Assembly: GCA_002748755.1 (NCBI GenBank)
Contig: PDTD01000023.1
Location: 1-64,000 of the forward strand
Reading direction: 5' to 3'
Source: Desulfobulbus propionicus
GTDB lineage: Bacteria; Desulfobacterota; Desulfobulbia; Desulfobulbales; Desulfobulbaceae
Length of the DNA: 64,000 nucleotides
In this document: positions 1 through 64,000 of the stretch, piece after piece
Position numbering within the stretch: the stretch's first letter is position 1
Layout: each line of letters opens with the position of its first letter
Program-made: the position numbers and the translations under genes
The notes under the pieces: generated by a model
The model's database searches: none
Seen by the model: only the letters and a program-made list of their open reading frames with translations
What the model was told of the DNA's origin: nothing

Positions 1-288
1 GGGTACCTCCGTTAAGGGGAAGATCGTTATGCTGAAGCCTTTCAACTACAGTATAACATGAGCTAGTTAACCCTACCGGACATACGCCCTAATCGGAAGT
101 ACGCCCAGGTAGTCGCTCAAGACGATCCATTCCTTTTCCCTGTGGTCAAAGCTCTGAACGCCTTAGGTGACCATAGGAAAAGAGTTCAGCGCCGCTGGTG
201 ATCACTCGAAGATGGGTGATTTGAAAGCAGGTACCTTAGGCAAGGAAATGGTAACCCAAGGGAGGCTATCTTGTCATGGTTGAGTAGC
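1..288. other. Window edge, no gene recognised
   Basis: No convincing reading frame or RNA gene. The stretch has short repeated words such as GGTACCT and hairpin-prone segments, and could be the tail of an element that begins outside the window, but I cannot assign it. Confidence 0.3.
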
Positions 289-1155
289 CTATCTGTGCGG
301 AGAGAACCGGGCGTACAGTTCGTTCAGAAATCCATCCTGGCAGGGTGGACCGTGGTAGCCAATACCCAGAATGCAGTTTTTTTCTGTATACAGGGAAAGC
401 TCCAGCCGCTGGTGTAAAGGTTTACGCCGGAGCATTGTGAGATATTTTCGTGTCCCTGTAAGGCGTGCCTCCCAAATCTGTTTGTGCCGGTCCTTGCTTT
501 CTTGTGCCGGAAGGTCTCCTGCGATCTGTTGTCCCCATTGATACAGGGTTTGGTTTTGAAGGAATACCGTTGCCGGCTTGAAGCGATAAAAGAAGAGCCT
601 GCTTTTGTTATCGGAAAATTCCAGTTGGAACTGGCTTGGAAGAAAACTGTGCCTGCGCAGGATATAGGAGGGCGGAACTTGCAGGGAGATGTCAAAAAGA
701 GCATAGTCTGTGGGCATGTCCTCTCCTGAGAAGCGGATGGTTCGCAGGAGTGCCGCTGGTATGGGCGAGGCCATCAACAGCGGGTCGTACATCTGGAGCA
801 GAATACTCCACCCGGCAGAAGGATGCATAGCTACAAGGCCTTGGCCCTGAAAGCGGTTTTCCGACCAGATAAATCCTACCAGCTTTACATCAGGTAAGGC
901 GTCTTGAAGGGGTTGGGGAACCGACCAGGAGCCATGGAGTGCAAAATGATTTGACTGTACCAAATTGTTCAGTATTTCTTCCGGCAGGAGCGGGTTTGCC
1001 GACCTAAGCCAGCGAATCCCCAGGTTGGGTTGTCCGCCCTGTTCAAAAAGCAGGTAGTCCTGGAAAACAGTGACTGGGGTCCAGTTCTCAGGAGTTTGGA
1101 AGGCAATACCGTTCCAAGCGATTATCTGTGACAAAGGGCCGGGTGCTGATAGCAT
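289..1155 (-). CDS. Hypothetical protein, 288 aa
   Basis: I do not recognise this protein. It reads as a soluble protein with no signal peptide and no membrane segment. It is rich in aromatic residues and has the alternating hydrophobic pattern of a beta-rich fold (for example NLGIRWL near residue 44 and LFFYRF near residue 187). No catalytic motif or metal site stands out. The reading frame is long, uninterrupted and of normal amino-acid composition, which supports a real gene. It ends at a TAG directly beside the unassigned left edge of the window. It stands alone: the next gene, upp, is about 1 kb away on the other strand, so there is no operon context. No strong ribosome-binding site precedes the ATG. 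Confidence 0.6.
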   Translation of the reverse strand: MLSAPGPLSQIIAWNGIAFQTPENWTPVTVFQDYLLFEQGGQPNLGIRWLRSANPLLPEEILNNLVQSNHFALHGSWSVPQPLQDALPDVKLVGFIWSENRFQGQGLVAMHPSAGWSILLQMYDPLLMASPIPAALLRTIRFSGEDMPTDYALFDISLQVPPSYILRRHSFLPSQFQLEFSDNKSRLFFYRFKPATVFLQNQTLYQWGQQIAGDLPAQESKDRHKQIWEARLTGTRKYLTMLRRKPLHQRLELSLYTEKNCILGIGYHGPPCQDGFLNELYARFSPHR

Positions 1156-2136
1156 TGGTTAACTAATAGCAGGTATAGACCTACAGCACGTGGGATCAGG
1201 GTGAGACGCCCGGTGTGTAGGGAGCTTTTTTCTTGGTTTCGCAGTATATTTTGCAACACTTCCGGTCAGCCCTGATACGCTAACAAAATGAAGTTGGCGC
1301 AAATACTGGAGTTGATCCAACTGTGCGCAACCTGCCAACTGATGCCACAGTACTCTGTTTGAAGACCTTGGTGCCACTGAAATTGTTATATTTTCCCCCC
1401 GGGGCCAACCAGGGGAAAACCTTTGATTTGCGTTTTTATCTGTTTCTCAGCAGTTTTTCTCCATGCAGAAAACGAAATCAACAGACCGCAGAATGGTACA
1501 AGCAGCATGTGAGGCGGTGGGTCATTCTTGTTAACAGAAAAATAACACCTATTATGGTTGAGGTCCAGCCGGTGGATGGCGGATATGATATATTTTTGCC
1601 TTTGAGCGGAGAGCATACAGCTGCAAGGGCGGGTTCCGCGAGCGGTTGTTCAGGCTGATCGCGTCGAATAGGTCCTGCCTAGCCCGGATTTCTTATCAGC
1701 GCAGGTGGTGCCCGATTCGGGAGTCTTTGGTCCTCATGATGCTTGGGTGTGTGTATGGCCAAAATACTACTGAAGATGATACCTCCTGGACTGAATTTTG
1801 GTTAACATTTTGTCGAAATGTGAGCCGACTCACGGACGGCACAGAGAACTGTTTACGTCTTTTTTTCTCAAACGAGACAAAATGTTCATGTGAAATCAGG
1901 GCTAGGCTTCCCATGGAAGGATGTGTAGTCCTGTAGCTATTGTTGCGTCAGTGGTGTGTACTCAATCGTCATGACAAGATTCGCTCTCAACATGTGGGTA
2001 ATACTGACCACCTTCTTTGTGCCTCTCCCTGAATATAAAGATTGTCAAGAAGGCAATGGAACTATATGTTGTCTGCTGAAATCGTCATTGGGACGATTAC
2101 GATTTATACAGATGATGCAGGAAGAGGGAGGACAGC
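1156..2136. other. Intergenic region with one full dispersed repeat
   Basis: No gene is supported across these 980 bases. The stretch contains a complete copy of the dispersed repeat family (1680-1904). Nearer upp there is a short perfect inverted repeat in the presumed leader (AATCGTC at 2080-2086, GACGATT at 2092-2098). Confidence 0.5.
1680..1904 (+). repeat. Dispersed repeat, full copy (R1)
   Basis: About 225 bp bounded by inverted ends: TAGCCCGGATTTCTTATCAG on the left and a right end close to ATGAGAAATCCGGGCTA (here with two changes). Inside are words shared with the other copies: GCCAAAATACT, CTGAAGATG, TCGAAATGTGAG and AACGAGACAAAATGTTCATG. It has no coding capacity. Size and ends fit a non-autonomous, MITE-like element, but the parent transposon is unknown. 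Confidence 0.75.
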
Positions 2137-2763
2137 ATGGCTGTTTATGCAATAGAGCATCCCCTGGTTCGCCACAAACTGGGCTTGCTCAGGGAGAAGA
2201 ATATATCAACCAAGAACTTCCGGGAAATTGCCTCGGAAATAGGCATGTTGCTGACCTACGAGGCCACCCGGGGGCTGCCAGCCGAGAAGGTGACCATTGA
2301 ATGCTGGTCAGGAGCAGTACAGGTTGATCGGATTAAGGGGAAGAAGATTACTATTGTCCCTATCTTGCGGGCCGGCCTTGGCATGATGGATGGGGTACTG
2401 CAAGCTGTACCTTCGGCAAAGGTTTCCGTGGTCGGTCTGTACCGAAACGAAGAAACCCTCCAGCCTGTAGCCTATTTTGAAAAATTGGTTCAGGATATCA
2501 GTGAACGCAAGGCTATGATCCTCGACCCCATGCTTGCCACAGGGGGCACCTTGATCGCCACCATAGACATGTTGAAAAAGGCCGGCTGCAAGGATATTAT
2601 CGGTCTGTTTCTGGTGGCTGCCCCGGAAGGAATAGAACGCCTTCAGGAAGCGCATCCCGATGTTGACATTTATGTCGCTGGTGTTGACGACAGCTTAAAT
2701 GAACAGGGATATATCCTGCCTGGATTGGGTGATGCTGGAGACAAGATTTTCGGCACCAAATAG
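2137..2763 (+). CDS. upp: Uracil phosphoribosyltransferase
   Basis: Converts uracil and PRPP to UMP in the cytoplasm, the key step of uracil salvage. At 208 aa it has the usual family length. The PRPP-binding loop DPMLATGGT sits at residues 130-138, and the C-terminal uracil-binding segment with [11 protein letters not shown] is present. The ATG is preceded at good distance by a GGGAGG ribosome-binding site. The uracil permease gene follows on the same strand after about 370 bases, so uptake and salvage are probably co-regulated even if not tightly co-transcribed. Identification is secure from sequence motifs and full-length similarity to the family. Confidence 0.97.
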
Positions 2764-3137
2764 TCAGGTCCTGAGTTTGGTGAGGTGTACGTCTGTTTTT
2801 TGATCACGTTAGTTGTTACAGATCAAAATGCAGCAGGAGGTGTATCTGTCCGGCAGCTGCGAAAACAGAAAGAGAAGGCGGAAATTGTGTTTGACAGGGA
2901 GAGTGCGTTTTCTGCTTTTTGACAAAAACCTGTCTGTCTTCTGGTCATAAGAGATGGTATCTGGTATGTAAACACAGGCTATCAATAATCAGAGAAGTCA
3001 GAGTAATACCAAACCTCAGACAAGATGCGTTGGGAGAGGCTGGTTTCTTGCCATTGCTTCTTTTTTTGCAACAATGTGTAAAGAATATGATTCCAGGCAG
3101 TACGGATTCAGGATGGAATAACCCAAAGGAGTACACC
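2764..3137. other. upp-uraA spacer
   Basis: A 374-base spacer. No open frame with a ribosome-binding site is seen. TTGACA-like words occur around 2890-2925, so a separate promoter for uraA is possible but no well-spaced -10 could be pinned down. Confidence 0.35.
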
Positions 3138-4379
3138 ATGAGTAGGGAGCAAAATGAGCTTGATCTGGCCAGGCAGATTCTAGTGGGGATGCAGATGCTG
3201 TTTGTGGCCTTTGGCGCCTTGGTGCTGGTGCCCATCCTGACCGGCCTGGATCCTAATGTTGCCCTGTTCACCGCTGGGGCGGGAACGTTGCTGTTTCAAG
3301 TGGTTACCAGACGCCAGGTGCCTATTTTTCTGGCTTCCAGTTTTGCCTTTATTGCCCCGATACAGGCTGGGGTCAAGGAATGGGGCATTCCGGCCACAAT
3401 GAGTGGGTTGCTGGCAGCAGGATTGCTCTACGTATTGCTCGCTGGTGTGATCAGATTACGGGGACGGAATATAATCAAAAAAATACTACCTCCGGTGGTC
3501 GTCGGCCCGGTTATAATGGTCATTGGTCTGAATCTAGCGCCGGTGGCCGTGAGCATGGCTCTTGGTAAGGCCGGCGGGGGCGAAATGCAGGGAACTGCCG
3601 TCTTGGTGGCCACAATTGCTCTGGTTGCCACCATCCTCGCTTTTATGCTGGGCAAGGGAATGATCAGATTGATTGCCATCCTTATTGGCATTACCGCCGG
3701 TTACTTGGCGGCCCTGCCGCTGGGCATGATCGACTTAGCGCCTGTGTTTACGGCGCCCCTATTCGCCACGCCGCATTTTGTGACCCCAGAATGGCACTGG
3801 CAGGCCGTCTTTTTTATTGTTCCCGTGGCTGTTGCGCCAGCCATTGAGCATATAGGCGACATGCTCGCCATCAGTGGTGTTACGGGCAAAAATTATCTTG
3901 AAAAACCCGGGTTACATCGTACTCTGATGGGAGACGGCCTGGCCACTTCTCTGGCTGCAATGCTGGGTGGACCTCCAAACACGACTTACTCGGAGGTCAC
4001 CGGTGCTGTCACCCTGACCAGGGCATTTCAGCCCGCAATTATGACCTGGGCTGCGGTGACGGCCATTGTGCTATCTTTTTCCGGCACCTTGGGTGCTCTC
4101 CTGAGGACCATCCCCACGCCTGTTATGGGCGGAATTATGATACTGCTGTTTGGTACAATCGCTACAATCGGCATGAGTACCCTGGTCCGGGAAAAAGTGG
4201 ATTTGTCTCATCCGCGTAACATGGTTCTTGTCAGCCTGATTTTAGTCTGCGGCATCGGAGATATGGCCCTTGGGGTCCAAGGATTTGTGGTGCAAGGGAT
4301 CGGGTTGTCCGCCATAGTGGGCATTGTACTGCATCTTGCACTTCCAAATAGAAGCGTATCTAGCCAGGATTTCACCTGA
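3138..4379 (+). CDS. uraA: Uracil/xanthine permease (NCS2 family)
   Basis: An inner-membrane nucleobase:proton symporter of the NCS2 family, 413 aa with about 12-14 hydrophobic segments. Family hallmarks visible are the early VPILTGLDPNVALFTAGAGT block, the EHIGDMLAISG segment, and GGPPNTTYSEVTGAV near residue 280, which contains the NxTTYxE substrate motif typical of uracil-type members. The frame is open for 73 codons further upstream, but the ATG at 3138 is chosen because AAAGGAG lies seven bases before it and the membrane domain begins just after. Following upp, it most likely imports uracil for salvage. Its TGA stop abuts a short relic of the dispersed repeat (about 4380-4405). Confidence 0.93.
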   Translation: MSREQNELDLARQILVGMQMLFVAFGALVLVPILTGLDPNVALFTAGAGTLLFQVVTRRQVPIFLASSFAFIAPIQAGVKEWGIPATMSGLLAAGLLYVLLAGVIRLRGRNIIKKILPPVVVGPVIMVIGLNLAPVAVSMALGKAGGGEMQGTAVLVATIALVATILAFMLGKGMIRLIAILIGITAGYLAALPLGMIDLAPVFTAPLFATPHFVTPEWHWQAVFFIVPVAVAPAIEHIGDMLAISGVTGKNYLEKPGLHRTLMGDGLATSLAAMLGGPPNTTYSEVTGAVTLTRAFQPAIMTWAAVTAIVLSFSGTLGALLRTIPTPVMGGIMILLFGTIATIGMSTLVREKVDLSHPRNMVLVSLILVCGIGDMALGVQGFVVQGIGLSAIVGIVLHLALPNRSVSSQDFT

Positions 4380-4435
4380 ACATGTGTCTCATTTGAGACA
4401 ATATTTTTTAAACCAGTACGGGGGCAGGGTTGATC

Positions 4436-4885
4436 ATGATTGTCTATGAGCTTGCATGCACTTGCGGCTGCCAGTTTGAAGGCTGGTTTTCTGATCGCTC
4501 CTCTTTTGAGAAGCAACTCTCCCGCAGTTTGATTACCTGCCCAGAGTGTCATGGCAGGCAGGTGCACAAAATTCTGTCACCAGTGGCTTTTCATGCCCAT
4601 TCTTCATCGGTATCAGATCCTGTCCATGCCCCAACGGCCAAGGCGGAAGACGTTTTTCGGCAGGAGGTGGTACGCTACCTAGCATCTGTTGGCCGTTTTG
4701 TGGAAGAACATTTTGAAGATGTGGGCACGAAACTGGCCGTAGAAACTTTGAAGATGCACTACGGGGTGGAAGAGAAACGTAACATCTGCGGGGTGGCGAC
4801 CGAGCAGGAAGAGGAAATGCTGGAGCAGGAAGGTATACAGTTGCTTAAGGTCCCGTATGTGAAACCAGATCCGAAATCCAATTGA
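4436..4885 (+). CDS. DUF1178 family protein
   Basis: A protein of about 149 aa matching the DUF1178 family, whose molecular function is not known. It opens with a zinc-ribbon-like half: Cys pairs in CTCGC (near residue 9) and TCPECHG (near residue 37), which probably form one metal site. A linker and an acidic helical C-terminal half follow (EEHFEDVGTKLAVE, then EEKRNICGVATEQEEEMLEQEG), which is the conserved part of the family. The ATG at 4436 is preferred over the TTG six bases upstream because GGGGCAGGG gives a ribosome-binding site at suitable spacing. It converges on the glycosyltransferase gene, so it is probably monocistronic. Confidence 0.85.
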   Translation: MIVYELACTCGCQFEGWFSDRSSFEKQLSRSLITCPECHGRQVHKILSPVAFHAHSSSVSDPVHAPTAKAEDVFRQEVVRYLASVGRFVEEHFEDVGTKLAVETLKMHYGVEEKRNICGVATEQEEEMLEQEGIQLLKVPYVKPDPKSN

Positions 4886-4977
4886 CTTGGATGGTGCTGT
4901 TTTTTGCTGTTGCGTAAGTGGCTGGGCGAGCCTAATGTGTCAGTACAGCAAACGCATGGGAAATCCAGGCTACAGGA

Positions 4978-5760
4978 TCAGCGTAAAGGGGGCGAGGCAG
5001 GTGGCTCCCATTTGGCCAGCCGTTCGTGGAGTTTGGCGTATTTGTAAAAAGTCCCCTCAAAATTACCCAGGGCAATGATAAAACCGGGCCAGCCGTCCAG
5101 AATACCTTTTTTCAGAATGTACATATGGAAAAAAGACCACAGACCCCGTCCCAGGGCTTTGGCCATCCCCCCAGTCTTGCCCCTCTGTTCCAGCTTTTCT
5201 GCTCCCAGGGTGGAGTATTTATTGGCCTTGTGGACAACTTCTTCCAAATTTTTATACGGCAGTTGCCATATGGCGTTGTTCAGGTAGGCAACAGGTTTGT
5301 CTGAACGAACCTCATACTCTTCGTGTACGGGATCGTTCTTGAAGTGGAGGGCGCCTTTACGGAAAAGTTGCGGTTGGCGGTAATCAGGATAGAAACCGGA
5401 ATGTTGTATCCAGCGGCCCATAAAAAAATTTTTTCTGGGAATGTAATAGGCATCAGCCTGGGGAGCCTGGAGCGTGGAGCGGATTTCCTGCTGCGCCTCC
5501 GGGGTGCACCGTTCGTCTGAGTCCAGAGAGAATATCCATTCGTGGCTGCAGGCGGCCATAGCCTGATTACGTAAATCACCAAAGCCCTGAAAGGGTACCT
5601 GTACGATCCGGGCTCCGAGGCGCTCTGCAATGGCTGCGGTGTCATCCTGGCTAAAGGAATCGGCCAGGATAATTTCATCAGCCCACAGGACGGAGTTGAC
5701 GGCGGCTTCAATTTTATCTGCCTCATTATAGGCAATGATATAGACGGAGAGTTTGTTCAT
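4978..5760 (-). CDS. Family 2 glycosyltransferase (WaaE/KdtX-like)
   Basis: A cytoplasmic-face glycosyltransferase of 260 aa. It has the GT-A nucleotide-sugar fold start (LSVYIIAYNEADKIEAAV), the DSFSQDDT segment, and the acidic metal motif SLDSDER near residue 78. It lacks the long membrane tail of processive enzymes but has a hydrophobic amphipathic stretch near residues 210-235. Overall it resembles the WaaE/KdtX group, which adds a hexose to the inner core of lipopolysaccharide. That substrate is inferred from similarity only. Its ATG overlaps the TGA of the upstream pilB-like gene by four bases (ATGA), so the two are translationally coupled, an unexpected pairing. Confidence 0.88.
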   Translation of the reverse strand: MNKLSVYIIAYNEADKIEAAVNSVLWADEIILADSFSQDDTAAIAERLGARIVQVPFQGFGDLRNQAMAACSHEWIFSLDSDERCTPEAQQEIRSTLQAPQADAYYIPRKNFFMGRWIQHSGFYPDYRQPQLFRKGALHFKNDPVHEEYEVRSDKPVAYLNNAIWQLPYKNLEEVVHKANKYSTLGAEKLEQRGKTGGMAKALGRGLWSFFHMYILKKGILDGWPGFIIALGNFEGTFYKYAKLHERLAKWEPPASPPLR

Positions 5761-8003
5761 GCGCGCCTGATCATCTGTTGAGGTCTGTTTTTCCCGACCC
5801 CAGCTAGTTGGACCACAATGCGGTTTGTTCTCTGCAGTCGTTCAACCAGTGTTTTGAAAAGATGTTTGGAGACCTCGGGATATTTTTCAACAAGTTCGTT
5901 CAGTTTGTCACCCGGATACCGTTTGATGACGCATCGCCCTGAAGAGATAATACTCGCTGAACGTGCTTCACCAAGTATGGCTGCCATTTCGCCAAAATAT
6001 TCTCCCGGTTCGGTTATCTCCGCTATTTTTTTACTGCCCCTGGTTACTGCGACCTTGCCTCGAACCAGTTTAAAAAAGTCCTTATCCTTATTGGATTCCT
6101 GAATAATGACATCACCGTCTTTGTATTCTTCCACGTCAGGATTCACCAGGTAAGGCGGCAGGCTGTCCTCGTGGATAACCGTTCGCCGAAGAACCTCTTC
6201 CAGGCTGGTGATACCTTCCCTCGCCTTTTGCAGGGCCGCTTCACGAAGGGTGTACATGCCTTCTTGAATGGCTACTTTGCGCAGCTGTTCCTCGCTGACT
6301 TCTGCCTGGATGGCTTTGCTGACTTCATCGGTCACTTCCATGAGTTCAAAAAAACCTACCCGGCCCTTATATCCCAAACCATTACAGTTCCCACACCCTT
6401 TTGCGGCATAGAGTTCCAGGGAATCAAGTTCGTCTTCCTTGAACCCGGCACTGAGAAGGTCCTGTCTATCGTATGACGCAGGTTCTTTGCACTGGGGGCA
6501 GAGTCTTCTCCCCAGACGCTGGGAAAGAACCATGGTCAGGGAGGAGGCAAGTATGTAGGATGGGACGCCAATATCAACCATACGACTGACCGTGGCCGGC
6601 GAGTCGTTGGTGTGCAGGGTGGAAAACACCAGGTGCCCTGTCATTGCTGCTTTAATGGCAATTTCGGCAGTGTCGTAGTCTCGAATCTCACCAACCATGA
6701 TGATGTCTGGATCCTGGCGCAGAAAGGCCTTGAGGGCTGCAGCAAAGGTCATGCCTACTTCAGTATTGACATTGACCTGACTGATACCCTTGAAGTTGAA
6801 TTCCACAGGGTCTTCAGCAGTGAGGATTTTAATGTCTTCTGTGTTCAGTGAGTTCAACGCGGAGTAGAGGGTGACCGTTTTACCTGAACCGGTGGGACCT
6901 GTTACCAGCAACAGCCCCTGGGGGCGCTTGAGGCAGCGTTTCAGGGAGGCGAAGGTGTCCGGGGTAAAACCCAGCTTTGTTAGGTCCACGTTGAGTGAGC
7001 CTTTGTCAAGAATACGAAGAACGATTCCCTCACCAAAGAGAAGCGGCAAAGTGGATACCCGAAAGTCCACAGCTCGATTGCGGCCAAGCCGCATTTTAAT
7101 CCTGCCATCCTGGGGAACCCTTCGTTCGGTAATGTTCAGACTCGAGAGAATCTTTATGCGGGCTACCATGGCATTTTTGATGGTCAGGGGCAGGTTCATG
7201 GATTTAAACAGGGCGCCGTCTTTCCGATAGCGTACCTGCATGGTCTTTTCAAAGGGCTCGATATGGATGTCGCTGACCCCCTCTTGAACCGCCTTGACCA
7301 GAATACCGTTGACCAGTTTAATGATCGGTGCGTCGGAAGCCGAGAACTGATCAAAAACACTGTCATCTTCTTCGTCGCTTTCGATCTCGAAATCTTCTAC
7401 CGCATCAGATACCAAGGCGCCGAAATCGTCTACCTGGGTGACTTCTTCGGTCTCTTCTTCTTTGCTGCCGGCAAAATAAACCTGATATTCCTCATCACTG
7501 ATCTGGTAATATTTTTTGTAGGCCTCAATGATTTCGTCGGCAATGGAGACACAGACATTCAGTCCCTTTTGGGTATAATCCTGCAACTCCTCTACCTCGA
7601 CGGAATCAGTAGGCTCCGCCATGGTGATCTGCAGAGTGTTGCCGACTATCCGCAATGGCAGGGCCATGTATTTTTTGGCGACATCGTAGGGAACAAGCTC
7701 CAGAGCCTCCCTGCTGGGAGGTTCGTTTTCGATGGTCACCATGGTGTAGTTGTGGTTTCGGCTAAGAAAATTGGCGACAGTGTCCCGTTCGATGACACCG
7801 TCTTCCAGAAGAATACGGCTCAGACGTTCCCCAGATTTACGCATGGTAACCTTTGCCATTTCAAACTGGGAAGAGGTGATATAACCGGCCTTGCTGAGCA
7901 ATTCGCCGATTTTTGTTTTACCGGCTCCAGACTGGTCTTTAACCGTTCTTTTCATGGAGGCTCTGCCGGTCGTTTGGAAGCTTTGTCGTTGTTTAGTGGC
8001 CAT
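5757..8003 (-). CDS. PilB/GspE-type secretion ATPase with C-terminal cNMP-binding domain
   Basis: A 748-aa hexameric ATPase of the type IV pilus extension / type II secretion class. Domains in order: an MshEN-like N-terminal domain (about 28-190), an acidic linker (about 180-220), and the T2SSE ATPase (about 225-600) with Walker A GPTGSGKT at 369-376 and the Walker B region DPDIIMVGEIRD at 431-442. Two CxxC pairs (Cys502/505, Cys537/540) form the zinc site usual for PilB. The unusual part is a cyclic-nucleotide-binding domain at about 615-735 with a phosphate-binding cassette at 667-684 (GE at 671-672, RSAS at 681-684). MshEN domains can bind c-di-GMP in other proteins, so this ATPase may sense two nucleotide signals. 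No other pilus gene is near. An internal ATG at codon 17 is an alternative start. Confidence 0.9.
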   Translation of the reverse strand: MATKQRQSFQTTGRASMKRTVKDQSGAGKTKIGELLSKAGYITSSQFEMAKVTMRKSGERLSRILLEDGVIERDTVANFLSRNHNYTMVTIENEPPSREALELVPYDVAKKYMALPLRIVGNTLQITMAEPTDSVEVEELQDYTQKGLNVCVSIADEIIEAYKKYYQISDEEYQVYFAGSKEEETEEVTQVDDFGALVSDAVEDFEIESDEEDDSVFDQFSASDAPIIKLVNGILVKAVQEGVSDIHIEPFEKTMQVRYRKDGALFKSMNLPLTIKNAMVARIKILSSLNITERRVPQDGRIKMRLGRNRAVDFRVSTLPLLFGEGIVLRILDKGSLNVDLTKLGFTPDTFASLKRCLKRPQGLLLVTGPTGSGKTVTLYSALNSLNTEDIKILTAEDPVEFNFKGISQVNVNTEVGMTFAAALKAFLRQDPDIIMVGEIRDYDTAEIAIKAAMTGHLVFSTLHTNDSPATVSRMVDIGVPSYILASSLTMVLSQRLGRRLCPQCKEPASYDRQDLLSAGFKEDELDSLELYAAKGCGNCNGLGYKGRVGFFELMEVTDEVSKAIQAEVSEEQLRKVAIQEGMYTLREAALQKAREGITSLEEVLRRTVIHEDSLPPYLVNPDVEEYKDGDVIIQESNKDKDFFKLVRGKVAVTRGSKKIAEITEPGEYFGEMAAILGEARSASIISSGRCVIKRYPGDKLNELVEKYPEVSKHLFKTLVERLQRTNRIVVQLAGVGKNRPQQMIRRA

Positions 8004-8445
8004 AAAGCAGGGACCAAAGGAAAAAGGAAAGAGGAGGTTGTCTCATATTCTGATGATACTACATCTGAAAAAGGTGGTCAAAGAAAGGAATCATTATTCC
8101 TTCCGTCCAGGTATCTCATCAGCTCAGGGTGGTGCCAGGTTCGGTAGGTTTTGGTACCTTGCTATACTTGGTAGATGTGTTGCCAAAGTACTGCCGAAGA
8201 TGGTACCGCCTGGGTTGAGCGTTGGTGCACAGTTTGTTGAGATTTCAACTTGCTCATGGAAACCACATCCATCTGTTTTTGTATGTTTTTTCTTAAAAGA
8301 GACACAAGGTTCATGAGAAATCCGATTAAGCACGACAACCTGTTCAGCCATTCTGGTCTGTCCATGGGCCTCCCGGGAGTAGTAGATCGGGCCAGCGGTC
8401 ATGCCGCAGACACACAGTTTTCAGGGAGTTGGGCTTCGATACCCT
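8004..8445. other. Intergenic region with a full dispersed repeat
   Basis: A 442-base gap between the starts/ends of two minus-strand genes. It holds repeat copy R2 (8104-8330) and no supported gene. Confidence 0.5.
8104..8330 (+). repeat. Dispersed repeat, full copy (R2)
   Basis: A full-length copy with a degraded left tip followed by TATCTCATCAGCTCAGG, the shared words TGCCAGGTTCGGTAG, GCCAAAGTACTGCCGAAGAT and CACATCCATCTGTTTTTGT, and the right end TCATGAGAAATCCG. Aligned by eye it matches R1 and R8 over its whole length. Confidence 0.75.
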
Positions 8446-9399
8446 TTATGGGGAGAGTTCAGTGAACAGATCGGGGTACCTGGAGGCCAGCTCGTTTTGT
8501 AGAGGTATCATCACTTCCCGCATGGAAGGATCGGCGTTGGGAGGCGTACGCAGGGCAAGAATATGCTGCCAGTGCTCCAGGGTGGTGTAGACGATGATTT
8601 CAGTTTTGCATGCGTTGGGCAGTACTGTACGTGCGGCCTGCGGTGTGGAGGTCTTGAGAAGAGCAAGGTAGGTTTTCTCGCTTTCCTCCATGACCCGCAG
8701 CCATTGAGCGTATTCCTGGCTGTCTTCCTGGTAGAAAAGAGGTTTGATGAAGGTGACTTCATTACCAAACCTGTCAGCAGAGTAGCGGCAATAGCGCTGG
8801 CTTTCCTGGAGAAAAGAGCAGGGGCGATGCCGTACCAGTTCATGGGTGACTGCCCTGTTTACAATGAATTTCACGGCAAGGTAGCGATGTCGTGCCATGA
8901 GTTCAGAAGAGGGGAGTTGCTCCACCTGTTCCAGGCTCAGTTGGTGTACCTGTAGGCCCTGTGGGTTGGCGATATCTTGAATCTGGTCTTCGGCAATCTG
9001 GTAAAAATAGGGATGTTTGGTTGCCAGCAAGATGGTGAGAGCCTGCACCAGTTCATTCTCCTGATGCTGTAAAAACAATTCTCTGAATCCCCGCACCGTT
9101 CCGGAAACAAGTAAGGCCCTCTCCTTCATTGGATCTATCTGTAGATACTTGGGCAGGCAGAGAAAAAAAGATTGGACCTGAGGATCGGTCACTCCCGAGA
9201 TCAGGCAGGTAGCCGCACCCATTTCCAGGACGGAATTGTGCCCATGTCGAGCCATTTTCTGCACAAAAGGTATGGCTGATTGTTCATTGATTCTCTCTTC
9301 GCTCTTGTAGCACAGGCGTCCACAAAATTCGATACGGACAGGAAGGCTTTGCTGGTCCAGGTGATCCAGGATATGAAAAGAGGGTGTGATAATATTCAT
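8446..9399 (-). CDS. thyX: Flavin-dependent thymidylate synthase
   Basis: Methylates dUMP to dTMP using methylene-tetrahydrofolate, FAD and NADPH; the alternative to ThyA. The diagnostic ThyX motif RHRxxSxxxxSxRY is present as RHRPCSFLQESQRY at residues 190-203. An upstream RxxRG-like segment and the dUMP/FAD-binding C-terminal region are also present. At 317 aa it is longer than the roughly 220-250 aa of many bacterial ThyX, with the extra length in the N-terminal half (residues 70-165). It lies 52 bases downstream of nifS on the same strand and may be part of the same transcript. It is expected in an anaerobe lacking thyA. Confidence 0.95.
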   Translation of the reverse strand: MNIITPSFHILDHLDQQSLPVRIEFCGRLCYKSEERINEQSAIPFVQKMARHGHNSVLEMGAATCLISGVTDPQVQSFFLCLPKYLQIDPMKERALLVSGTVRGFRELFLQHQENELVQALTILLATKHPYFYQIAEDQIQDIANPQGLQVHQLSLEQVEQLPSSELMARHRYLAVKFIVNRAVTHELVRHRPCSFLQESQRYCRYSADRFGNEVTFIKPLFYQEDSQEYAQWLRVMEESEKTYLALLKTSTPQAARTVLPNACKTEIIVYTTLEHWQHILALRTPPNADPSMREVMIPLQNELASRYPDLFTELSP

Positions 9400-9451
9400 T
9401 ACGGTATGCTGTCGAAGTTTGGCTGTGCGGCAAAGCTAGCTCGGCAAGTTT

Positions 9452-10636
9452 TTATTCCTTTTCCCAGAACGGGGAAAGGTCGCGCAAACCGGCAATGATG
9501 CCCGGCATTTTTTCCAGTACAAAATCAATTTCTTCCTCGGTATTGTAGATGGAGAGGCTGAAACGGATTGAGCCGTGCGCAGCTGTAAAGGGTACCCCCA
9601 TTGCCCGCATGACATGGGACGGTTCAAGGGAACCTGAGGTGCAGGCAGACCCGGAAGATGCACAGATGTTGTAGCGGTTCATGTGCAGGAGAATGGCCTC
9701 GCCCTCGATAAATTCGAAACTAATGTTGGAGGTGTTCGGCAGCCTGTCTTTCTTGTGACCATTGAGCAACGCTTTGGGAACGGTTTCCAGAAGTCCGTTT
9801 TCAAGTTTATCGCGCAGCGCACGGACCCGGGTGTTTTCTTCCTCCATTTTTTCCGCAGCCAGTCGACAAGCTGCGCCAAGACCTATAATGGAGGCAACGT
9901 TTTCCGTCCCTCCTCTGCGTCCGCGTTCCTGGTGTCCACCATTGAGAAAGGGGGTATACGGGGTTCCTTTCCGTACATAAAGAACGCCCACTCCTTTGGG
10001 CGCATGCAGCTTATGGCCTGAGAGAGAAAGGAAGTCAATGTTCGACTCCTTGAGGTTAATCGGTATTTTGCCCACAGCCTGGACGGCATCGGTGTGGAAA
10101 AGGATGCCTTGTTCATGGGCGATCCTTGCCATTTCTTCCACGGGGAAGAGAACACCGGTTTCGTTGTTGGCCCACATCACGCTGACAATGGCGGTTTCTT
10201 GAGCCAGGCTTTGTCCGTAGAGCTCCATATCCATGGTCCCGTCTGCGTTAACAGGCAGCCAAATGGTACGGTGCGGATATTTGGTCAATGTATTTAGGTT
10301 TTCACACAGGTATTTGACTGCTGGGTGCTCAACCCGTGTGGTCACTACATGGCGTTTGTTCGGGTAGGTGCCCAGGGCGGAAAGAATGGCCGTATTGTCG
10401 CTTTCCGTTCCGCAGCTGGTGAAGATAATTTCTTCAGGACTGGCTCCGATAAGGGCTGCAACGGATTCCCTCGCATCTTCCACAAGTCTGCTGACATGTC
10501 CTCCGAAGTTATGCATGGAACTGGGGTTGCCGTAATACGTGCTCAAAGAGGGGAGCATTGCCTCCATCACTTCAGGGGCAACCCGTGTGGTGGCATTATT
10601 ATCAAGATAAATGACATCGTCGTGCGCAATCGCCAT
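9452..10636 (-). CDS. nifS: Cysteine desulfurase (NifS/IscS type)
   Basis: A PLP enzyme, 394 aa, that removes sulfur from cysteine and passes it as persulfide to the scaffold NifU. Visible features are the N-terminal YLDNNATT, the PLP lysine Lys209 in SGHKLHAPKGVG, GGHQERGRRGGTENV, and the catalytic cysteine Cys332 in SSGSACTSGSLEPSH. The short Cys-containing loop is of the class I (NifS/IscS) type. The ATG overlaps the nifU TAA by one base (TAATG), so the pair is translationally coupled. With no nitrogenase genes in view, the pair most likely serves general Fe-S assembly, as in other sulfate reducers. The many Fe-S proteins in this window are obvious clients. Confidence 0.95.
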   Translation of the reverse strand: MAIAHDDVIYLDNNATTRVAPEVMEAMLPSLSTYYGNPSSMHNFGGHVSRLVEDARESVAALIGASPEEIIFTSCGTESDNTAILSALGTYPNKRHVVTTRVEHPAVKYLCENLNTLTKYPHRTIWLPVNADGTMDMELYGQSLAQETAIVSVMWANNETGVLFPVEEMARIAHEQGILFHTDAVQAVGKIPINLKESNIDFLSLSGHKLHAPKGVGVLYVRKGTPYTPFLNGGHQERGRRGGTENVASIIGLGAACRLAAEKMEEENTRVRALRDKLENGLLETVPKALLNGHKKDRLPNTSNISFEFIEGEAILLHMNRYNICASSGSACTSGSLEPSHVMRAMGVPFTAAHGSIRFSLSIYNTEEEIDFVLEKMPGIIAGLRDLSPFWEKE

Positions 10637-11472
10637 TATTTGTCCTCCTCAACAATCAGGGTCTCCAGGACTTGTTCACGCAATTTCTTTTCCACATATT
10701 CCTTGAGCGTGGTTTGGGAGGAGGGAGTGTCGGTGTTTGAACCCTGCAGGGAGATAAAAACAAAATCACCCTCCAGGTCAACAAGCTCTATACTGCCGCC
10801 GTCTTTTTTCAGAGTCGGTCTGATTTCCCGTTCCAGGACCTCTTCTATCTTCTTGATCTTCTGTATGGTGGTCAGACGTTTTTTCTTTTCCGGCCCTTTG
10901 GCGGCTGGGTTTGTGGTGATAAGGCTTTTGCTGAGCAGCTCTTGCAGTTGTTTCTCGCATTTCCCGCAACCGCCTCCTGCTTTGGTGAAGTTGGTGATTT
11001 CTTCCACTGATCGCAGGCTGTTTTCCTCTATGGCCCTGGTGACTTCCAGATCGGTCACGCCGAAACATTCGCAGATCACTTCGCCCTGCGCCATGGGCAG
11101 CATAACTCCGGTATAATCAGCAATGGCTGCCTCCAGCGCTTCTCGGCCCATGACCGAGCAGTGCATTTTTTCTTTAGGCAGCCCGCCCAGAGCATGGGCG
11201 ATGTCATCGTTGGTTATTTTTTTGGCCTCGTCAATGTGCATGCCGATCAGCATTTCCGTCAGTATGGAGGAAGAGGCAATGGCTGACGCGCACCCGAACG
11301 TCTTGAACTTGGCGTCAGTGATGATGTTATCTTGGTCAACCTTGATGGTCAGTTTCAGGGCATCGCCGCAGGCGAGGGAACCAACATTTCCGATACCACT
11401 GGCGTCTTTGATTTCCCCGACATTTTTCGGGTTGATAAAATGTTCCTGGACTATTTCGGTATATTCCCACAT
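10636..11472 (-). CDS. nifU: Fe-S cluster scaffold NifU with a cysteine-less Nfu domain
   Basis: A modular Fe-S scaffold of 278 aa that receives sulfur from NifS. Domains: an IscU-like scaffold (about 1-125) with three conserved cysteines (in LACGDAL, FGCASA and MHCSVMG); a BFD-like [2Fe-2S] domain (about 130-180) with CECF and CGKC; and a C-terminal Nfu domain (about 205-270). The C-terminal domain has lost its cluster-binding CxxC: where the family has GxCxxCPSS, this protein has GSNTDTPSS, with AAC and ACT codons instead of cysteine codons. So the N-terminal scaffold and permanent cluster look intact while the C-terminal one cannot bind a cluster in the usual way. It is the first gene of the nifU-nifS unit. 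Confidence 0.93.
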   Translation of the reverse strand: MWEYTEIVQEHFINPKNVGEIKDASGIGNVGSLACGDALKLTIKVDQDNIITDAKFKTFGCASAIASSSILTEMLIGMHIDEAKKITNDDIAHALGGLPKEKMHCSVMGREALEAAIADYTGVMLPMAQGEVICECFGVTDLEVTRAIEENSLRSVEEITNFTKAGGGCGKCEKQLQELLSKSLITTNPAAKGPEKKKRLTTIQKIKKIEEVLEREIRPTLKKDGGSIELVDLEGDFVFISLQGSNTDTPSSQTTLKEYVEKKLREQVLETLIVEEDK

Positions 11473-11837
11473 GATATTATTCTCTGCTTGAGTGGCGTAC
11501 CTGCCTTGCTATGTTTTCTATGCCTGATTCTGGAGTGCAGCTCAAATACATTTCCCGACAGAGTCCTTGTATACCTGTGGTATCATGTTGAGTATGCCTT
11601 GATCTGAAACAGAAAAGCTTGTTTATGGGCAGTCACTTGGTAGTTATGAGGCAAATCGTGTCGTGCGAGCGCTTCTCCTGCAATGCGGCAAGGCCCCTGC
11701 ACAGGGCAAGGGCTCTCTATTGGTAAGGTTGCGTCTTCTGCCTGTTCCCAAGGACATCTTTGGATAGGTCCTGCGGAATACAGAGTAAAAAGTTCGAGCA
11801 CACGTTTTGTTCCTTTTTATTCGTACAGCAATACCTC
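11473..11837. other. nifU upstream region
   Basis: A 365-base spacer between nifU and the phosphohexomutase gene, both on the minus strand. It must contain the nifU promoter and the 3' end of the upstream transcript. I saw no clear operator (for example no IscR- or RirA-like box that I could defend) and no gene. Confidence 0.35.
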
Positions 11838-13601
11838 TTAACAGTATGGCAGGAGTCCAATTTGGGCAAGCATGGAATGGGCACTTTTCACGAGAAGTTC
11901 TGTTTCCTGCGGATTCCGGGCTTCGACATAGAAGCGTACTTTGGGCTCTGTTCCCGAAGGACGGATCATGATCCATGATCCGTCTTCAAAGATCATTTTT
12001 CGACCGTCGATGGCAATGACCTGGACAATTTTCTTCTCCGCATCGCCGACTTGGACAATAGCTCCCTCCGAATAGTGATCAAGCTGTTTAAGATTCTGTC
12101 TCAGTTCCGCTCCCTTTTGGCTTACGATTATGCCGCCGCGACCAGGATAATAGCGGCCATAGGTCTGTTCTATCTGCTGCAGATAGTCCCCCAGGGAGAT
12201 GTTCAACTCTTGAATCATGTCGATGGCCAGGATAAGGCCGATAAAGGCATCTTTTTCCGGCGTATGGCCGATAATGGAAATACCGTCGGATTCCTCAAAA
12301 CAGACCAGGGCTTTGTTGAACACGGGTTTGAATTCTTTGAATCCCACTTTGGGTTCAAAAACCTCTTCCCCAAGTTGCATGGCAACCGCATTGGCCAGGT
12401 TGCTTGAGGCTACAGTTTTGGCGACCATACCTTTTTTGTGTTTGACTTGATGTATAAAATGATATGCCATGGCACCGAATTGGTTCATGGAAATTTCGAT
12501 ATCGCCGTCGGTGAAGCGGATGCGGTCACCATCTGGGTCAATGATCGCCCCAACCTTCAGGGAAGCTTGTCGATCTTTGAGATAGGCCATGGTTGGCTGC
12601 ATGTTGTGCGAAGAAGGTTCCGGGGCAATGCCTCCGAAGGTGGGATCGTCGTCGCTTCTGAGTATGGTAAGCTTGCCGGAATCCGGGTTGCCGAGGAGCC
12701 TTCGCAGGTAGTTGCGCGATGCCCCATGCATCGCATCAACACAGATGGTCAGGTCGTTGTGGGTGTTGATGGCCTCAAGCAGCCCAGGATAGTCGATGCC
12801 ATGGAGTGCCGTGTTACTTCTGATCAGCTCCTGCCAGCTTTGCAGAGCATCTTCCTTGATGATTCCGGTGAGCGAATTAATGGGGCGCAGGAGTTGCTCT
12901 GCCTCAAGCATGAAAGGACAAGGTTCCCCTGCGATGTACTCTCTTGAGAGTGCAGTGAGAGTATCGGTCAGGAGAGGGACAGCGGGACCAGCGTCTGCCG
13001 CGTTGTATTTAATTCCCCCATACTCCAAGGGATTGTGGCTTGGGGTCAGGTTGATGGAACAGGCTGCCCTGTTGCGCAGGACTGAGGCAGAAAGGGCGCC
13101 GGTGGTGGCTTCACCGGCATAGTAGACTTTGACACCGGCTGCATGCAGAATATTGACCACTGCCAGAGCCAGCATCTTACCGCCGAAACGGTTGTCAAAA
13201 CCAACAACGCACCCGTTCTCCCGCATGGCCTTGCTGTTCAAACCGCCCAAGGCTTCCTGTATAGCCTGGTTTTCTTCTCCCAGTTTATAGAGCTGGAGAA
13301 TGGCGCAGGTGACATAGGATATGGACTGTACGAAGATATCCTTGCCCAGGATTCCTCTCCAGCCAGAGGTGCCGAATGAGACTGGCTCAACCGGTTGGGC
13401 GGTGTTGGTAACGATTTCCTCACCCACCAAGGTATAGATGGCATCGATGGCCTGTTGCCAGGCCTCTTTCTCTACGTCGCTGGCGGCTGTGTTTCTGGCC
13501 GCGACGCACTCTTTCAGGGCAGAGAAGTAGTCGCTTTCGGGGTGATTGTCAGGAATGATGTGCTGGGCAAGTATTTCCCGTGGTATCGTCTCGTTGGCCA
13601 T
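11838..13601 (-). CDS. Phosphoglucomutase/phosphomannomutase family protein
   Basis: A phosphohexomutase of 587 aa that interconverts 1- and 6-phosphates of glucose and/or mannose. The four family signatures are present: the phosphoserine loop as TPSHNPLEYGG (TASHNP is usual), the metal loop DPDGDR, the sugar-binding region with EESDG, and the phosphate loop RPSGTEPKVRF near the C terminus. It has an extra N-terminal segment of about 70 residues before SFGTSGWRG, which is typical of the longer phosphoglucomutases. It probably feeds cell-envelope sugar nucleotides or glycogen. Substrate choice cannot be read from sequence. It is likely monocistronic, with about 200 bases to the next gene upstream. 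Confidence 0.92.
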   Translation of the reverse strand: MANETIPREILAQHIIPDNHPESDYFSALKECVAARNTAASDVEKEAWQQAIDAIYTLVGEEIVTNTAQPVEPVSFGTSGWRGILGKDIFVQSISYVTCAILQLYKLGEENQAIQEALGGLNSKAMRENGCVVGFDNRFGGKMLALAVVNILHAAGVKVYYAGEATTGALSASVLRNRAACSINLTPSHNPLEYGGIKYNAADAGPAVPLLTDTLTALSREYIAGEPCPFMLEAEQLLRPINSLTGIIKEDALQSWQELIRSNTALHGIDYPGLLEAINTHNDLTICVDAMHGASRNYLRRLLGNPDSGKLTILRSDDDPTFGGIAPEPSSHNMQPTMAYLKDRQASLKVGAIIDPDGDRIRFTDGDIEISMNQFGAMAYHFIHQVKHKKGMVAKTVASSNLANAVAMQLGEEVFEPKVGFKEFKPVFNKALVCFEESDGISIIGHTPEKDAFIGLILAIDMIQELNISLGDYLQQIEQTYGRYYPGRGGIIVSQKGAELRQNLKQLDHYSEGAIVQVGDAEKKIVQVIAIDGRKMIFEDGSWIMIRPSGTEPKVRFYVEARNPQETELLVKSAHSMLAQIGLLPYC

Positions 13602-13805
13602 GTGCAGTCCTCATAGTCTGTTGCGAGGGAAAAAGAAACCATGATCTTACCATGGAACGCCGCCATCAATAGAGTATAGCGCTTCAGAAGATGAATGGCA
13701 ATATTACGCTCTCTGTCCAGGCGCTCTTCTTTGTTGATTGTACTGTCGCCTAAAGAGGGAATGGATGCTGATGTCTGCGTATCTGTTACTCCTACTGCCC
13801 CGGAT

Positions 13806-14423
13806 TCAGGGAGCAGAAGAGGGGAAAGAGTGGGTGTTGATAGCCTGGACAATAGGTCTATGCATGCTCATGTCCAGGATGTTTATGCCGCAGTAATCCT
13901 GAGGGATAGTCAGGATATCCTCCAACGGGCTTGGCAGCAGGTGGGCGAGAAGAGTGCGGTTGACTCCGGCATGAGCAACGATCAGGGTCTTTCCGGGACA
14001 GATGGTACAAATATGTTCAAAGGCCTCAACGACACGCTGTTGAACATCTGCAAAGCTTTCCCCGTTCAAGGGCCTGAAATTTTTAAAGTCTAGCCCTCTT
14101 CTCTCATATTGTCCAGGGTATTTCTGTCGGACCTCCTCCACGGTCAATCCTTCCCATTCCCCCAGGTCGATTTCCTTGAACTGCTCCACTACTCGGATAT
14201 CTTGTGCCGACCGGCCGGTGGCCAGTTGGGCTGTTTGTCTGGCCCGAAGCAGGGGAGAGCTGAAGAGAGAATCAAAAGACAGGTCGGCAAAAAGAGGCCG
14301 TAGCGCCAGGGCTTGCCTCTGGCCCTGCTTGGACAGTGCGATATCTGTCTGCCCGAGAAATCGTCTTGGACGTGGGGTGAGGACATGGGCGTGGCGAATA
14401 AGGTAGATGCATGCTGTTGTCAT
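13806..14423 (-). CDS. Histidine phosphatase family protein
   Basis: A protein of about 205 aa of the phosphoglycerate-mutase-like histidine phosphatase superfamily. The catalytic motif is LIRHAH near residue 9 (RHG in most relatives), with the second histidine in VAHAGVNR near residue 155, and the acid/base segment FKEIDLGEWEG resembles CobC-type alpha-ribazole phosphatases. The frame is open further upstream, but the ATG at 14423 is chosen because AGGAGA precedes it and the fold begins at once. It lies about 200 bases downstream of the MobA-HD gene and may belong to the Mo-AOR accessory locus. A role in dephosphorylating a cofactor precursor there is only inference; cobalamin side-chain assembly is the alternative. 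Confidence 0.88.
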   Translation of the reverse strand: MTTACIYLIRHAHVLTPRPRRFLGQTDIALSKQGQRQALALRPLFADLSFDSLFSSPLLRARQTAQLATGRSAQDIRVVEQFKEIDLGEWEGLTVEEVRQKYPGQYERRGLDFKNFRPLNGESFADVQQRVVEAFEHICTICPGKTLIVAHAGVNRTLLAHLLPSPLEDILTIPQDYCGINILDMSMHRPIVQAINTHSFPSSAP

Positions 14424-14619
14424 TTGGTTCGTCTCCTGTGCCGTTTGCTGAAGCCCTTTACCTCTCATCCGCGTTTGCTTTCCTGGATGTCGCTTGCATA
14501 TGTTGGCTTCTTTAAGCAAACATACATCAAACAGAATCAAGGGCTGTACTGAGGAGTAATTCGGGCTACAGCAAACCAGCATGGATTGAGGTTTTTTGTC
14601 AGGCTGCATGTGGAGAGTA

Positions 14620-15786
14620 TCATGTAGATGTACTATACCTTGGTTTTTCCAGGATACTGAGCAGGCTTCGATCTGTTATGGATTCAACGGTTTCTGCAAT
14701 GGCCAGTGCCTGGTCAAGTCGGCCTTGGATAGCCCGTACGGCTTCAGGGTCGTCTTTATAGAGCGCTGTTTTTTCTGAAAAGCGTTGGTGGATAGACACC
14801 ACCTGGCTGCCGCGAACCACCTTGTCAGCCAAGTGGACCAGCTCTTTTTCCGTGAGTGTGTCGGTCCGAGAAAAGTGGAGATCCTTATGAGCAGCGACAA
14901 TTTCTGCTGCTGCTGGAAACCCCAGTACCCGCAGCCAAGATGCACCGGTGGCCTCATGTTCCGGGTGGCCTTTGGCGATATCATGCAAGAGACCGGCTGC
15001 GTAGCAGAGGGCGGGGTCCAGGAGGGTTTGGCTGTTTCTGTTGATCTCCCGGCATAGACAAACGGCTGCTTCCGCTACCGCTTCACCGTGGGCAAGGCCC
15101 TTTTCGGGGATGGGATGGATGTGTTTGAGCAGTTGTCTGCATTCTTCTTTGGTGGGATAGCCCAGAACCCTGGCTCGGGAACAGGCCTGGTCATAGGCAT
15201 CCGGGGTATCCATGTCAAAAAGAATATTTGCGTCACAGGTGAGCACCTCCTCAACACTTTGGGGACTGTTTTGCTCTATATGAGCCAGCAGGGAGCGCAA
15301 GCCCTGCTGGCAGTGCGTACCCAGTTTTATGTTCGTAAACAGGGAACTGTGTACCCAGGGGGGGTGGCCGCGCTGTCCGTTGAAAACCGGGTAGATGACC
15401 TGTGCCGAAGAGTGCTGGCGGGCTGCGAGCAGTTGTGCGACGGTACCCGCTCGTATCAGGGGAATATCAACGGGCAAAAGGAACAGGCCCTCTGTCTCTG
15501 CAGGCAGCGCACACACCCCTGCCTGGATAGAGCTGAACATCCCCTGGTCGAAATCGGGATTGTAGACGGTTGCGCATCCGTACTGGTTGGCAGCAGCTTC
15601 GATCCGGTGGCGGGCGTGGCCGCTGACCACAATGATCTCTTCCAAGCCACAGGTCCGAAAGAGGTCGACACACCTTTTGAGAACCGTTTCAGAACCGTTG
15701 TCAGGCAGGGGCAACAATCCTTTCAGCTTGCCCATTCTGGAGGAATAGCCGGCAGCCAGAATGAGGGCGCTCAGGCGGCTTGTCAT
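14620..15786 (-). CDS. MobA-like NTP transferase fused to an HD domain (DVU_1551-like)
   Basis: A two-domain protein of 388 aa. Residues 1-200 are a MobA/MocA-type nucleotidyltransferase: LILAAGYSSRMGKLKGLLPL is the NTP loop and LPVDIPLI carries the metal aspartate. Enzymes of this class add CMP or GMP to molybdopterin. Residues 210-375 are an HD phosphohydrolase with HGEAV, LLHDIAKGHPEHE and AAHKDLH. The gene overlaps xdhC by ATGA and closes the accessory operon of the Mo aldehyde oxidoreductase. By position it probably makes the cytosine-dinucleotide form of the cofactor, the form known in D. gigas MOP. The HD partner could remove a nucleotide or phosphate from an intermediate, which is inference. 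Confidence 0.88.
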   Translation of the reverse strand: MTSRLSALILAAGYSSRMGKLKGLLPLPDNGSETVLKRCVDLFRTCGLEEIIVVSGHARHRIEAAANQYGCATVYNPDFDQGMFSSIQAGVCALPAETEGLFLLPVDIPLIRAGTVAQLLAARQHSSAQVIYPVFNGQRGHPPWVHSSLFTNIKLGTHCQQGLRSLLAHIEQNSPQSVEEVLTCDANILFDMDTPDAYDQACSRARVLGYPTKEECRQLLKHIHPIPEKGLAHGEAVAEAAVCLCREINRNSQTLLDPALCYAAGLLHDIAKGHPEHEATGASWLRVLGFPAAAEIVAAHKDLHFSRTDTLTEKELVHLADKVVRGSQVVSIHQRFSEKTALYKDDPEAVRAIQGRLDQALAIAETVESITDRSLLSILEKPRYSTST

Positions 15787-16820
15787 CTTTTGCGGTCTGT
15801 TGCCCGTTGACAGATCAGCTCCCCGACAATACTCACCGCTATCTCTTCGGGGGTCTCAGCCTTAATGGAAAGACCAATGGGGCTGTACACTTGATCCAGC
15901 TGCTCTTGGCTCACGCCTCTGTCCAATAGGCGCTGATACAGGGCATCCCGTTTTTTGCGGCTGCCGATCATCCCGATGTAGCCGGCTTTGGTTTGCAGCG
16001 CTTGTTCCAATACTTCCTGGTCATGTAAATGCCCTCGGGTGACGATTACCAGATAGCTGTCCTCATTGATCTCCTGGTCTGCAAAACAGTTGGAAAAATC
16101 GGGCAGGACAACGATATGCTCAGCCTGGGGAAAACGCTGGCTGTTGGCGAATTCGGGGCGATCGTCCAGGACGGTAATACGAAAACCGACCCGCGCTGCC
16201 ACCTGAGCCGTGCAGGCGGCCACATGGCCGGCGCCCAAGAGCAGCAGGTGGCCTCTGGCCGCGAAAGAGGAAAGCAGATAGCTGGCGCCCTTATGGGTGA
16301 TGACCGCAGCGGTAGAGATCCCGCTACGCGCTCGTTTGACTGCTGTGAGCAGGCCAGGGGCAATATCGTCTTTGCCTGCCTGTCCCTGGCTGTTTACGAT
16401 GAAACGACCGGAGTCGTTCTCGCTGTCCAGTGGGCATACCAGGGTGACCCGGCGTCCGGATGTTATGGCATGGAGCAAAGCCTGAAATACTTTGAGACTC
16501 TCGGGGCTTGGTCTGATATATTCCATGTGGAGTTCCAGTGTTCCACCGCAGATCATGTCGGTGTCGGCTGCTGCATGGTTGGTGAGATCAAAGCTTGTAC
16601 GCCTGGATCTTTGTTCCTCAAGGCAGCGGACGGCGTCCTGTATTGCCTGGGCTTCCACTATGCCTCCACCAATGGTGCCGACAGTGCTCCCGTCGGAGGA
16701 GACCAGCATGTGCGCGCCGGCTTCTCTTGGAGTAGAACCCGATTGATTACAAATGGTCACTAGAACAAGATTTTCGCCTTTTTCAAGTTGGGCGTACAAC
16801 TGTTGGGTAAGCTTTTTCAT
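15783..16820 (-). CDS. XdhC-family molybdenum cofactor sulfurylation/insertion protein
   Basis: A protein of 345 aa of the XdhC/CoxI family, which in other bacteria binds the mature Mo cofactor, promotes its sulfuration and hands it to xanthine-dehydrogenase-type enzymes. The N-terminal XdhC_CoxI domain shows NQSGSTPREAGAHMLV and GTIGGGIVEAQ. The C-terminal Rossmann domain starts LLLLGAGHVAACTAQVAARV with LDDRPEFAN, followed by VIVTRGHLHDQ and YIGMIGSRKK. The start overlaps the AMP-ligase stop by four bases and the stop overlaps the MobA-HD start by four bases. The client is almost certainly the mop product encoded about 6.5 kb upstream. Confidence 0.93.
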   Translation of the reverse strand: MKKLTQQLYAQLEKGENLVLVTICNQSGSTPREAGAHMLVSSDGSTVGTIGGGIVEAQAIQDAVRCLEEQRSRRTSFDLTNHAAADTDMICGGTLELHMEYIRPSPESLKVFQALLHAITSGRRVTLVCPLDSENDSGRFIVNSQGQAGKDDIAPGLLTAVKRARSGISTAAVITHKGASYLLSSFAARGHLLLLGAGHVAACTAQVAARVGFRITVLDDRPEFANSQRFPQAEHIVVLPDFSNCFADQEINEDSYLVIVTRGHLHDQEVLEQALQTKAGYIGMIGSRKKRDALYQRLLDRGVSQEQLDQVYSPIGLSIKAETPEEIAVSIVGELICQRATDRKR

Positions 16821-18133
16821 GGTTCATCCTGACGTTTATCGTCAATAATTCGTTTGGCGGAGTGAATACAGTGAGCCTGGGTGCAGGTAATTGTCCTGTG
16901 GAGACTGTTCAGCTCTGCTGCCTGTTCCAACAGCCTGTTTGCCAGCCGTGTCGTTTCCCGTGCATAATCGGGCAGGACAGTCAGCTCCAAAATAAGCCTT
17001 TCTTTGTCCTGTTTCCTAGTGAGCGCTGCATTGATATCCAGTATCCCCGGGAGTGGGAACAGCAGTTCATCCAGCATCTGCATGTTGAGCAGACTGCCGT
17101 CTTCCAATATGCAGTTGTTTTCCAGTCGTCCCTGGACTTTATCTAGACGTTTTAGATGACTGGTGCACGGGCATGGAGTGGTGAGCAGCCGTCCCCTGTC
17201 ACCGGTGCGGTAGCGGATAAGTGGCATGCCTTTTCGGGACAGGGTCGTGACCACTATCTCACCGAAAGTACCGTCTGGCAGGTTTTCCAGGGTGTGCGGA
17301 TCTATAATTTCGACCAGCAGGTCGCCTTCACGCAGGTGCAGGCCCTGGTGCGCCTGGCAGTCCACAGCACCACCCAGACCGGTTTCAACCGTGCCGTAGT
17401 GGGAAAAAATGCTACAGCCCAGCATCTTTTCCAGTTCCACGCAGAGGCTTTCTGGAATGTAATCTGAACAGAGCAGCAGAGCGGTAATGGTGTCCAGCGG
17501 AAGGCACAGGGCTGTTGCACATCGCACAAGTGCCAGCAGCTGTACCGGAAAGCCGATCACCACATGCGGTCTGTAGGTGGCCAGCTCACGGGCAGCCTTG
17601 AACGGATCCGTGACCAGACCGATTATGACGCTCTCCGCTCCCAGGCGTCTGAGTGCCCGAGCCAGAAGCTCGCCCGTGGAATCCGGCGTATGACCGGGCA
17701 GCAGGATGGCAGCCCGTTGTCCTGGAGAGGCTATGGCCTGCATGCCCAGTTGGAAGAACTGCAAGGTCTGTTCAAGATCGTCCCTGGTAAAGAAGAGGCG
17801 TTTTGGCGGTCCCGTGGTCCCAGAACTCTGGATGGTAACAATACGGGCGATTGCATCCTGGCTGACGCAAATCATCTGTTGACCGTGCTTGCGGATATCC
17901 TGCTCGGTGAGCAGGGGGAGGGAGGCGAGATCAGAGAGGCCGCCTATCTCTGATGTTTCCCGCAGGCTGTGCTGGTAGTATGGGGCGTTTTTTTTTACCA
18001 GGTCCATGGTTTCACGCAGACGGGCCAGTTGGTAGTGCTCAATGACAGACCTGTCGAGAACAGCAGGATGCGGGTGTCCCTGTTGTCTGCGGAAAAGGGT
18101 TTCCAGGGGAGTTGTCAGAGCATGCTTGGTCAT
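16817..18133 (-). CDS. AMP-dependent ligase, phenylacetate-CoA-ligase-like (DVU_1553-like)
   Basis: An adenylate-forming enzyme of 438 aa. Motifs of the phenylacetate-CoA ligase branch are present: IQSSGTTGPPKRLFFT (P-loop-like, near residue 105), SHYGTVETG, and RYRTGDRGRL followed by a CPCTSHLKRL segment. A C-terminal domain of about 90 residues follows. The ATG at 18133 is chosen because it overlaps the radical SAM stop as ATGA; an in-frame ATG 15 codons upstream would overlap by 49 bases. Sitting inside the Mo-AOR accessory operon, it matches the DVU_1553-like ligase found in the equivalent Desulfovibrio locus. Its acid substrate is unknown; it may activate a carboxylic acid product or a cofactor-linked group. 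Confidence 0.87.
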   Translation of the reverse strand: MTKHALTTPLETLFRRQQGHPHPAVLDRSVIEHYQLARLRETMDLVKKNAPYYQHSLRETSEIGGLSDLASLPLLTEQDIRKHGQQMICVSQDAIARIVTIQSSGTTGPPKRLFFTRDDLEQTLQFFQLGMQAIASPGQRAAILLPGHTPDSTGELLARALRRLGAESVIIGLVTDPFKAARELATYRPHVVIGFPVQLLALVRCATALCLPLDTITALLLCSDYIPESLCVELEKMLGCSIFSHYGTVETGLGGAVDCQAHQGLHLREGDLLVEIIDPHTLENLPDGTFGEIVVTTLSRKGMPLIRYRTGDRGRLLTTPCPCTSHLKRLDKVQGRLENNCILEDGSLLNMQMLDELLFPLPGILDINAALTRKQDKERLILELTVLPDYARETTRLANRLLEQAAELNSLHRTITCTQAHCIHSAKRIIDDKRQDEP

Positions 18134-19506
18134 CGATAGAGTGATACTCCCTGGCTGGATGTCAGATTGTAGGAACAAAAGGGCACCAGGTTACCCTGAG
18201 GAGAAACGATATGGATACAGCACCCTTGCAGCCTTTCGATATCGAGATTCCAGGCATCCTGAAAGGCCATGCCTGAAAGGGAAAAAGTGTGGGTTTTTGC
18301 ACGCAGCAGAAAGCGGTCCAGGTCATCCAGTGGCTTTGAACTGGCAACGGGTTGCGCCAAGGGAAGAGGGTGGGACCATTGTCTGGCTGTGAAGGTGATA
18401 CTTTTTTCCCGCCCTTCCCTGGCTGAAGGGACCTGCTCTTGGCCCTGGGAACAGCAGGCGGATTGGCCTGCACTCAGTGGGTTGAGTTGAGCCTGTTCAT
18501 CGATGAGAAAGGCAGCGTGAAAGGAGCAGAGGGCGTGTTCACAGGCCGGGGGGGCAAACCACTCCGCCTGAATGGCGCCTTGGCTCTGTTGCTGTATCAA
18601 GGTAAGAATTTCCGGCAAGGTCAAGCGGTCCCTGTTGTCGGGGGGGGCTGGATAGCGCCCAAAATAACTAACTGGTTGGAAATGCACTCCCCGTACGGCG
18701 GGTGCGTGATGGACGGCGAACTCAATAATCGGGTATATCTGATCGGTATTCAGCCCAGGAACAAGGGTGGGAACCAGGACAATGCCAAGCTCGGCCCGGG
18801 CACAGTTTTCCACAGCCTGCTTTTTTATCCTAACCAGGTCTCTGCCCCTCAGGGCCTGGTGCACTTTTGGGGTGAGTCCATCAAACTGGAGAAAGACCGA
18901 GGCCAATCCCGCCTCCTTGAGGGTTCTGGCATAGGTGGGGTCAGCCGCCAGCCGGAGTCCGTTGGTGTTGAGCTGCACAAAGTTGAATCCTTTTGCCCTG
19001 GCCAGTGCAATGATGGCATCCAGATCGTTGCGGACAGTTGGCTCCCCGCCGGAGAGCTGGATGTTGCAGAACCCTGACCCCTCGACTATGCGATCATACC
19101 AGAAACTGATCCTCTCCAGGGAGGGATCTTGCTCCGCGCTGGTCTGCTCGGCATCGGCAAAACAGACCGGACAGTGGAGGTTACACCTATGGGTGATTTC
19201 CAGTAGCGCTGTACAGGTGTGCTGTTTGTGGTTGGGACAAAGTCCACAGTCCAGGGGGCACCCCTTCGATCGACTGGTGAACGGCTTTTTGGGCAAGGAA
19301 GGTGTTTTGGGTCGCTGCCAGCCTTCGAATTCGGGCTGATCCCTCCAGATAACCGTACGAAAGGTGCCGTGCTCAGGACAGGTTTTCACCTGATAGATGG
19401 CCTCCCCTTCCCGCTGCCTGGTAGCGGATAGTTGCGTAAAGCATACCGGGCAGATACTTCGGGTGGTCGAAAGAACAATGGGTCGAATCGGGCTGGTCAT
19501 GATCAC
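18130..19506 (-). CDS. Radical SAM protein, TrsS-like
   Basis: A radical SAM enzyme of 458 aa. The canonical cluster motif CxxxCxxC is CNLHCPVC at residues 108-115, followed by the GGEP motif (LSGGEPTVRND). Before it come two further cysteine groups, CPVC at 19-22 and CPLDCGLCP with a fourth Cys (83, 87, 90, 98), and more cysteines lie near the C terminus (ACC, GCC). This fits an auxiliary-cluster radical SAM protein of the TrsS type that accompanies the Desulfovibrio Mo-AOR genes. Some relatives are reported as selenoproteins; here there is no in-frame TGA and every motif position is cysteine. The start is GTG at 19506 (overlapping the preceding stop) or ATG at 19500. The reaction is unknown. 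Confidence 0.88.
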   Translation of the reverse strand: MIMTSPIRPIVLSTTRSICPVCFTQLSATRQREGEAIYQVKTCPEHGTFRTVIWRDQPEFEGWQRPKTPSLPKKPFTSRSKGCPLDCGLCPNHKQHTCTALLEITHRCNLHCPVCFADAEQTSAEQDPSLERISFWYDRIVEGSGFCNIQLSGGEPTVRNDLDAIIALARAKGFNFVQLNTNGLRLAADPTYARTLKEAGLASVFLQFDGLTPKVHQALRGRDLVRIKKQAVENCARAELGIVLVPTLVPGLNTDQIYPIIEFAVHHAPAVRGVHFQPVSYFGRYPAPPDNRDRLTLPEILTLIQQQSQGAIQAEWFAPPACEHALCSFHAAFLIDEQAQLNPLSAGQSACCSQGQEQVPSAREGREKSITFTARQWSHPLPLAQPVASSKPLDDLDRFLLRAKTHTFSLSGMAFQDAWNLDIERLQGCCIHIVSPQGNLVPFCSYNLTSSQGVSLYR

Positions 19507-19946
19507 TCTTTGGGCATGGTGGGATCAATATCGTATTCCGCCAGCAGTTCCAGTATGCGCGCCCTGGCCTGCAGGATGATGTTGCCGCAGGCTTCCTTGT
19601 GTTCTGCACCATGGAAAGCGATAATATCTTCACAGCGCATACCTCCCCAGGATAGACTGTTTTCGGTAAACCACTCCATAAACCCTGACAGCAGCAGGGG
19701 AAGACTCTCCAGCGACTGCTCCTGGTCACTGCCTTTGCCTGCATACAGGGCCAGCACGCATGCCGCTCCGCTGGCAGCGCCGCAGATACCGCTGCGGTCA
19801 GAAAGGCCTTCACAAAGTCCTGCCATGGACCTAACCAGAGGAGGATTATCTTCTCCCATGTCTTCCAGGGCGAGCAGCATCAGGATTTGAGAACAACAGA
19901 AGCCCTGGGCATCCCATTGCAGGAGTTTGAAAGTCGTATCATCCAT
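19503..19946 (-). CDS. C-GCAxxG-C-C family redox protein (DVU_1555-like)
   Basis: A small protein of 147 aa related to the C_GCAxxG_C_C family of putative redox-active proteins. Cysteines fall in the expected order: GFCCSQ near residue 17, GLCEGL near 44, the core SGICGAASGAACVLAL near 52-67 (the GCAxxG position reads CGAASG), then MRCED and EACGNI. Helical throughout, with no signal peptide. It overlaps the methyltransferase gene by eight bases and the radical SAM gene by the stop codon, so it is translated as part of the accessory operon. It may carry sulfur, electrons or a metal during maturation of the Mo enzyme. That role is inference from position only. Confidence 0.85.
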   Translation of the reverse strand: MDDTTFKLLQWDAQGFCCSQILMLLALEDMGEDNPPLVRSMAGLCEGLSDRSGICGAASGAACVLALYAGKGSDQEQSLESLPLLLSGFMEWFTENSLSWGGMRCEDIIAFHGAEHKEACGNIILQARARILELLAEYDIDPTMPKE

Positions 19947-20703
19947 GGTGCTGTCCTTTTTGTGCTATAAGTTGATAGTAGCCAAGTTTCGCTTTACTCA
20001 GGCATTGGCAGGTTTGTCGGGCTGCCTGCGGACCGAGAAACAGCGACCAGAACGCTTGTAGGCTGCCACAGGCAAAGATGATCTCTGCTGCCAGCTGTTT
20101 CAGGTGGTGACTGAGGTCAGAACAGCTCTGTAGCCTGAACCCGGCGGCCCGAATGAGTGCCAGCACGTCGTGTAAGGGAAGCGCCCGGGTGGCGCAGCTC
20201 TGGAAGCCTGCAAGCTGGGGAGCCAGGGAACCCGCGCGCAGATGGATGTCGCTGAGAATCAAGCATCCCTGATCATGGAGAACACGTCCTATCTCTTGCA
20301 GGGCTGTCTGTGGGCTACGGGTGAGCGAGAGTACGCATTCACAGACCACGGCGTCAAACCAGCCGTCTGCCAGGGGGAGGGCGCTTGCGCGGGCCCGAAC
20401 CTTCTGGATCTGCGGATGGTCGTGATCAATTTTTGCGAGCATGGCAGGGGATGGGTCTAGGGCCGTGACCGTGCAGCCCAGCTCGCGCACCAGCATGAAG
20501 GTGGTCTGGCCTGTACCGCAGCCCAGGTCAAGAACGCGCGCTCCCTGGTGCAGCCTGCATTGTCCAAAGGCCTGTCGGGTTGGCTCCAGACCGCCGGGAC
20601 GCAGTACCCCCTGGGTCAGGTCCAGAAGCATCTGCTGCATAGAAGGTGTATTCGAGATGTCAGGTTCCTGGGCCTGGGGGGAAGGGGAGCGGGGAGCTGT
20701 CAT
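19939..20703 (-). CDS. SAM-dependent methyltransferase (DVU_1556 / TrsM-like)
   Basis: A class I methyltransferase of 254 aa. The SAM-binding motif is VLDLGCGTGQTT near residue 57, with the acidic motif II in VTALDPSPAML and motif IV-like DAVVCECVLSL. The C-terminal third is helical and family-specific (LKQLAAEIIFACGSLQAFWSLF). It fits the methyltransferase present next to the radical SAM protein in the equivalent Desulfovibrio operon. Its methyl acceptor is not known. Overlap with the downstream C-GCAxxG-C-C gene and a five-base gap to the upstream zinc-ribbon gene place it firmly in the operon. Confidence 0.88.
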   Translation of the reverse strand: MTAPRSPSPQAQEPDISNTPSMQQMLLDLTQGVLRPGGLEPTRQAFGQCRLHQGARVLDLGCGTGQTTFMLVRELGCTVTALDPSPAMLAKIDHDHPQIQKVRARASALPLADGWFDAVVCECVLSLTRSPQTALQEIGRVLHDQGCLILSDIHLRAGSLAPQLAGFQSCATRALPLHDVLALIRAAGFRLQSCSDLSHHLKQLAAEIIFACGSLQAFWSLFLGPQAARQTCQCLSKAKLGYYQLIAQKGQHHG

Positions 20704-20708
20704 ACTGC

Positions 20709-20918
20709 CTATTTATCTTCTAGGAGCTGTTCTACTTCAAACATCTTACCCGCGGCCAGCTCTTCGTCTACCAAGGTCATTTTGCACTGTGGACAGGCCA
20801 TCAGCTCAACGTGAAACTCGGAATGCAGATAGGTGACGCTGAGTTTGGTGGGCACCAGTTCCTGATCGCAGGCAGCGCATTTCCAGGGAGTATCCCGAGC
20901 AAAGGAAAAGGTAGTCAT
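20709..20918 (-). CDS. Small zinc-ribbon redox protein (DVU_1557-like)
   Basis: A protein of about 69 aa with two CxxC pairs, KCAACDQ near residue 14 and ACPQCKM near residue 43, which together form a rubredoxin- or zinc-ribbon-like metal site. The frame is open upstream, but the ATG at 20918 is chosen because it overlaps the stop of the upstream oxidoreductase as ATGA. It matches the small redox protein of the equivalent Desulfovibrio Mo-AOR locus. It could pass electrons to the radical SAM enzyme or bind zinc structurally; sequence alone does not decide. Confidence 0.82.
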   Translation of the reverse strand: MTTFSFARDTPWKCAACDQELVPTKLSVTYLHSEFHVELMACPQCKMTLVDEELAAGKMFEVEQLLEDK

Positions 20919-23215
20919 GACTGGTCCTCCGGTAGAATCATGCGGTGGCTGTATGTAGTATGAATGCGATAGGCCGGCCCCTCTTCCGTATACTCCACCC
21001 AATAGGTTACTCTAACAGGTCTATATTTGGCAAGCCTGTGGCCGTTTTCAGGGTTGATAAAGGAGACTCCGGTCTCGTGGGCATGGTAGATAACCTTACG
21101 GAGATCCTCTTCGAGAATGTGGCGCTGGTTCATCAGCTCCCGTACCGTATCATCTATAATGAGTTCAAGGGCAGCGTGCGGTGCCGGTGGCTGTCCTTCC
21201 TCGTGAAACAGCGTTTGCAGGAACTGCTGTTTTAACCTGGCCCTGTTTTCGTGTCGAGCTGAAAATCCCGGATCGGGTCTGGTCAAGGGATTATCTGATT
21301 TGGGATGGGGGAAGAGAAAATCCAGAAGATGAGCAACGGGTTTGCCAGCTGCGGCGAGATTGTCCCTGCACATGGCACAGTAAGCCAGTCCGGGGTTCGG
21401 ACTACGCTCTCCCTTTGCCTCAGCTGTTCGGTTGCTGAGTTTTTGATTAGCAAACTGCATCAGGCCGCCAAAGCCGCAGCAGTCGGCCAGGGTTTCGTTG
21501 CAGGCAAACTCTTCAACAGACAACCCCATCTTGGCGCACAGGCTGCGTACACTCTGTCGCATTTGGTCCTGATCCCTGGCTGTGCAGGGATCAAAAACAG
21601 CCAGGTTCGAGTCTATTGTCTGTACAGGTATGGCCAGGCCGTCCAGACTGTCGAGAATTTCCCAGAGGGAGATGGCCGTGACGGTCTCTGCAAATTCGGT
21701 GAACATGGCCAGGCAGCTGGAGCAGGCTGTGATAACCATGGGATTGTCCAGATCGGCTATGGTTTTCTTGAATTGGGCCATGGTTTGCTGGAATAGCTCA
21801 TCCCGTCCTGCCCAGTGGGCAGGTATACCACAGCAACTGAGCAGGATGCCGACATTGCCGTCCAGGTGTGAACAGAGAAGATCATAGGTTTGTCTGACCC
21901 TGTCGGGTGCTGATCCAGAGAGCTGACAGCCAGGAAAGAAAAGATACTGGCTGCTCTGCGTTCCGGGTTGATGTCTGAGCAGCATACAGGTCTCACTCAG
22001 ACTGAAGTCCATGTCCTCCAGGGCAAACTCGTGGGCAGAGGGAGGCATGTGACCACTTTGTACGAGTTGTTGCCTGGCTGTCCTGCAGACCTCGGCCACG
22101 GGAAAGTCATTGGGACAGATGACTGTGCATTGGCCGCAGAGGCTGCAGGAGTTGATCATGGTGTTGGCCTGCCGCGTTCCCTGGACAATGGATTCATTAT
22201 TGAAAATTTTCCGGACCAGTGTCTTGGGGTATTCGTTGTACGATTGCAGGAACTGGCATTGTTTGACGCATTCCATGCAGGCGCACTGGATACAGCGCTC
22301 CGCTTCTTTTGCGGCTTCCTGGGGGGTTAACTCCTCTGCATGGGGGACAATACGTGGTGACTCGGTGACCCCGATCAAGGACGTATATAGGCGGGTGCTT
22401 GTTGCCCCTTCGCCTGCTCTTTGTGCAGTCAGAGAGACTTGTTGCAGAAAACGCTCAATGGAAAGTGCTGCTCTGCGTCCCTCGTCCACCTGTTTAATGG
22501 GAGAATAGTGCGACTTTCCGGCTCGTCCTCCGCCCGCAAAACAGGCATCTGGACCAATATTCAGGGTAATTGGATCGGGAGTACCGCAGTCCTTGGGCAG
22601 GACCTCGTCTGTGATTGTGTCCAGATCATAGAAGACAGCATCATAATCCTGGGCCAGCTCTTCTATGGCTTGTCTGGATATCTTTTGATGCCGTTCAATG
22701 GTGACCCCGTATTTGGCCAGTATCTGTCTGCCGGTCTCCCTGGCTGCGGCAGGTAGTATGGCTTCGGAGTACTCCATAATGGAGCCACCGAGTTCGGCAT
22801 CAGGTGTTACAAGGGTAACCCGGCGGCCCTTACGTGACAGTTCCAGGGCAGCGGTCATGGCGGCAAGGCCGGAGCCCAGGAGAAGAATGCTACCGCCTTT
22901 GGCAGGGAGTTTAGGTAGTTTGAGCACTTGGTTGGTGGTGCTCACACAGTGACGTTCCAGTCCTCCTATATTGAGGGGCTGGTCGATTTGGTTTCTGATA
23001 CAGGCTTGTTCACAGGGGTGATCGCAGATTCGTCCTATGATTTCGGGAAATGGGATGGCGCGATCCAGTATTTTGCGGGCATCGCGTAACTTACCCTTAT
23101 TCATGAAGGCTATGAAACTGCGGACATCGACATGGATAGGGCAGGCTGCTGTACAGAAAGGGGGGTCCTCCTGCACACAAAGGGATTCGAATTCTCTGAG
23201 TTCTTTTTGGTCCAT
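20915..23215 (-). CDS. Pyridine nucleotide-disulfide oxidoreductase / dicluster-binding protein
   Basis: A large electron-transfer protein of 766 aa. The N terminus resembles the GltD-type ferredoxin domain (CTAACP near residue 21, then CDHPCEQAC). An FAD/NAD domain follows with LLLGSGLAAMTAALEL. In the middle is a 4Fe-4S dicluster region (CIQCACMECVKQC and CSLCGQCTVICP), then heterodisulfide-reductase-like CCG segments (SCCGIPAHW, DCCGFGG). The C terminus has a separate domain of about 90 residues that, with the next small protein, probably forms a module. A TTG six codons upstream is possible, but it lies in the T-run of the mop terminator, so the ATG at 23215 is preferred. It is the first accessory gene after mop and probably links the enzyme or its maturation to electron carriers. 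Confidence 0.87.
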   Translation of the reverse strand: MDQKELREFESLCVQEDPPFCTAACPIHVDVRSFIAFMNKGKLRDARKILDRAIPFPEIIGRICDHPCEQACIRNQIDQPLNIGGLERHCVSTTNQVLKLPKLPAKGGSILLLGSGLAAMTAALELSRKGRRVTLVTPDAELGGSIMEYSEAILPAAARETGRQILAKYGVTIERHQKISRQAIEELAQDYDAVFYDLDTITDEVLPKDCGTPDPITLNIGPDACFAGGGRAGKSHYSPIKQVDEGRRAALSIERFLQQVSLTAQRAGEGATSTRLYTSLIGVTESPRIVPHAEELTPQEAAKEAERCIQCACMECVKQCQFLQSYNEYPKTLVRKIFNNESIVQGTRQANTMINSCSLCGQCTVICPNDFPVAEVCRTARQQLVQSGHMPPSAHEFALEDMDFSLSETCMLLRHQPGTQSSQYLFFPGCQLSGSAPDRVRQTYDLLCSHLDGNVGILLSCCGIPAHWAGRDELFQQTMAQFKKTIADLDNPMVITACSSCLAMFTEFAETVTAISLWEILDSLDGLAIPVQTIDSNLAVFDPCTARDQDQMRQSVRSLCAKMGLSVEEFACNETLADCCGFGGLMQFANQKLSNRTAEAKGERSPNPGLAYCAMCRDNLAAAGKPVAHLLDFLFPHPKSDNPLTRPDPGFSARHENRARLKQQFLQTLFHEEGQPPAPHAALELIIDDTVRELMNQRHILEEDLRKVIYHAHETGVSFINPENGHRLAKYRPVRVTYWVEYTEEGPAYRIHTTYSHRMILPEDQS

Positions 23216-23230
23216 GATCGGCGACGTCGT

Positions 23231-23276
23231 CAAAATAGAAAAACCACAGGGGCGGGAATGGCTCCGCCCCTGTGGT
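23231..23276 (-). terminator. Rho-independent terminator after mop
   Basis: A perfect 13-bp inverted repeat (ACCACAGGGGCGG at 23243-23255, its complement at 23264-23276) followed on the minus strand by a T-rich run. It should end most mop transcripts and lets only part of transcription continue into the accessory operon. Confidence 0.85.
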
Positions 23277-23299
23277 GAAGGAAAAGAGAGGGATCTCTT

Positions 23300-26014
23300 T
23301 TACTTCATTGCCGCAAGTACTTTCTCCGGGCGGGCGGGGAGATCACGAACACGTGCCCCGCAGGCATTGTAAATACCGTTGATAATAGCAGCATGAGGTG
23401 CTGTCAACGGCATCTCGCCAACACCGGAGGCTCCAAAAGGACCGTCAGGACGAGGCGAATCGACATAAATAATTTCCATATTGTCCGGAATTTGTTTGAT
23501 GTAGGGAATACCGGCTCCGGCCAGAGAGGAATGCTTTTTAAAGTCTTCAAAATCTTCGGTCAATGCCAGACCAATTCCCTGGGCGAGACCGCCGTAGATT
23601 TGACCGTCGACAACCAGTTTGTTGACAATGTTTCCAACGTCGGCAACGCAGACCATGGATTCCACAGTGGTCTTCCCTGTGGCCACCTCTACCGCAACCT
23701 CTGTCAGGAAAACACCATACATGTAGCAGCAGAAGGGGTTACCCTGACCGTTTTCGTCGCAATCATTGGCTGGTGCGGTCCATTTCCCGTTCACCCTGGT
23801 GGGGATTTCTTCGGCAACCATTTCCTCATAGGTGCGGTAGGAGCCGTCTGATTTTGTCATTGCCTTGATCAGTTCCTGGCAGCTGACCTTAATGGCCTGC
23901 CCAACCATGACCTGGCTACGGCTTCCGCCGGCAGGGCCGGAGTTGGGGCATTTGGAGGTGTCGTTCATCACCAGTTTGATCTGATCCGGGGTCAGGCCGA
24001 GTGGACGCAGGGCTTCGTGGGCCGTAGCCAGGGTGCCCATATCTGAGCCCTGCCCATGATCTTCCCAGGTATTGTAGATGGTGACGGTTCCGTCAGGATT
24101 CAGTTCAATATCGCTCTCTGCCGTATCCGGGCCGTCGAGTCCGGAACCATACACCCCGATAGCCAGGCCTACACCACGCTTAATTTCTGCGGTGGAGTTA
24201 GCTGCAGCACGCTCTTTGGCAGCATCATATTTCGGCTTGACAGTTTCGAGCATCTCCGGCAAGGAGTAGACTTCGGGGTCCTGACCCGTTGGGGTGGTGG
24301 AACCTTCGCGGTAGACGTTTTTATAGCGTATTTCCCATGGATCCATGTTTAATTTTTCGGCCAGCTCGTCCAGTGCAACTTCTGAGGCGAACTCTGCTTC
24401 AGGTCCGCCATATCCACGGAAGGCCGCGCCCCAGGCATGGTTGGTGCAAACAGTACGACCTTCACCACGGATGTGCTTGATGTCATAACCTGCGCCGATA
24501 TACTGCGCTCCGCGGAGAGTCAGCAGGTCACCAAACTCAGAGTATGGTCCATGGTCTACAGACCAATCTGTCTCCATGGCGAGCAGCTTGCCTTCTTTGT
24601 CTGCAGCGAGTTTTACAGAAGTAAACTGTGGAGAGCGTTTACCGGTGTAGATCTGCTGTTGCGCATAGTCGTAACGGAGGTAGACAGGACGTCCGGTGGC
24701 CAGGGCTGCAGCGCCAACCAGTGCTTCCATGGTTGGGCTGAACTTATACCCAAAGGTACCGCCGGTGGGGTTTTGGATAAGAGCCAGCTCTTCAGGCTCC
24801 AAGCCAAGACCCGGTGCAATCATATAGAGATGCAGGTGGAGGCCGATTGATTTGGAATGAATCATCAGTTTGCCGTCATCGGCAATATAGGCAAAACCGA
24901 CATCGGGCTCAATGGGAAGATGGGGCTGACGCTGGGTGTAATAATCACCTTCATGGGTCACAGCCGCTTGCTCGAAAAAGGGAGCAGTCTCTTCACCCTT
25001 GGCGACTTTCTGAATATAATAGATGTTCGGGGTGCCTGGATGAATCTCGATGGCATCGGGCTCCATGGCTGCAGGCGCGCTCAGGTAGGCTGGCAGTTCT
25101 TCCAACTCGACCTTGACTTTTGCCGCTGCAGCCTTGGCATTTTTTTCCGTGTCGGCACAGACGATGGCAATGGCGTCACCAATCTGGAAGACCTTTTCGT
25201 CACAAAGAATGGGGCGATCCCAGCCGTCACCTTTGTTCGTGGGGAAGGTGATCAAGCCGGTGATACGGTTTTTCCCTTTGACATCTTTATGGGTAACGAC
25301 CTTGAAAACGCCCGGCATCTGCTCTGCTTCACTGGTGTCGATGGATTTAATGTTGGCGTGAGGGACTTCAGCCTGAACAAGGGCAAGCTGGAGGGTGTTT
25401 TCTGGCAGGGAGAGGGCTTTGTCGGCACCAAAGTCCCAAGTGCCGGTAACTTTTGCCGTAGCACTGGGACGAGGCATGTTGGTGCCAAAAATCTTTCCGT
25501 CTTCAGGCAGTTTGAAGGCCAGGTCCTTCATGGTGATTTCACCTTTGAGTACCTTGGCAGCATCCAGAACCGCATCAACGAGCTGTTTGTATCCAGTGCA
25601 GCGGCAGGCATTTCTATATTTCTGGAACCAGTCGCGAACTTCTTCTCTACTTGGATCGGGGTTACTGTCCAGCAGGGCCTTGGTGGACACAATGAAGCCG
25701 GGCGTACAAAACCCACATTGGGCGCCGCCATGTACAACCCACGCCATCTGGATCGCGTGCAGATCGTTTGGGGTACCTATTCCTTCAACTGTCGTAATGG
25801 TCGCTTTGTCTGGAACTCTGTCCATTTTGGTAATGCAGGAGCGGATCAGTTTTCCGTCCATGATCACGTTACAGGCGCCGCACTGCCCTTTACCACAGCC
25901 CACCTTGGTTCCCGTGAGATGCAGAGATTTACGGATCACATCAGACAGCAGCTCCGACTTATCGGCAATGACGGACCGCTCTATGCCGTTTACGTACAGT
26001 TTCTTTTCAATCAT
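23300..26014 (-). CDS. mop: Molybdenum aldehyde oxidoreductase (MOP type)
   Basis: Oxidises aldehydes to carboxylic acids with a Mo-pterin cofactor and two [2Fe-2S] clusters. At 904 aa it is nearly the same length as D. gigas MOP (907 aa). Cluster cysteines fall at identical positions: Cys40, 45, 48 and 60, and Cys100, 103, 137 and 139. The Mo domain includes the cofactor-binding GGTFGYK and AAFRGYGGPE segments. The base catalyst is Glu867 in FGASGVGEMPLTAP. There is no signal peptide, so it is cytoplasmic. A sigma-54 promoter lies about 115 bases upstream and a terminator directly downstream, so it is a highly regulated single gene followed by its maturation operon. It probably works with the alcohol dehydrogenases of this window. 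Confidence 0.96.
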   Translation of the reverse strand: MIEKKLYVNGIERSVIADKSELLSDVIRKSLHLTGTKVGCGKGQCGACNVIMDGKLIRSCITKMDRVPDKATITTVEGIGTPNDLHAIQMAWVVHGGAQCGFCTPGFIVSTKALLDSNPDPSREEVRDWFQKYRNACRCTGYKQLVDAVLDAAKVLKGEITMKDLAFKLPEDGKIFGTNMPRPSATAKVTGTWDFGADKALSLPENTLQLALVQAEVPHANIKSIDTSEAEQMPGVFKVVTHKDVKGKNRITGLITFPTNKGDGWDRPILCDEKVFQIGDAIAIVCADTEKNAKAAAAKVKVELEELPAYLSAPAAMEPDAIEIHPGTPNIYYIQKVAKGEETAPFFEQAAVTHEGDYYTQRQPHLPIEPDVGFAYIADDGKLMIHSKSIGLHLHLYMIAPGLGLEPEELALIQNPTGGTFGYKFSPTMEALVGAAALATGRPVYLRYDYAQQQIYTGKRSPQFTSVKLAADKEGKLLAMETDWSVDHGPYSEFGDLLTLRGAQYIGAGYDIKHIRGEGRTVCTNHAWGAAFRGYGGPEAEFASEVALDELAEKLNMDPWEIRYKNVYREGSTTPTGQDPEVYSLPEMLETVKPKYDAAKERAAANSTAEIKRGVGLAIGVYGSGLDGPDTAESDIELNPDGTVTIYNTWEDHGQGSDMGTLATAHEALRPLGLTPDQIKLVMNDTSKCPNSGPAGGSRSQVMVGQAIKVSCQELIKAMTKSDGSYRTYEEMVAEEIPTRVNGKWTAPANDCDENGQGNPFCCYMYGVFLTEVAVEVATGKTTVESMVCVADVGNIVNKLVVDGQIYGGLAQGIGLALTEDFEDFKKHSSLAGAGIPYIKQIPDNMEIIYVDSPRPDGPFGASGVGEMPLTAPHAAIINGIYNACGARVRDLPARPEKVLAAMK

Positions 26015-26108
26015 TTACGTTCTCCAAATTCCTAATAGTTAATGGATGCAGCCTCTCTGCTGCAAGGCACCAAATCGGCACGGATTCAGGGGCTGGGAAT
26101 ACCAGCGG

Positions 26109-26157
26109 ACGATACTACAAAAGCCTCAGCAAAGGGTGTGCCATAAAAAAGTATCGT
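26109..26157. promoter_or_regulatory. Inverted repeat flanking the mop promoter
   Basis: ACGATACT at 26109-26116 and its perfect complement AGTATCGT at 26150-26157 bracket the -24/-12 promoter with arms about 33 bases apart. This may be a pair of half-sites for a regulator; no known factor can be named. Confidence 0.4.
26128..26143 (-). promoter_or_regulatory. Sigma-54 (-24/-12) promoter of mop
   Basis: Read on the minus strand the sequence is TGGCACACCCTTTGCT: TGGCAC, five bases, TTGC, with the required GG-N10-GC spacing. It lies about 115 bases before the mop start. Transcription from it would need an NtrC-type activator such as the one encoded at 59283-60620. Confidence 0.75.
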
Positions 26158-26519
26158 ATTATCAGCTTGTTGCGGATGGCCCGGGTGGGCAAGAAACTGA
26201 CTTATTCCGACTAATACTTACCACTGAACGAGAGAATGGGTTATGATGGGGCAGCAAAGAGCAGGTGAACAAGAAGAAAAGGTGGAGTGGTGCAAAGGGA
26301 TGGGCAATACTGAAAATGAGACCTTGTGTCTCATCTAAGCTGAAAATTTTCCCCAACCCCGGGCCGGAGCAGCTGAAAAAGAAGGGGGATTGGGCAGTAA
26401 AACAAGTGTTCAGACGAGAATGGGGTATTTTGTTACATTCCAGGTACGATTTGTGTCAATTTGTCCCGTCCTTGTCCGTTCGCTGGCTCTCGCAGTGGCT
26501 GGACATAAAACTTATCTTG

Positions 26520-26611
26520 ATTTGAATAAAAATATAGAAAAACAGGTAGATGTGATGATGTACAACAGTCTCGACTCTTGCCAAAACATGCATGAGAAAT
26601 CCGGGTTAAGC
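26520..26611 (-). repeat. Dispersed repeat relic at the tupC stop (R13)
   Basis: A decayed copy whose recognisable end reads, on the minus strand, TAACCCGGATTTCTCATGCA. The first three bases (26606-26608 on the plus strand) are the stop codon of tupC. Internal words are largely lost. Confidence 0.5.
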
Positions 26612-27640
26612 GGTAGGCAGATATTGTATGGCTTTGGGCGGAATGGTCAGTGTCACTGTTTTTCCTATAACTGCTTGTATTTCCTCATATTCTCGCATGG
26701 ATAGCAGCGTAACGATGTGAACACCGATATCAAGCACCATTCTGATACGCTCTTCTTCCTGCATGAGGAGAACAACGACAGCATCCAGGACGAAGGCCTT
26801 TTGTCCTGGGCGCGGCTTGTGATTAATTTTGACACTGTAAGGATCGATGTACAATCTTCCCTTGCTGCCGGCAAAGTGAGACAGTGTTGTTGGCAAGGGC
26901 AGGGAGGTTTTACCATGTAAGAGCGCTGTCAAGTTTTGATTCTGACCAGAAATGACTTTGCACGAATAACAGTTTTCATACAAAGTAGAGGCCAGTTTCC
27001 CGTTTTCAAGGACAACCGTGTGGTCGGCAATGGCAGCAGCCTGTAGGCGGTCGTGGGTGGTGAGGACAATGGTTGTTCCCTCCTGCTGATTCACCTGATG
27101 CAGCAATCCGGTCAGGACGGTTTTGTGTTCTGAGTCCACACTGGCTGTCGGTTCGTCGCAAAGCAGAACCTGAGGTTGCAGGGCCAGGGCTCTGGCTAGG
27201 GACAACCTTTGTGTTTCTCCGCCGCTTAACCGATGCGCTGCTGCGTGGCGGTATCTTTCCAGAGAAACCAATGCCAGAACGTGGTCTATGATTCGCCGTC
27301 TCTCATTGGTTGGGATTTTCCTGATTTTCAGTCCAAAATCTATGTTTTTGTACACTGTGGTGGAAAACATGATCGGATGCTGATCGACCTGAACTACCTG
27401 TCTGCGCAGGGCAAGGAGTTCTGTTCGGGAATGATGATTGACCCGACGCCCCTGGAAATACATTCGCCCGCTGGTCGGTGCCCTGAGAAAGGCCAGGATA
27501 TCAAGGAGCGTTGTCTTGCCCGATCCGTTGGCGCCAAGCAGGGCATGGATTTTACCGGGCTCCAGGTTTAGGAGTTCGATATTCAGCGCGATTCGATCCT
27601 TGAATTGCTGACGGATTTCTTCCAACCGATACAGGCTCAT
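26606..27640 (-). CDS. tupC: Tungstate ABC transporter ATP-binding protein
   Basis: The ATPase subunit of a TupABC tungstate importer, 344 aa. Walker A is LGANGSGKTTLL near residue 35, the ABC signature LSGGETQRLSLARAL, Walker B LLCDEPTAS, and the H-loop in LTTHDRLQAA. After the ATPase (about 1-225) comes a C-terminal extension of about 115 residues, probably a regulatory MOBE/TOBE-like domain as in molybdate transporters. The ATG at 27640 overlaps the permease TGA as ATGA; the open frame upstream of it is not needed. The stop TAA is the outermost triplet of a dispersed-repeat end. Confidence 0.92.
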   Translation of the reverse strand: MSLYRLEEIRQQFKDRIALNIELLNLEPGKIHALLGANGSGKTTLLDILAFLRAPTSGRMYFQGRRVNHHSRTELLALRRQVVQVDQHPIMFSTTVYKNIDFGLKIRKIPTNERRRIIDHVLALVSLERYRHAAAHRLSGGETQRLSLARALALQPQVLLCDEPTASVDSEHKTVLTGLLHQVNQQEGTTIVLTTHDRLQAAAIADHTVVLENGKLASTLYENCYSCKVISGQNQNLTALLHGKTSLPLPTTLSHFAGSKGRLYIDPYSVKINHKPRPGQKAFVLDAVVVLLMQEEERIRMVLDIGVHIVTLLSMREYEEIQAVIGKTVTLTIPPKAIQYLPTA

Positions 27641-28332
27641 TCGGCCCCCTTTCCTTGAATAAAGTTGAAACCTATGTTGATGCACAGGCTCAGTGCCATC
27701 AATACCAGGCCAAGAGCAACAGCCAGGGTAAAGGCGCCCTTATCATATTCCAGGGCCATGGCCGTTGTCATGGTTCGGGTAAAGCCCTTGATATTGCCTC
27801 CTAACATCATGGAGATGCCGATTTCGGCCAGGACCCTACTGGATGCCGAAATAACCGCAGCGGCAATGGCAAAGCGGGCTTCTCTGAGGATGATCAGCGC
27901 TGCCTGCAGGGGTGTCGCGCCTAGGGTTCTGGCTGTTTTGCGGTACCGCGTGTCAACACGGCTGACAGCGGCAATGGTCAACGCAGTGATAAGGGGAAGA
28001 ATCAGGATGAACTGGCCGAGAATAATAGCTTTTTGGGTGTACAGGAGATCCAGTGGCCCCAGTATCCCTCGTCGAGAGATAAAGGCATAGACCAGCAGGC
28101 CTATTACCACAGTGGGCAGGGCCAGCAGAGTATTGAGCAGGGTTATGATGATCCGTTTGCCCGGGATCTTGCTATAGGCAATAAAGAAGCCCAAGGGAAC
28201 ACCGCAAAGAGTCGCTAGAACAGACGAGGTGCAGCTCACCGTCAAGGATACCTTGACGATGGTGAGAAGCTCGGGATCAAGAGAAAGTACCAGCGAAAGC
28301 GCGGCCAGAAAACTATCAAGGAAGTAGGACAT
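27637..28332 (-). CDS. tupB: Tungstate ABC transporter permease
   Basis: The membrane subunit of the importer, 231 aa with about five or six transmembrane helices. The cytoplasmic coupling loop is visible as RKTARTLGATPLQAALIILREAR, the EAA-type motif of importer permeases (quoted residues are around 130-152). The short length and the sequence near SRRGILGPLDLLYT fit TupB rather than ModB. It overlaps tupC by four bases. It is separated from tupA by about 100 bases that contain a strong hairpin. Confidence 0.92.
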   Translation of the reverse strand: MSYFLDSFLAALSLVLSLDPELLTIVKVSLTVSCTSSVLATLCGVPLGFFIAYSKIPGKRIIITLLNTLLALPTVVIGLLVYAFISRRGILGPLDLLYTQKAIILGQFILILPLITALTIAAVSRVDTRYRKTARTLGATPLQAALIILREARFAIAAAVISASSRVLAEIGISMMLGGNIKGFTRTMTTAMALEYDKGAFTLAVALGLVLMALSLCINIGFNFIQGKGAE

Positions 28333-28352
28333 GCATTAGTTCCTGAGTAGAA

Positions 28353-28395
28353 GGTCAGGCTGCGGCCCCCTCTGGCGGGGAGCGGCAGCCTGACC
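28353..28395. terminator. Hairpin between tupA and tupB
   Basis: A perfect 11-bp inverted repeat (GGTCAGGCTGC at 28353-28363, GCAGCCTGACC at 28385-28395) with further G:C pairing inside. It has no good T-run on the minus strand, so it more likely stabilises the tupA message or partly attenuates transcription than fully terminates it. Confidence 0.55.
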
Positions 28396-28432
28396 CTGTG
28401 TTTTTCTGACTGTGTCCAACTATCAGGGCTAC

Positions 28433-29323
28433 TTACATGGCATCGGGATAAAACAGCTGCTTACCGAGTAGTTTGTAGTTATTGATAACGGTTTGACCTT
28501 TTGAGGAGGTCAGCCATTCGGCAAACTCTGTTGCCAGATCAGCCTTGACGTTGGGGTGTTTTTTGGGATTAACCGGAATAACTCCATAAGGGTTGGCCAG
28601 TTGACCACCGCCTTCACAGAGGACATCCAACTCAATGGGAACGTCACGGCCGAATTTATACTTGATATAGGTGCCGCGGTCAGCCATGGTGTACGCCTGT
28701 TTTTCATCAGCCATGGTTAGCGTTTTGCCCATGCCCTGACCGATGGAAAAATACCAGGCGCTGCTGTCAGCGGGTCTGAGTGCTTTGACTTCCTTGGTTT
28801 TTCCTTTTTTGGTAATGGTAAAGTTGGCTGTTTCCGTAGGGATTCCAGAAGCTTTCCAGAGTTTTTGTTCTTTTGAATGGGTGCCAGAGTCGTCACCCCG
28901 AGAGACAAATGGGGCTTTGGCTTGGCCAATTTTTTTCATTGCAGCCGCGCCATCTGACATCCCTTTTATACCCGCCTGGTCCGCTGCAGGGCCTAGGATA
29001 ACAAAATCATTGTGCATAACGGCATACCGTTTGGTTCCATAGCCCTCGGCCACGAATTTTTCTTCCCGGGCTGTATCGTGCACAAAAATGACGTCCACAT
29101 TGCCGTCCATACCATCCCGGATAGCGGCCCCGGTTCCTTTGGCAATGACTTTGACCTTGATGCCGGTATCTTTTTCCAACTCCGGCAGCAGGACATCTAG
29201 CAGCCCGGAGGCCTGGGTGCTGGTCGTTGTAGACATCTTCAAGACCTTGTCTTCAGCAGTGGCCAGCCCGGCACTTACAACCAATGCGGCCAGACCAAGG
29301 AAAAACAGTTTCCATGTTTTCAT
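28433..29323 (-). CDS. tupA: Tungstate-binding protein
   Basis: A periplasmic solute-binding protein of 296 aa with a clear signal peptide (KTWKLFFLGLAALVVSAG, cleavage near ATAED). The oxyanion site begins with STTTSTQASGLLD near residue 31, the TTTS motif that marks TupA/WtpA-like tungstate binders. VDVIFVHDTAREE and SRGDDSGTHSKE also match TupA. A good ribosome-binding site (AAAGGAGACA) precedes the ATG. It is the first gene of tupABC. Position between the Mo- and W-enzyme loci says it supplies tungstate for the AOR-family enzyme; affinity for molybdate cannot be excluded. Confidence 0.94.
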   Translation of the reverse strand: MKTWKLFFLGLAALVVSAGLATAEDKVLKMSTTTSTQASGLLDVLLPELEKDTGIKVKVIAKGTGAAIRDGMDGNVDVIFVHDTAREEKFVAEGYGTKRYAVMHNDFVILGPAADQAGIKGMSDGAAAMKKIGQAKAPFVSRGDDSGTHSKEQKLWKASGIPTETANFTITKKGKTKEVKALRPADSSAWYFSIGQGMGKTLTMADEKQAYTMADRGTYIKYKFGRDVPIELDVLCEGGGQLANPYGVIPVNPKKHPNVKADLATEFAEWLTSSKGQTVINNYKLLGKQLFYPDAM

Positions 29324-29355
29324 ACGTTGTCTCCTTTCATGAAATAAGGGGGGGG

Positions 29356-29375
29356 AGGCTGGTTCTTACCAGCCT
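29356..29375. promoter_or_regulatory. Hairpin in the tupA leader
   Basis: AGGCTGGT at 29356-29363 and ACCAGCCT at 29368-29375 form a perfect 8-bp stem with a four-base loop, ending 33 bases before the tupA ATG. It could be an operator for the adjacent regulator or an RNA element. It does not have the size of the known molybdenum-cofactor riboswitch. Confidence 0.4.
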
Positions 29376-29480
29376 TGTCTCTTTGTCGTATCCATCTATA
29401 AAATTTTTTTAACCCCATTGCTGGGGATATGCCTCACTGGGATTTCTCGTTAATAATTTGTAGCAATGTTCACTACCTCT

Positions 29481-30395
29481 TTATACTTGTTCTTGCTGGT
29501 AGACTATCTTGCCGGCCATGTTTAAGTCATAACCGGACACGGTATTTCCGAGGTTCCGAAATTTGTCAGTGAGCAAAAGACCAAGAAAATTCTGGATGGT
29601 CTGCTCAAAGAAAACCTCTTTGCTGACCAGCAAATCGAATCGCTCCCAGCGTAAGGGCAGGAAATCCAGGTCCAGCGCCTTGGCGACTGCCTCGATCCCT
29701 GGGCCAACATCAGCGCGGCCAGCTAGAATTTCCTGGCCAACGTCCATATGTCGTGCCACTTCCCAGTGGTAGCCTTGGATTTTATCTCCTTTCATCCCTG
29801 ACTTTTTTAGTTCTTTGTCCAGCAGCAAACGTGTACCGGTTCCCAGCGAGCGGTTGACCATACGGATGCCGGGTCTGCTCAAATCGGCAACGGACAGAAT
29901 TTCCATGGGGTTGTTCTTACGGACCAGCAATCCCTGAAGGCGTTTGCAGAAGGCTATCACCACCGGCATTTTGGTGAATTCCCTGGCTGCAAACTCAAAA
30001 TTGTAATCTTTTTCATCATCCTGAATTAAATGACTGGCTGCAATATGGCAGAGATTGTTGCGCAGAGCCTGCACCCCGCCTGCGCTGCCAATATTACCGA
30101 AGACAGCCAGGTGTCCGTTAAAAGACTGATTAAAAAGACCAATGGCCTTGTCCAGCATAAGGTCATTGCTTCCGGCCAAGACTATCAGACGCTGGTTGGA
30201 GGTCAGAGGCTTGATATGTTCCGGAAAATTAATGGTGTTGTTTTCTACCCATTGCTCAATCAGGTATTGGGGAAAAAGCCATTTCCCGGCAATTTTGGTT
30301 GCAGGCATGGCCTTTTCCGAGACCAGGCTGTATACCATCTTCTCGTGTATATTGAGAAATTCGGCAACTTCCTTTGTCGTCAATAATTTGTTCAT
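29481..30395 (-). CDS. HTH regulator with PBP-like sensor domain
   Basis: A one-component transcription factor of 304 aa. The N terminus is an excisionase/MerR-type helix-turn-helix (LLTTKEVAEFLNIHEKMVY, GKWLFPQYLIEQWV). After a linker, a periplasmic-binding-protein-like domain (about 70-300) includes LAGSNDLMLDKAI, GSAGGVQAL, SLGTGTRLLLD and GRADVGPGIEAVAK. The same domain is fused to MoeA at 31703-33631, so both probably bind the same or a similar ligand, most plausibly an oxyanion (molybdate/tungstate) or a pterin species. The ATG at 30395 is chosen because it starts the HTH and has AGAGGA upstream. It is likely the regulator of tupABC directly downstream and of the W-AOR genes. Confidence 0.87.
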   Translation of the reverse strand: MNKLLTTKEVAEFLNIHEKMVYSLVSEKAMPATKIAGKWLFPQYLIEQWVENNTINFPEHIKPLTSNQRLIVLAGSNDLMLDKAIGLFNQSFNGHLAVFGNIGSAGGVQALRNNLCHIAASHLIQDDEKDYNFEFAAREFTKMPVVIAFCKRLQGLLVRKNNPMEILSVADLSRPGIRMVNRSLGTGTRLLLDKELKKSGMKGDKIQGYHWEVARHMDVGQEILAGRADVGPGIEAVAKALDLDFLPLRWERFDLLVSKEVFFEQTIQNFLGLLLTDKFRNLGNTVSGYDLNMAGKIVYQQEQV

Positions 30396-30825
30396 ACAGC
30401 AAAATCCTCTGGCTGGGTATACTCCTTCGTGCAGTAGTAATAGTCTATCATGGCAGAAATGGTTAGTTTCCGTCAATATTTTAGTCGAACCTGCGGGCGA
30501 TTATTCCGAAAACAACCAAAAATAACCAAAATTAACACCTGCGCCGTTGTGTTGCACCTCCACCAGTCCACTCTAGGTCCGAGCCTGCATTTCTAATGAC
30601 TCTTTTATGGAAATTAAGATATAAGGTATAAAGACCATGAGCGAGAAAAAAGAATTTGTACACAATTTCTCCAAAATGTTTACCAAAGGTCAGTAAAGGC
30701 GGTACCATTTTTAACGGTATTTCGGCAATATATATATTCAGGTAGAATGTACTGCCAGGCATACCTAAAAATGACGCCGCCTGAGTTGATGAGCAATTTG
30801 GGGGTAGGACGAAAGGAGACGCCAG
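30396..30825. other. Divergent control region between regulator and hesA-like gene
   Basis: A 430-base divergent spacer. It contains an A-rich near-direct repeat (AACCAAAAATAACCAAAAT around 30514-30532) that could be an operator. No gene is supported here. Confidence 0.4.
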
Positions 30826-31509
30826 GTGAGTGCATTCAACCAGGTTTTTCAAAGAAATCGCAAGGCAATAACCAGCCAGCAGCAGCAGTTGCTGCAGAAT
30901 GCGACTGTCGTTGTGGCGGGTTGTGGCGGACTGGGCGGGTATGTTATCGAAGAGCTTGCCCGAATAGGTATAGGGAGCCTTTTCCTCGCTGACCCTGACC
31001 ATTTTTCCATCAGCAATATTAACAGGCAAGTCAACGCCTTGAGCACAACCTTGCATCGAAATAAAGCGGAGGTGGCTGCTGAACGGGTTCGGGCCATGCA
31101 TTCCTATACTGAGGTCAAGGCCTATACGACGGATTTTCGTGCCATCCCGCTTTCCGTTTTTGAACAAGTCGATCTGGTGGTGGACTGTCTGGACAGTATC
31201 CAGGCACGCCGTGATCTTGCCAGCCTCTGTAACAGGTTGCACCTCCCTCTTGTCCACGGTGCTGTCAGCGGTTGGACCGGTCAGGTTGGCGTGCAAATGC
31301 CAGGCTATGATCTGTTTGCTCTTCTTTATCCCCAACAAGTTGTATCTGTTGAAAAAAAACAACCTCTTTCGGTTTTATCTTTTACAGTGGCAACCGTGGC
31401 AAGCATCCAGGCAGCGGAGGCTGTTAAGCTCGTCCTTGGCCTGGTTTCTCCACTGCGGAATCAACATCTCGTCCTTGATTTAAAAGAAGGTGAGTGGGTT
31501 ATGCTCTAA
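30826..31509 (+). CDS. HesA/MoeB/ThiF-family adenylyltransferase without zinc cysteines
   Basis: An E1-like enzyme of 227 aa that adenylates the C-terminal glycine of a MoaD/ThiS-type sulfur carrier. The ATP site is VVVAGCGGLGGYVIEELARI, with DPDHFSISNINRQ (arginine finger region) and VVDCLDSIQARRDL. In MoeB and ThiF two CxxC pairs bind zinc; here the matching segment reads LFALLYPQQ and the later one lacks cysteines, so the zinc site is absent. Start is GTG with AAAGGAG upstream. The likely partner is the MoaD-like protein at 34996-35220. Its stop TAA is also the first triplet of a dispersed repeat (TAACCCGG). Confidence 0.88.
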   Translation: MSAFNQVFQRNRKAITSQQQQLLQNATVVVAGCGGLGGYVIEELARIGIGSLFLADPDHFSISNINRQVNALSTTLHRNKAEVAAERVRAMHSYTEVKAYTTDFRAIPLSVFEQVDLVVDCLDSIQARRDLASLCNRLHLPLVHGAVSGWTGQVGVQMPGYDLFALLYPQQVVSVEKKQPLSVLSFTVATVASIQAAEAVKLVLGLVSPLRNQHLVLDLKEGEWVML

Positions 31510-31600
31510 CCCGGATTTTTCATCAGCTCAGGAATTACCAGTTCGGTGGCTTCTGGTAGCCCATTATAGGCAGGTGTGGTGGGTACCAAAAAAATAATGT
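31507..31600 (+). repeat. Dispersed repeat, left part only (R3)
   Basis: Begins TAACCCGGATTTTTCATCAG and continues with the internal words AGTTCGGTGGCTT, then decays after about 95 bases; no right end is seen before moeA-PBP. The first three bases serve as the stop codon of the hesA-like gene. Confidence 0.6.
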
Positions 31601-31702
31601 CTTCCCACAAACAACCAAAGATGTTGTCATAAGCAATATGGTATGTTCCCCTGCGCACTGCCTCATGATGAATAACGAAGATGAAGGGACTTCGGTTTTC
31701 TG

Positions 31703-33631
31703 CTAGAGCAGTGTACGCTCCTCACCCGTGTTTCTGGTCGAATAACCGCCCATTTTTTCCACAGCCTTCTGAAATTTTCCGGTCGTGATAATATCCATCA
31801 CGGACTGGATCATAGGCAGAGGCATATACTCCTCGGGTATCAACAGGTCGTAGCATTCTTCGACCAAAGGAATGAAATCCAGTCCTAAGGCGTTGGCGGC
31901 ACTTTTGATACCCAGGCCCACATCGGCTTTACCGGAAAACACGGCAACTGCAACAGCCATATGGGTGTATTCTTCGTTTTCATAACCAACAATGTCGTCA
32001 CCGTCAAGTTGGTGCTTTTGCAGAGTGTAGTCAAAAAGCACCCTGGTACCTGAACCGCCCTGGCGGTTGATAAACGTAATATCTTGCGCAAAGAGATCCT
32101 GTACAGCATGAATGCTTTTGGGGTTGCCTTTTGGGAGCATAAAGCCTTGTTCCCTGTGGACTAAATTGATGACTCGAATGGACCGATTCTGAAGATAACG
32201 TTGGATGTAGGTCAGGTTATAGCTGCCATCTTCCGGGTCGAGCAAGTGCGAGCCAGCCATATGACACATTTCCTGTTGTAAGGCCATGATTCCTCCCAAA
32301 GAGCCGACATGGGTTGATGCCAGCGGGAAGGCGGGGTCGTGTTTTTGTAGGAAATCATGCAGGATGTCCAGGCTCAGGTCGTGGCTGCCTGTGCAGAGTA
32401 GGGTTTTTTCGATTTCTGCCCTGGATGTAAGGAGTTCAATGGGCAGCCTACTGTTCTGCCGCTCTCCTTCTGAGGATGCGGGGATGCGAAGCATGCTGTT
32501 GGCCCGGGTCAGGGTGGTGATGGCGCCTGAACCTTTTTTCAAGGGCACACTCACGAATTTTTCACCGATTCTGCCAGTGATCATACGCCGAAATTCTTCT
32601 ATACCTGCCTTTGAGGGTAGAGATTTTGCGAGGGTTGCTTCTATGGTGTCCGGTTCCTCGGGCTGCAAACCCTGTAGCCGCAGGATCAGGGGCGCTACAA
32701 ACTGTTCCATGGCAATGATTGCGGAAACAGGGTATCCGGGAATCCCAATCACAGGTTTCTGCTCTATCATACCAAGAATGGTCGGTTTACCGGGCATGAT
32801 GGTAATGCCGTGGACATACACGGTGCCCAGCTCTTCTATAACCTGGACAGTGTAATCGGCGCTGCCGGCAGAGGAACCGGCGTTGACGATGATGATATCG
32901 GCATCGCCAGCAACCGCTTTTTGTAGCTGTTCTTTGATGCTTTGGTAGTTGTCATTGAGAATGGGCGCTATGGTTACTTCAGCACCTGCCTGTTGGGCAA
33001 TGCCTGCCAGCGCTGCAGAGTTCGATTCGATTGTTGTACCCCGGGGCTGGGCATCCATCTCAGGGGTTAGGTCAATCAGCTCTGTGCCCGTTGGCATGAT
33101 AGTCAGCAGCGGTCTGGCATAGACTTCCACGGTTGAACAGCCTGCTGAGAGTATGGCCGCCACATCGGCGGGCTTAATTGTGTGGCTGGTGGGGTAGAGC
33201 AGCTCGGTGGCCACGATGTCCTCGCCAACCTTGCGGACATACTGCCAGGGGTAGACCGGCTCACGAATGGTTGCCACGGTTTTATCAGCGTTGAGCACCG
33301 CTTTTTCTATCATGACAACTGCGTCCTTGCCTTCGGGCATGGGATAGCCGGTATTGATCATTGCAGCTTGACCAGTATCAAGACGCAGATTCAGCGGAGT
33401 CTCATCGCTTGCGCCAAAGGTCTCTTCTGCCGACACGGCCAAGCCGTCCATGGCGGCTGAGTGGAACGCGGGAGAGGAAAAGCGGGCAAACACGGGCGCG
33501 GCGGTTACCCTGCCAACGGCAGATCGGGTGGCAATGATTTCCGTCCTGATCCGCTTTCCTCTAAGAAGGGAAGGGTAGAGCTGTTGGGCTTCTTCCCTGG
33601 AATGCATATCTAAATAAATTGTACGTTTCAT
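31703..33631 (-). CDS. moeA: MoeA fused to a PBP-like domain
   Basis: A 642-aa molybdopterin molybdenumtransferase with a C-terminal extension. Residues 1-410 are MoeA: FSSPAFHSAAMDGLAV, TIMPTGTEL, the GGSSxG-like loop as NAGSSAGSADYT, IMPGKPTI and GIPGYPVSA. The C-terminal 220 residues are a PBP-like domain (GSHDLSLDILHDFL, STHVGSLGGIMAL, INRQGGSGTRVLFDY, GKADVGLGIKSAANAL) homologous to that in the neighbouring HTH regulator. MoeA inserts the metal into adenylated molybdopterin. The appended domain may capture the oxyanion or sense it. It is the last gene of the aor-moaD-moeA-moeA operon, 34 bases after the first moeA. Metal choice (W or Mo) is inferred, not shown. Confidence 0.93.
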   Translation of the reverse strand: MKRTIYLDMHSREEAQQLYPSLLRGKRIRTEIIATRSAVGRVTAAPVFARFSSPAFHSAAMDGLAVSAEETFGASDETPLNLRLDTGQAAMINTGYPMPEGKDAVVMIEKAVLNADKTVATIREPVYPWQYVRKVGEDIVATELLYPTSHTIKPADVAAILSAGCSTVEVYARPLLTIMPTGTELIDLTPEMDAQPRGTTIESNSAALAGIAQQAGAEVTIAPILNDNYQSIKEQLQKAVAGDADIIIVNAGSSAGSADYTVQVIEELGTVYVHGITIMPGKPTILGMIEQKPVIGIPGYPVSAIIAMEQFVAPLILRLQGLQPEEPDTIEATLAKSLPSKAGIEEFRRMITGRIGEKFVSVPLKKGSGAITTLTRANSMLRIPASSEGERQNSRLPIELLTSRAEIEKTLLCTGSHDLSLDILHDFLQKHDPAFPLASTHVGSLGGIMALQQEMCHMAGSHLLDPEDGSYNLTYIQRYLQNRSIRVINLVHREQGFMLPKGNPKSIHAVQDLFAQDITFINRQGGSGTRVLFDYTLQKHQLDGDDIVGYENEEYTHMAVAVAVFSGKADVGLGIKSAANALGLDFIPLVEECYDLLIPEEYMPLPMIQSVMDIITTGKFQKAVEKMGGYSTRNTGEERTLL

Positions 33632-33664
33632 TGCCGTAAAAAAGTGCTGTGTTTTGGGTTAGGG

Positions 33665-34906
33665 TTAGGGTAAGAGAAGAATGGATGCCGTGCTGCCTTG
33701 ATCAAGCCCCTCGACATCACGGCCTATGGGGAGTAGAGCATCTGCCTGGACAAGGGGTTTGAGCAAACCCGATTTCCCATACACTGGAAAGACCAAGGGG
33801 AACTCTTCTGGAGTAGCTGCGGACTGCAGGTGGACACGTACGTACTCTTCTCTCCCGATGGTTGAGGGAATTTGGGTAGCGGTTCGCGCCGTTATTGTGC
33901 GGAGACCATGGGTTGCTGGACGACCGGTGTAGTGACGCAGGAGGGAGCGCACAAAGAGATAGAATATAATCATGGCAGAGCCGACATGTCCCGGCAGGCC
34001 GATGAGGGCTTTGTTGTTCTGTCTGGCCACTATGGTTGGTTTGCCCGGGCGTACGGATATCCCATGCACCAGGATTTCAGTGCCGGGAAGTGATGCAAAG
34101 ACATCCAGAGTAAAATCACGGCGTCCAACGGAGCTGCCACCGGAAAGCAAGAGCACATCAGCTTCCTGTAGGGCCTGGACGCATCGTGCACGGATACCAT
34201 CAAAATCGTCCCCCTGAATACCCAGGTTGATGGGCGTTGCCCCAGCCTCTGCAACCAAAGCAGCAAGGGTGGTAGAATTAATGTCTCGGATTTTTCCGGG
34301 TTCAGCAGGCGCATCTGGAGCAATCAATTCGTCTCCCGTGGAGAGGATGGCAACCTTGGGCCTGTGATACACCGCGACCTTTTGTACACCAAGTCCGGCA
34401 AGTACCCCCATATCCTGAGGCCTGATTTCCCGCCCCTGCTCAAGCACGGTTGCGCCGAGAGCAAAATCGTCTCCGGCCTGGATAACATTTTCCCCCGGTG
34501 CTACCGGTCGATACAGTTCTGTTGTCCGGTTATCGAGCTTGCGCGAATATTCAACCATACACACGCTGTCGGCTTTTTGGGGGAGTTCGCCTCCGGTCCA
34601 GATTTGCATGGTTTCACCACTGGCCAGGCGGTATTGTCTGCCCGAGTCACCCATGAGGATTTCTCCGGTGACGGTCAGCAGCGCTGGTTCGGATTCCGAG
34701 CAGCCGAAGGTGTTTTTTGCCCGAACGGCATAGCCATCCATGGTCGAGCGGGCAAATGGTGGGAGATTCTCGGAAGCGGTAATAGTACTGGCCAGTATCC
34801 GTCCACGGGCATCTGCCAGGGGAATGGTTTGGGCTGAAAGTGGCTCAAAAAGGGGATACAGCTGCAGGACTTCGGAGGGTGTTGTGAGTTTAAAAAAATC
34901 TTTCAT
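33665..34906 (-). CDS. moeA: Molybdopterin molybdenumtransferase MoeA
   Basis: A standard-length MoeA of 413 aa. Family signatures in order: LPPFARSTMDGYAVRA, DSVCMVEYS, GENVIQAGDDF, ILSTGDELI, LLSGGSSVGRRDFT, VRPGKPTIV and GLPGHVGSAMI. It inserts molybdate or tungstate into the pterin cofactor. The ATG at 34906 starts the conserved domain although no clear ribosome-binding site precedes it. With the next gene it gives two MoeA paralogues in one operon behind a tungsten enzyme. One may be tungstate-specific, as proposed for paired MoeA proteins in tungsten-using archaea; here that is inference. Confidence 0.93.
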   Translation of the reverse strand: MKDFFKLTTPSEVLQLYPLFEPLSAQTIPLADARGRILASTITASENLPPFARSTMDGYAVRAKNTFGCSESEPALLTVTGEILMGDSGRQYRLASGETMQIWTGGELPQKADSVCMVEYSRKLDNRTTELYRPVAPGENVIQAGDDFALGATVLEQGREIRPQDMGVLAGLGVQKVAVYHRPKVAILSTGDELIAPDAPAEPGKIRDINSTTLAALVAEAGATPINLGIQGDDFDGIRARCVQALQEADVLLLSGGSSVGRRDFTLDVFASLPGTEILVHGISVRPGKPTIVARQNNKALIGLPGHVGSAMIIFYLFVRSLLRHYTGRPATHGLRTITARTATQIPSTIGREEYVRVHLQSAATPEEFPLVFPVYGKSGLLKPLVQADALLPIGRDVEGLDQGSTASILLLP

Positions 34907-34995
34907 GATCAGAGTGCATATGATGGGGGAGTTGCACTGTCCCCTCAGAACGCGCAACTCCCTGCGTTGGCCTGCCTGTCAGGCTGGGGCGGGGG

Positions 34996-35220
34996 TCATC
35001 CCCCGCCGATTGCTGGAAAAATGGCAAGCTGATCGCCTTCCTGCGGTTGCTGCTTCATGCTGCAGTGGCGTGAATTAATCATGGTTACGCCGACCTCTTC
35101 CAGGTCAATGTCCAGGGATACAATCACATCCTCTACAGTGGTCCCTTCTGGGTATTCACTGTACTTTTCTTTGAATCGGTCGTCGCGGAAATAGGCGAAC
35201 AGTTTTACATTAAATTGCAT
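34996..35220 (-). CDS. MoaD/ThiS-family sulfur carrier
   Basis: A beta-grasp protein of 74 aa. It starts MQFNVKLFAYFRDDRFKEKY, carries the GTTVEDVI turn typical of MoaD, and ends in AIFPAIGGG, so the C-terminal glycines needed for adenylation and thiocarboxylation are present. The ATG at 35220 is chosen since it begins the fold and lies 14 bases after the aor stop. It would be charged by the HesA-like enzyme at 30826-31509 and used for molybdopterin dithiolene synthesis. A MoaD-like gene directly behind aor is a common arrangement in tungsten-AOR loci. Confidence 0.88.
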   Translation of the reverse strand: MQFNVKLFAYFRDDRFKEKYSEYPEGTTVEDVIVSLDIDLEEVGVTMINSRHCSMKQQPQEGDQLAIFPAIGGG

Positions 35221-35233
35221 TATAACCTTGATA

Positions 35234-36961
35234 TTAGAAATCCCAGAAAGAGTCAATAGCTTCGTCGGAGATATCCCAGACAACGTTATGCGGTGCAATG
35301 GCTTCCTCTTTGAAGAATTCAGGCAGTCTGTCGTCCAGGTTGGTAAAGCCGGCTTTACGGTTAAACTCGTGTTCAGTCTTAAGGATGTATTGACCCAGGT
35401 TGGTAACATCATCTGCAGTGAGCGCGATCCCAAAACGGGCATTGATCATATCTATGAGTGCTGGCAGACAGTTGGCATCATCAAGGGCTGCAAAAGCGAT
35501 GAACAGACACATGCCTGTGGAGTCAATTGCGGCGGTTGCGATCTGTAGGTTACGGGAGAGTTCGACCTGCCCTTCTTTGCTCAACGGATCAACGGAACCA
35601 CCGACACCAAGCACATTGGTGGCAATGGTATACCCCATGGTATGATCTGCTCCTTGGGTCGAGGTCGCATAGGTTATACCGATACCTTTGATGGCCCGTG
35701 GATCGTACGCCGGGATGGCCTGATTCTTGACCACAGGCACCCTGGTAACGCCAAAAGTGCGGCCCACGGAACCGGCCCCACAGCCGATGATCCTTCCCAG
35801 AGGGGTACCTTTGCCCACTTCTTCGCGTAAGACTCTACAAATACCCTCGCCATCCCCAAACTCTAACACTCCTGCTTCCATGGCGACAGCAAAGGCGACT
35901 GGTATTTCGATGGAGTCAAGACCCAGGTCATCCAGGAGATTGTCTGCTTCGGCTATATGGTCCAGGTTGTTGACACAGCAGTCTGCTCCAAACGCCCAAA
36001 TGGTTTCATATTCAAATCCTGAGGTCTTGTAGCCTCCCTGTGTGTCTGCATACACCTGGGAACAGTTGATGACGCAGCCGGGGTGACAGTTGTGCTTGGG
36101 TTTACCGCCACGGGCGACAATGGTGTCATGCATGGTTTCACCGGAGATGGCCTCATGGTCTTCAAATTGACCTTTGGTGAAGTTCTGGGTGGGCAGCCCT
36201 CCTGCTTCGTTGATGATGTTGACCAATACATTGGTGCCGTACTGGGCCAGAGCCTGGCTAATGGGGTTGTCGACTAATGCTTTTATGAAGGCCCTGTTGG
36301 CGGCTTTGAATGCCTCAGGATTGGCGATGGCCACTTTTTCCCTTGTTGGCTCAATTGAGATAAACTTGATTTTTTTGGATCCCAAGACTGCACCCAGGCC
36401 ACCGCGTCCATTGGAGCGTATGTGGTTATCAGGGTCTTTGACAGAGATGTTTGCCGCGAGCATTTTCATTTCGCCGGCAGGCCCGATGGAAAGAACGCCT
36501 GTTTTCGCACCCAATCTCTCATTGATGGTTTCAACAACTGCAAAGTTACCCATACCAAGAGTTTCGGTTTCTTCGTTGATGGTGATACCATTTGCATCGA
36601 CGTGCAGATTATACCAGGTATCGCCAGCAGGTTGCCCCTCAATGATAATTGCTTTGATTGCCCAACGGGCGAGCAGTTGGGCCGAGGTTCCGCCAGCATT
36701 GGCTTCCTTTATGGTCCCGGTCAAGGGGCTCTTGGCACCGCAGGAAAGACGCCCTGAGTTAGCGGCGTTGGTTCCTGAAAGTAAACCCGGTGCAATCACC
36801 AGTTTGTTTTTAGGTCCCAGAGGAGCACAGGTGGGCTCCACTTCTGCAGCAATAATAGTGGAGGTTAGCCCACGACCACCGTGGCCCATCCATGCTTCGG
36901 GCACGTCCTCAACTTTTACGGTCAGGTCTGTCATGTTTACACGAAAAATTTTGTCTGCCAT
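35234..36961 (-). CDS. aor: Tungsten-type aldehyde:ferredoxin oxidoreductase
   Basis: A tungstopterin enzyme of 575 aa of the AOR family that interconverts aldehydes and carboxylic acids with ferredoxin. The N-terminal domain shows GGRGLTSTIIAAEV and RSNGRGGLGAVLGSKKIK, the pterin-binding segments. The [4Fe-4S] ligands are Cys292, Cys296 and Cys300 (CHPGCVINC; the archaeal enzyme has CxxCxxxC) plus Cys485 in DSTGMCLF. The start at 36961 has AGGAGTATTCG upstream. No signal peptide: cytoplasmic. It heads the aor-moaD-moeA-moeA(PBP) operon. The exact substrate is not readable; relatives include the BamB/AOR group as well as true aldehyde oxidoreductases. Confidence 0.92.
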   Translation of the reverse strand: MADKIFRVNMTDLTVKVEDVPEAWMGHGGRGLTSTIIAAEVEPTCAPLGPKNKLVIAPGLLSGTNAANSGRLSCGAKSPLTGTIKEANAGGTSAQLLARWAIKAIIIEGQPAGDTWYNLHVDANGITINEETETLGMGNFAVVETINERLGAKTGVLSIGPAGEMKMLAANISVKDPDNHIRSNGRGGLGAVLGSKKIKFISIEPTREKVAIANPEAFKAANRAFIKALVDNPISQALAQYGTNVLVNIINEAGGLPTQNFTKGQFEDHEAISGETMHDTIVARGGKPKHNCHPGCVINCSQVYADTQGGYKTSGFEYETIWAFGADCCVNNLDHIAEADNLLDDLGLDSIEIPVAFAVAMEAGVLEFGDGEGICRVLREEVGKGTPLGRIIGCGAGSVGRTFGVTRVPVVKNQAIPAYDPRAIKGIGITYATSTQGADHTMGYTIATNVLGVGGSVDPLSKEGQVELSRNLQIATAAIDSTGMCLFIAFAALDDANCLPALIDMINARFGIALTADDVTNLGQYILKTEHEFNRKAGFTNLDDRLPEFFKEEAIAPHNVVWDISDEAIDSFWDF

Positions 36962-37080
36962 TCGAATACTCCTCAATAAGGTTAAATCTGTGGACTGTTT
37001 GCAACAGACCACTCTCGGCCCGGGCTCAATGCGGCATATGTGAAAAAAGTATCAACAATAAAATTGTAACCCGGCGGATA

Positions 37081-37109
37081 CTATTATCCTATCCCGCGCA
37101 TTTAGTCAA
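37081..37109 (-). promoter_or_regulatory. Probable sigma-70 promoter of aor
   Basis: On the minus strand TTGACT (-35, 37104-37109), a 17-base spacer and TAATAG (-10, 37081-37086), about 110 bases before the aor ATG. A near -24/-12 match at about 37178-37190 has one base too few between GG and GC and was not accepted. Confidence 0.45.
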
Positions 37110-37940
37110 AGAAATGCACGTTCAATGGTAGGAAATGGTTATTTTTCGTCAGAATTGCGGTGTTGCCAAAGAAAAAGCAGAGCTTTGCCTTGGGCTCTGA
37201 GGAAAAATAAAAAAAATTGATTTCTCAGGCTTTATTTCGTCATATTTTCTCTATATACGCAGATTGTGGGATATCTTGCTTTGATACGTGTTGACTGAGT
37301 GGTCTTTGGTCAGCCAATACACTATAGCCTGCGCCTCACCCCAAGGCCCCTGACATACCAAGCAGAGCGCCAGAATTTTGGGGGGTACAGCCACGGAGCT
37401 AGCCAATACTGTTTAATTTTATTAAGAGCTGGTAACTCATTGGGTTTGTGAGGACTACCCGCCACAGACCCGTATTCGTCTTTTTTCAAAGAAGTGCAAG
37501 GGAAAAAAAGTGCATCTTTTAGAACCCTTCGGGAGTAAACTCCTGCTTGATCTATAATGTGACCAAGGTTGTGCAGCAGGAGATCCCAGCAGCCGTATCG
37601 TTGTTTTTGAGCCAGGCCTATATGTGGACAATGACCCCACAAGGCCTTAGGGGGGATGCTGTCTCCCGCAAACTAGATTATGGCCCGCATTTAAATTATG
37701 CAATAAATGATCCTGTTTTTGTTAAAAGAAAAATCTTTTATTTTAAGATGTTGTGATTCAGAGGGGAGCAGGTGGGCGGCGAACCTGTTACACTTTTGGG
37801 ACCAGAGAGTGCAGCGAAGTACGATTTCAGAGGGGGAAGGTCGGGTAACTATCTGGAATAATGTTTCTTTAGATATAATGAGTCGTTTTGTCCCCTCAAC
37901 TGGCTTGTCTGAGACAATATTTCTCACGCGCCGCCAGTTC

Positions 37941-38149
37941 ACCCGGATATCTCATGAGCATGTTGTCTCATTTGAGAGAAAAAAAGCAAAAAGAGATGTA
38001 AGTTCTGTTGGTGTGTAGGTTGAACTTTCGACAAGCTGTTCACCCAATGCCAGCCTAGGCTGTATCATCTCCGGCAGTTTTTTTGGTACCACATGTATCC
38101 AACCATAATGGGTTACTTAAAATTGCTGAATCTGGCGCTACCACTACCC
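37941..38149 (-). repeat. Dispersed repeat, reverse orientation (R4)
   Basis: Right end first in plus orientation (ACCCGGATATCTCATGAGCA), then TTGTCTCATTTGAGAG, TTCGACAAGCTGTTCACCC and TGGTACCA. It ends near CTGGCGCTACCACTACCC, where the outer tip of the left end is missing. Confidence 0.65.
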
Positions 38150-38299
38150 ACTGCTTCTGTTGTGGCCTGGGTTGATAGCCAGGCCGGATATCGTATGTTA
38201 TTCTCACATCCTTGCTTGTATGGGTGGAGTATAGATCTGAAAATATGAAAACTGAGGCTTGAGCGTAAGGAGGAAAAAAGCATGACCCAAGTAAGGGAG

Positions 38300-38336
38300 G
38301 TGATCAGCCCCAAGTCTATATGTAGGGGCTGATCAC
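38300..38336. terminator. Strong hairpin downstream of the alcohol dehydrogenase
   Basis: GTGATCAGCCCC (38300-38311) and its perfect complement (38325-38336) form a 12-bp stem with a 13-base loop. No T-run follows on either strand, so full terminator function is uncertain. Confidence 0.45.
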
Positions 38337-38456
38337 AGAAATACGAGTTGTGCTGGTTTGTTCTTCCATCACCTGTAATGAAAGGAGGCATTCATGCTTC
38401 GGCCACTCAAGATCAGAGACTGTTTTCATCTGTCTTGTCGCGGTGGGCACGAACAA

Positions 38457-38513
38457 GATGAAGCCCGTCCAGGGGGGGGTGGGTGTGGAAATGGTGGAAG
38501 GACAGGCTTCATC
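38457..38513. terminator. Long imperfect hairpin downstream of the alcohol dehydrogenase
   Basis: GATGAAGCCCGTCC at 38457-38470 pairs with GGACAGGCTTCATC at 38500-38513 (13 of 14 positions). On the minus strand it follows the alcohol dehydrogenase stop and is followed by TTGTTCG, so it may slow or end transcription. Confidence 0.4.
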
Positions 38514-38533
38514 TATTCTTATGTATCTGCTTT

Positions 38534-38567
38534 TGCCCGGATGATCACGGGTCGCGATATCCGGGCA
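38534..38567. terminator. Hairpin just after the alcohol dehydrogenase stop
   Basis: TGCCCGGAT (38534-38542) and ATCCGGGCA (38559-38567) form a perfect 9-bp stem 18 bases past the stop codon. It is the first of three hairpins in series. No T-run follows on the minus strand. Confidence 0.45.
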
Positions 38568-38584
38568 GACTGTGTGAAATGCTC

Positions 38585-39766
38585 TTACAGAGCTGCTTTG
38601 TAGATGGCTGCTACATCAGCGTCTTTTGGTACGCGAGGATTCGTCAGACCACAGGCATCTTTCTGGGCATTAGCGGTCATGGTGTCGATGTCTTCAGCTT
38701 TGACATCTTTACCATAACGTTTTCCAAGCTCAATAAGGCCAGCTGGGATTCCAATGTCTTTCGATAGGTTCTGGATTGAGGTCAATGCGAGTTCTGCGGC
38801 TTCTCGGGTGGAGAGTCCTTCAATGTTCTCACCCATGAGCTGTGCAATCTTGGCAAAACGATCCATTTTGGCGATCAGGTTAAAACGCTCTACGTGTGGA
38901 AGTAGAATGGCATTACACTCACCGTGTGGGAGGTCGTAGAAACCACCAAGCTGATGGGCCATTGCATGGACATGACCAAGGCTAGCATTGTTAAATGCCA
39001 TACCGGCCAGATACTGAGCAAAGCACATGCCTTCGCGGGCGATGACATCTGAGCCGTTAGCAACTGCGGGACGCAGATGTTGAGCAATAAGTTCAATAGC
39101 TTTTTCTGCTGCGGAATCGGTCATTGGGGTGGCAATGGTGGATACGTACGCTTCAACGGCATGTGTTAAGGCGTCCATACCTGTGGCAGCGGTTAGTGCA
39201 GGAGGCATACCCATCATCAGCAGCGGGTCATCCAGGGCAATGCCGGGGGTAACACGCCAATCAACAATAGCCATTTTAACTTTGCGACTGGTGTCGGTAA
39301 TAATACAGAAACGGGTCATTTCAGACGCGGTTCCTGCTGTAGTGTTTACTGCTACATAGGGAGGCATGGGGTTAGTGGATTGATCAACGCCTTCATAATC
39401 GTGGATTTTACCACCATTTGCGATAACCAGACCAATACCCTTACCACAGTCATGAGAGCTACCGCCGCCAAGGGTGATCAGGCTGTCACAGTTGTTGGAT
39501 TTGTACACATCAACGCCGTCGTGGACATTTGTGTCGGTAGGATTGGGGATTGTCTCATCAAAAACAACACTTTCCAGCCCGGCTTCGTCAAGCAGGTCGG
39601 TGATCTGTTTGGTGATACCTGCACCGGTGATACCTTTGTCGGTAACGATCAGAGGTTTTTTACCACCAAGAGCCTGAATTTTTGCAGGAATCTCTTTTGC
39701 TGCACCAATGCCTATGAGGGTAACACTAGGAATAAAGTAACCGTATACTTCTTCACGAACTGCCAT
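38585..39766 (-). CDS. Iron-containing alcohol dehydrogenase
   Basis: A group III (Fe-dependent) NAD-type alcohol dehydrogenase of 393 aa. The nucleotide site is LGGGSSHDCGKGIG near residue 98. Metal ligands include the histidines in GMDALTHAVEAY, HAMAHQLGGFYDLPHG and the aspartate upstream in VDWRVTPG. It has high similarity to the abundant alcohol dehydrogenases of Desulfovibrio. The ATG has AGAGGATGG upstream. A textbook sigma-54 promoter sits about 75 bases before the start, so it is controlled by an NtrC-like activator. It presumably supplies or removes the aldehyde used by the two aldehyde oxidoreductases. Three hairpins follow the stop codon. Confidence 0.95.
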   Translation of the reverse strand: MAVREEVYGYFIPSVTLIGIGAAKEIPAKIQALGGKKPLIVTDKGITGAGITKQITDLLDEAGLESVVFDETIPNPTDTNVHDGVDVYKSNNCDSLITLGGGSSHDCGKGIGLVIANGGKIHDYEGVDQSTNPMPPYVAVNTTAGTASEMTRFCIITDTSRKVKMAIVDWRVTPGIALDDPLLMMGMPPALTAATGMDALTHAVEAYVSTIATPMTDSAAEKAIELIAQHLRPAVANGSDVIAREGMCFAQYLAGMAFNNASLGHVHAMAHQLGGFYDLPHGECNAILLPHVERFNLIAKMDRFAKIAQLMGENIEGLSTREAAELALTSIQNLSKDIGIPAGLIELGKRYGKDVKAEDIDTMTANAQKDACGLTNPRVPKDADVAAIYKAAL

Positions 39767-39841
39767 AATTAAACCATCCTCTCTAATAGATTTAATAAAT
39801 AGTTATCTGGGCTTTTTGGATCCAAAATGTGCTTACTGCAC

Positions 39842-39857
39842 AGCAATGAACGTGCCA
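39842..39857 (-). promoter_or_regulatory. Sigma-54 (-24/-12) promoter of the alcohol dehydrogenase
   Basis: On the minus strand TGGCACGTTCATTGCT: a full match to the TGGCACG-N4-TTGCW consensus with GG-N10-GC spacing, 76-91 bases before the start codon. Confidence 0.85.
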
Positions 39858-40117
39858 GATTGATGAGTGGCGAAATATCGACAAGTTAGCAAAATACATT
39901 GTGATTTGATCAAGTCAATCTGACCTTATTAAAAGAGATTTTGGTCTTTTGGGCGAGGACGGCATAGGAAAGATGGTTTTCAAAATCCCAATGGTAGCCT
40001 GATTGGGGCTTGTTGGGTCTAATTGACCCGTCAAGAGGGCATAATGGGACTAAATTATCTGGTACAGACTCTTTGGCTTTTTTTTTTCGATTATCCATCT
40101 TGACTTCTGGTGCAGAA

Positions 40118-40214
40118 GTATGTCGAAAAGTGAACCTGCTCACGAACATTGCATACATTTATTTTTGCCCATCTTTTCTCGAACCTGACAAAATGTTGAT
40201 GAGAAATTGGGGGT
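40118..40214 (+). repeat. Dispersed repeat, right part only (R5)
   Basis: Carries GTCGAAAAGTGAACCTGCTCACG and ends with GACAAAATGTTGATGAGAAA then GGGGGTA. It abuts the left end of the next copy at the shared TAG. Confidence 0.6.
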
Positions 40215-40360
40215 AGCCCGGATTTTTCATCAACTTATCAACTTAGGTGGTGGTAGATTCGCTAGTTGTTGGTAACGCATTGTATGAGGATAGAGGTGTT
40301 ACCAAAATACTGCCGAAGATGGGTTCGCCTATGCCGACCTTGGGCTCAACTAGCAAAGCT
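40214..40360 (+). repeat. Dispersed repeat, left part only (R6)
   Basis: Starts TAGCCCGGATTTTTCATCAA and carries TTACCAAAATACTGCCGAAG and a GGGTTCGCCT segment. The right half is missing before the ABC permease gene. Together with R5 it makes a head-to-tail junction. Confidence 0.6.
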
Positions 40361-40414
40361 TGTATCTTCTGGGGGGAGTCTGGGGCAATTGCCTTTTGTC
40401 CAGGACTGTAACGT

Positions 40415-42190
40415 TTACATGGTCAGACGAATTTTTTCAGGATTCAAGCGGCGCTCCAGCTTGGCAGCATAGATGCTAATAGTATAGCAGCAGATGAAGT
40501 AGAGCACAGCAATGGTCGTATAAATTTCAAAGGGATAGAGCATGAGACGGTTATTGATCGAGTAGGCGGCGGTAGTTAATTCCATGACCCCGATAATATA
40601 GGCCAGGGAGGTATCTTTGAAAGCAGCAATAAACAGCCCTACAATGGCTGGCAGCATCTGTTTCAACGCTTGAGGCAGGATAATTCGCCGCATGGTCTGG
40701 AAAGAATTGAGGCCGGTGGATTTGGCGGCTTCCACCTGGCCTGGGGGGATATTTTCGATCCCGGCCCGGACAATCTCTGCAATATAAGCGCCAAAAAAGA
40801 TAGTCATGGCCACCACCGCACTCCAGAAAACATCAAGCTGGATTTTGAACATGGGGGGGACGAAAAAGTAGACCCAGAAAATGACCATGATCAAAGGGTT
40901 GCCGCGGATCAGTTCTATGTAGAGCAAGGCAGGCAGACGAAGAATCCGGTTTGCCGCGGTTCGGCCGATACCGACAACCAAGCCAATAAAAAAACTGGCG
41001 GTAATACAGAGAAAAGCCATGATCAGGGACATGGAGAGTCCGCCGAGTCCGCTGAAGGTTTCAGCAGTCCCGCCGTGGGGGAAACGCCATAGTAAGAGGG
41101 CTTGCATATTGGCACTGATCACCCCAAAATTGAAGCTGAGCAGGCCACGCCCAGCCTGGACCACCAAGCCGATGAGAAAGAGAACAAAAAATACTTTGGC
41201 GCTATAGCGAAGGAGTATCCACCCTCGCAACCGGAGGCGCTGTAATAGGTAGCGATTTCGACTCAGGGTACGCTGTTCCAAGGCCGCTGGAGTGAGACGG
41301 TCCAAAAGAATGGAACCGGCGTGCAAGATTATTTGCATCGGTACGAAAAGAAAAGCAGCAAAACGCTGTAGCCCCGTTTTGTGGTGTGCCCCGCCAATTC
41401 TAAGTCTCGCATTGACTAAATTAAAGAAACCGGCAATGAATAAGGACAGGCTCAGATATATTCCAGTGGCTGCAGCTGTGGCCTCAAAGCCACTGTAGGT
41501 CAAAGCCTCAACTTCCTGGGCAGACCAGCAGACTTCGGCTACACCGACAGTCATTGCCAGGGAAGAGTTTTTCATATTATTAAGAAACTCACTGCCCAAG
41601 GGGGGGATAATCTCTCGAAAAGCCAAAGGGAGAATAATCTTGCGTAGAGACTGCCCATAGGTCATTCCAGAAGAATAGGAGGCTTCCAGGAGTCCTTTGG
41701 GGACCGATTGGATGCCTGCCCGGATAATTTCAGCCATGAACGAACTGGTGTATATGCCCAGTCCTATGGTGGCTACGCAGAATTCGTACTCCAGGCTGAA
41801 AAGAAATTGCCTCACCTCTTCTGGAAAGGCTGCGGGCAGGGCAAAATTCCAGAAAAAAAGTTGTACAAGGAGTGGGGTGTTGCGAAAAAGTTCGATATAA
41901 GCTGTGGCAAAAGCGTATACTGGCTTGAATCGGGAAAGCCTTGCCAGCCCGAAAAGGGTCCCCAAAAACAGGGCAATGAGTGCCGAATAGAGTGTGATGG
42001 AGATCGTCAGTCTGACCCCGTGGAGCAGAAGGTCTCCCATATGCCCGTATTCGGTATCACTGATGAGGACAATCCAGTTGAAGTCGTAATCAAAGTGGAA
42101 CCAGAATGTGAAGTATATCCCCACAAGGCACAGCAGGACAAGCAACGTAAGATTTTGGATCCAGAGTTGGTTAACAATGCGGCGGAACAT
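40415..42190 (-). CDS. Amino-acid ABC transporter permease, two domains fused
   Basis: A polar amino-acid importer permease of about 591 aa made of two HisM/GlnP-type units in one chain. The first unit (about 50-270) has the coupling motif EASYSSGMTYGQSLRKIILPLAFREIIP. The second (about 370-585) has EAAKSTGLNSFQTMRRIILPQALKQMLP (only parts of each are conserved as the EAA loop). A middle linker of about 80 residues, with one or two hydrophobic stretches, joins them. Most relatives are two separate permeases or a homodimer. The ATG at 42190 is used; a GTG 13 codons upstream is open but has its own Shine-Dalgarno-like sequence inside it, so the true start is uncertain. It is the last gene of the ATPase, binding protein, permease set. 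Confidence 0.9.
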   Translation of the reverse strand: MFRRIVNQLWIQNLTLLVLLCLVGIYFTFWFHFDYDFNWIVLISDTEYGHMGDLLLHGVRLTISITLYSALIALFLGTLFGLARLSRFKPVYAFATAYIELFRNTPLLVQLFFWNFALPAAFPEEVRQFLFSLEYEFCVATIGLGIYTSSFMAEIIRAGIQSVPKGLLEASYSSGMTYGQSLRKIILPLAFREIIPPLGSEFLNNMKNSSLAMTVGVAEVCWSAQEVEALTYSGFEATAAATGIYLSLSLFIAGFFNLVNARLRIGGAHHKTGLQRFAAFLFVPMQIILHAGSILLDRLTPAALEQRTLSRNRYLLQRLRLRGWILLRYSAKVFFVLFLIGLVVQAGRGLLSFNFGVISANMQALLLWRFPHGGTAETFSGLGGLSMSLIMAFLCITASFFIGLVVGIGRTAANRILRLPALLYIELIRGNPLIMVIFWVYFFVPPMFKIQLDVFWSAVVAMTIFFGAYIAEIVRAGIENIPPGQVEAAKSTGLNSFQTMRRIILPQALKQMLPAIVGLFIAAFKDTSLAYIIGVMELTTAAYSINNRLMLYPFEIYTTIAVLYFICCYTISIYAAKLERRLNPEKIRLTM

Positions 42191-42229
42191 GGTGTAAAAA
42201 GAAGGACCGTCCAAGGTCCTCCCCCTCAC

Positions 42230-42885
42230 AGGCTATCTCACCTGTATTTTTAACGATTATGGTGGCTTTGTTGAGGGAAAACACATTCTCCAGTATTCGC
42301 AATACGGTCATCACCCTCGAGCAACGTTTTGTGTTCTCTGGGGGATTGGTTGTGTTATAACAGCAAGTCAAGGAGAAAAGGATCAAATGAACAAAACGCA
42401 CCCAGATCAGGTACAGTACCGCGCATAATAACGGCACAATACACGTATGAAGGTTCTGAGATCCCAAGTCTGAGCAGTCATGCCGACCCGGGATATCGGA
42501 GATATTTGGGCTGGGATGGTTACGCCACAGTGGGACCAGTCCGGCTTTCTCATGAACATAGTGTCTCATTTGTGAAAAAAAATACAAAACATGCGTATGT
42601 GCTATCCGTGGTCTCACATTTCGACAAACTGTTCACCCAAGGTCAACCCAGGCAGTACCATCTTCAGCAGTCTATTGGTAACACCTTTACCCAAGTATCC
42701 TGAGCTACCAAAAACTACCGAACCTGGCACTACCTGAGCTGACGAGTAGTCCGGGTCAGGAAGGACGTATCGTGGAGGGCGTTTCCCCGGAAGGGGGGAA
42801 CTGTTGTATCAGGTGGTGTATCTGCAAGCAAAGGCAGAATGGTGCCACTCCGATTTGTCCTTGGCTGTGATCGTCTATTGTTGGC
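42230..42885. other. Intergenic region between permease and binding protein
   Basis: A 650-base gap inside the transporter locus. It contains a full dispersed repeat in reverse orientation (42538-42757). No gene is supported. The gap means the permease may have its own promoter. Confidence 0.45.
42538..42757 (-). repeat. Dispersed repeat, full copy, reverse orientation (R7)
   Basis: In plus orientation it runs from GTCCGGCTTTCTCATGAACA, through GTCTCATTTGTG, CACATTTCGACAAACTGTTC and GGCAGTACCATCTTCAGCAG, to CCTGGCACTACCTGAGCTGA and AGTCCGGG. It separates two genes of one ABC transporter. Confidence 0.75.
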
Positions 42886-43713
42886 TTAGGGCCACATTTC
42901 AATGCTTTCGGTCATGGGGAAAGGTGTTTCGCTGTCTGGACCGAACCATTTGTTGTAAATTTTCATGTAGGTGCCGTCTTTCCAGATATCCTGGATGGCA
43001 AAATTTATCGCGTCCCTCCAGGCGCTGTCATCCTGAGGTAGGCCCACGCCGTAGGGTTCGTCGGAGATGAACGTACCGACCAGTTCATATTTTCCGGGGT
43101 CCTTGGCGGCCAGGGCAATGAGCAGCGTGGAGTCTGTACTAATTGCCTGGACACGTCCAGAGCGAAGGGCCTCGAACATTTCCACCTCATTTTGGTACCC
43201 GGTTACCTTGGCGTTGGTGTCGCCCAGTTTTTTCATGTAGGCTTTGGCATTGACGATGGATGTGGTTCCCTGCATGGAACCGATTTTTTTCCCTACAAGC
43301 TCCTTGACCGATTTGACAGTGCCTGCCGGAGCCAGGAACTTTTGACCGTCAAAAAAGTAGGTGATGGAAAAATCGATTTTTTCGTCACGCACCCGCTTGT
43401 GGGTCATGTTGGCCAGGACCATGTCAACCTTTGGCGGATTGGTCTGGACAAAGGAGATGCGGGTCTTGTTGTTCACAACCACAGGCTCGAAAGAAACCCC
43501 CAGTCGCTTGGCAATCTCCTTGGCCATGTCCATATCAAAACCCACCCACTCGTTGTTGGCATTGATAAAACCAAAGGGTTTCCCTTTATTAGTAATACCT
43601 GCTTTGACGATTTTGTCCTGCATCACCCGATCATAGGTTGCGCCGGCCAGCGTGAATTGTACGCTGACAACGATCAGAAATACTGATAAAAAGGTAATCT
43701 TTATGCATTTCAT
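42886..43713 (-). CDS. Polar amino-acid ABC transporter substrate-binding protein
   Basis: A periplasmic binding protein of 275 aa with a signal peptide (start KCIKITFLSVFLIVVSVQF, cleavage near LAGA). Family 3 solute-binding features include ITNKGKPFGFIN, GFDMDMAKEIAKRLGV, FVQTNPPKVDMVLANMTHKR, KKIGSMQGTTSI and EPYGVGLPQDD. GAAGGGAG precedes the ATG. It is preceded by the ATPase gene (110 bases) and followed after 650 bases by the permease. The ligand is most likely a polar or acidic amino acid; the pocket cannot be read with confidence. Confidence 0.93.
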   Translation of the reverse strand: MKCIKITFLSVFLIVVSVQFTLAGATYDRVMQDKIVKAGITNKGKPFGFINANNEWVGFDMDMAKEIAKRLGVSFEPVVVNNKTRISFVQTNPPKVDMVLANMTHKRVRDEKIDFSITYFFDGQKFLAPAGTVKSVKELVGKKIGSMQGTTSIVNAKAYMKKLGDTNAKVTGYQNEVEMFEALRSGRVQAISTDSTLLIALAAKDPGKYELVGTFISDEPYGVGLPQDDSAWRDAINFAIQDIWKDGTYMKIYNKWFGPDSETPFPMTESIEMWP

Positions 43714-43823
43714 TCGTTTTCTCCCTTCTTGTAGGTGAATGTTTTGAGAGGATAGTGCTGCGACATTATCCTGTTATGCGGCATCTAGGACCGAAGGTTA
43801 CCACCGGAACCTAAACTAAGCCA

Positions 43824-44567
43824 TCAATGACTGAGTATCTTGCTCAGGAAATCCCTGGTTCTCTGGTTGTTGGGCTGGTTAAAAAAGAACTCCGGCGTGT
43901 TTTCCTCTACCAGTGCTCCTTCGTCCATAAAAAACACCCTGTCGGCCACTTCACGGGCAAAGCCCATTTCGTGGGTCACGCAGATCATGGTGATACCTTC
44001 CAGAGCCAGTGATCTCATGACATCAAGCACCTCGTTGATCATCTCAGGATCCAAGGCACTGGTCGGCTCGTCAAAAAGCATGATTTTAGGCTGCATGGCC
44101 AAGCTTCTGGCAATGGCAACACGTTGCTGCTGACCACCAGAAAGTTGAGAGGGGTAAAAGTCTGCCTTGTCTGGGATGTCGACCTTGTTGAGCAGTTCCA
44201 TGGCAATGGCAACAGCCTTTTTGGGGGCCATACGCCGAACCAGGGTTGGGGCCAGAGTAATATTCTCCAAGACGGTCATGTGTGGATACAGATTGAACTG
44301 TTGAAAAACAAAGCCCACTTCAGCCCGGAGGTGGGTTATGTTTGTTTTGGGATCATTGACATCCATGCCGTCCACCGTAATGATTCCTGCCTGGATTGGT
44401 TCAAGTCGGTTAATACATCGAATCAGGGTGCTTTTTCCTGACCCTGATGGCCCACAGATAACAACCACTTCCCCTTTTTCAATGGTCAGGTCAATATCGG
44501 TGAGCACTTGAAAATCACCATACCATTTACTGACACGTTCAAAGCGTATTAGTATTTCTTTGTTCAT
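43824..44567 (-). CDS. Amino-acid ABC transporter ATP-binding protein
   Basis: A GlnQ/HisP-type ATPase of 247 aa. Walker A is [15 protein letters not shown] near residue 37, the Q-loop lies in [16 protein letters not shown], the signature is [16 protein letters not shown], Walker [15 protein letters not shown], and the switch histidine CVTHEMGFA. It is the first gene of the transporter set. Confidence 0.95.
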
Positions 44568-45077
44568 GGTTGTTGGGAAAATGTCCTGTATAGCAACAGG
44601 CTTTTTTTTATGTACAATGGTTTCAGATGGTTGGTCTTTTTGTGTTTTCAGCCCGTTGGAAATTGCGGATGGTCAGGGGGCGCCCCTGGAAACATAGCCA
44701 CGTTTAAGGCTGGCCATTCTTTTTGTGGGATAGTGTGCTGGAAAAGAGTATAGTCGGTTCAAACTCAGGGTGCAATTATTTGTTTGCCTATCAATTGTCC
44801 CGCTCGCCAACAGAGAATTACTGATGCAGGACCTGGATGTTCTCTGGACAGTGCATCCTCCTTGGTGAATTGCTTATGAATAGACAGGAAAAAGATGGAA
44901 GCCATTTCCAGGTGTCCTTCTAAATTTTGGCATAATGGGTGCGAGAGATATGGGATCGATCTGACTCCTGACACGTACAAAGAAGGCCAGCAAATGCGGT
45001 ATGTCTGTTGACGAACGGGTTTGAATGCAGTTAACTGGAACGAAGAAGCAGCATCATAAATTGAGTGGGAGAACCTC
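44568..45077. other. Divergent spacer
   Basis: 510 bases between the divergently transcribed ABC ATPase and crotonase-fold genes. A palindromic GC-rich word (CAGGGGGCGCCCCTG, about 44670) is the only notable structure. No gene supported. Confidence 0.4.
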
Positions 45078-45857
45078 ATGTCTTATACGCATATTCTGAC
45101 TGAAGTGAGTAAGAGTTTTGTGGGTACCATTATCTTGAACCGGCCAGAGCAATTGAATACCTTCAATACCCAGCTGGCGCAGGAGCTTGGGCAGGTGCTG
45201 GAGACAATGGATGCTGATCCTAGGGTGAGAGTGGTCCTTGTTAAAGGTTCAGGAAAGGCCTTTTGTGCAGGCATTGATGTCAATGAACTCGAAGGCCAAA
45301 CCGCCATGGAATATCGAGCCTGGATTGAACGTATGGAGCGCCCTCTGGTGACCATTGCCAGGATGAAAAAACCGGTCATCGCCCAGGCGCATGGGGTGGC
45401 TGCTGCCAACGGTATGGGATTGGTTGCCGCCGCCGATTTAGCCATTATCGGTGATCATACCAAAATGGGACTTACCGCCATCAATGTTGGCTTGAATTGT
45501 GTCGGTCCGGTGATCCCTGTTGCCCGCTGCGTAGGTAGGAAAAAGGCCCTGGAACTCCTTTTGTATGGTGAACTTATCAAGGCTCCAGAGGCATTAGCTT
45601 TGGGATTGGTGAACAAGGTGGTGCCCGGTGAGGCGTTGGAGGCTGAGGGAATGCAGTGGGCCGAAGACCTGGCCCAAAGGAGTCCTGTTGCTGTACAGAT
45701 TGCCAAGCAGGGATATTACGCCTCTGAAGACATGGAGTACTTCCGTCAGTTTGACTTGATGAACGAGTTTTTTGCTCGCCTCTGCACCACCGATGATGCC
45801 AAGGAGGGCGTCAAAGCCTTTTTTGAGAAACGCTCACCTGTTTGGCAGGAAAAATAA
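45078..45857 (+). CDS. Enoyl-CoA hydratase/isomerase family protein
   Basis: A crotonase-superfamily protein of 259 aa. The oxyanion-hole segments are AFCAGIDVNEL near residue 61 and GVAAANGMGLVAAADLAI near residue 105. In classical hydratases two glutamates follow the second loop; here the first position reads MGLTAINVGLNCVGP with no glutamate, so a simple hydratase reaction is doubtful and an isomerase, hydrolase or decarboxylase of the same fold is possible. The ribosome-binding site GGGAGAA precedes the ATG. It stands alone, so the pathway is not shown by context. Confidence 0.9.
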   Translation: MSYTHILTEVSKSFVGTIILNRPEQLNTFNTQLAQELGQVLETMDADPRVRVVLVKGSGKAFCAGIDVNELEGQTAMEYRAWIERMERPLVTIARMKKPVIAQAHGVAAANGMGLVAAADLAIIGDHTKMGLTAINVGLNCVGPVIPVARCVGRKKALELLLYGELIKAPEALALGLVNKVVPGEALEAEGMQWAEDLAQRSPVAVQIAKQGYYASEDMEYFRQFDLMNEFFARLCTTDDAKEGVKAFFEKRSPVWQEK

Positions 45858-45946
45858 ATTTCTTTTTTTGCCTATTGATGTTCGCAGGGGCGTTGCCGGG
45901 GGGGGAACACCTGAGCATTGATGGCAGAGGCCATTTTTTACAGCCT

Positions 45947-46171
45947 CTCCCGGATTGTTCGTCAGCTCATGTAGGGCCTGGTTCGGTAGTTTTTGGTACC
46001 TCAAAATAATTGGGTATATGGGTTGCCAATAGGCTGCCGAAGAGGGTACCGTCTTGGCTGAGCGCTGGTGCTCATTTGGTCAAAATGTGAGACCGCTGAC
46101 AGACAGCACATCCATCCGTTTTGTCTCTTTTTTTGCAAACGAGACAAAATGTTCATCACAAATCCGGGCTA
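45947..46171 (+). repeat. Dispersed repeat, full copy (R8)
   Basis: One of the best-kept copies: left end CTCCCGGATTGTTCGTCAGC, inner words CTGGTTCGGTAGTTTTTGGT, GTTGCCAATAGGCTGCCGAA, TCAAAATGTGAGACCGC and ACATCCATCCGTTTTGTCTC, right end GTTCATCACAAATCCGGGCTA minus its last base. Confidence 0.75.
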
Positions 46172-46201
46172 TATAAGCCAGAAGAATGTGCTTCCAAAAC
46201 G

Positions 46202-46242
46202 CCCCTATCTGGCATTACCTGAGCTGGTGAAAAATCGGGGCT
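46202..46242 (-). repeat. Dispersed repeat, left-end fragment (R9)
   Basis: A 41-base piece in reverse orientation, CTGGCATTACCTGAGCTGGT followed by GAAAAATCGGGGCTA, about 30 bases after R8. It looks like a nested or recombined remnant. Confidence 0.5.
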
Positions 46243-46328
46243 AATCGACTGGTTGTGCAGAGACAACAGAAAACGGTATCCGAAGAATACGCGCACCTTG
46301 CTATTGTACCATGCCTCTGGCGATACGT

Positions 46329-47648
46329 TTATGCCTCTACGGTGAAGGAAGAGGAGGTCAGGTCCCAGCAGGTGACAATACCGTTGCGCCATTTGGCAAG
46401 CTGAACGCTGCCGTCTTGGGAGACGACAAAGGCCATAACAGTGTGCAGGGCGTTACAGAGATGATAGACAGAGCGATGGCGTGAACCGGAGCCTTCTATT
46501 TTCTCAAGAGTAACGATCTTGCCCTCTGTATCATTGGCCATGGCGATTTCCGTAAGCTTGTCCAGGGAACCCACAATCATCCCGCCAAAACCTATGATGC
46601 CGCCACCGCTGACCACAACAGCGCCGTCTACAGCAGCGAGGCTGGCCACGAATCGCGCCTGCTCGGCAAAGGCTTCTTCAAGATCATAAATGGATTCGTG
46701 CCGCAGGCCAGCATAATCTTCCCAGGTAATGATCTTGTCCGGATTGTCTGGGTCAGCCAGAAGGGTGGCAGCATTTGCAATGGTCCGGAGAAAAAGTTTC
46801 TGCTGCATGAGTAGCCCTTCATCGCCGGCAAAGGTATATTTCAGCAATATATGGGGGGAGTCCTTCCCCAATTCTGGGGGGCTGTTTCCGGGGAAAATAA
46901 GAAAACTGCCACCATGTTGCGCCATTCGGGTGGCACTTATGATTCGTTTCAGGAGCTGGAACTGCATACTTTCTATGAACTCATCGTTGACTTTTGCCGC
47001 TGGTATCGTGGCTGAAGCCCTGAACGCTTCATGCAGGGCAATAATGTCCTCCCGGTCATTGGCCAAGAGCTTTTTCATCCATTGCGAGGTAAATACGTTG
47101 GCCGAGGAGTCAACAACTTTGCCGCCGCTTAAAACGGCCAGTGTTCTGTTTCCTCGGCATATGGTCAGCATACCCGGTCCGTTGACCTGGATGACAAGAG
47201 CATCCGGCAGCGTATTGGAGTGTTTGCTGCCGCCGCGTTCACTTTGCAGCCAACGCTTGCCCGAGTTAATAATACCCCAGATGTGTAAACCAGTTTTTGG
47301 GGTGCAATCGATACCCACCAGTGATCGCTCAAAGTCCACGGCCGGAGAAAGACGACGCAGTTCGTATTCGTTAAACGGTCTTTTGGTGGAGAAGAGGATA
47401 CTGTGAAAACCAATCGGCGGGCCTTGGCCTCCTGGGAAGTGCTCTGGTGAAACGATAATCAGGCGAATGTTGACCGGTCGGTCTTCTTCTCGCATCATAC
47501 TGACTTGATAACAGGTGGAAATCACATCTTCCAGTTTCCTGGTATCCGACATGGGATGTGTTGTCTGTTTATCTGTACAGCCGACAGGTTGGAGTGATTG
47601 CCATTTTTCAATAATCAGGGAAACAAGTTCAAAGGGATAGACATGCAT
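46329..47648 (-). CDS. DACNV-type sensor with diadenylate cyclase (DisA_N) domain
   Basis: A 439-aa protein that combines an N-terminal domain resembling the DACNV sensor (about 30-300) with a C-terminal DAC domain (about 310-430). The two DAC catalytic motifs are present: DGA at 341-343 in VDGAVVVSGGGIIGFGG and RHR at 390-392 in EGSGSRHRSVYHL (GTRHR is usual), followed by AFVVSQDGSVQL. Such proteins are expected to make c-di-AMP from two ATP. No membrane segment. The start is uncertain: no ribosome-binding site precedes ATG 47648, and ATG 47552 is an alternative. No partner gene is adjacent; repeats lie downstream. Confidence 0.82.
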   Translation of the reverse strand: MHVYPFELVSLIIEKWQSLQPVGCTDKQTTHPMSDTRKLEDVISTCYQVSMMREEDRPVNIRLIIVSPEHFPGGQGPPIGFHSILFSTKRPFNEYELRRLSPAVDFERSLVGIDCTPKTGLHIWGIINSGKRWLQSERGGSKHSNTLPDALVIQVNGPGMLTICRGNRTLAVLSGGKVVDSSANVFTSQWMKKLLANDREDIIALHEAFRASATIPAAKVNDEFIESMQFQLLKRIISATRMAQHGGSFLIFPGNSPPELGKDSPHILLKYTFAGDEGLLMQQKLFLRTIANAATLLADPDNPDKIITWEDYAGLRHESIYDLEEAFAEQARFVASLAAVDGAVVVSGGGIIGFGGMIVGSLDKLTEIAMANDTEGKIVTLEKIEGSGSRHRSVYHLCNALHTVMAFVVSQDGSVQLAKWRNGIVTCWDLTSSSFTVEA

Positions 47649-48139
47649 GGAATATGGGCGTGGATGAGAAATATGGGTATGGATTGCCTCTGCTACATTG
47701 CACGGTAACTGCCGAATGAAAGGATACCCTCAACTGTGTAAAAATAAAATAAAACCTCGCAGTGTACCTGGAAAAAACAGTTTTGGTTCCGCAAGGATGC
47801 GTCTACTTTTGACACCCCGTTACCAGTATTGGTTGGCGTTTAAAAACAATGCAGATGGGTGTCGGCCCCTGGTTAGTGCTACAAGAGAAAGAGCAAAATG
47901 TTATTAAGAAGGGTGTTGAAAAGTAATAAACGAGCAGCATGATCGAGCTATTTGATCGTTGCGGTCGTTTTTTTTAAGTTGCAGGCTAAACACACATGAT
48001 CGAGGAGTTGGTCCCCCTCCCGAGCATGAAACTATTTATAGTCCACGCTATCATGGAGAAAAAGATGGTGTGGGACTTCATGGTCAAATACCTTATAGTG
48101 GCTCTCAACCCTGAGAGCTAAACGGACCCGGATTTAGGG
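47649..48139. other. Intergenic region, nothing recognised
   Basis: About 490 bases with no supported gene. It may include the degraded left flank of the IS110 remnant. Confidence 0.35.
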
Positions 48140-49079
48140 CACGTACCCTCGATTTTACCATGCAGCTCAATGGCATGGGACACATGGTGAAAAGACCTGT
48201 ACCTTTTTGGTGGATGGCCACCAGGAAATCCAGTTCCACCCCATTGGTACAACCATTTAGCACTTCGGAGTTTATCATAAAAAATCCAATCGTCAAGAGG
48301 TGTGCAGGACCGGATATCCACAAAATGAGAGTGGCTGCCACTCTTCAACCAATGTTGGAGGATGGTAATGTCGCTGAGGAAACCAGAAGTTTTGGAACTT
48401 TTAGCAAACACCGTCGGCAGCTATGTCGTTGGCTCAAAAAGCTCGATATTGCGCTGGTTGTCAGGGCAACTAGGGCAATTTTTTTCAAGAGCATCTATGA
48501 ATCTCTGGAGGATACCGGCCTACAGGCGTTCGTGGTCAATGCGCGGCACGTTAAACAATTTCCTGGCCGGAAAACAGATGTTAAAGACAGCCAGTGGCCT
48601 GCGACCCTTGGCAGGTATGGTTTGCTCAGGCCGAGCTTTATCCCACCCAGGAATCTTCCTGAGCTTGGGATGCTGACACGCCAGCGGCAAAAGATACTCT
48701 CAATGCTGAGACGAACAGACTGCATAAGGCACTTGATGATTCTGGGGATCGTCTCGGGGGAGTAGTAAGCGACATCAAGGGAGTATCTGCCCAGGCCATG
48801 ATTGCCGGGCTGATAGAAGGGAAGTCACCGGAAGAACTTGTCTGGTTTGCCCGAGGGCCTCTCAAATCGAAGGCTCAAGAATTATTGGATTCTCTTGATG
48901 AACCTCTGGGAGAACGTCATCGTTTATTGCTGTCTACGATTCACCATCACATGGGTTTCTTAACTGAAGAACTGCCTCATATTGATGAGTCTCTTGGGCA
49001 GGAATGTGTCCAGGGAACAACGAAAGCACGGGAAAAAGAAAAAACGGCAAGAGCAAATAGCGACCGCTTGAGCCACTGA
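48140..49079 (+). pseudogene. IS110-family transposase remnant
   Basis: A decayed DEDD transposase. Recognisable blocks are RCAGPDIHKMRVAATL (first catalytic Asp region), FVVNARHVKQFPGRKTDVKD and GLLRPSFIPPRNLPELGMLT in one frame, then after a frameshift near 48700 the blocks NAETNRLHKALDDSG and VSAQAMIAGLIEGKSPEELV, and HHHMGFLTEELPHIDESL. The segment that should contain the catalytic Glu (MESTG in relatives) reads VRATRA, and the C-terminal Transposase_20 domain is absent. So it is inactive by frameshift, catalytic loss and truncation. Confidence 0.85.
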
Positions 49080-49321
49080 ACCGGTTGTACCTGTTTTAAT
49101 TGGTAAAGTGGTCCCCTTTGCCAAGAAAAAAAGAGTTTTTTAAGATGCACATCTCTTCTTATGTTGCTCTTCACGAGCAGCGATAATAGTTGCTGATCCG
49201 GTAACCATTATTCTTCAACATCTGAACATATTCCTGACTGCTACATTGGCTTCCCTGGACCGTCTTAAAAACCTCTGGCGCCTCGAGCTTGCGTATATTT
49301 CGCACCAGAGCAGAACGACAA
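49080..49321. other. Spacer between two insertion-sequence remnants
   Basis: No gene recognised. Probably debris of the flanking elements. Confidence 0.3.
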
Positions 49322-49735
49322 AACCCTCAATTCATTGTCACAGACAATTCCCAGGAAAGAACATAACGATTATACCAATCAATTCCAGCAGTGAGAGAGA
49401 CAAATCCACCTGCTAACCGAATAGATGTAATACCAGAATAATACGCTTGATTTCGATGTGTTATGGGAACTTTTCTGAGGAGATAAGGATATCTTTTATG
49501 TTCGAGGTGCGGTTTGCTTGTCCCTGGCGATGGAACTACAGAGTACAACTACATCAGCCTCATTAGTCGCCCAACTCGCTTACGGTTTACCTGGTTAGGA
49601 TGAATCCCAAACTCAGAAGCGATCTCATTCGTCCTTTGTTCTCCCTTCCTGGCCTGTAAGGGCTACCTTGCTTGTAAACTCATTGGTGTAATTTTTCGCT
49701 TTGTCATCGTGGCCTCTCATGGTTATGAGAATGAA
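49322..49735 (-). pseudogene. IS3-family transposase remnant
   Basis: Pieces of both IS3 reading frames are fused by deletion. The N-terminal OrfA-like part reads KNYTNEFTSKVALTGQEGRT and EIASEFGIHPNQVNRK; the OrfB-like part reads TSKPHLEHKRYPYLLRKVPI, RLAGGFVSLTAGIDWYNRY and VLSWELSVTMN. Most of the catalytic domain is missing and there are in-frame stops. The stretch just upstream (about 49730-49775) may be a fragment of the dispersed repeat. Confidence 0.8.
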
Positions 49736-50063
49736 ATTGAACATATTGTCTCATTTCTGGGGACAGCTATAGTACATTGCTACCCATGATGCTCCGTTGG
49801 GAATCTGACGTTACGAGTGACGCTTTTTTATGGGTTTTCCCAATTTGGGTAGGCAGGTCTGTGCTTTGGATTGGCATGATCATTGAGCGAGACAAGAGAA
49901 AAACGATTGTCTTTCCAGTGAATTTACAGTACTAGGTCGACTTTGGTTGCAACGGCAGACTGTAGATACTGATTGATGCCCAGGCGCCATGCGCTGCTTT
50001 GCAGAGCATGGCGTTGGCTTGAAATACTCTTCTGGCCAGATACTACGTTTAGGATAAAAAGCT
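49736..50063. other. nadA upstream region
   Basis: 328 bases with no gene. It presumably holds the nadA promoter. A repeat-like word (AACATATTGTCTCATTTCTG) near 49741 hints at an eroded repeat copy. Confidence 0.35.
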
Positions 50064-51131
50064 ATGAGTACTGAATTGATAAAACAAGAGGCAGATGTTT
50101 GCATACCGGTGATCAAGGCTCCACCCTATCCAGAGCAGGAGCGCCTGGATAGGAAAGAAAAAGAAGCGCTTAAAGAAGATATCAGACAAAAATTAAAAGA
50201 GCTAAATGGGGTTTTGGTTGCTCATTATTATACCGATGGAGAGTTGCAGGACTTGGCCGAGGAAACCGGGGGATGTGTTGCGGACTCTTTAGAGATGGCG
50301 CGTTTCGGCACCACACATAGGGCTTCTACCCTGGTCGTTGCCGGTGTTCGTTTCATGGGAGAAACCTCCAAAATTCTCAATGTTGAAAAGCGGGTGCTCA
50401 TGCCGGACCTCACCGCAACCTGTTCTTTGGACGAGTGCTGTCCCATTGAGTTGTTCAATGCCTATTGCGATCAGTATCCAGAGCATACGGTCATAGTGTA
50501 TGCAAATACCAGCGCAGAGGTCAAGGCGCGCTCAGACTGGGTCGTGACATCTGGTATCGCCTTGCCGATTATCAGACATCTTGCTGAAAAAGGGGAAAAA
50601 ATTCTTTGGGCTCCAGATAAGCATCTGGGGCAGTATGTACAGCAAATGACCGGGGTGGAGATGATCTTTTGGCCGGGCTCATGCCTGGTTCATGAAGAGT
50701 TCAAGGCGAATGCCATAAAGCAGATGCAGCGCAAGCATCCGCAGGCAGCTGTACTGGTCCATCCAGAATCGCCGCAGAGCGTGGTTGCTCTCGCTGATGT
50801 GGTTGGTTCAACGACCGCGATGATTGACGCTGTGGTCCATATGGACAATCCTGAATATATCGTGGCAACAGAGGCGGGGATTCTGCATAAGATGCAGCAG
50901 TTGGCCCCAGACAAGAAATTATTGCCTGCCCCGACCCTGGGGCTGGCCGAGGGAGCTGAAGGGGTGGGGCGTGCCCTTTGTCCATGGATGGGGATGAACA
51001 CCCTGCGGAAATTGGTCCGCGTCCTGGATACGGGGGACAACGAAGTGCATGTTGCCCCTGAGCTGGCCGAGCAGGCCAAAATACCTATTCAGCGTATGCT
51101 GGACTTTGCAGCCAGGATGAAACAGTCTTGA
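50064..51131 (+). CDS. nadA: Quinolinate synthase
   Basis: Condenses iminoaspartate with dihydroxyacetone phosphate to quinolinate in NAD synthesis, 355 aa. The three [4Fe-4S] ligands are Cys120 (ATCSLDECC), Cys207 ([11 protein letters not shown]) and Cys306 (ALCPWMGMN), at the spacing of the E. coli-type enzyme. [21 protein letters not shown] and [16 protein letters not shown] are conserved substrate segments. AGGA lies 13 bases before the ATG. No nadB or nadC is adjacent. As an Fe-S enzyme it is a probable client of NifU/NifS. Confidence 0.96.
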
Positions 51132-51363
51132 AGAGGTGAGGAGTTGCCCACAGTTGTTGGAAGAGAGTTTTCCACCGATCCAAGGGCAGAACGTACAGCT
51201 CCAGTACTCTGCCGCATGCGCTCGGCAAGGAAGTGTCAGTGGAACACTTTCTCAAGCCAAAGGGCGGCTTTTCTCATTGGTAACGAGATCCAGGTCTGTT
51301 GCGAATAGAGCAGCCCAGCCCCCTGGTTGCACGATAAAAAACTGGGATTTTCTGTAGGTTTGC

Positions 51364-52356
51364 TCAGGAGGAGATAGTTGTTCGTGAGGGGCGAAAAATG
51401 CCCTTGGAAGTATCCAGCCCCTGCAGTAGATACTCCGGGTTTTGATATAGGGTGCTGATTATTCCGGTCTGGTTGCGGTTGATGATCAGGCGTAAGCGAA
51501 TGTCCGGCAGAGTCAGCATCTCATAGTCTGTATCGGCGTCTCCTGCTATTAGGGCAATGGGTTTGTTGATATATTTTTGTATGACATCCACCTTGCCTGC
51601 ACGGAATGTTAAGGGATAGCCCTGTTTCTCCTTGGTGGTTAGCAGTCGGTCTTCAGAGAGCTGTACCTGGACACCAAAGATATTCTCTTCCCGGACAGGA
51701 AAACCAAAGACCCGAACGGCCTCCTGCACCATCCAGCCCGTGCTGGCTGAAATAACGTTGCAGGATATGCCGATGCTGTTCAGATCGGCCATCAGCTGTC
51801 GCATTTCCTGGAAAGGTTGCATCCCCATGGGGTAAGTCGTTGTGAGCGTGCCGATGGGGCCTGGGAGAACGGTACGCAATTCCTGTTCAGCAAGTGGCTC
51901 CGGGGTGATTGCAGCAATAGTCCGGGCCGTGAGCTGATGCAGTTCTTTGATGGAAAAACCGCTCAGGAGTTTTGTCATCAGTGGGAGGACAAACTGGGGG
52001 CCAAGCCGCTTGTCCTTGCGTGCCATTGTAGCATACCAGAGTAACAGGGTTCGGAACTGTTGGTGGGCCGGACAACTGCAGGCCTCCTGACGAGATCCGT
52101 TTTGCACCCTTTGCATCAGCGCTGTATATAGGCTGATCAGGGCTTTTTTGATTGAGGCGTGAGGTGTTCCACCCAGTTGGCCATCCAGTTCGGGGAGCAG
52201 ATCGGCAAAAGCTTCAGGGGAAAGCCTGTATTCCAGGTTAACAATCTGATAGCGAAAAACTGCTTGACCTATGTCACGAAAGATGCAGGTGTTGTCAAAG
52301 TCAAAAATGGCGCAGTACTGTTGAGAGCTTCTGGAGAGGAGCTTAATGGTTTTCAT
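51364..52356 (-). CDS. HAD-superfamily hydrolase (phosphoserine-phosphatase-like)
   Basis: A protein of 330 aa of the HAD superfamily. The nucleophile motif is IFDFDNTC with Asp19 and Asp21, motif II lies in CNVISASTGWMVQEAV, the lysine motif is near FRAGKVDVIQKY, and the metal motif is AGDADTDYEML. A helical cap of about 130 residues lies between motifs I and II. The fold is closest to the phosphoserine phosphatase / HAD-IB group. The ATG at 52356 is chosen because the conserved domain begins there; the longer open frame upstream lacks family features. It converges on nadA. Substrate unknown. Confidence 0.87.
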   Translation of the reverse strand: MKTIKLLSRSSQQYCAIFDFDNTCIFRDIGQAVFRYQIVNLEYRLSPEAFADLLPELDGQLGGTPHASIKKALISLYTALMQRVQNGSRQEACSCPAHQQFRTLLLWYATMARKDKRLGPQFVLPLMTKLLSGFSIKELHQLTARTIAAITPEPLAEQELRTVLPGPIGTLTTTYPMGMQPFQEMRQLMADLNSIGISCNVISASTGWMVQEAVRVFGFPVREENIFGVQVQLSEDRLLTTKEKQGYPLTFRAGKVDVIQKYINKPIALIAGDADTDYEMLTLPDIRLRLIINRNQTGIISTLYQNPEYLLQGLDTSKGIFRPSRTTISS

Positions 52357-52526
52357 TATCTGCTTTTTGTTGGGTGGGTACCAGTTTGATGCTTTGGTTA
52401 CATGGGGTGCAGATATCGCATGCTGAGACGGACACTGATGGTCCACTGCGCGGGGGATACTATCTCCAGAGGAAATACACATAATGTTTGTCGGGCACAA
52501 TAGAGGTATGGGGTTTGTTTTGTCGG

Positions 52527-52750
52527 CCTAACCTGGATACTTGATGAGTTCAGGCTATGCCAAGTTTGGGAGTTTTGGGTGCCGCATTATACGTGGGTAT
52601 ATGTGTTGCCAAAACCCAGCCGAAGATGGGCTGTCTGCGCGACCTTTGTACACAGTGTATCGCATCTTTGTTGCCTTGTTTGGCGGCCACAGACTTTCCA
52701 TGGATTTGTATTTATGGCGTATCTACAAACAAGACGCAATGTGGATGGGC
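52527..52750 (+). repeat. Dispersed repeat, degraded copy (R10)
   Basis: The left half is recognisable (ACCTGGATACTTGATGAGTT, GTTGCCAAAACCCAGCCGAA, GATGGGC). The right half keeps only weak similarity (CCATGGATTTGTATTTATGG). It is the most eroded of the long copies. Confidence 0.5.
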
Positions 52751-52857
52751 AACGCAGTTTACTTCTTGAACTATACGATAATCTTGACGTAATTGCTTGG
52801 GATTTTTCGAGCCAAAAGCTGTTGGATCGGCTCTCTTTCCCGCAACACCATCCAGAA

Positions 52858-52894
52858 CAGAAAAAGGGTGTTCTTTGGGAACACCCTTTTTCTG
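52858..52894 (-). terminator. Terminator of the sulP transcript
   Basis: A perfect 16-bp stem, CAGAAAAAGGGTGTTC pairing with its complement, with a five-base loop. The arms carry A- and T-runs, so it can end transcription on both strands. It begins 20 bases past the sulP stop codon. Confidence 0.9.
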
Positions 52895-52913
52895 TTGAGG
52901 GGGTGGTATAGGT

Positions 52914-55079
52914 TTATTCAGAGCTTTGCGGCAGGTACTGCGTGAGAGGACAGCTCATACAGCCTTTGCCTGGCAGGTCTGTGTTGTCGTGAATTTTGGA
53001 GATGATGTCGGCCACGGCATCTTTGGTTTCGGCGTAGAAGTTCTCCTTGCCGATTTTTTCAAAGAGTTGGGTCCGCTCCATTACTTCCAGGATAGGGGCT
53101 TTGGCATTGCACACGGCAAAGCCCAGTTGAGCGGAATGCATCCGGTCAACAATCAGGGCAAGTTCTTCCTCACCCGAGGCGTCAATGTCGTTGATACCTC
53201 GTGCGTCCAGGAGGATATATCGCAGATCCGGCATGTCGTTGCGGAATTTGATAATCTGCTCATCCAGATAACTGGCGTTGGCAAAAAACAGGGCGCCGTC
53301 AAAGCGAACCACAGCGATGTGGCGGCATCCGCGCAGGCGATAATGTTCCATGCTCTGCAGGGATTTGTCTTTGTACATGGACAGTTTCGCCACCACTGGA
53401 TGCATGGAACGATAGAGAAAAACACCCATGGACAGGGCGACACCGACCATGATGCCTTTATCCAGATGGGGAGCGTATGCCAGGGTGACAACAAAGGTGA
53501 TGACTGAGATGATGCCGTCGTGTTTTTGTGCCTTGTAGGCATGTATAAAGCCCTTGACGTTGACCAAGCCGATAACGGCCATCATGATGACGGCCGCCAG
53601 GACCGCCTGGGGCAGGTGGTAGAGCAAAGGAGTCAGGAAGAGCAAGGTGACCAAAACCATGATACTGGTGAGGACACTGGACACACCAGATATTGCGCCG
53701 GCCTGCAGGTTTACGGCAGAGCGGGAAAAAGATCCTGAGACAGCATAGGATGAGCCTATGGAACCCAGAATATTGGCCAGGCCCTGGCCGATCAACTCCT
53801 GATTGGGATCCAGTTTTTGACCGGTCTTGGCGGCCATGGCCTTGGCAATGGCAATGGCTTCCATGAAGCCCAGCAGGGAAATGATAATCGCTGTGGGCAG
53901 CAGTTTGAAAAAAGAATCCAGGCTGAGATGAGGTACTTTGAAGGTGGGCAGGCCTTTCGGGATTTTTCCGACTATAGCGCCGCCACCTGTGAGCAGTAGT
54001 GCATCGGTGGCGAGTGGTGTGTTCCCCACCTTTATTCTCCAGGTTCGCCTGTCGGTTTTTATGTCTGTGGGCAGGTTCTCCTTGGGATAAAAGGTATACC
54101 TGCCTTCAGACTCAATACCTTCAAACTTGAGCCCGCGCAATTTTTTACGCAGTAGATGGCTCTGGTGTTTTACCTTATCGATTTCAGCGGTGAGCAGGGC
54201 AATCTTATTGTTCAGTTTAATCACCTCGATGGAGGGACCGTGGTTGCCAGAATCATTTTTTTTCAGCCCGTCGAGTTGTTTTCCTACATCTGCACGGACA
54301 CTGCCCAGGCGTTTTATCTCTTCGATACTGCTATTAAACTGAATAACGGTTTCTTCCAATCCCTTTAGTTGTACTGCCGTAATTTTAACCGTGGCATCAT
54401 GGTTGAATCCTATCAGGTAGGAGATGCAGGTGGTGATGGCCACTGCTACCAGTACGTTGGGGATTCTCGGATTTATTTTTCGGAGAAGCAACATAATACC
54501 AACTGCACCAACGCCGAAAGCCAAGGTGGGCCAGTGTGTATAATCAAAGGCGGCCTTGGTAACCCTGATCATGGTTTCATAATGGTGGGGCGCCTTGTCC
54601 ACATAGACTCCGAAGAATTTCGAGAACTGTGACGAGGCAATGATGATCGCAGCTGCATTGGTAAATCCGTTCACCACTGGATGTGAGAGAAAGTTGACCA
54701 CCATGCCGAGGCGGAGTAAGCCCAGGGAGAACTGGAAAATCCCCACCACCAGGGCCAGTAGGATGGAGTAGGCAATGAACTCTGAGCTACCTGCGGTGGC
54801 CAGGGGCTCCAGGGAAGCTGCGGACATGAGGGAAACGACAGCAACCGGTCCTGTCGCCAGCTGCCGGCTGGAGCCAAACAGGGCCGCTATCATGGGGGGC
54901 AGAAAAGCCGCATAGAGTCCGTAATACGCTGGCAGGCCTGCAAGTTGTGCATAGGCCATGGATTGAGGAATAAGGACGAGGGCAACGGTTAAGCCTGCAA
55001 GAATATCCACCTGTAAGCTTTTGGCCCCATAGCCTTGAAACCAACCAAGAAAGGGAAAAAATTTCGTGAGTAGTCGCAT
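52914..55079 (-). CDS. SulP-family anion transporter with coiled-coil insertion
   Basis: A SLC26/SulP inner-membrane anion transporter of 721 aa. The N-terminal Sulfate_transp signature is QSMAYAQLAGLPAYYGLYAAF near residue 39, then SSRQLATGPVAVVSL. The C-terminal STAS domain spans about 590-695 (IAVVRFDGALFFANASYLDE, LLDARGINDIDASGEEELAL). The odd feature is an insertion at about residues 225-375, between membrane segments: it has heptad-like stretches (IQFNSSIEEIKRLGSV, LNNKIALLTAEIDKVKHQ) and a small charged domain. Most SulP proteins lack this. The C terminus ends with CMSCPL. Sulfate or bicarbonate are the common substrates of the family; substrate is not decided here. Confidence 0.9.
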   Translation of the reverse strand: MRLLTKFFPFLGWFQGYGAKSLQVDILAGLTVALVLIPQSMAYAQLAGLPAYYGLYAAFLPPMIAALFGSSRQLATGPVAVVSLMSAASLEPLATAGSSEFIAYSILLALVVGIFQFSLGLLRLGMVVNFLSHPVVNGFTNAAAIIIASSQFSKFFGVYVDKAPHHYETMIRVTKAAFDYTHWPTLAFGVGAVGIMLLLRKINPRIPNVLVAVAITTCISYLIGFNHDATVKITAVQLKGLEETVIQFNSSIEEIKRLGSVRADVGKQLDGLKKNDSGNHGPSIEVIKLNNKIALLTAEIDKVKHQSHLLRKKLRGLKFEGIESEGRYTFYPKENLPTDIKTDRRTWRIKVGNTPLATDALLLTGGGAIVGKIPKGLPTFKVPHLSLDSFFKLLPTAIIISLLGFMEAIAIAKAMAAKTGQKLDPNQELIGQGLANILGSIGSSYAVSGSFSRSAVNLQAGAISGVSSVLTSIMVLVTLLFLTPLLYHLPQAVLAAVIMMAVIGLVNVKGFIHAYKAQKHDGIISVITFVVTLAYAPHLDKGIMVGVALSMGVFLYRSMHPVVAKLSMYKDKSLQSMEHYRLRGCRHIAVVRFDGALFFANASYLDEQIIKFRNDMPDLRYILLDARGINDIDASGEEELALIVDRMHSAQLGFAVCNAKAPILEVMERTQLFEKIGKENFYAETKDAVADIISKIHDNTDLPGKGCMSCPLTQYLPQSSE

Positions 55080-55097
55080 AGTGGTCTGTAGTGTAGT

Positions 55098-55721
55098 TTA
55101 AAGTATTGATTGCAGCATGCTTTGGAGCGACCCAACAAGATCGTCGAAGAGCATGTCTGCCCTGTAAAACAAAGAGGTGTGGAGCCTGGGGAGACCGTTT
55201 ACCAAGGTAACATTAGGCAAGGCTTTGTTTTGAGTGGAGACAGCACTGATGGATGTCTTTTTCGGTTGCCTGTTGAGAGCTAAGGTAAAGGTCTTGAGAA
55301 AAGGCAGGAGCACAGGGTGGCGATAACAGGTTGCGAGTTTTTCATGCCCTTCCAGTGTCAGCCTGGAGTGTTCCAAATTTGAACAGCCAGTATTGTTTCC
55401 TTGCGCAGGCTTATGGGGGGAATTGTCCCTGGTCAACGAAGGGATGGTGCCAAGTGCGAGCGGTCCTGGATCAAGTGCTTTCAGGTCATGCCTCCTATTT
55501 TGGCTGTCTTCGGCTTGTTGGGAGTGCTGTCGGCCTGACAAGAGCAGCAACCATTTCTTTTTTTTAGGGGCCTGTTGCCCGCACAAGGTGGGGAAAGACT
55601 TGCGCATATCCAGAGCATTTGGTACCTCATGGGGCGCGCAGAATGGGCGGCGTGAGCGCAAACCCAGGCTATCGAGGGCGGTGCGCATAGCTTCTGACAG
55701 TTGTAGGAAAGAAGGTTGCAT
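55098..55721 (-). CDS. Hypothetical protein, doubtful
   Basis: An open frame of 207 codons ending 18 bases before the sulP start, same strand. The product is basic, low in clear secondary structure, and has no family features or signal peptide; no ribosome-binding site precedes the ATG. It may be a real upstream gene of the sulP transcript or just open frame in the sulP leader. I cannot name a function. Confidence 0.3.
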   Translation of the reverse strand: MQPSFLQLSEAMRTALDSLGLRSRRPFCAPHEVPNALDMRKSFPTLCGQQAPKKKKWLLLLSGRQHSQQAEDSQNRRHDLKALDPGPLALGTIPSLTRDNSPHKPAQGNNTGCSNLEHSRLTLEGHEKLATCYRHPVLLPFLKTFTLALNRQPKKTSISAVSTQNKALPNVTLVNGLPRLHTSLFYRADMLFDDLVGSLQSMLQSIL

Positions 55722-55982
55722 GACCAGGAATATTCGTCGTAATTATTTGACTGAGTATTCATTCAGCTTGTACTGATGTTCAGGTGTTTCGTCAAACAAT
55801 TTTTCACGGTAGCAGTTGAAATGATGAAAAAAGATATTTTTCCTTATGCTTTTTACAGGTTGTTATTTCGTACGATATCGGTACTGGAGCCCCTTTTTAT
55901 TGCTGCTCATTGTGATGACCTGACTCTTTTTCCAGACATGCCACCAGAAGGATTTCTGGCTAGTGAGCAACCTCACATTTTG

Positions 55983-56034
55983 ACCCAAGGGGCATCCATG
56001 GCCAGCCCATGGATACATCTTGGGTGCTTTTTTT
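55983..56034 (+). terminator. Rho-independent terminator with no obvious gene
   Basis: A two-part stem: ACCCAAG (55983-55989) with CTTGGGT (56019-56025), and ATCCATGG (55994-56001) with CCATGGAT (56007-56014). A run of seven T residues follows. No supported plus-strand gene lies upstream. Confidence 0.75.
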
Positions 56035-56082
56035 AGAAAATCAGCTCCTTCCTTAGAAGGTGAGGATCGATTTGGGATTTCC

Positions 56083-56110
56083 CCGTATTTCTCATAGGTT
56101 CAGACATTGC
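56083..56110 (+). repeat. Dispersed repeat, left end of a split copy (R11a)
   Basis: CCCCGTATTTCTCATAGGTT resembles the family left end CCCGGATTTCTCATCAGC. It lies about 400 bases before the matching right half, with the group II intron remnant between. Confidence 0.5.
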
Positions 56111-56149
56111 CGGGTACTGCAACTGTACGGGGTGACGAACAGAGATCGG

Positions 56150-56512
56150 GTAGAAGGCGCATACCTCGGGACGAGTCTGCTGGGTAGGATAAAGTCCTCT
56201 ATCCATTAAGGGCGTATCCGTAAACCCTGCACTCACGTACAGAAAGACATGTGTTTATCCCAGGAGGCCCGTTTGAGAAGTCGCGTGCGAAGGAATTTCG
56301 GCTGAGGAGCAAGTAACTGCTCTTGACCGCACTGGAGAAGTCAGCAGAGGAGGGAAATGATAATGCCAAGGAGGAAGTGTGTACTTGTGAAGAGAACGCC
56401 ACAGCCGCTGGAACTCTTTGCTGCGTCGCAGTCAGCCGAACCGCCTTGGTAGGTGATCTGTATGCCGGGTGCTGTGGGAGGGCTCCACAGTAATGGGGAG
56501 TCCTATCCCGAT
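56150..56512 (+). mobile_element. Group II intron remnant (3' part, no ORF)
   Basis: The 3' end is recognisable. A domain V-like segment starts GAACCGCC at 56438 and runs to GTGCTG. Domain VI (about 56476-56509) pairs GGGAGGGCTCC with GGGAGTCCTATCCC and leaves a bulged A as the branch point, 8 bases before the intron end ATCCCGAT at 56512. Upstream motifs GTCAGCAGAGG and GTCAGCCGAACCGCC are also typical. No reverse transcriptase is encoded, so it is internally deleted. The 5' boundary is not certain. Confidence 0.6.
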
Positions 56513-56614
56513 TGAAATTTGAGACCGCTCACCGATATTACATACATGTGTTTTTATGAATTGTTAGCTTACATGTTAAATGGGACAAAATCTTCATGAG
56601 AAATCCGAGCTAGA
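56513..56614 (+). repeat. Dispersed repeat, right half of a split copy (R11b)
   Basis: Begins directly at the intron 3' boundary with TGAAATTTGAGACCGCTCAC, continues with TACATACATGTGTTTTT and ends GACAAAATCTTCATGAGAAA then TCCGAGCTA. It corresponds to the right half of R8. Confidence 0.65.
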
Positions 56615-56749
56615 GGCGTATTTGGGGGGTGTGGGACAATACTACTCAGAATACGGGACAAAATGACTCTTTTGTGGTATGCTGGTACCTGGTGGTCAGA
56701 GGTTTGTTGTATAGCGTTACCAGGTAGCAAGAAAAATTAATAGACGGGG

Positions 56750-56794
56750 CTGTCTCGAAATGGGGATTGAGACAGGTGTTTCGGTATGATACCG
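56750..56794. promoter_or_regulatory. Two palindromes upstream of the second alcohol dehydrogenase
   Basis: CTGTCTC (56750-56756) with GAGACAG (56769-56775), and the tight palindrome CGGTATGATACCG (56782-56794). They lie about 150-190 bases before the start codon, where an NtrC-type activator would bind. No good -24/-12 promoter was found between them and the gene. Confidence 0.4.
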
Positions 56795-56940
56795 TTTCAG
56801 GGTGTGGAGCGCCTGAACCCGTGAACGTTCAATAACAGTGTGGGTGCAAGGCGGTCCTGCACCGAATTCGGAAAGCGCGTTCGACTGACAAGATGCCGAC
56901 ACGTATCCGGTCCCCGGTTTCATGAGGAGTACTCGTACAC

Positions 56941-58089
56941 ATGGCCATTACCAAGTTTGCCGTCCCAGAGATTATTTTTGGACGCGGAAGTTTAAATTAT
57001 GCCGGGCTCTGTGCCCGCAGGCTGGGAGCGAATAAGGTGTTCCTGGTAAGCGATCAAGGTATCGAAGAGACCGGTTGGCTGGAGCGTCTGATGAATATCC
57101 TCAGTAAAGAAAAAATTGAGTGGGTGTACTATCCAGGCGTGACCTCCAATCCTCGGGATTTTCAGGTGGAGCAGGGTGCCGAGATGTATCTGAAGAACGG
57201 AACTGATGTTATTATCGCCATTGGCGGCGGTAGTCCCATGGATACGGCAAAGGGCATAGCCATACTGGCTGGCAACGGCGGAAAAATACGTGATTATGAG
57301 GGGGCGAACAAGGTCCAGCGTCCACTGCCGCCCATGTTGTTTATTACCACCACAGCTGGAAGCGGTTCTGACGTGTCCCAGTTTTGTATTATCACCGATG
57401 TGGACCGAGGTGTCAAAATGTCTATAATTACCAGGACACTGGTCCCCAATATCTCCATTGTCGATCCCTTGATTCTGCGCACAAAAAGTGAAACCTTGAT
57501 CATTCAGTCAGCGGTGGATGCACTGTCCCATGCCATTGAGGCCTATCTTTCCCGTATCGCCTCACCTTTTACAGAAATGCAGTCTCTTAAGGCGATTGAG
57601 CTGATATATCGTCATTTACCGTGTGCAGTGGAGACGAAAAACCTTGATGCCCTGGAACAGTTGAGCTCTGCGGCTGTTTCTGCATCCATGGCTTTTAGCA
57701 ATGCGGGACTTGGGGCTGAGCATGCATTGGCCCATTCCCTCGGGGGACACTTTGATATGCGCCATGGGGTTATTCACCCAATACTTTTGACCCAGTTCAT
57801 GCGTTTTAATATGAAGTTCTGCATCGAAAAAATGGCTGGGGTCGGTAAGATACTGATGAACAAAGAGAAAGGCCTGGACGTTGATCTTGCCCATGCGGGT
57901 ATTGATGCCCTGAACGATTTTTTTGCTTCTTTCGATGTGCCGCAGCGGTTGAGCGACATCATTGACGAGCAAGGCAGACAGTACCTGGAACCAATCTGCA
58001 AAATGGCGGTGCATGATGTTTGTAATCTCACCAACCCTCGTCCTGCATCCTGGCAGGAGTTTTATAAAATATGTGAGGAGGTATGGTAG
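56941..58089 (+). CDS. Iron-containing alcohol dehydrogenase (second copy)
   Basis: An Fe-ADH of 382 aa. The nucleotide site is IGGGSPMDTAKGIA near residue 95, the metal histidines lie in VDALSHAIEAYLS and HALAHSLGGHFDMRHGVIHP, and TTAGSGSDVSQFCIITD is conserved. It is a clear paralogue of the enzyme at 38585-39766 but well diverged. GAGGAGT precedes the ATG. The histidine kinase gene starts at the next base after its stop codon, so enzyme and two-component system form one operon. It probably makes or consumes an aldehyde that also concerns the AOR enzymes. Confidence 0.95.
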   Translation: MAITKFAVPEIIFGRGSLNYAGLCARRLGANKVFLVSDQGIEETGWLERLMNILSKEKIEWVYYPGVTSNPRDFQVEQGAEMYLKNGTDVIIAIGGGSPMDTAKGIAILAGNGGKIRDYEGANKVQRPLPPMLFITTTAGSGSDVSQFCIITDVDRGVKMSIITRTLVPNISIVDPLILRTKSETLIIQSAVDALSHAIEAYLSRIASPFTEMQSLKAIELIYRHLPCAVETKNLDALEQLSSAAVSASMAFSNAGLGAEHALAHSLGGHFDMRHGVIHPILLTQFMRFNMKFCIEKMAGVGKILMNKEKGLDVDLAHAGIDALNDFFASFDVPQRLSDIIDEQGRQYLEPICKMAVHDVCNLTNPRPASWQEFYKICEEVW

Positions 58090-59283
58090 ATGATTCCAAC
58101 CACTACTTTGCATGATTTGATAGGTATTGAGCATTGTAAACAGGGATTCTACCGGGAGCTGCAACAAAAAGTTGAGCTGCTGAAAACATCCAATATAGAG
58201 TTGGAGAAAAAACGAAAGGAAATGCAGGCCGTCCTTGATGGCATCACCGACATGATGGCTGTTTTGAGTGAGGATTTACGCTTCCAAGAGGTGAACCATG
58301 TTTTTCAAGACTGGTATGAGGATGTGGATCCCGTGGGGCGGTACTGTTATGAGGTGTTCAGGGGCAATCTCTCCGTCTGCAATGACTGCCCGGCCTTACG
58401 TTCTCTGGACCGGGACGAGATTGTCAAGGATCGCTGTATTTACAGAGTGCATGGTAAGTTCCGCCAGTTTGAGATCATTGCTTCACCTTTGCGATCCGAA
58501 CCAACTGGCGAACGGCAAGTGTTGCTCTTTAAGCGTGATGTTACCATGGAGCAAGAGTTTCAAGCCCAGTTTTATCAGGCTGAAAAGATGGCTACCGTTG
58601 GGACACTGGCAGCGGGCGTAGCCCATGAAATAAATAATCCGCTCACGGCTATCAGCGGTTTTGCCGAAGGATTGAAAAGGCGAATCAGCCGCCTTGAGGG
58701 GAAAATCGAATCCGACGATTGTGAAGATTTTAAGGAATATATCGATACGATCATCAAGGAGTGCTATCGTTGCCGTGATATCGTGCGGACCCTGCTTACG
58801 TTCAGCAGGCCGGTTTCTTCCAGCCGACGACCGGTAGATCTGAATCAGTGTGTTTCTGATACACTGTTCATCCTCAAACATCATTTCAGAGACAAGCATG
58901 ACCTGACCGTGCAGGTTATGCTTGATGACAAACTTCCTATGATTATGGGGGATGAGTCGCAGCTGAAGCAGGTTATTATCAACCTGTTGACCAACGCCTT
59001 TGATGCCACGGCAGAGGGCGGCGCCATCACAGTGCATACTCGGGAAGAGGAGAGCGGGGGGGTGCAAGTGGTTGTTGAAGACTCAGGTGATGGTATCTCT
59101 CCTGAGGTCATTGACAAGTTGTTTGAACCTTTTTTCACAACCAAGCCAGTGGGCAAGGGTATCGGAATTGGTCTGTCCACCTGCTATGCCATTGTTAACC
59201 GTCATGGGGGCGAAATAACCGTTGAGAGTACCGAGGGGGAAGGTTCGTTGTTTATTGTCACCTTACCAGGGATACCAGCATAA
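58090..59283 (+). CDS. Cytoplasmic PAS sensor histidine kinase
   Basis: A soluble kinase of 397 aa. A coiled-coil start (about 20-48), a PAS domain (about 45-150) with cysteines in VCNDCPALRSL that may sense redox state or bind a metal, HisKA with the phospho-accepting His179 in GVAHEINNPL, and a HATPase domain (about 265-395) with NLLTNAFDA, DSGDGISPE and GKGIGIGLST. No membrane segment, so the signal is internal. The ribosome-binding site GAGGAGG overlaps the end of the alcohol dehydrogenase gene. The stop overlaps the regulator start as TAATG. It is the cognate kinase of the next gene. Confidence 0.93.
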   Translation: MIPTTTLHDLIGIEHCKQGFYRELQQKVELLKTSNIELEKKRKEMQAVLDGITDMMAVLSEDLRFQEVNHVFQDWYEDVDPVGRYCYEVFRGNLSVCNDCPALRSLDRDEIVKDRCIYRVHGKFRQFEIIASPLRSEPTGERQVLLFKRDVTMEQEFQAQFYQAEKMATVGTLAAGVAHEINNPLTAISGFAEGLKRRISRLEGKIESDDCEDFKEYIDTIIKECYRCRDIVRTLLTFSRPVSSSRRPVDLNQCVSDTLFILKHHFRDKHDLTVQVMLDDKLPMIMGDESQLKQVIINLLTNAFDATAEGGAITVHTREEESGGVQVVVEDSGDGISPEVIDKLFEPFFTTKPVGKGIGIGLSTCYAIVNRHGGEITVESTEGEGSLFIVTLPGIPA

Positions 59284-60620
59284 TGGATAGAGATAGATAT
59301 TCGGTCTTGATCATAGACGATGAAGAGTCCATACGTCGTCTTATACAGAAGGAACTGGCGCAATCCCGCCGGAATGTTGTGGTGGCCGCAGATGCCTGTG
59401 AAACCATGGAGATGATTCGCGAGCATTTTTTTGATGTGATCGTTATGGATTTGCGGCTGCCAGATGTCAGTGAGCTTGAACTGTTGATCAAACTTAAGGA
59501 AACCCTTGCGCATGTCGAAATTATAATGATTACTGGACATGGGGAGGTGGATATAGCCGTAGAGGCCATGAAATTAGGGGCCTATGATTTCATTCGCAAG
59601 CCGTTTAATTTGGAGCGTCTGGAGCTGGTCGTTGAAAAAGCGCACCAAAAGGTGGTGCTGGCCAGGGAAAACGCCGTACTCAGACAACGCGCAGAAAGCA
59701 AAGATAAACCTGTTACCTACATTGGCAACTCGCATGCTGTCAGGGAGATTCTTTTTCTGGTGGAAAAAGTGGCCCCTGCGCAGATACCCGTGCTGATAAC
59801 CGGGGAGTCAGGTGTGGGTAAGGATGTCATTGCCCGGCTGATTCATCAGCGCTCGGCCTGTGCAGGAAACCCAATGATCATCAAGAACTGCGCTTCCCTG
59901 CAGAAGGAGCTTGCACGCAGTGAATTGTTCGGGCATGTCAAAGGCTCGTTTACCGGTGCCACCGACACCCGAGACGGACTTATGGCCTTTGCCCATGAAG
60001 GTACCCTCTTTCTTGACGAAATAGGAGAGTTGCCCCTGGAGGTGCAGGCCTCTCTGCTCAGGGCCCTTGAAACGCAGACCTACCGGAGAGTAGGGGAGAA
60101 AGAAGAACGGAAAGTCAATATTCGGTTTCTTTTTGCCACCAATCGTAACCTGGCGGAAGAGGTCGAGTATGGGCGGTTTAACGAGGCCTTTTTTCATCGT
60201 ATCAACGCTTTTAACATCAAGGTACCCATGTTGTCGGAGCGCAAGGAGGACCTGCCGCTACTGGTAAATTATTTTCTAACCACGCTCAGTCCAGACAATA
60301 CCTCCTTTCGCATTGTCGACAGCGCCATGAACTGCCTGTTACGCTACGATTGGCCGGGCAATGTACGCGAGCTGCGCAATGTCATTGAGCGTTCTATCAT
60401 CCTGGCGGAAAATTCCATTATCACCGAGAGATGTCTCCCCCATGAGCTTATCCTCCAGTCCGAGGGTAATGAGGATGCCTTGTCGCTGGAGTCGGTGGAG
60501 CGGAAGCACATCTTGAAAATGCTTGAGTTTTTTGACGGCAACAGGCAGAAAACAGCCGATATGCTGGGTATCAGTCGCAAGACGCTCTACAGGAAGCTGG
60601 TGAGCTATGCGACCAATTGA
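59283..60620 (+). CDS. Sigma-54-dependent response regulator (NtrC family)
   Basis: A regulator of 445 aa. Receiver domain (1-120) with the phosphorylation site Asp56 in VIVMDLRLP; AAA+ domain (about 143-375) with Walker A GESGVGKD at 174-181 and the sigma-54 contact loop GSFTGA at 221-226; Walker B GTLFLDEIGEL; C-terminal Fis-type HTH (GNRQKTADMLGISRKTLYRKL, near 420-440). It activates sigma-54 promoters when phosphorylated. Targets likely include this operon and, by inference, the sigma-54 promoters found before mop and the alcohol dehydrogenase at 38.6 kb. Confidence 0.95.
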   Translation: MDRDRYSVLIIDDEESIRRLIQKELAQSRRNVVVAADACETMEMIREHFFDVIVMDLRLPDVSELELLIKLKETLAHVEIIMITGHGEVDIAVEAMKLGAYDFIRKPFNLERLELVVEKAHQKVVLARENAVLRQRAESKDKPVTYIGNSHAVREILFLVEKVAPAQIPVLITGESGVGKDVIARLIHQRSACAGNPMIIKNCASLQKELARSELFGHVKGSFTGATDTRDGLMAFAHEGTLFLDEIGELPLEVQASLLRALETQTYRRVGEKEERKVNIRFLFATNRNLAEEVEYGRFNEAFFHRINAFNIKVPMLSERKEDLPLLVNYFLTTLSPDNTSFRIVDSAMNCLLRYDWPGNVRELRNVIERSIILAENSIITERCLPHELILQSEGNEDALSLESVERKHILKMLEFFDGNRQKTADMLGISRKTLYRKLVSYATN

Positions 60621-60632
60621 CCCAGCTGCAGG

Positions 60633-60786
60633 AGCCCGGATTTTTCATGGCCAATGGGTCTCCTTGGAGAAAAGGTATAGAAAGACAGATGTATGTGATG
60701 TCCGTGAGCAGGATCAAGTTTCGCCAAATTGTTCACCCAAGATCAGCTCAGGCGGCACCACCTGAGCTGATGAGAAATCCGGACTA
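60633..60786 (-). repeat. Dispersed repeat, internally deleted (R12)
   Basis: Right end AGCCCGGATTTTTCATGG in plus orientation, then AAGACAGATGTATGTGATGT, GTTTCGCCAAATTGTTCACC and the left end CACCTGAGCTGATGAGAAAT then CCGGACTA. About 70 bases of the family middle are missing. Its terminal triplet (60784-60786) is the TAG stop of dinB. Confidence 0.7.
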
Positions 60787-61905
60787 GAATTTTTCCCCTG
60801 GCGTGGGTGTGCTGCCATCGTTAGAGGCCGGGGGGATGAAGGGCAACCTGAGCTGTCTGTACAGAGGTACTTGGCCGGGTTCAAAGAGATTGGAGACAGT
60901 CAGACCGACCAGCCGGACTTTCCGGAAGCCTACCTCGGTGGACAACAGCAGTGGTTCAAGAAAGGGTTGTATGTCTGCAGCACGGAAAAAACCTGTACTG
61001 GTACTGCGGGAGCGGGTAATGGTAGTAAAATCATGGTAACGAAGCTTCAGGGTCAAAGTTCTGCCGCCAATTTTTTTCCTTTCCAGCGCAGAACCGACCT
61101 TTTCAGCAAGCCTTTCCGTTAATTGCAGGACCTGGTTGCGTTGAAGAATGTCTCTTGCCAGGGTCGTTTCCTTGCCGATAGATTTTCGTTTGCGATTTGG
61201 TTGTACCGGGCGATGATCAATACCGCGAATACTGTCGTATAAGAAGTGCCCGGTTGCCCCTAAAAACACAACCAGCTCCTCGCGGCTATAGCTCATGAGA
61301 TCGCGGCCATGGGTAATCCCCCTGGCCAGCATTTTTTGTTCTGTGACTTTACCAACCCCAAAGAATTTGCGAATGGGCAGTTGCCTCAGAAAAGGCCGAG
61401 CCTGGTTTGGAGTGATAACCGTCAGACCATTGGGTTTGTTGTGGGCACAAGCCACCTTGGCCAGGAATTTGTTGTAGGATACCCCAGCAGAGGCGGTGAG
61501 TCCGGTTCGGCGCAGAATATCTTGACGGATCTGTTGGGCAAGCAGGGTGGCTGACGGCTGGCCGTGTGTGTTCACGGTGATGTCCAGGAAGGCTTCATCC
61601 AGTGACAGCGGCTCCACCAGTTCGGTATAGGTACGAAAAATGGCCACGATTGTTTGAGAGACCTCTGCGTACCGTTCCTTTCTCGGTCGTATGAACACTG
61701 CCTGTGGACAGCGTTGATACGCCTGGGCGCAGGGCATGGCAGAGTGGATACCGAAAGCCCTGGCCTCATACGAGCAGGCCGCCACAACTCCTCTTCCGTT
61801 GGGGTCCCCACCAACTATAACCGGCTTACCGCGCAGATCTGCATGGTCTCTTTGTTCAATGGAGGCAAAAAAGGCGTCCATGTCTATGTGAACAATTTTT
61901 CTCAT
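60784..61905 (-). CDS. dinB: DNA polymerase IV
   Basis: A Y-family translesion polymerase of 373 aa. Palm motifs are IVHIDMDAFFASIEQ near residue 4 and LSLDEAFLDIT near residue 102. The steric segment GRGVVAACSYEARAFGI and the finger/thumb region with KFFGVGKVTEQKML are present, then a little-finger domain. The C terminus is short after LRLPF and has no clear clamp-binding pentapeptide beyond the RLPFIP-like sequence. The ATG at 61905 starts the conserved domain with AGGA upstream. The stop codon TAG is the outermost triplet of repeat R12, so the last codons may have been remodelled by the insertion. Confidence 0.93.
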   Translation of the reverse strand: MRKIVHIDMDAFFASIEQRDHADLRGKPVIVGGDPNGRGVVAACSYEARAFGIHSAMPCAQAYQRCPQAVFIRPRKERYAEVSQTIVAIFRTYTELVEPLSLDEAFLDITVNTHGQPSATLLAQQIRQDILRRTGLTASAGVSYNKFLAKVACAHNKPNGLTVITPNQARPFLRQLPIRKFFGVGKVTEQKMLARGITHGRDLMSYSREELVVFLGATGHFLYDSIRGIDHRPVQPNRKRKSIGKETTLARDILQRNQVLQLTERLAEKVGSALERKKIGGRTLTLKLRYHDFTTITRSRSTSTGFFRAADIQPFLEPLLLSTEVGFRKVRLVGLTVSNLFEPGQVPLYRQLRLPFIPPASNDGSTPTPGEKF

Positions 61906-62399
61906 CACCGGTTTCCTGGCATTCTGGACCTTATGGATGCAGACGCTGTGCATGACTTATAAGCTGGGCGGTGGCCCTAAAAACTGAACAATCTGTTTGC
62001 CCGAATGTCGCATGAACAATGTGTTCCCATTTAAAAAAATAGACAAAAACAGATAGGTGTCGAAACACACTCACCCCACAATCTAAGGTTAAAGCAACTC
62101 TGGTGGTTCTTTTACCGCCAGCACCTTTATTTGTATTGAGTTGCAAACGGCAGGTTCTCTCGCATCGGACGTACCAACTGGATGCACTGGTATAGATTGG
62201 TCAGAGTTCATTCTTCTCATGACGATAACACCCGGACGAGGTTTACTTTGGTGTCTCTAGCCCGGTCGTCGAGGTAGCCTGAAATGTATGTCCATTGCTT
62301 TAACTACAGTATTAGCAGCGTAACCCATCACAGGGTTACGTTTAAGTGGCTCGCCTGATCCATTCCAGATCAGGCTTTTGATTTTTTTTTAAATATCAG
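61906..62399. other. dinB upstream region with hairpins and terminator
   Basis: About 490 bases with no supported protein gene. It includes a fragment of the dispersed repeat in reverse orientation (about 61990-62060, words CGCATGAACAATGTGTTCCC and GACAAAAACAGATAGGTGTC), a hairpin at 62319-62340 and a terminator. Confidence 0.4.
62319..62391 (+). terminator. Hairpin plus terminator, possible small RNA end
   Basis: CGTAACCC (62319-62326) pairs with GGGTTACG (62333-62340). Then GCCTGATC (62353-62360) pairs with GATCAGGC (62368-62375), followed by a T-rich run to 62390. The plus strand upstream has no supported protein gene, so this may be the 3' end of a small RNA or a relic of a lost gene. 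Confidence 0.5.
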
Positions 62400-63903
62400 T
62401 CCATGGCATCGACAGGTCTGCCTGAGCGAGACAATTCGCTCTCCCCAGCGGATTCCTTTTTCACTCCTGGTTCCCTGGCTTCGTTTTCGCCAGAGCCCGG
62501 CAAAGTTGATCATTCGTTCGGCCAAGTTATTGTTTGGCTCCACATCTTCTTCAAAGAGGCACGGAAAGAGCGCGTCGAGTTCGTTTTCAATATGGTCACA
62601 AACCTCCCCCCTTCACTGTCAGAGCCACCATACAGTTAGAGCCACCATACAGTTAAGTGAGACGACAAAGCCGGGCATAAAATGATGACCACTCTCCTTT
62701 GGTTGGTGGATCTCTTGCCCACTTGCATAATCACTGCAGTTCTGCGGTTGCCCATTTTCCACACCTGGCAGGATCCGGGTTCTGATGCTCCGACAACCCG
62801 TTTGGATTGCGAATGAGATGGGCCAGGTAGGTTTGCCGCATGTTGATCCAGTTTTGATATAGCCTGTAGCCATCACTGACCAGTATTCCTTTTCATGTCC
62901 CCACAAGTTTTTCAAAAGCAACCTGGGAACGGTAGGGATGAACCATGAAAAAGGCAATCACTGTGTTGGTCATTACCAAAATCCAGTGCAGCTTGCCGCT
63001 GTTTTTCCAGGTGGTTTGTATCCTGACTCCTGGCCGAGTGTTGGCCAGATTTTGTTCTGTAATCTCAGGGCCTTTGGGTAGGATGCTTTTGTCAAACTCA
63101 CAACTTCTCCCAAAACCTCTTTGACAAAGGATACAGGTAGACGGCCTTAATCGGCTTACGTTGCTTGCTGTCCATACTTGCCGCGACCCTTTGTTTTGCC
63201 GACATAGCGCCAGCTGGCAGCCTTGTGGCAGGTTCCCTGGTAACGGCCTGTTTCGATAAAAGTTTCCCGCAGGGAGATGGGCTGTTTGTAAAAAGCGGAC
63301 CAGTCGTCCTGCAGGCAACGGGTGTTAGGGCCAACACTTTGGAGGCAAGGTGGCGGGTATTGACAAGAGGGCAGGACAAGGAACCGGACGTTATTGACCA
63401 CCTTGTGCAGGTTTGTCTCTCTGGTGAGCAGACCCCAGCCGATGAACTGATCACGGCTTGCAACCAACCGATCATCAAGATATTTCAGATGGGAACCGAC
63501 TATCCAGGGATTTCCCAGGGAATGGGAACGATCAATCAGGTCATCCCCTAAGCCTTTTTCAGGAGAACGACGGACCAGCTTGATTGGTAAAGAGCCAAAC
63601 TCGGAGACCGTACCGCTCAATTGCGAGGAATTGTAAGTTTATTGCTTGCGGTCAGCCTTTTTGGGATACCGGAATGGTTCTCTTTTTCTTGGAGGCAGAG
63701 TGATTTCGTCTTGTTCCTCCGGTTTCAAAGGCATGACCCGGCAGGCTCGGTCTTTCAGATTACCGTTTGCCTGATACCGGTTCCACTGGATACAAAGGAC
63801 CCTGGATAGAGCTGTACGTCCCTGATCCCAATGAGTGGTGGACCGGGTTAAGAGCTTCTTGGTCGATGATACGACCCCGTATTTGATAAATATGTTCTGC
63901 CAA
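62400..63903 (-). pseudogene. Decayed DUF4338 / IS66-type transposase element
   Basis: A long fused element broken by several frameshifts. Start TTG at 63903 with GGAGAA upstream. In order: an N-terminal part (HIYQIRGRIIDQEAL and, in another frame, YQANGNLKDRACRVMPLK); a DUF4338 (DruA-like) part at about 63600-63100 (SHLKYLDDRLVASRDQFIGW, NNVRFLVLPS, ETFIETGRYQGTCHKAASWR, KTKGRGK, then KAVYLYPL); and an IS66-type DDE part at about 63070-62690 (TWKNSGKLHWILVMTNTVIA, FFMVHPYRSQVAFEKL, then SDGYRLYQNWINMRQTYLAH). The sequence below about 62640 is C-terminal debris. No functional product. Confidence 0.75.
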
Positions 63904-64000
63904 GGTAGTTTCTCCTGTTTGGGAAATACCGTAGCAGATTTTTCTTTTCGTCGACCGTAAAAAATTATACCCTGTAGTGGCTAACCTGGCAGCGTATGGC
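63904..64000. other. Window edge
   Basis: Upstream flank of the decayed element; nothing recognised. Confidence 0.3.

Follow-up and report, generated by a model that had tools for sequence, protein, structure and literature searches.

The folds of MITEs are usually regarded as side effects of inverted repeats, and the elements themselves as empty passengers. According to excerpts of the sources cited, the ERIC/IRU repeats of enterobacteria, 127 bp in length (PMC2759123), are MITE-like and intergenic and have an orientation-dependent effect on transcripts, the CIR repeats of Caulobacter and Brucella consist of two long arms with a linker and are phylogenetically conserved, and the Correia/NEMIS elements are MITEs whose stem-loop transcripts have been proposed to be RNase III substrates (PMC2229807). 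The excerpted account of piggyBac describes conserved end motifs that mostly start with CCC and a 4-bp, TTAA-type target, with IS1380 serving as outgroup (PMC10813416). The window considered here, a stretch of 64 kb from the genome designated G000, harbors a non-coding, intergenic repeat of ~222 bp with 14-bp inverted ends, relatives of which occur in other sulphur-cycling bacteria.

Distribution of the repeat

A 17-bp end word, allowing up to 3 mismatches, is matched 18 times within the window (0.17 matches expected), a number reached in none of 100 shuffles. With a profile of 222 positions grown from the copies (match threshold E 0.01), full or partial copies were recognized at 19 separate places (Table 1), six of which cover more than 200 profile positions, in agreement with the dispersed family of at least a dozen copies proposed in the initial annotation. 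The 29 raw matches in the window, which include reverse-strand matches of the palindrome, compare with a single match in total in 21 control sequences of 64 kb (20 Markov shuffles and the reversed window). In an alignment of 27 copies, the repeat matches from end to end with a mean column identity of 77%. The reservation attached to the family at the outset, namely that likeness might stop at the outer 20 bases, therefore does not hold. Among the short relics listed initially, those near 4380 and 61990 were recovered, while the one near 49740 corresponds to a 31-bp match (49738-49768, E 0.66) not above chance.

Table 1. Places in the window occupied by full or partial copies of the repeat.
Position	Strand	Description	Basis
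1683..1902	+	full copy, CTAG duplication (4 bp) on both sides	profile
4363..4420	-	relic, profile positions 164-222	profile
8107..8324	+	full copy with decayed outer bases	profile
14482..14547	-	relic, profile positions 155-221	profile
26518..26592	-	relic, profile positions 121-195	profile
30583..30802	-	full-length copy, strongly diverged	profile, alignment
31510..31593	+	partial copy, profile positions 1-85	profile
37942..38142	-	copy without first 21 profile positions	profile
40101..40212	+	right half, profile positions 111-221; the left half of another copy follows after 4 bp	profile
40217..40345	+	left half, profile positions 1-121	profile
42541..42755	-	full copy	profile, comparison of matched flanks
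45949..46169	+	full copy	profile
46171..46240	-	partial copy (positions 1-71), abuts 45949..46169	profile
52532..52752	+	nearly full copy, profile positions 1-215	profile
55916..56033	-	diverged partial copy, profile positions 80-208	profile
56082..56610	+	copy split by group II intron fragment	end word, profile, Rfam
60634..60760	-	right part of copy, positions 96-222	profile
60754..60782	-	left end, positions 2-30, adjoining 60634..60760	profile
61999..62060	-	relic, profile positions 160-222	profile

The split copy comprises, on its left, the end word and about 36 bp (read by eye) and, on its right, profile positions 133-222 at 56513-56610, with a match to RF02001 at 56119-56247 between them; a systematic link between the repeat and group II introns was ruled out, this match being the only one to RF02001 in G000. 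The last two minus-strand pieces before the terminal relic probably represent one internally deleted copy.

Elsewhere in the same genome, the repeat was found at 87 places in 400 kb, which extrapolates to roughly 435 copies in the 2.0-Mb assembly; at least one genome is thus estimated to contain several hundred. Copies are present in both orientations. Of 127 copies (matches of at least 100 positions in five genomes), a single one has over 25% of its length within a gene called by codon scoring, in line with the initial remark that they lie between genes; on this count, the idea that the repeat consists of fragments of a coding element was ruled out. A longest-ORF caller gives overlaps of more than 20% for 22 of 75 copies in the own genome and, in relatives, for 3 of 22, but this caller is cruder and the overlaps are taken as shadow ORFs. 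Among the titles listed in a literature search, with most subscription journals outside its scope, none deals with this repeat.

Ends, target sites and an IS1380-type parent

The 14-bp ends, CCCGGATTTCTCAT, are those of IS1380-type insertion sequences present in two related genomes, and the repeat is a non-autonomous transposon (MITE) using such ends. The initial annotation had called it MITE-like and proposed a search for an autonomous parent with the same ends. In G126, two IS copies of 1711 bp have perfect 14-bp ends, duplications CTAA/CTAA and CTAG/CTAG, and frames that match NF033539 (IS1380 transposase) and PF13701. These profile matches are those of the G126 frames. G015 has a single 1714-bp element with a 471-aa open frame, the same ends (1 and 2 mismatches), a CTAA/CTAA duplication and 69% DNA identity with the G126 element over 1456 bp. 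The assembled IS of the window's own genome consists of fragments only, with decayed pieces at C20:130517-131008 and C26:3-234 whose ends are those of the repeat with 1 and 2 mismatches. An intact parent was not found among the two candidates scored per genome in G003, G004 and G005, which hold less diverged copies of the repeat; G003 and G005 contain PF13701 pieces without repeat ends within 3 mismatches.

The target is YTAR (CTAG, CTAA, TTAG, TTAA), duplicated over 4 bp. Flanking 4-mers are identical in 11 of 18 copies from three relatives (shuffled mean 3.9, reached in none of 2000 shuffles) and in 7 of 29 copies from the own genome (shuffled mean 1.9, p 0.0015); 51 copies reach both profile ends, of which four were left out for ends with more than 3 mismatches or as the D. 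flagellatus copy. An empty site is available for the G004 copy L232:5044-5279, flanked by TTAG/TTAG and missing from G003, whose joined flanks align with those of G004 over 864 bp (89.5%). In this one orthologous pair, a few bases beside the target have diverged. The parent IS family, the target-site duplications and this empty site together bear out the MITE-like character proposed at first. The repeat does not appear to be a deletion derivative of an IS1380 element, its subterminal sequence past CCCGGATTTCTCAT differing, by eye, from both IS ends. A compound element at L119, in which two copies would enclose a transposase, was discarded: the copies are separate, and no transposase was recognized by eye.

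The fold and its strand

The repeat interior forms a nested fold made of an end stem, a hairpin A of ~100 nt, a mini-hairpin between the arms (ACC-UUU-GGU) and a hairpin B. The model comprises 46 copies and 69 pairs, each required in at least four of eight group-consensus folds, which were used because RNAalifold retained no more than 16 pairs when run on the alignment of these copies. Cells with double changes number 146, against 51 +/- 6 in shuffles and 28-53 in slid controls, in an alignment that leans toward its own structure. None of 500 shuffles matched the fold on five measures, and slid controls were exceeded on four of the five; pairs with a double change number 26, above the shuffles and within the slid-control range of 20-29. 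In 14 copies from nine non-model genomes, part of which share genera with the model, 29 of the 41 pairs of hairpin A have Watson-Crick types that differ on both sides. These alignments indicate that the fold is maintained across genera by paired changes. Rfam gave no gathering-level match for the repeat in the window and, for three further repeat loci, a chance-level microRNA match only.

A double-strand palindrome treats G.T and A.C equally, since a G.T on one strand reads as an A.C on its complement and vice versa. On the + strand, mismatched pairs in the 14 non-model copies comprise 58 G.T and 6 A.C cells, and 34 and 4 in the nine copies whose genera the model does not contain. In the underlying search, 32 of 66 matches (weaker, mostly opposite-strand) were dropped; the further omission of four G000 copies and of L350 leaves 29 copies with 114 G.T vs 15 A.C, or 125 vs 22 when those five are added. 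Group consensuses have G.T at 15-16 positions and A.C at 2, an excess that persists if the pairs are taken from the reverse strand instead or if wobble is left out of their definition. Between groups the ratio is 35:2 (29:2 with strand-neutral pairs), and laxer pairs (two of eight consensuses, no wobble) give 21 vs 9 positions and 36 vs 10 cells, such cells not being independent events since groups share ancestry.

It is unlikely that the element is an ordinary MITE whose palindromes are purely a DNA feature (cruciform, template-switch arm correction) without RNA role. Near-perfect palindromes are common in MITEs, arm-to-arm correction can mimic paired changes, resident copies decay nearly neutrally, and a second family with the same ends has no strand bias (6 G.T vs 8 A.C), but the G.T excess between groups, with strand-neutral pairs and in the non-model copies runs against this account. 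Selection of a single DNA strand, rather than RNA, folding during transposition or replication would fit the strand counts equally well, and DNA hairpins too tolerate G.T better than A.C. Such DDE transposases, however, as far as is known act on double-stranded DNA, and the copies lie in both orientations, so that replication would favor neither strand; we hold this second account to be very improbable.

Changes private to resident copies of the window's genome are balanced (250 G.T vs 231 A.C). Together with the bias between lineages, this indicates that folding, whether as RNA or as one DNA strand, was probably under selection in the mobile lineage, while resident copies decay as relics. The suspicion of a structured RNA voiced in the initial annotation thus gains support from strand-specific covariation between genomes, for mobile lineages. 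Within the window's genome, the possible role it read from internal conservation was not supported: 52 copies (104 of 156 profile matches were dropped for covering fewer than 150 columns, including reverse-strand palindrome matches) are at a median 21% off their consensus, paired positions are changed in 22% and unpaired ones in 28%, and compensating double changes are in modest excess (108 vs 83 shuffled). Given this divergence, weak pairing constraint and modest compensation, the words shared within that genome reflect mostly common ancestry, and its copies appear to be mostly the decaying relics of an old burst. Coding DNA of relatives mostly shows about 65-84% identity with that of the window, and no shared insertion was found among the few sites compared; for the copy at 42541..42755, the corresponding gap between matched flanks is ~570-580 bp shorter in G003 and G004.

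If host genes had retained the repeat at single sites as a regulatory RNA or terminator, its transposon origin being incidental, this would account for intergenic copies and for an antisense bias in tandem gene contexts (26 sense vs 50 antisense copies across four genomes, p 0.008; G078 adds 0 vs 1). This orientation evidence is weak and varies with the genome and the gene caller: G005 alone has 9 of each, and longest-ORF genes give 19 vs 19 in G000 and 2 vs 13 in relatives (sense vs antisense). Resident copies have diverged with little compensation, and both insertions compared sit at sites empty in relatives. The host-site role was rejected as extremely unlikely.

Proposed mechanism and described systems

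We consider it likely that the repeat is a MITE moved by an IS1380 transposase, one strand of which has kept folding, most simply as RNA. An IS1380-family transposase would act in trans on the 14-bp ends and, by this presumed cross-mobilization, insert the element at YTAR, leaving the 4-bp duplication. In mobile lineages, the fold of one specific strand was maintained through paired changes and G.U wobble, as the alignments show; in the simplest account, that strand would be transcribed and its RNA fold would aid persistence of the element. In the six of eight consensuses examined, no conserved + strand promoter was found; the only promoter-like pair common to all six, with a short 15-nt spacer, is on the other strand. 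As to the exact role, we can offer a tentative guess, an element-encoded RNA that either is recognized by a protein or targets the transposase or its mRNA.

The two families have unrelated arms and share one frame, CATCAG ... CTGACC-loop-GGTGA ... TCATGAG or close variants. It is conceivable, though we would sooner doubt it, that they represent a class of transposons with a structured RNA as sole cargo, in which hairpins are interchangeable and the RNA is needed to move or to be tolerated. In this wider reading, folding is preserved throughout a bacterial order, and in the larger family it is strand-specific. Two stages can be separated, the + strand fold being kept with RNA-like wobble between lineages but not after insertion, which opens the question of whether MITEs carry functional RNA to direct tests, some members of the order being culturable.

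Like the repeat, ERIC/IRU are MITE-like and intergenic, but they measure 127 bp and occur in other hosts, and strand-specific covariation is absent from their description in the excerpts of PMC2229807. The CIR repeats, in the same excerpts, similarly have two long arms with a linker between; they are about 110 bp, carry a GANTC motif and are of unsettled mobility, whereas here the ends pair, the arms are separated by a mini-hairpin and there is a known parent IS. Correia/NEMIS are, as far as excerpted, likewise MITEs, of different size and host, and RNase III cutting has been proposed for their stem-loop transcripts. piggyBac, in its excerpted account, has comparable conserved end motifs and a 4-bp target but is eukaryotic, its kinship to the repeat passing through IS1380 only; a bacterial MITE is now tied to the IS1380 group, the piggyBac outgroup. 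From the IS1380-family IS (NF033539, PF13701), the repeat differs in having no transposase gene and in its sequence past the end word, and with them it shares the 14-bp ends, the YTAR target and the 4-bp duplication.

Copies of the repeat and their distribution

The genome to which the window belongs (2.0 Mb in 44 contigs, about 91% complete) appears from its sequence to be that of a Desulfobulbales bacterium near Desulfogranum. The dispersed family of at least a dozen copies proposed in the initial annotation is real: 18 places in the window match the end word where 0.17 are expected, and a 222-position profile matched 19 places, 6 of them full, compared with one match over 21 shuffled or reversed control windows. 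The short relic proposed near position 49740 was not borne out, its match being non-significant in the profile search. Applied to 400 kb from elsewhere in this genome, the same profile matched 87 places, 44 of them full; across 1.34 Mb of relatives' sequence (80 named loci), it matched a single one, in Desulfosediminicola flagellatus. Two abutting pairs of copies (Table) suggest insertion into or beside the end of another copy. Another copy holds a group II intron fragment, which lacks any ORF reaching 120 aa and is the sole RF02001 match of the genome.

Hairpin A was described by a covariance model (114 positions, 41 pairs), which found matches at E 0.001 in 33 of the 257 genomes of the order and 17 of 69 genera, the copy counts being floors, as at most 14 candidates per genome were scored; under these settings, G001, G002, G006 and G015 gave none. 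The weaker matches may be other hairpins; none of six loci scoring 43-60 bits (L349-L354) has an acceptable end pair, and such pairs are present at L347 (64 bits) and L348 (54 bits). The median pairwise identity of aligned copies is 76% in the window's own genome (14 copies), and 89% (14), 88% (4) and 73% (9, of several subtypes, maximum 97%) in its relatives G005, G004 and G003, respectively. At least some copies thus moved more recently in relatives.

Coordinates of the features discussed (positions in the window, or in loci, L, from relatives' genomes)
Location	Feature	Observation
Window 40101-40345	Pair of copies	Ends within a few bases of each other
Window 45949-46240	Pair of copies	Ends within a few bases of each other
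Window 42541-42755	Copy	Gaps there some 570-580 bp shorter in G003 and G004
Window 43641-43827	Site corresponding to the G004 insertion	No match to the element
Window 52914-55079	Protein	80-84% identity to proteins from three Desulfogranum species
Window 56082-56610	Copy with intron fragment (RF02001)	Intron in place of roughly positions 43-132
L166:1468-1516	49-bp miniature element	Little beyond two inverted ends; TTAA on both sides
L167:1501-1534	34-bp miniature element	Little beyond two inverted ends
L200:1053-2470	Transposase of one G126 IS copy	Two overlapping frames
L158:9756-9991	GGTAAGCGTAGACTCCGATA	
L158:15370-15605	GGTAAGCGTAGACTCCGATA	
L150:4062-4309	GGTAAGCGTAGACTCCGATA	
L152:14329-14576	GGTAAGCGTAGACTCCGATA	
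L253-L264	GGTAAGCGTAGACTCCGATA	

Transposition and the IS1380 parent

The repeat is a transposon. Identical 4-mers, with the consensus YTAR, flank 11 of 18 copies in three relatives and 7 of 29 in the window's own genome, in both cases above shuffled sequences. In G004, a 236-bp copy bordered by TTAG on each side lies between two genes; the same site in G003 is without the insertion, its flanks being 92% and 89% identical and the bases beside the target diverged. Miniature elements were also observed (Table).

The earlier description of the repeat as MITE-like is supported by IS1380 elements with the same ends in two other genomes of the order, G126 and G015. The exact 16-base end word is present in 22 of the 257 genomes (reversed control, 0), and in G126, which carries IS and repeat together, two of the shared ends flank IS1380 transposase genes. 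Both G126 copies measure 1711 bp, are 97% alike and have perfect 14-bp ends, with duplications CTAA/CTAA and CTAG/CTAG. The transposase of each is split between two frames, which overlap close to a run of eight A, possibly reflecting programmed frameshifting or a shared defect; by NCBIfam, the first frame is an IS1380 transposase (224 bits for a 180-bit cut-off) and the second scores 123 bits, below that cut-off, while both pass the Pfam cut-off for PF13701. A related 1714-bp element in G015 shares 69% identity with that of G126 across 1456 bp, contains a 471-aa frame and has the duplication CTAA/CTAA. The window's own genome retains this IS as degraded pieces that bear its ends, one of them cut by a contig end. 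A DNA search in which two candidates per genome were scored revealed no parent IS in G003, G004 and G005, which leaves a gap in the argument.

A conserved fold with a strand preference

Eight group consensuses were drawn from seven genomes, with the G003 copies split in three groups. The common plan consists of a 14-bp end stem, hairpin A, a mini-hairpin and hairpin B. All eight fold hairpin A and most of this plan on the plus strand, the right half folding differently in the G003c and G134 consensuses. Across the 46 aligned copies, 89.5% of the cells of the 69-pair structure are paired (85.9% shuffled, 35-42% slid). Double changes affect 146 cells, compared with 51 +/- 6 in shuffled alignments and 28-53 in slid ones; at least one such change occurs at 26 pairs, more than in the shuffles (16) and not more than in the slid versions (20-29). 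Fourteen copies came from nine additional genomes, and most of them retain the plan despite much sequence difference, and at L347 and L348 hairpin A is largely rewritten with its pairing preserved. Watson-Crick types differ on both sides at 29 of 41 pairs in these 14 copies, and at 28 of 41 in the nine whose genera the model does not include.

Under a constraint on DNA palindromes alone, G.T and A.C mismatches should be equally common, each being the other on the opposite strand. The hairpin pairs of the eight consensuses hold 35 G.T and 2 A.C cells. Defining pairs from the reverse strand or without wobble gave 29 versus 2 cells and 15 versus 2 positions (p 0.0023 for positions), and a laxer definition 21 versus 9 positions. 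The 14 further copies similarly show 58 versus 6 cells and 24 versus 5 positions (p 0.0006 for positions), the nine from genera outside the model 34 versus 4 and 15 versus 3 (p 0.0075), and all 29 copies from genomes other than the window's own 114 versus 15 and 27 versus 11. Folding is better for the forward strand than for the complementary one in all eight consensuses and in 15 of 15 delimited elements from further genomes (including L350, whose ends are not acceptable), with a margin under 1 kcal in one. It is thus probable that selection acted on the mobile form as a folded single strand, RNA being the simplest candidate.

On the minus strand, the tip of hairpin A bears a promoter-like pair (TTGGCA or similar, a 15-nt spacer, TATAAT or TATGAT) in all six consensuses examined out of the eight, pointing out through the left end.

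Possible role of the fold, and related elements

Maintenance does not extend to the resident copies. Among 52 copies of the window's own genome, private one-sided changes, which serve as an internal control, comprise 250 G.T and 231 A.C (p 0.41). Columns of its copies changed by 22% where paired, 28% where unpaired and 14% at the ends; compensating changes number 108 for 83 expected, and the forward fold is better in 43 of the 52. A host role for the RNA at each site is disfavoured, and we prefer the reading that an element-encoded RNA would help the element itself. Signals in the orientation of copies relative to genes are weak and dependent on the gene caller: sense-to-antisense counts in tandem contexts are 13:25 in the window's own genome, 9:9 in G005, 3:14 in G003, 1:2 in G004 and 0:1 in G078, and become 19:19 in the first and 2:13 in relatives with longest-ORF genes.

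G003 contains another element of about 248 bp, with the same ends and unrelated arms. Seven of its eight copies have identical 4-bp YTAR flanks, and the forward fold is better in seven of eight; the frame is similar, with the junction CTGACC-loop-GGGTGA in five copies and a variant in the others. G.T and A.C counts stand at 6:8 in the consensus, with 5:9 and 7:6 in its two subgroups, and hence no strand selection is seen for that family. A near-exact word of about 20 bp, GGTAAGCGTAGACTCCGATA, marks the hairpin A tip or its vicinity in some copies; it occurs in either orientation and, in one case, as three tandem units. The word recurs in a same-end family whose arms differ and in further hairpins throughout the order. 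It was found in 7 of 11 genomes searched (reversed control, none), being absent from the window's own genome, G005, G006 and G149.

No title among those listed in a literature search deals with this repeat. The transcripts of MITEs form stable stem-loops, according to a review whose main text, in the portion available, leaves IS1380 unmentioned (PMC10969869). For piggyBac, IS1380 has been taken as the outgroup, and targets are mostly TTAA (PMC10813416). ERIC, Correia and CIR have been described (PMC2229807), and compensatory changes have been reported in repeats of Borrelia plasmids (PMC2674063).
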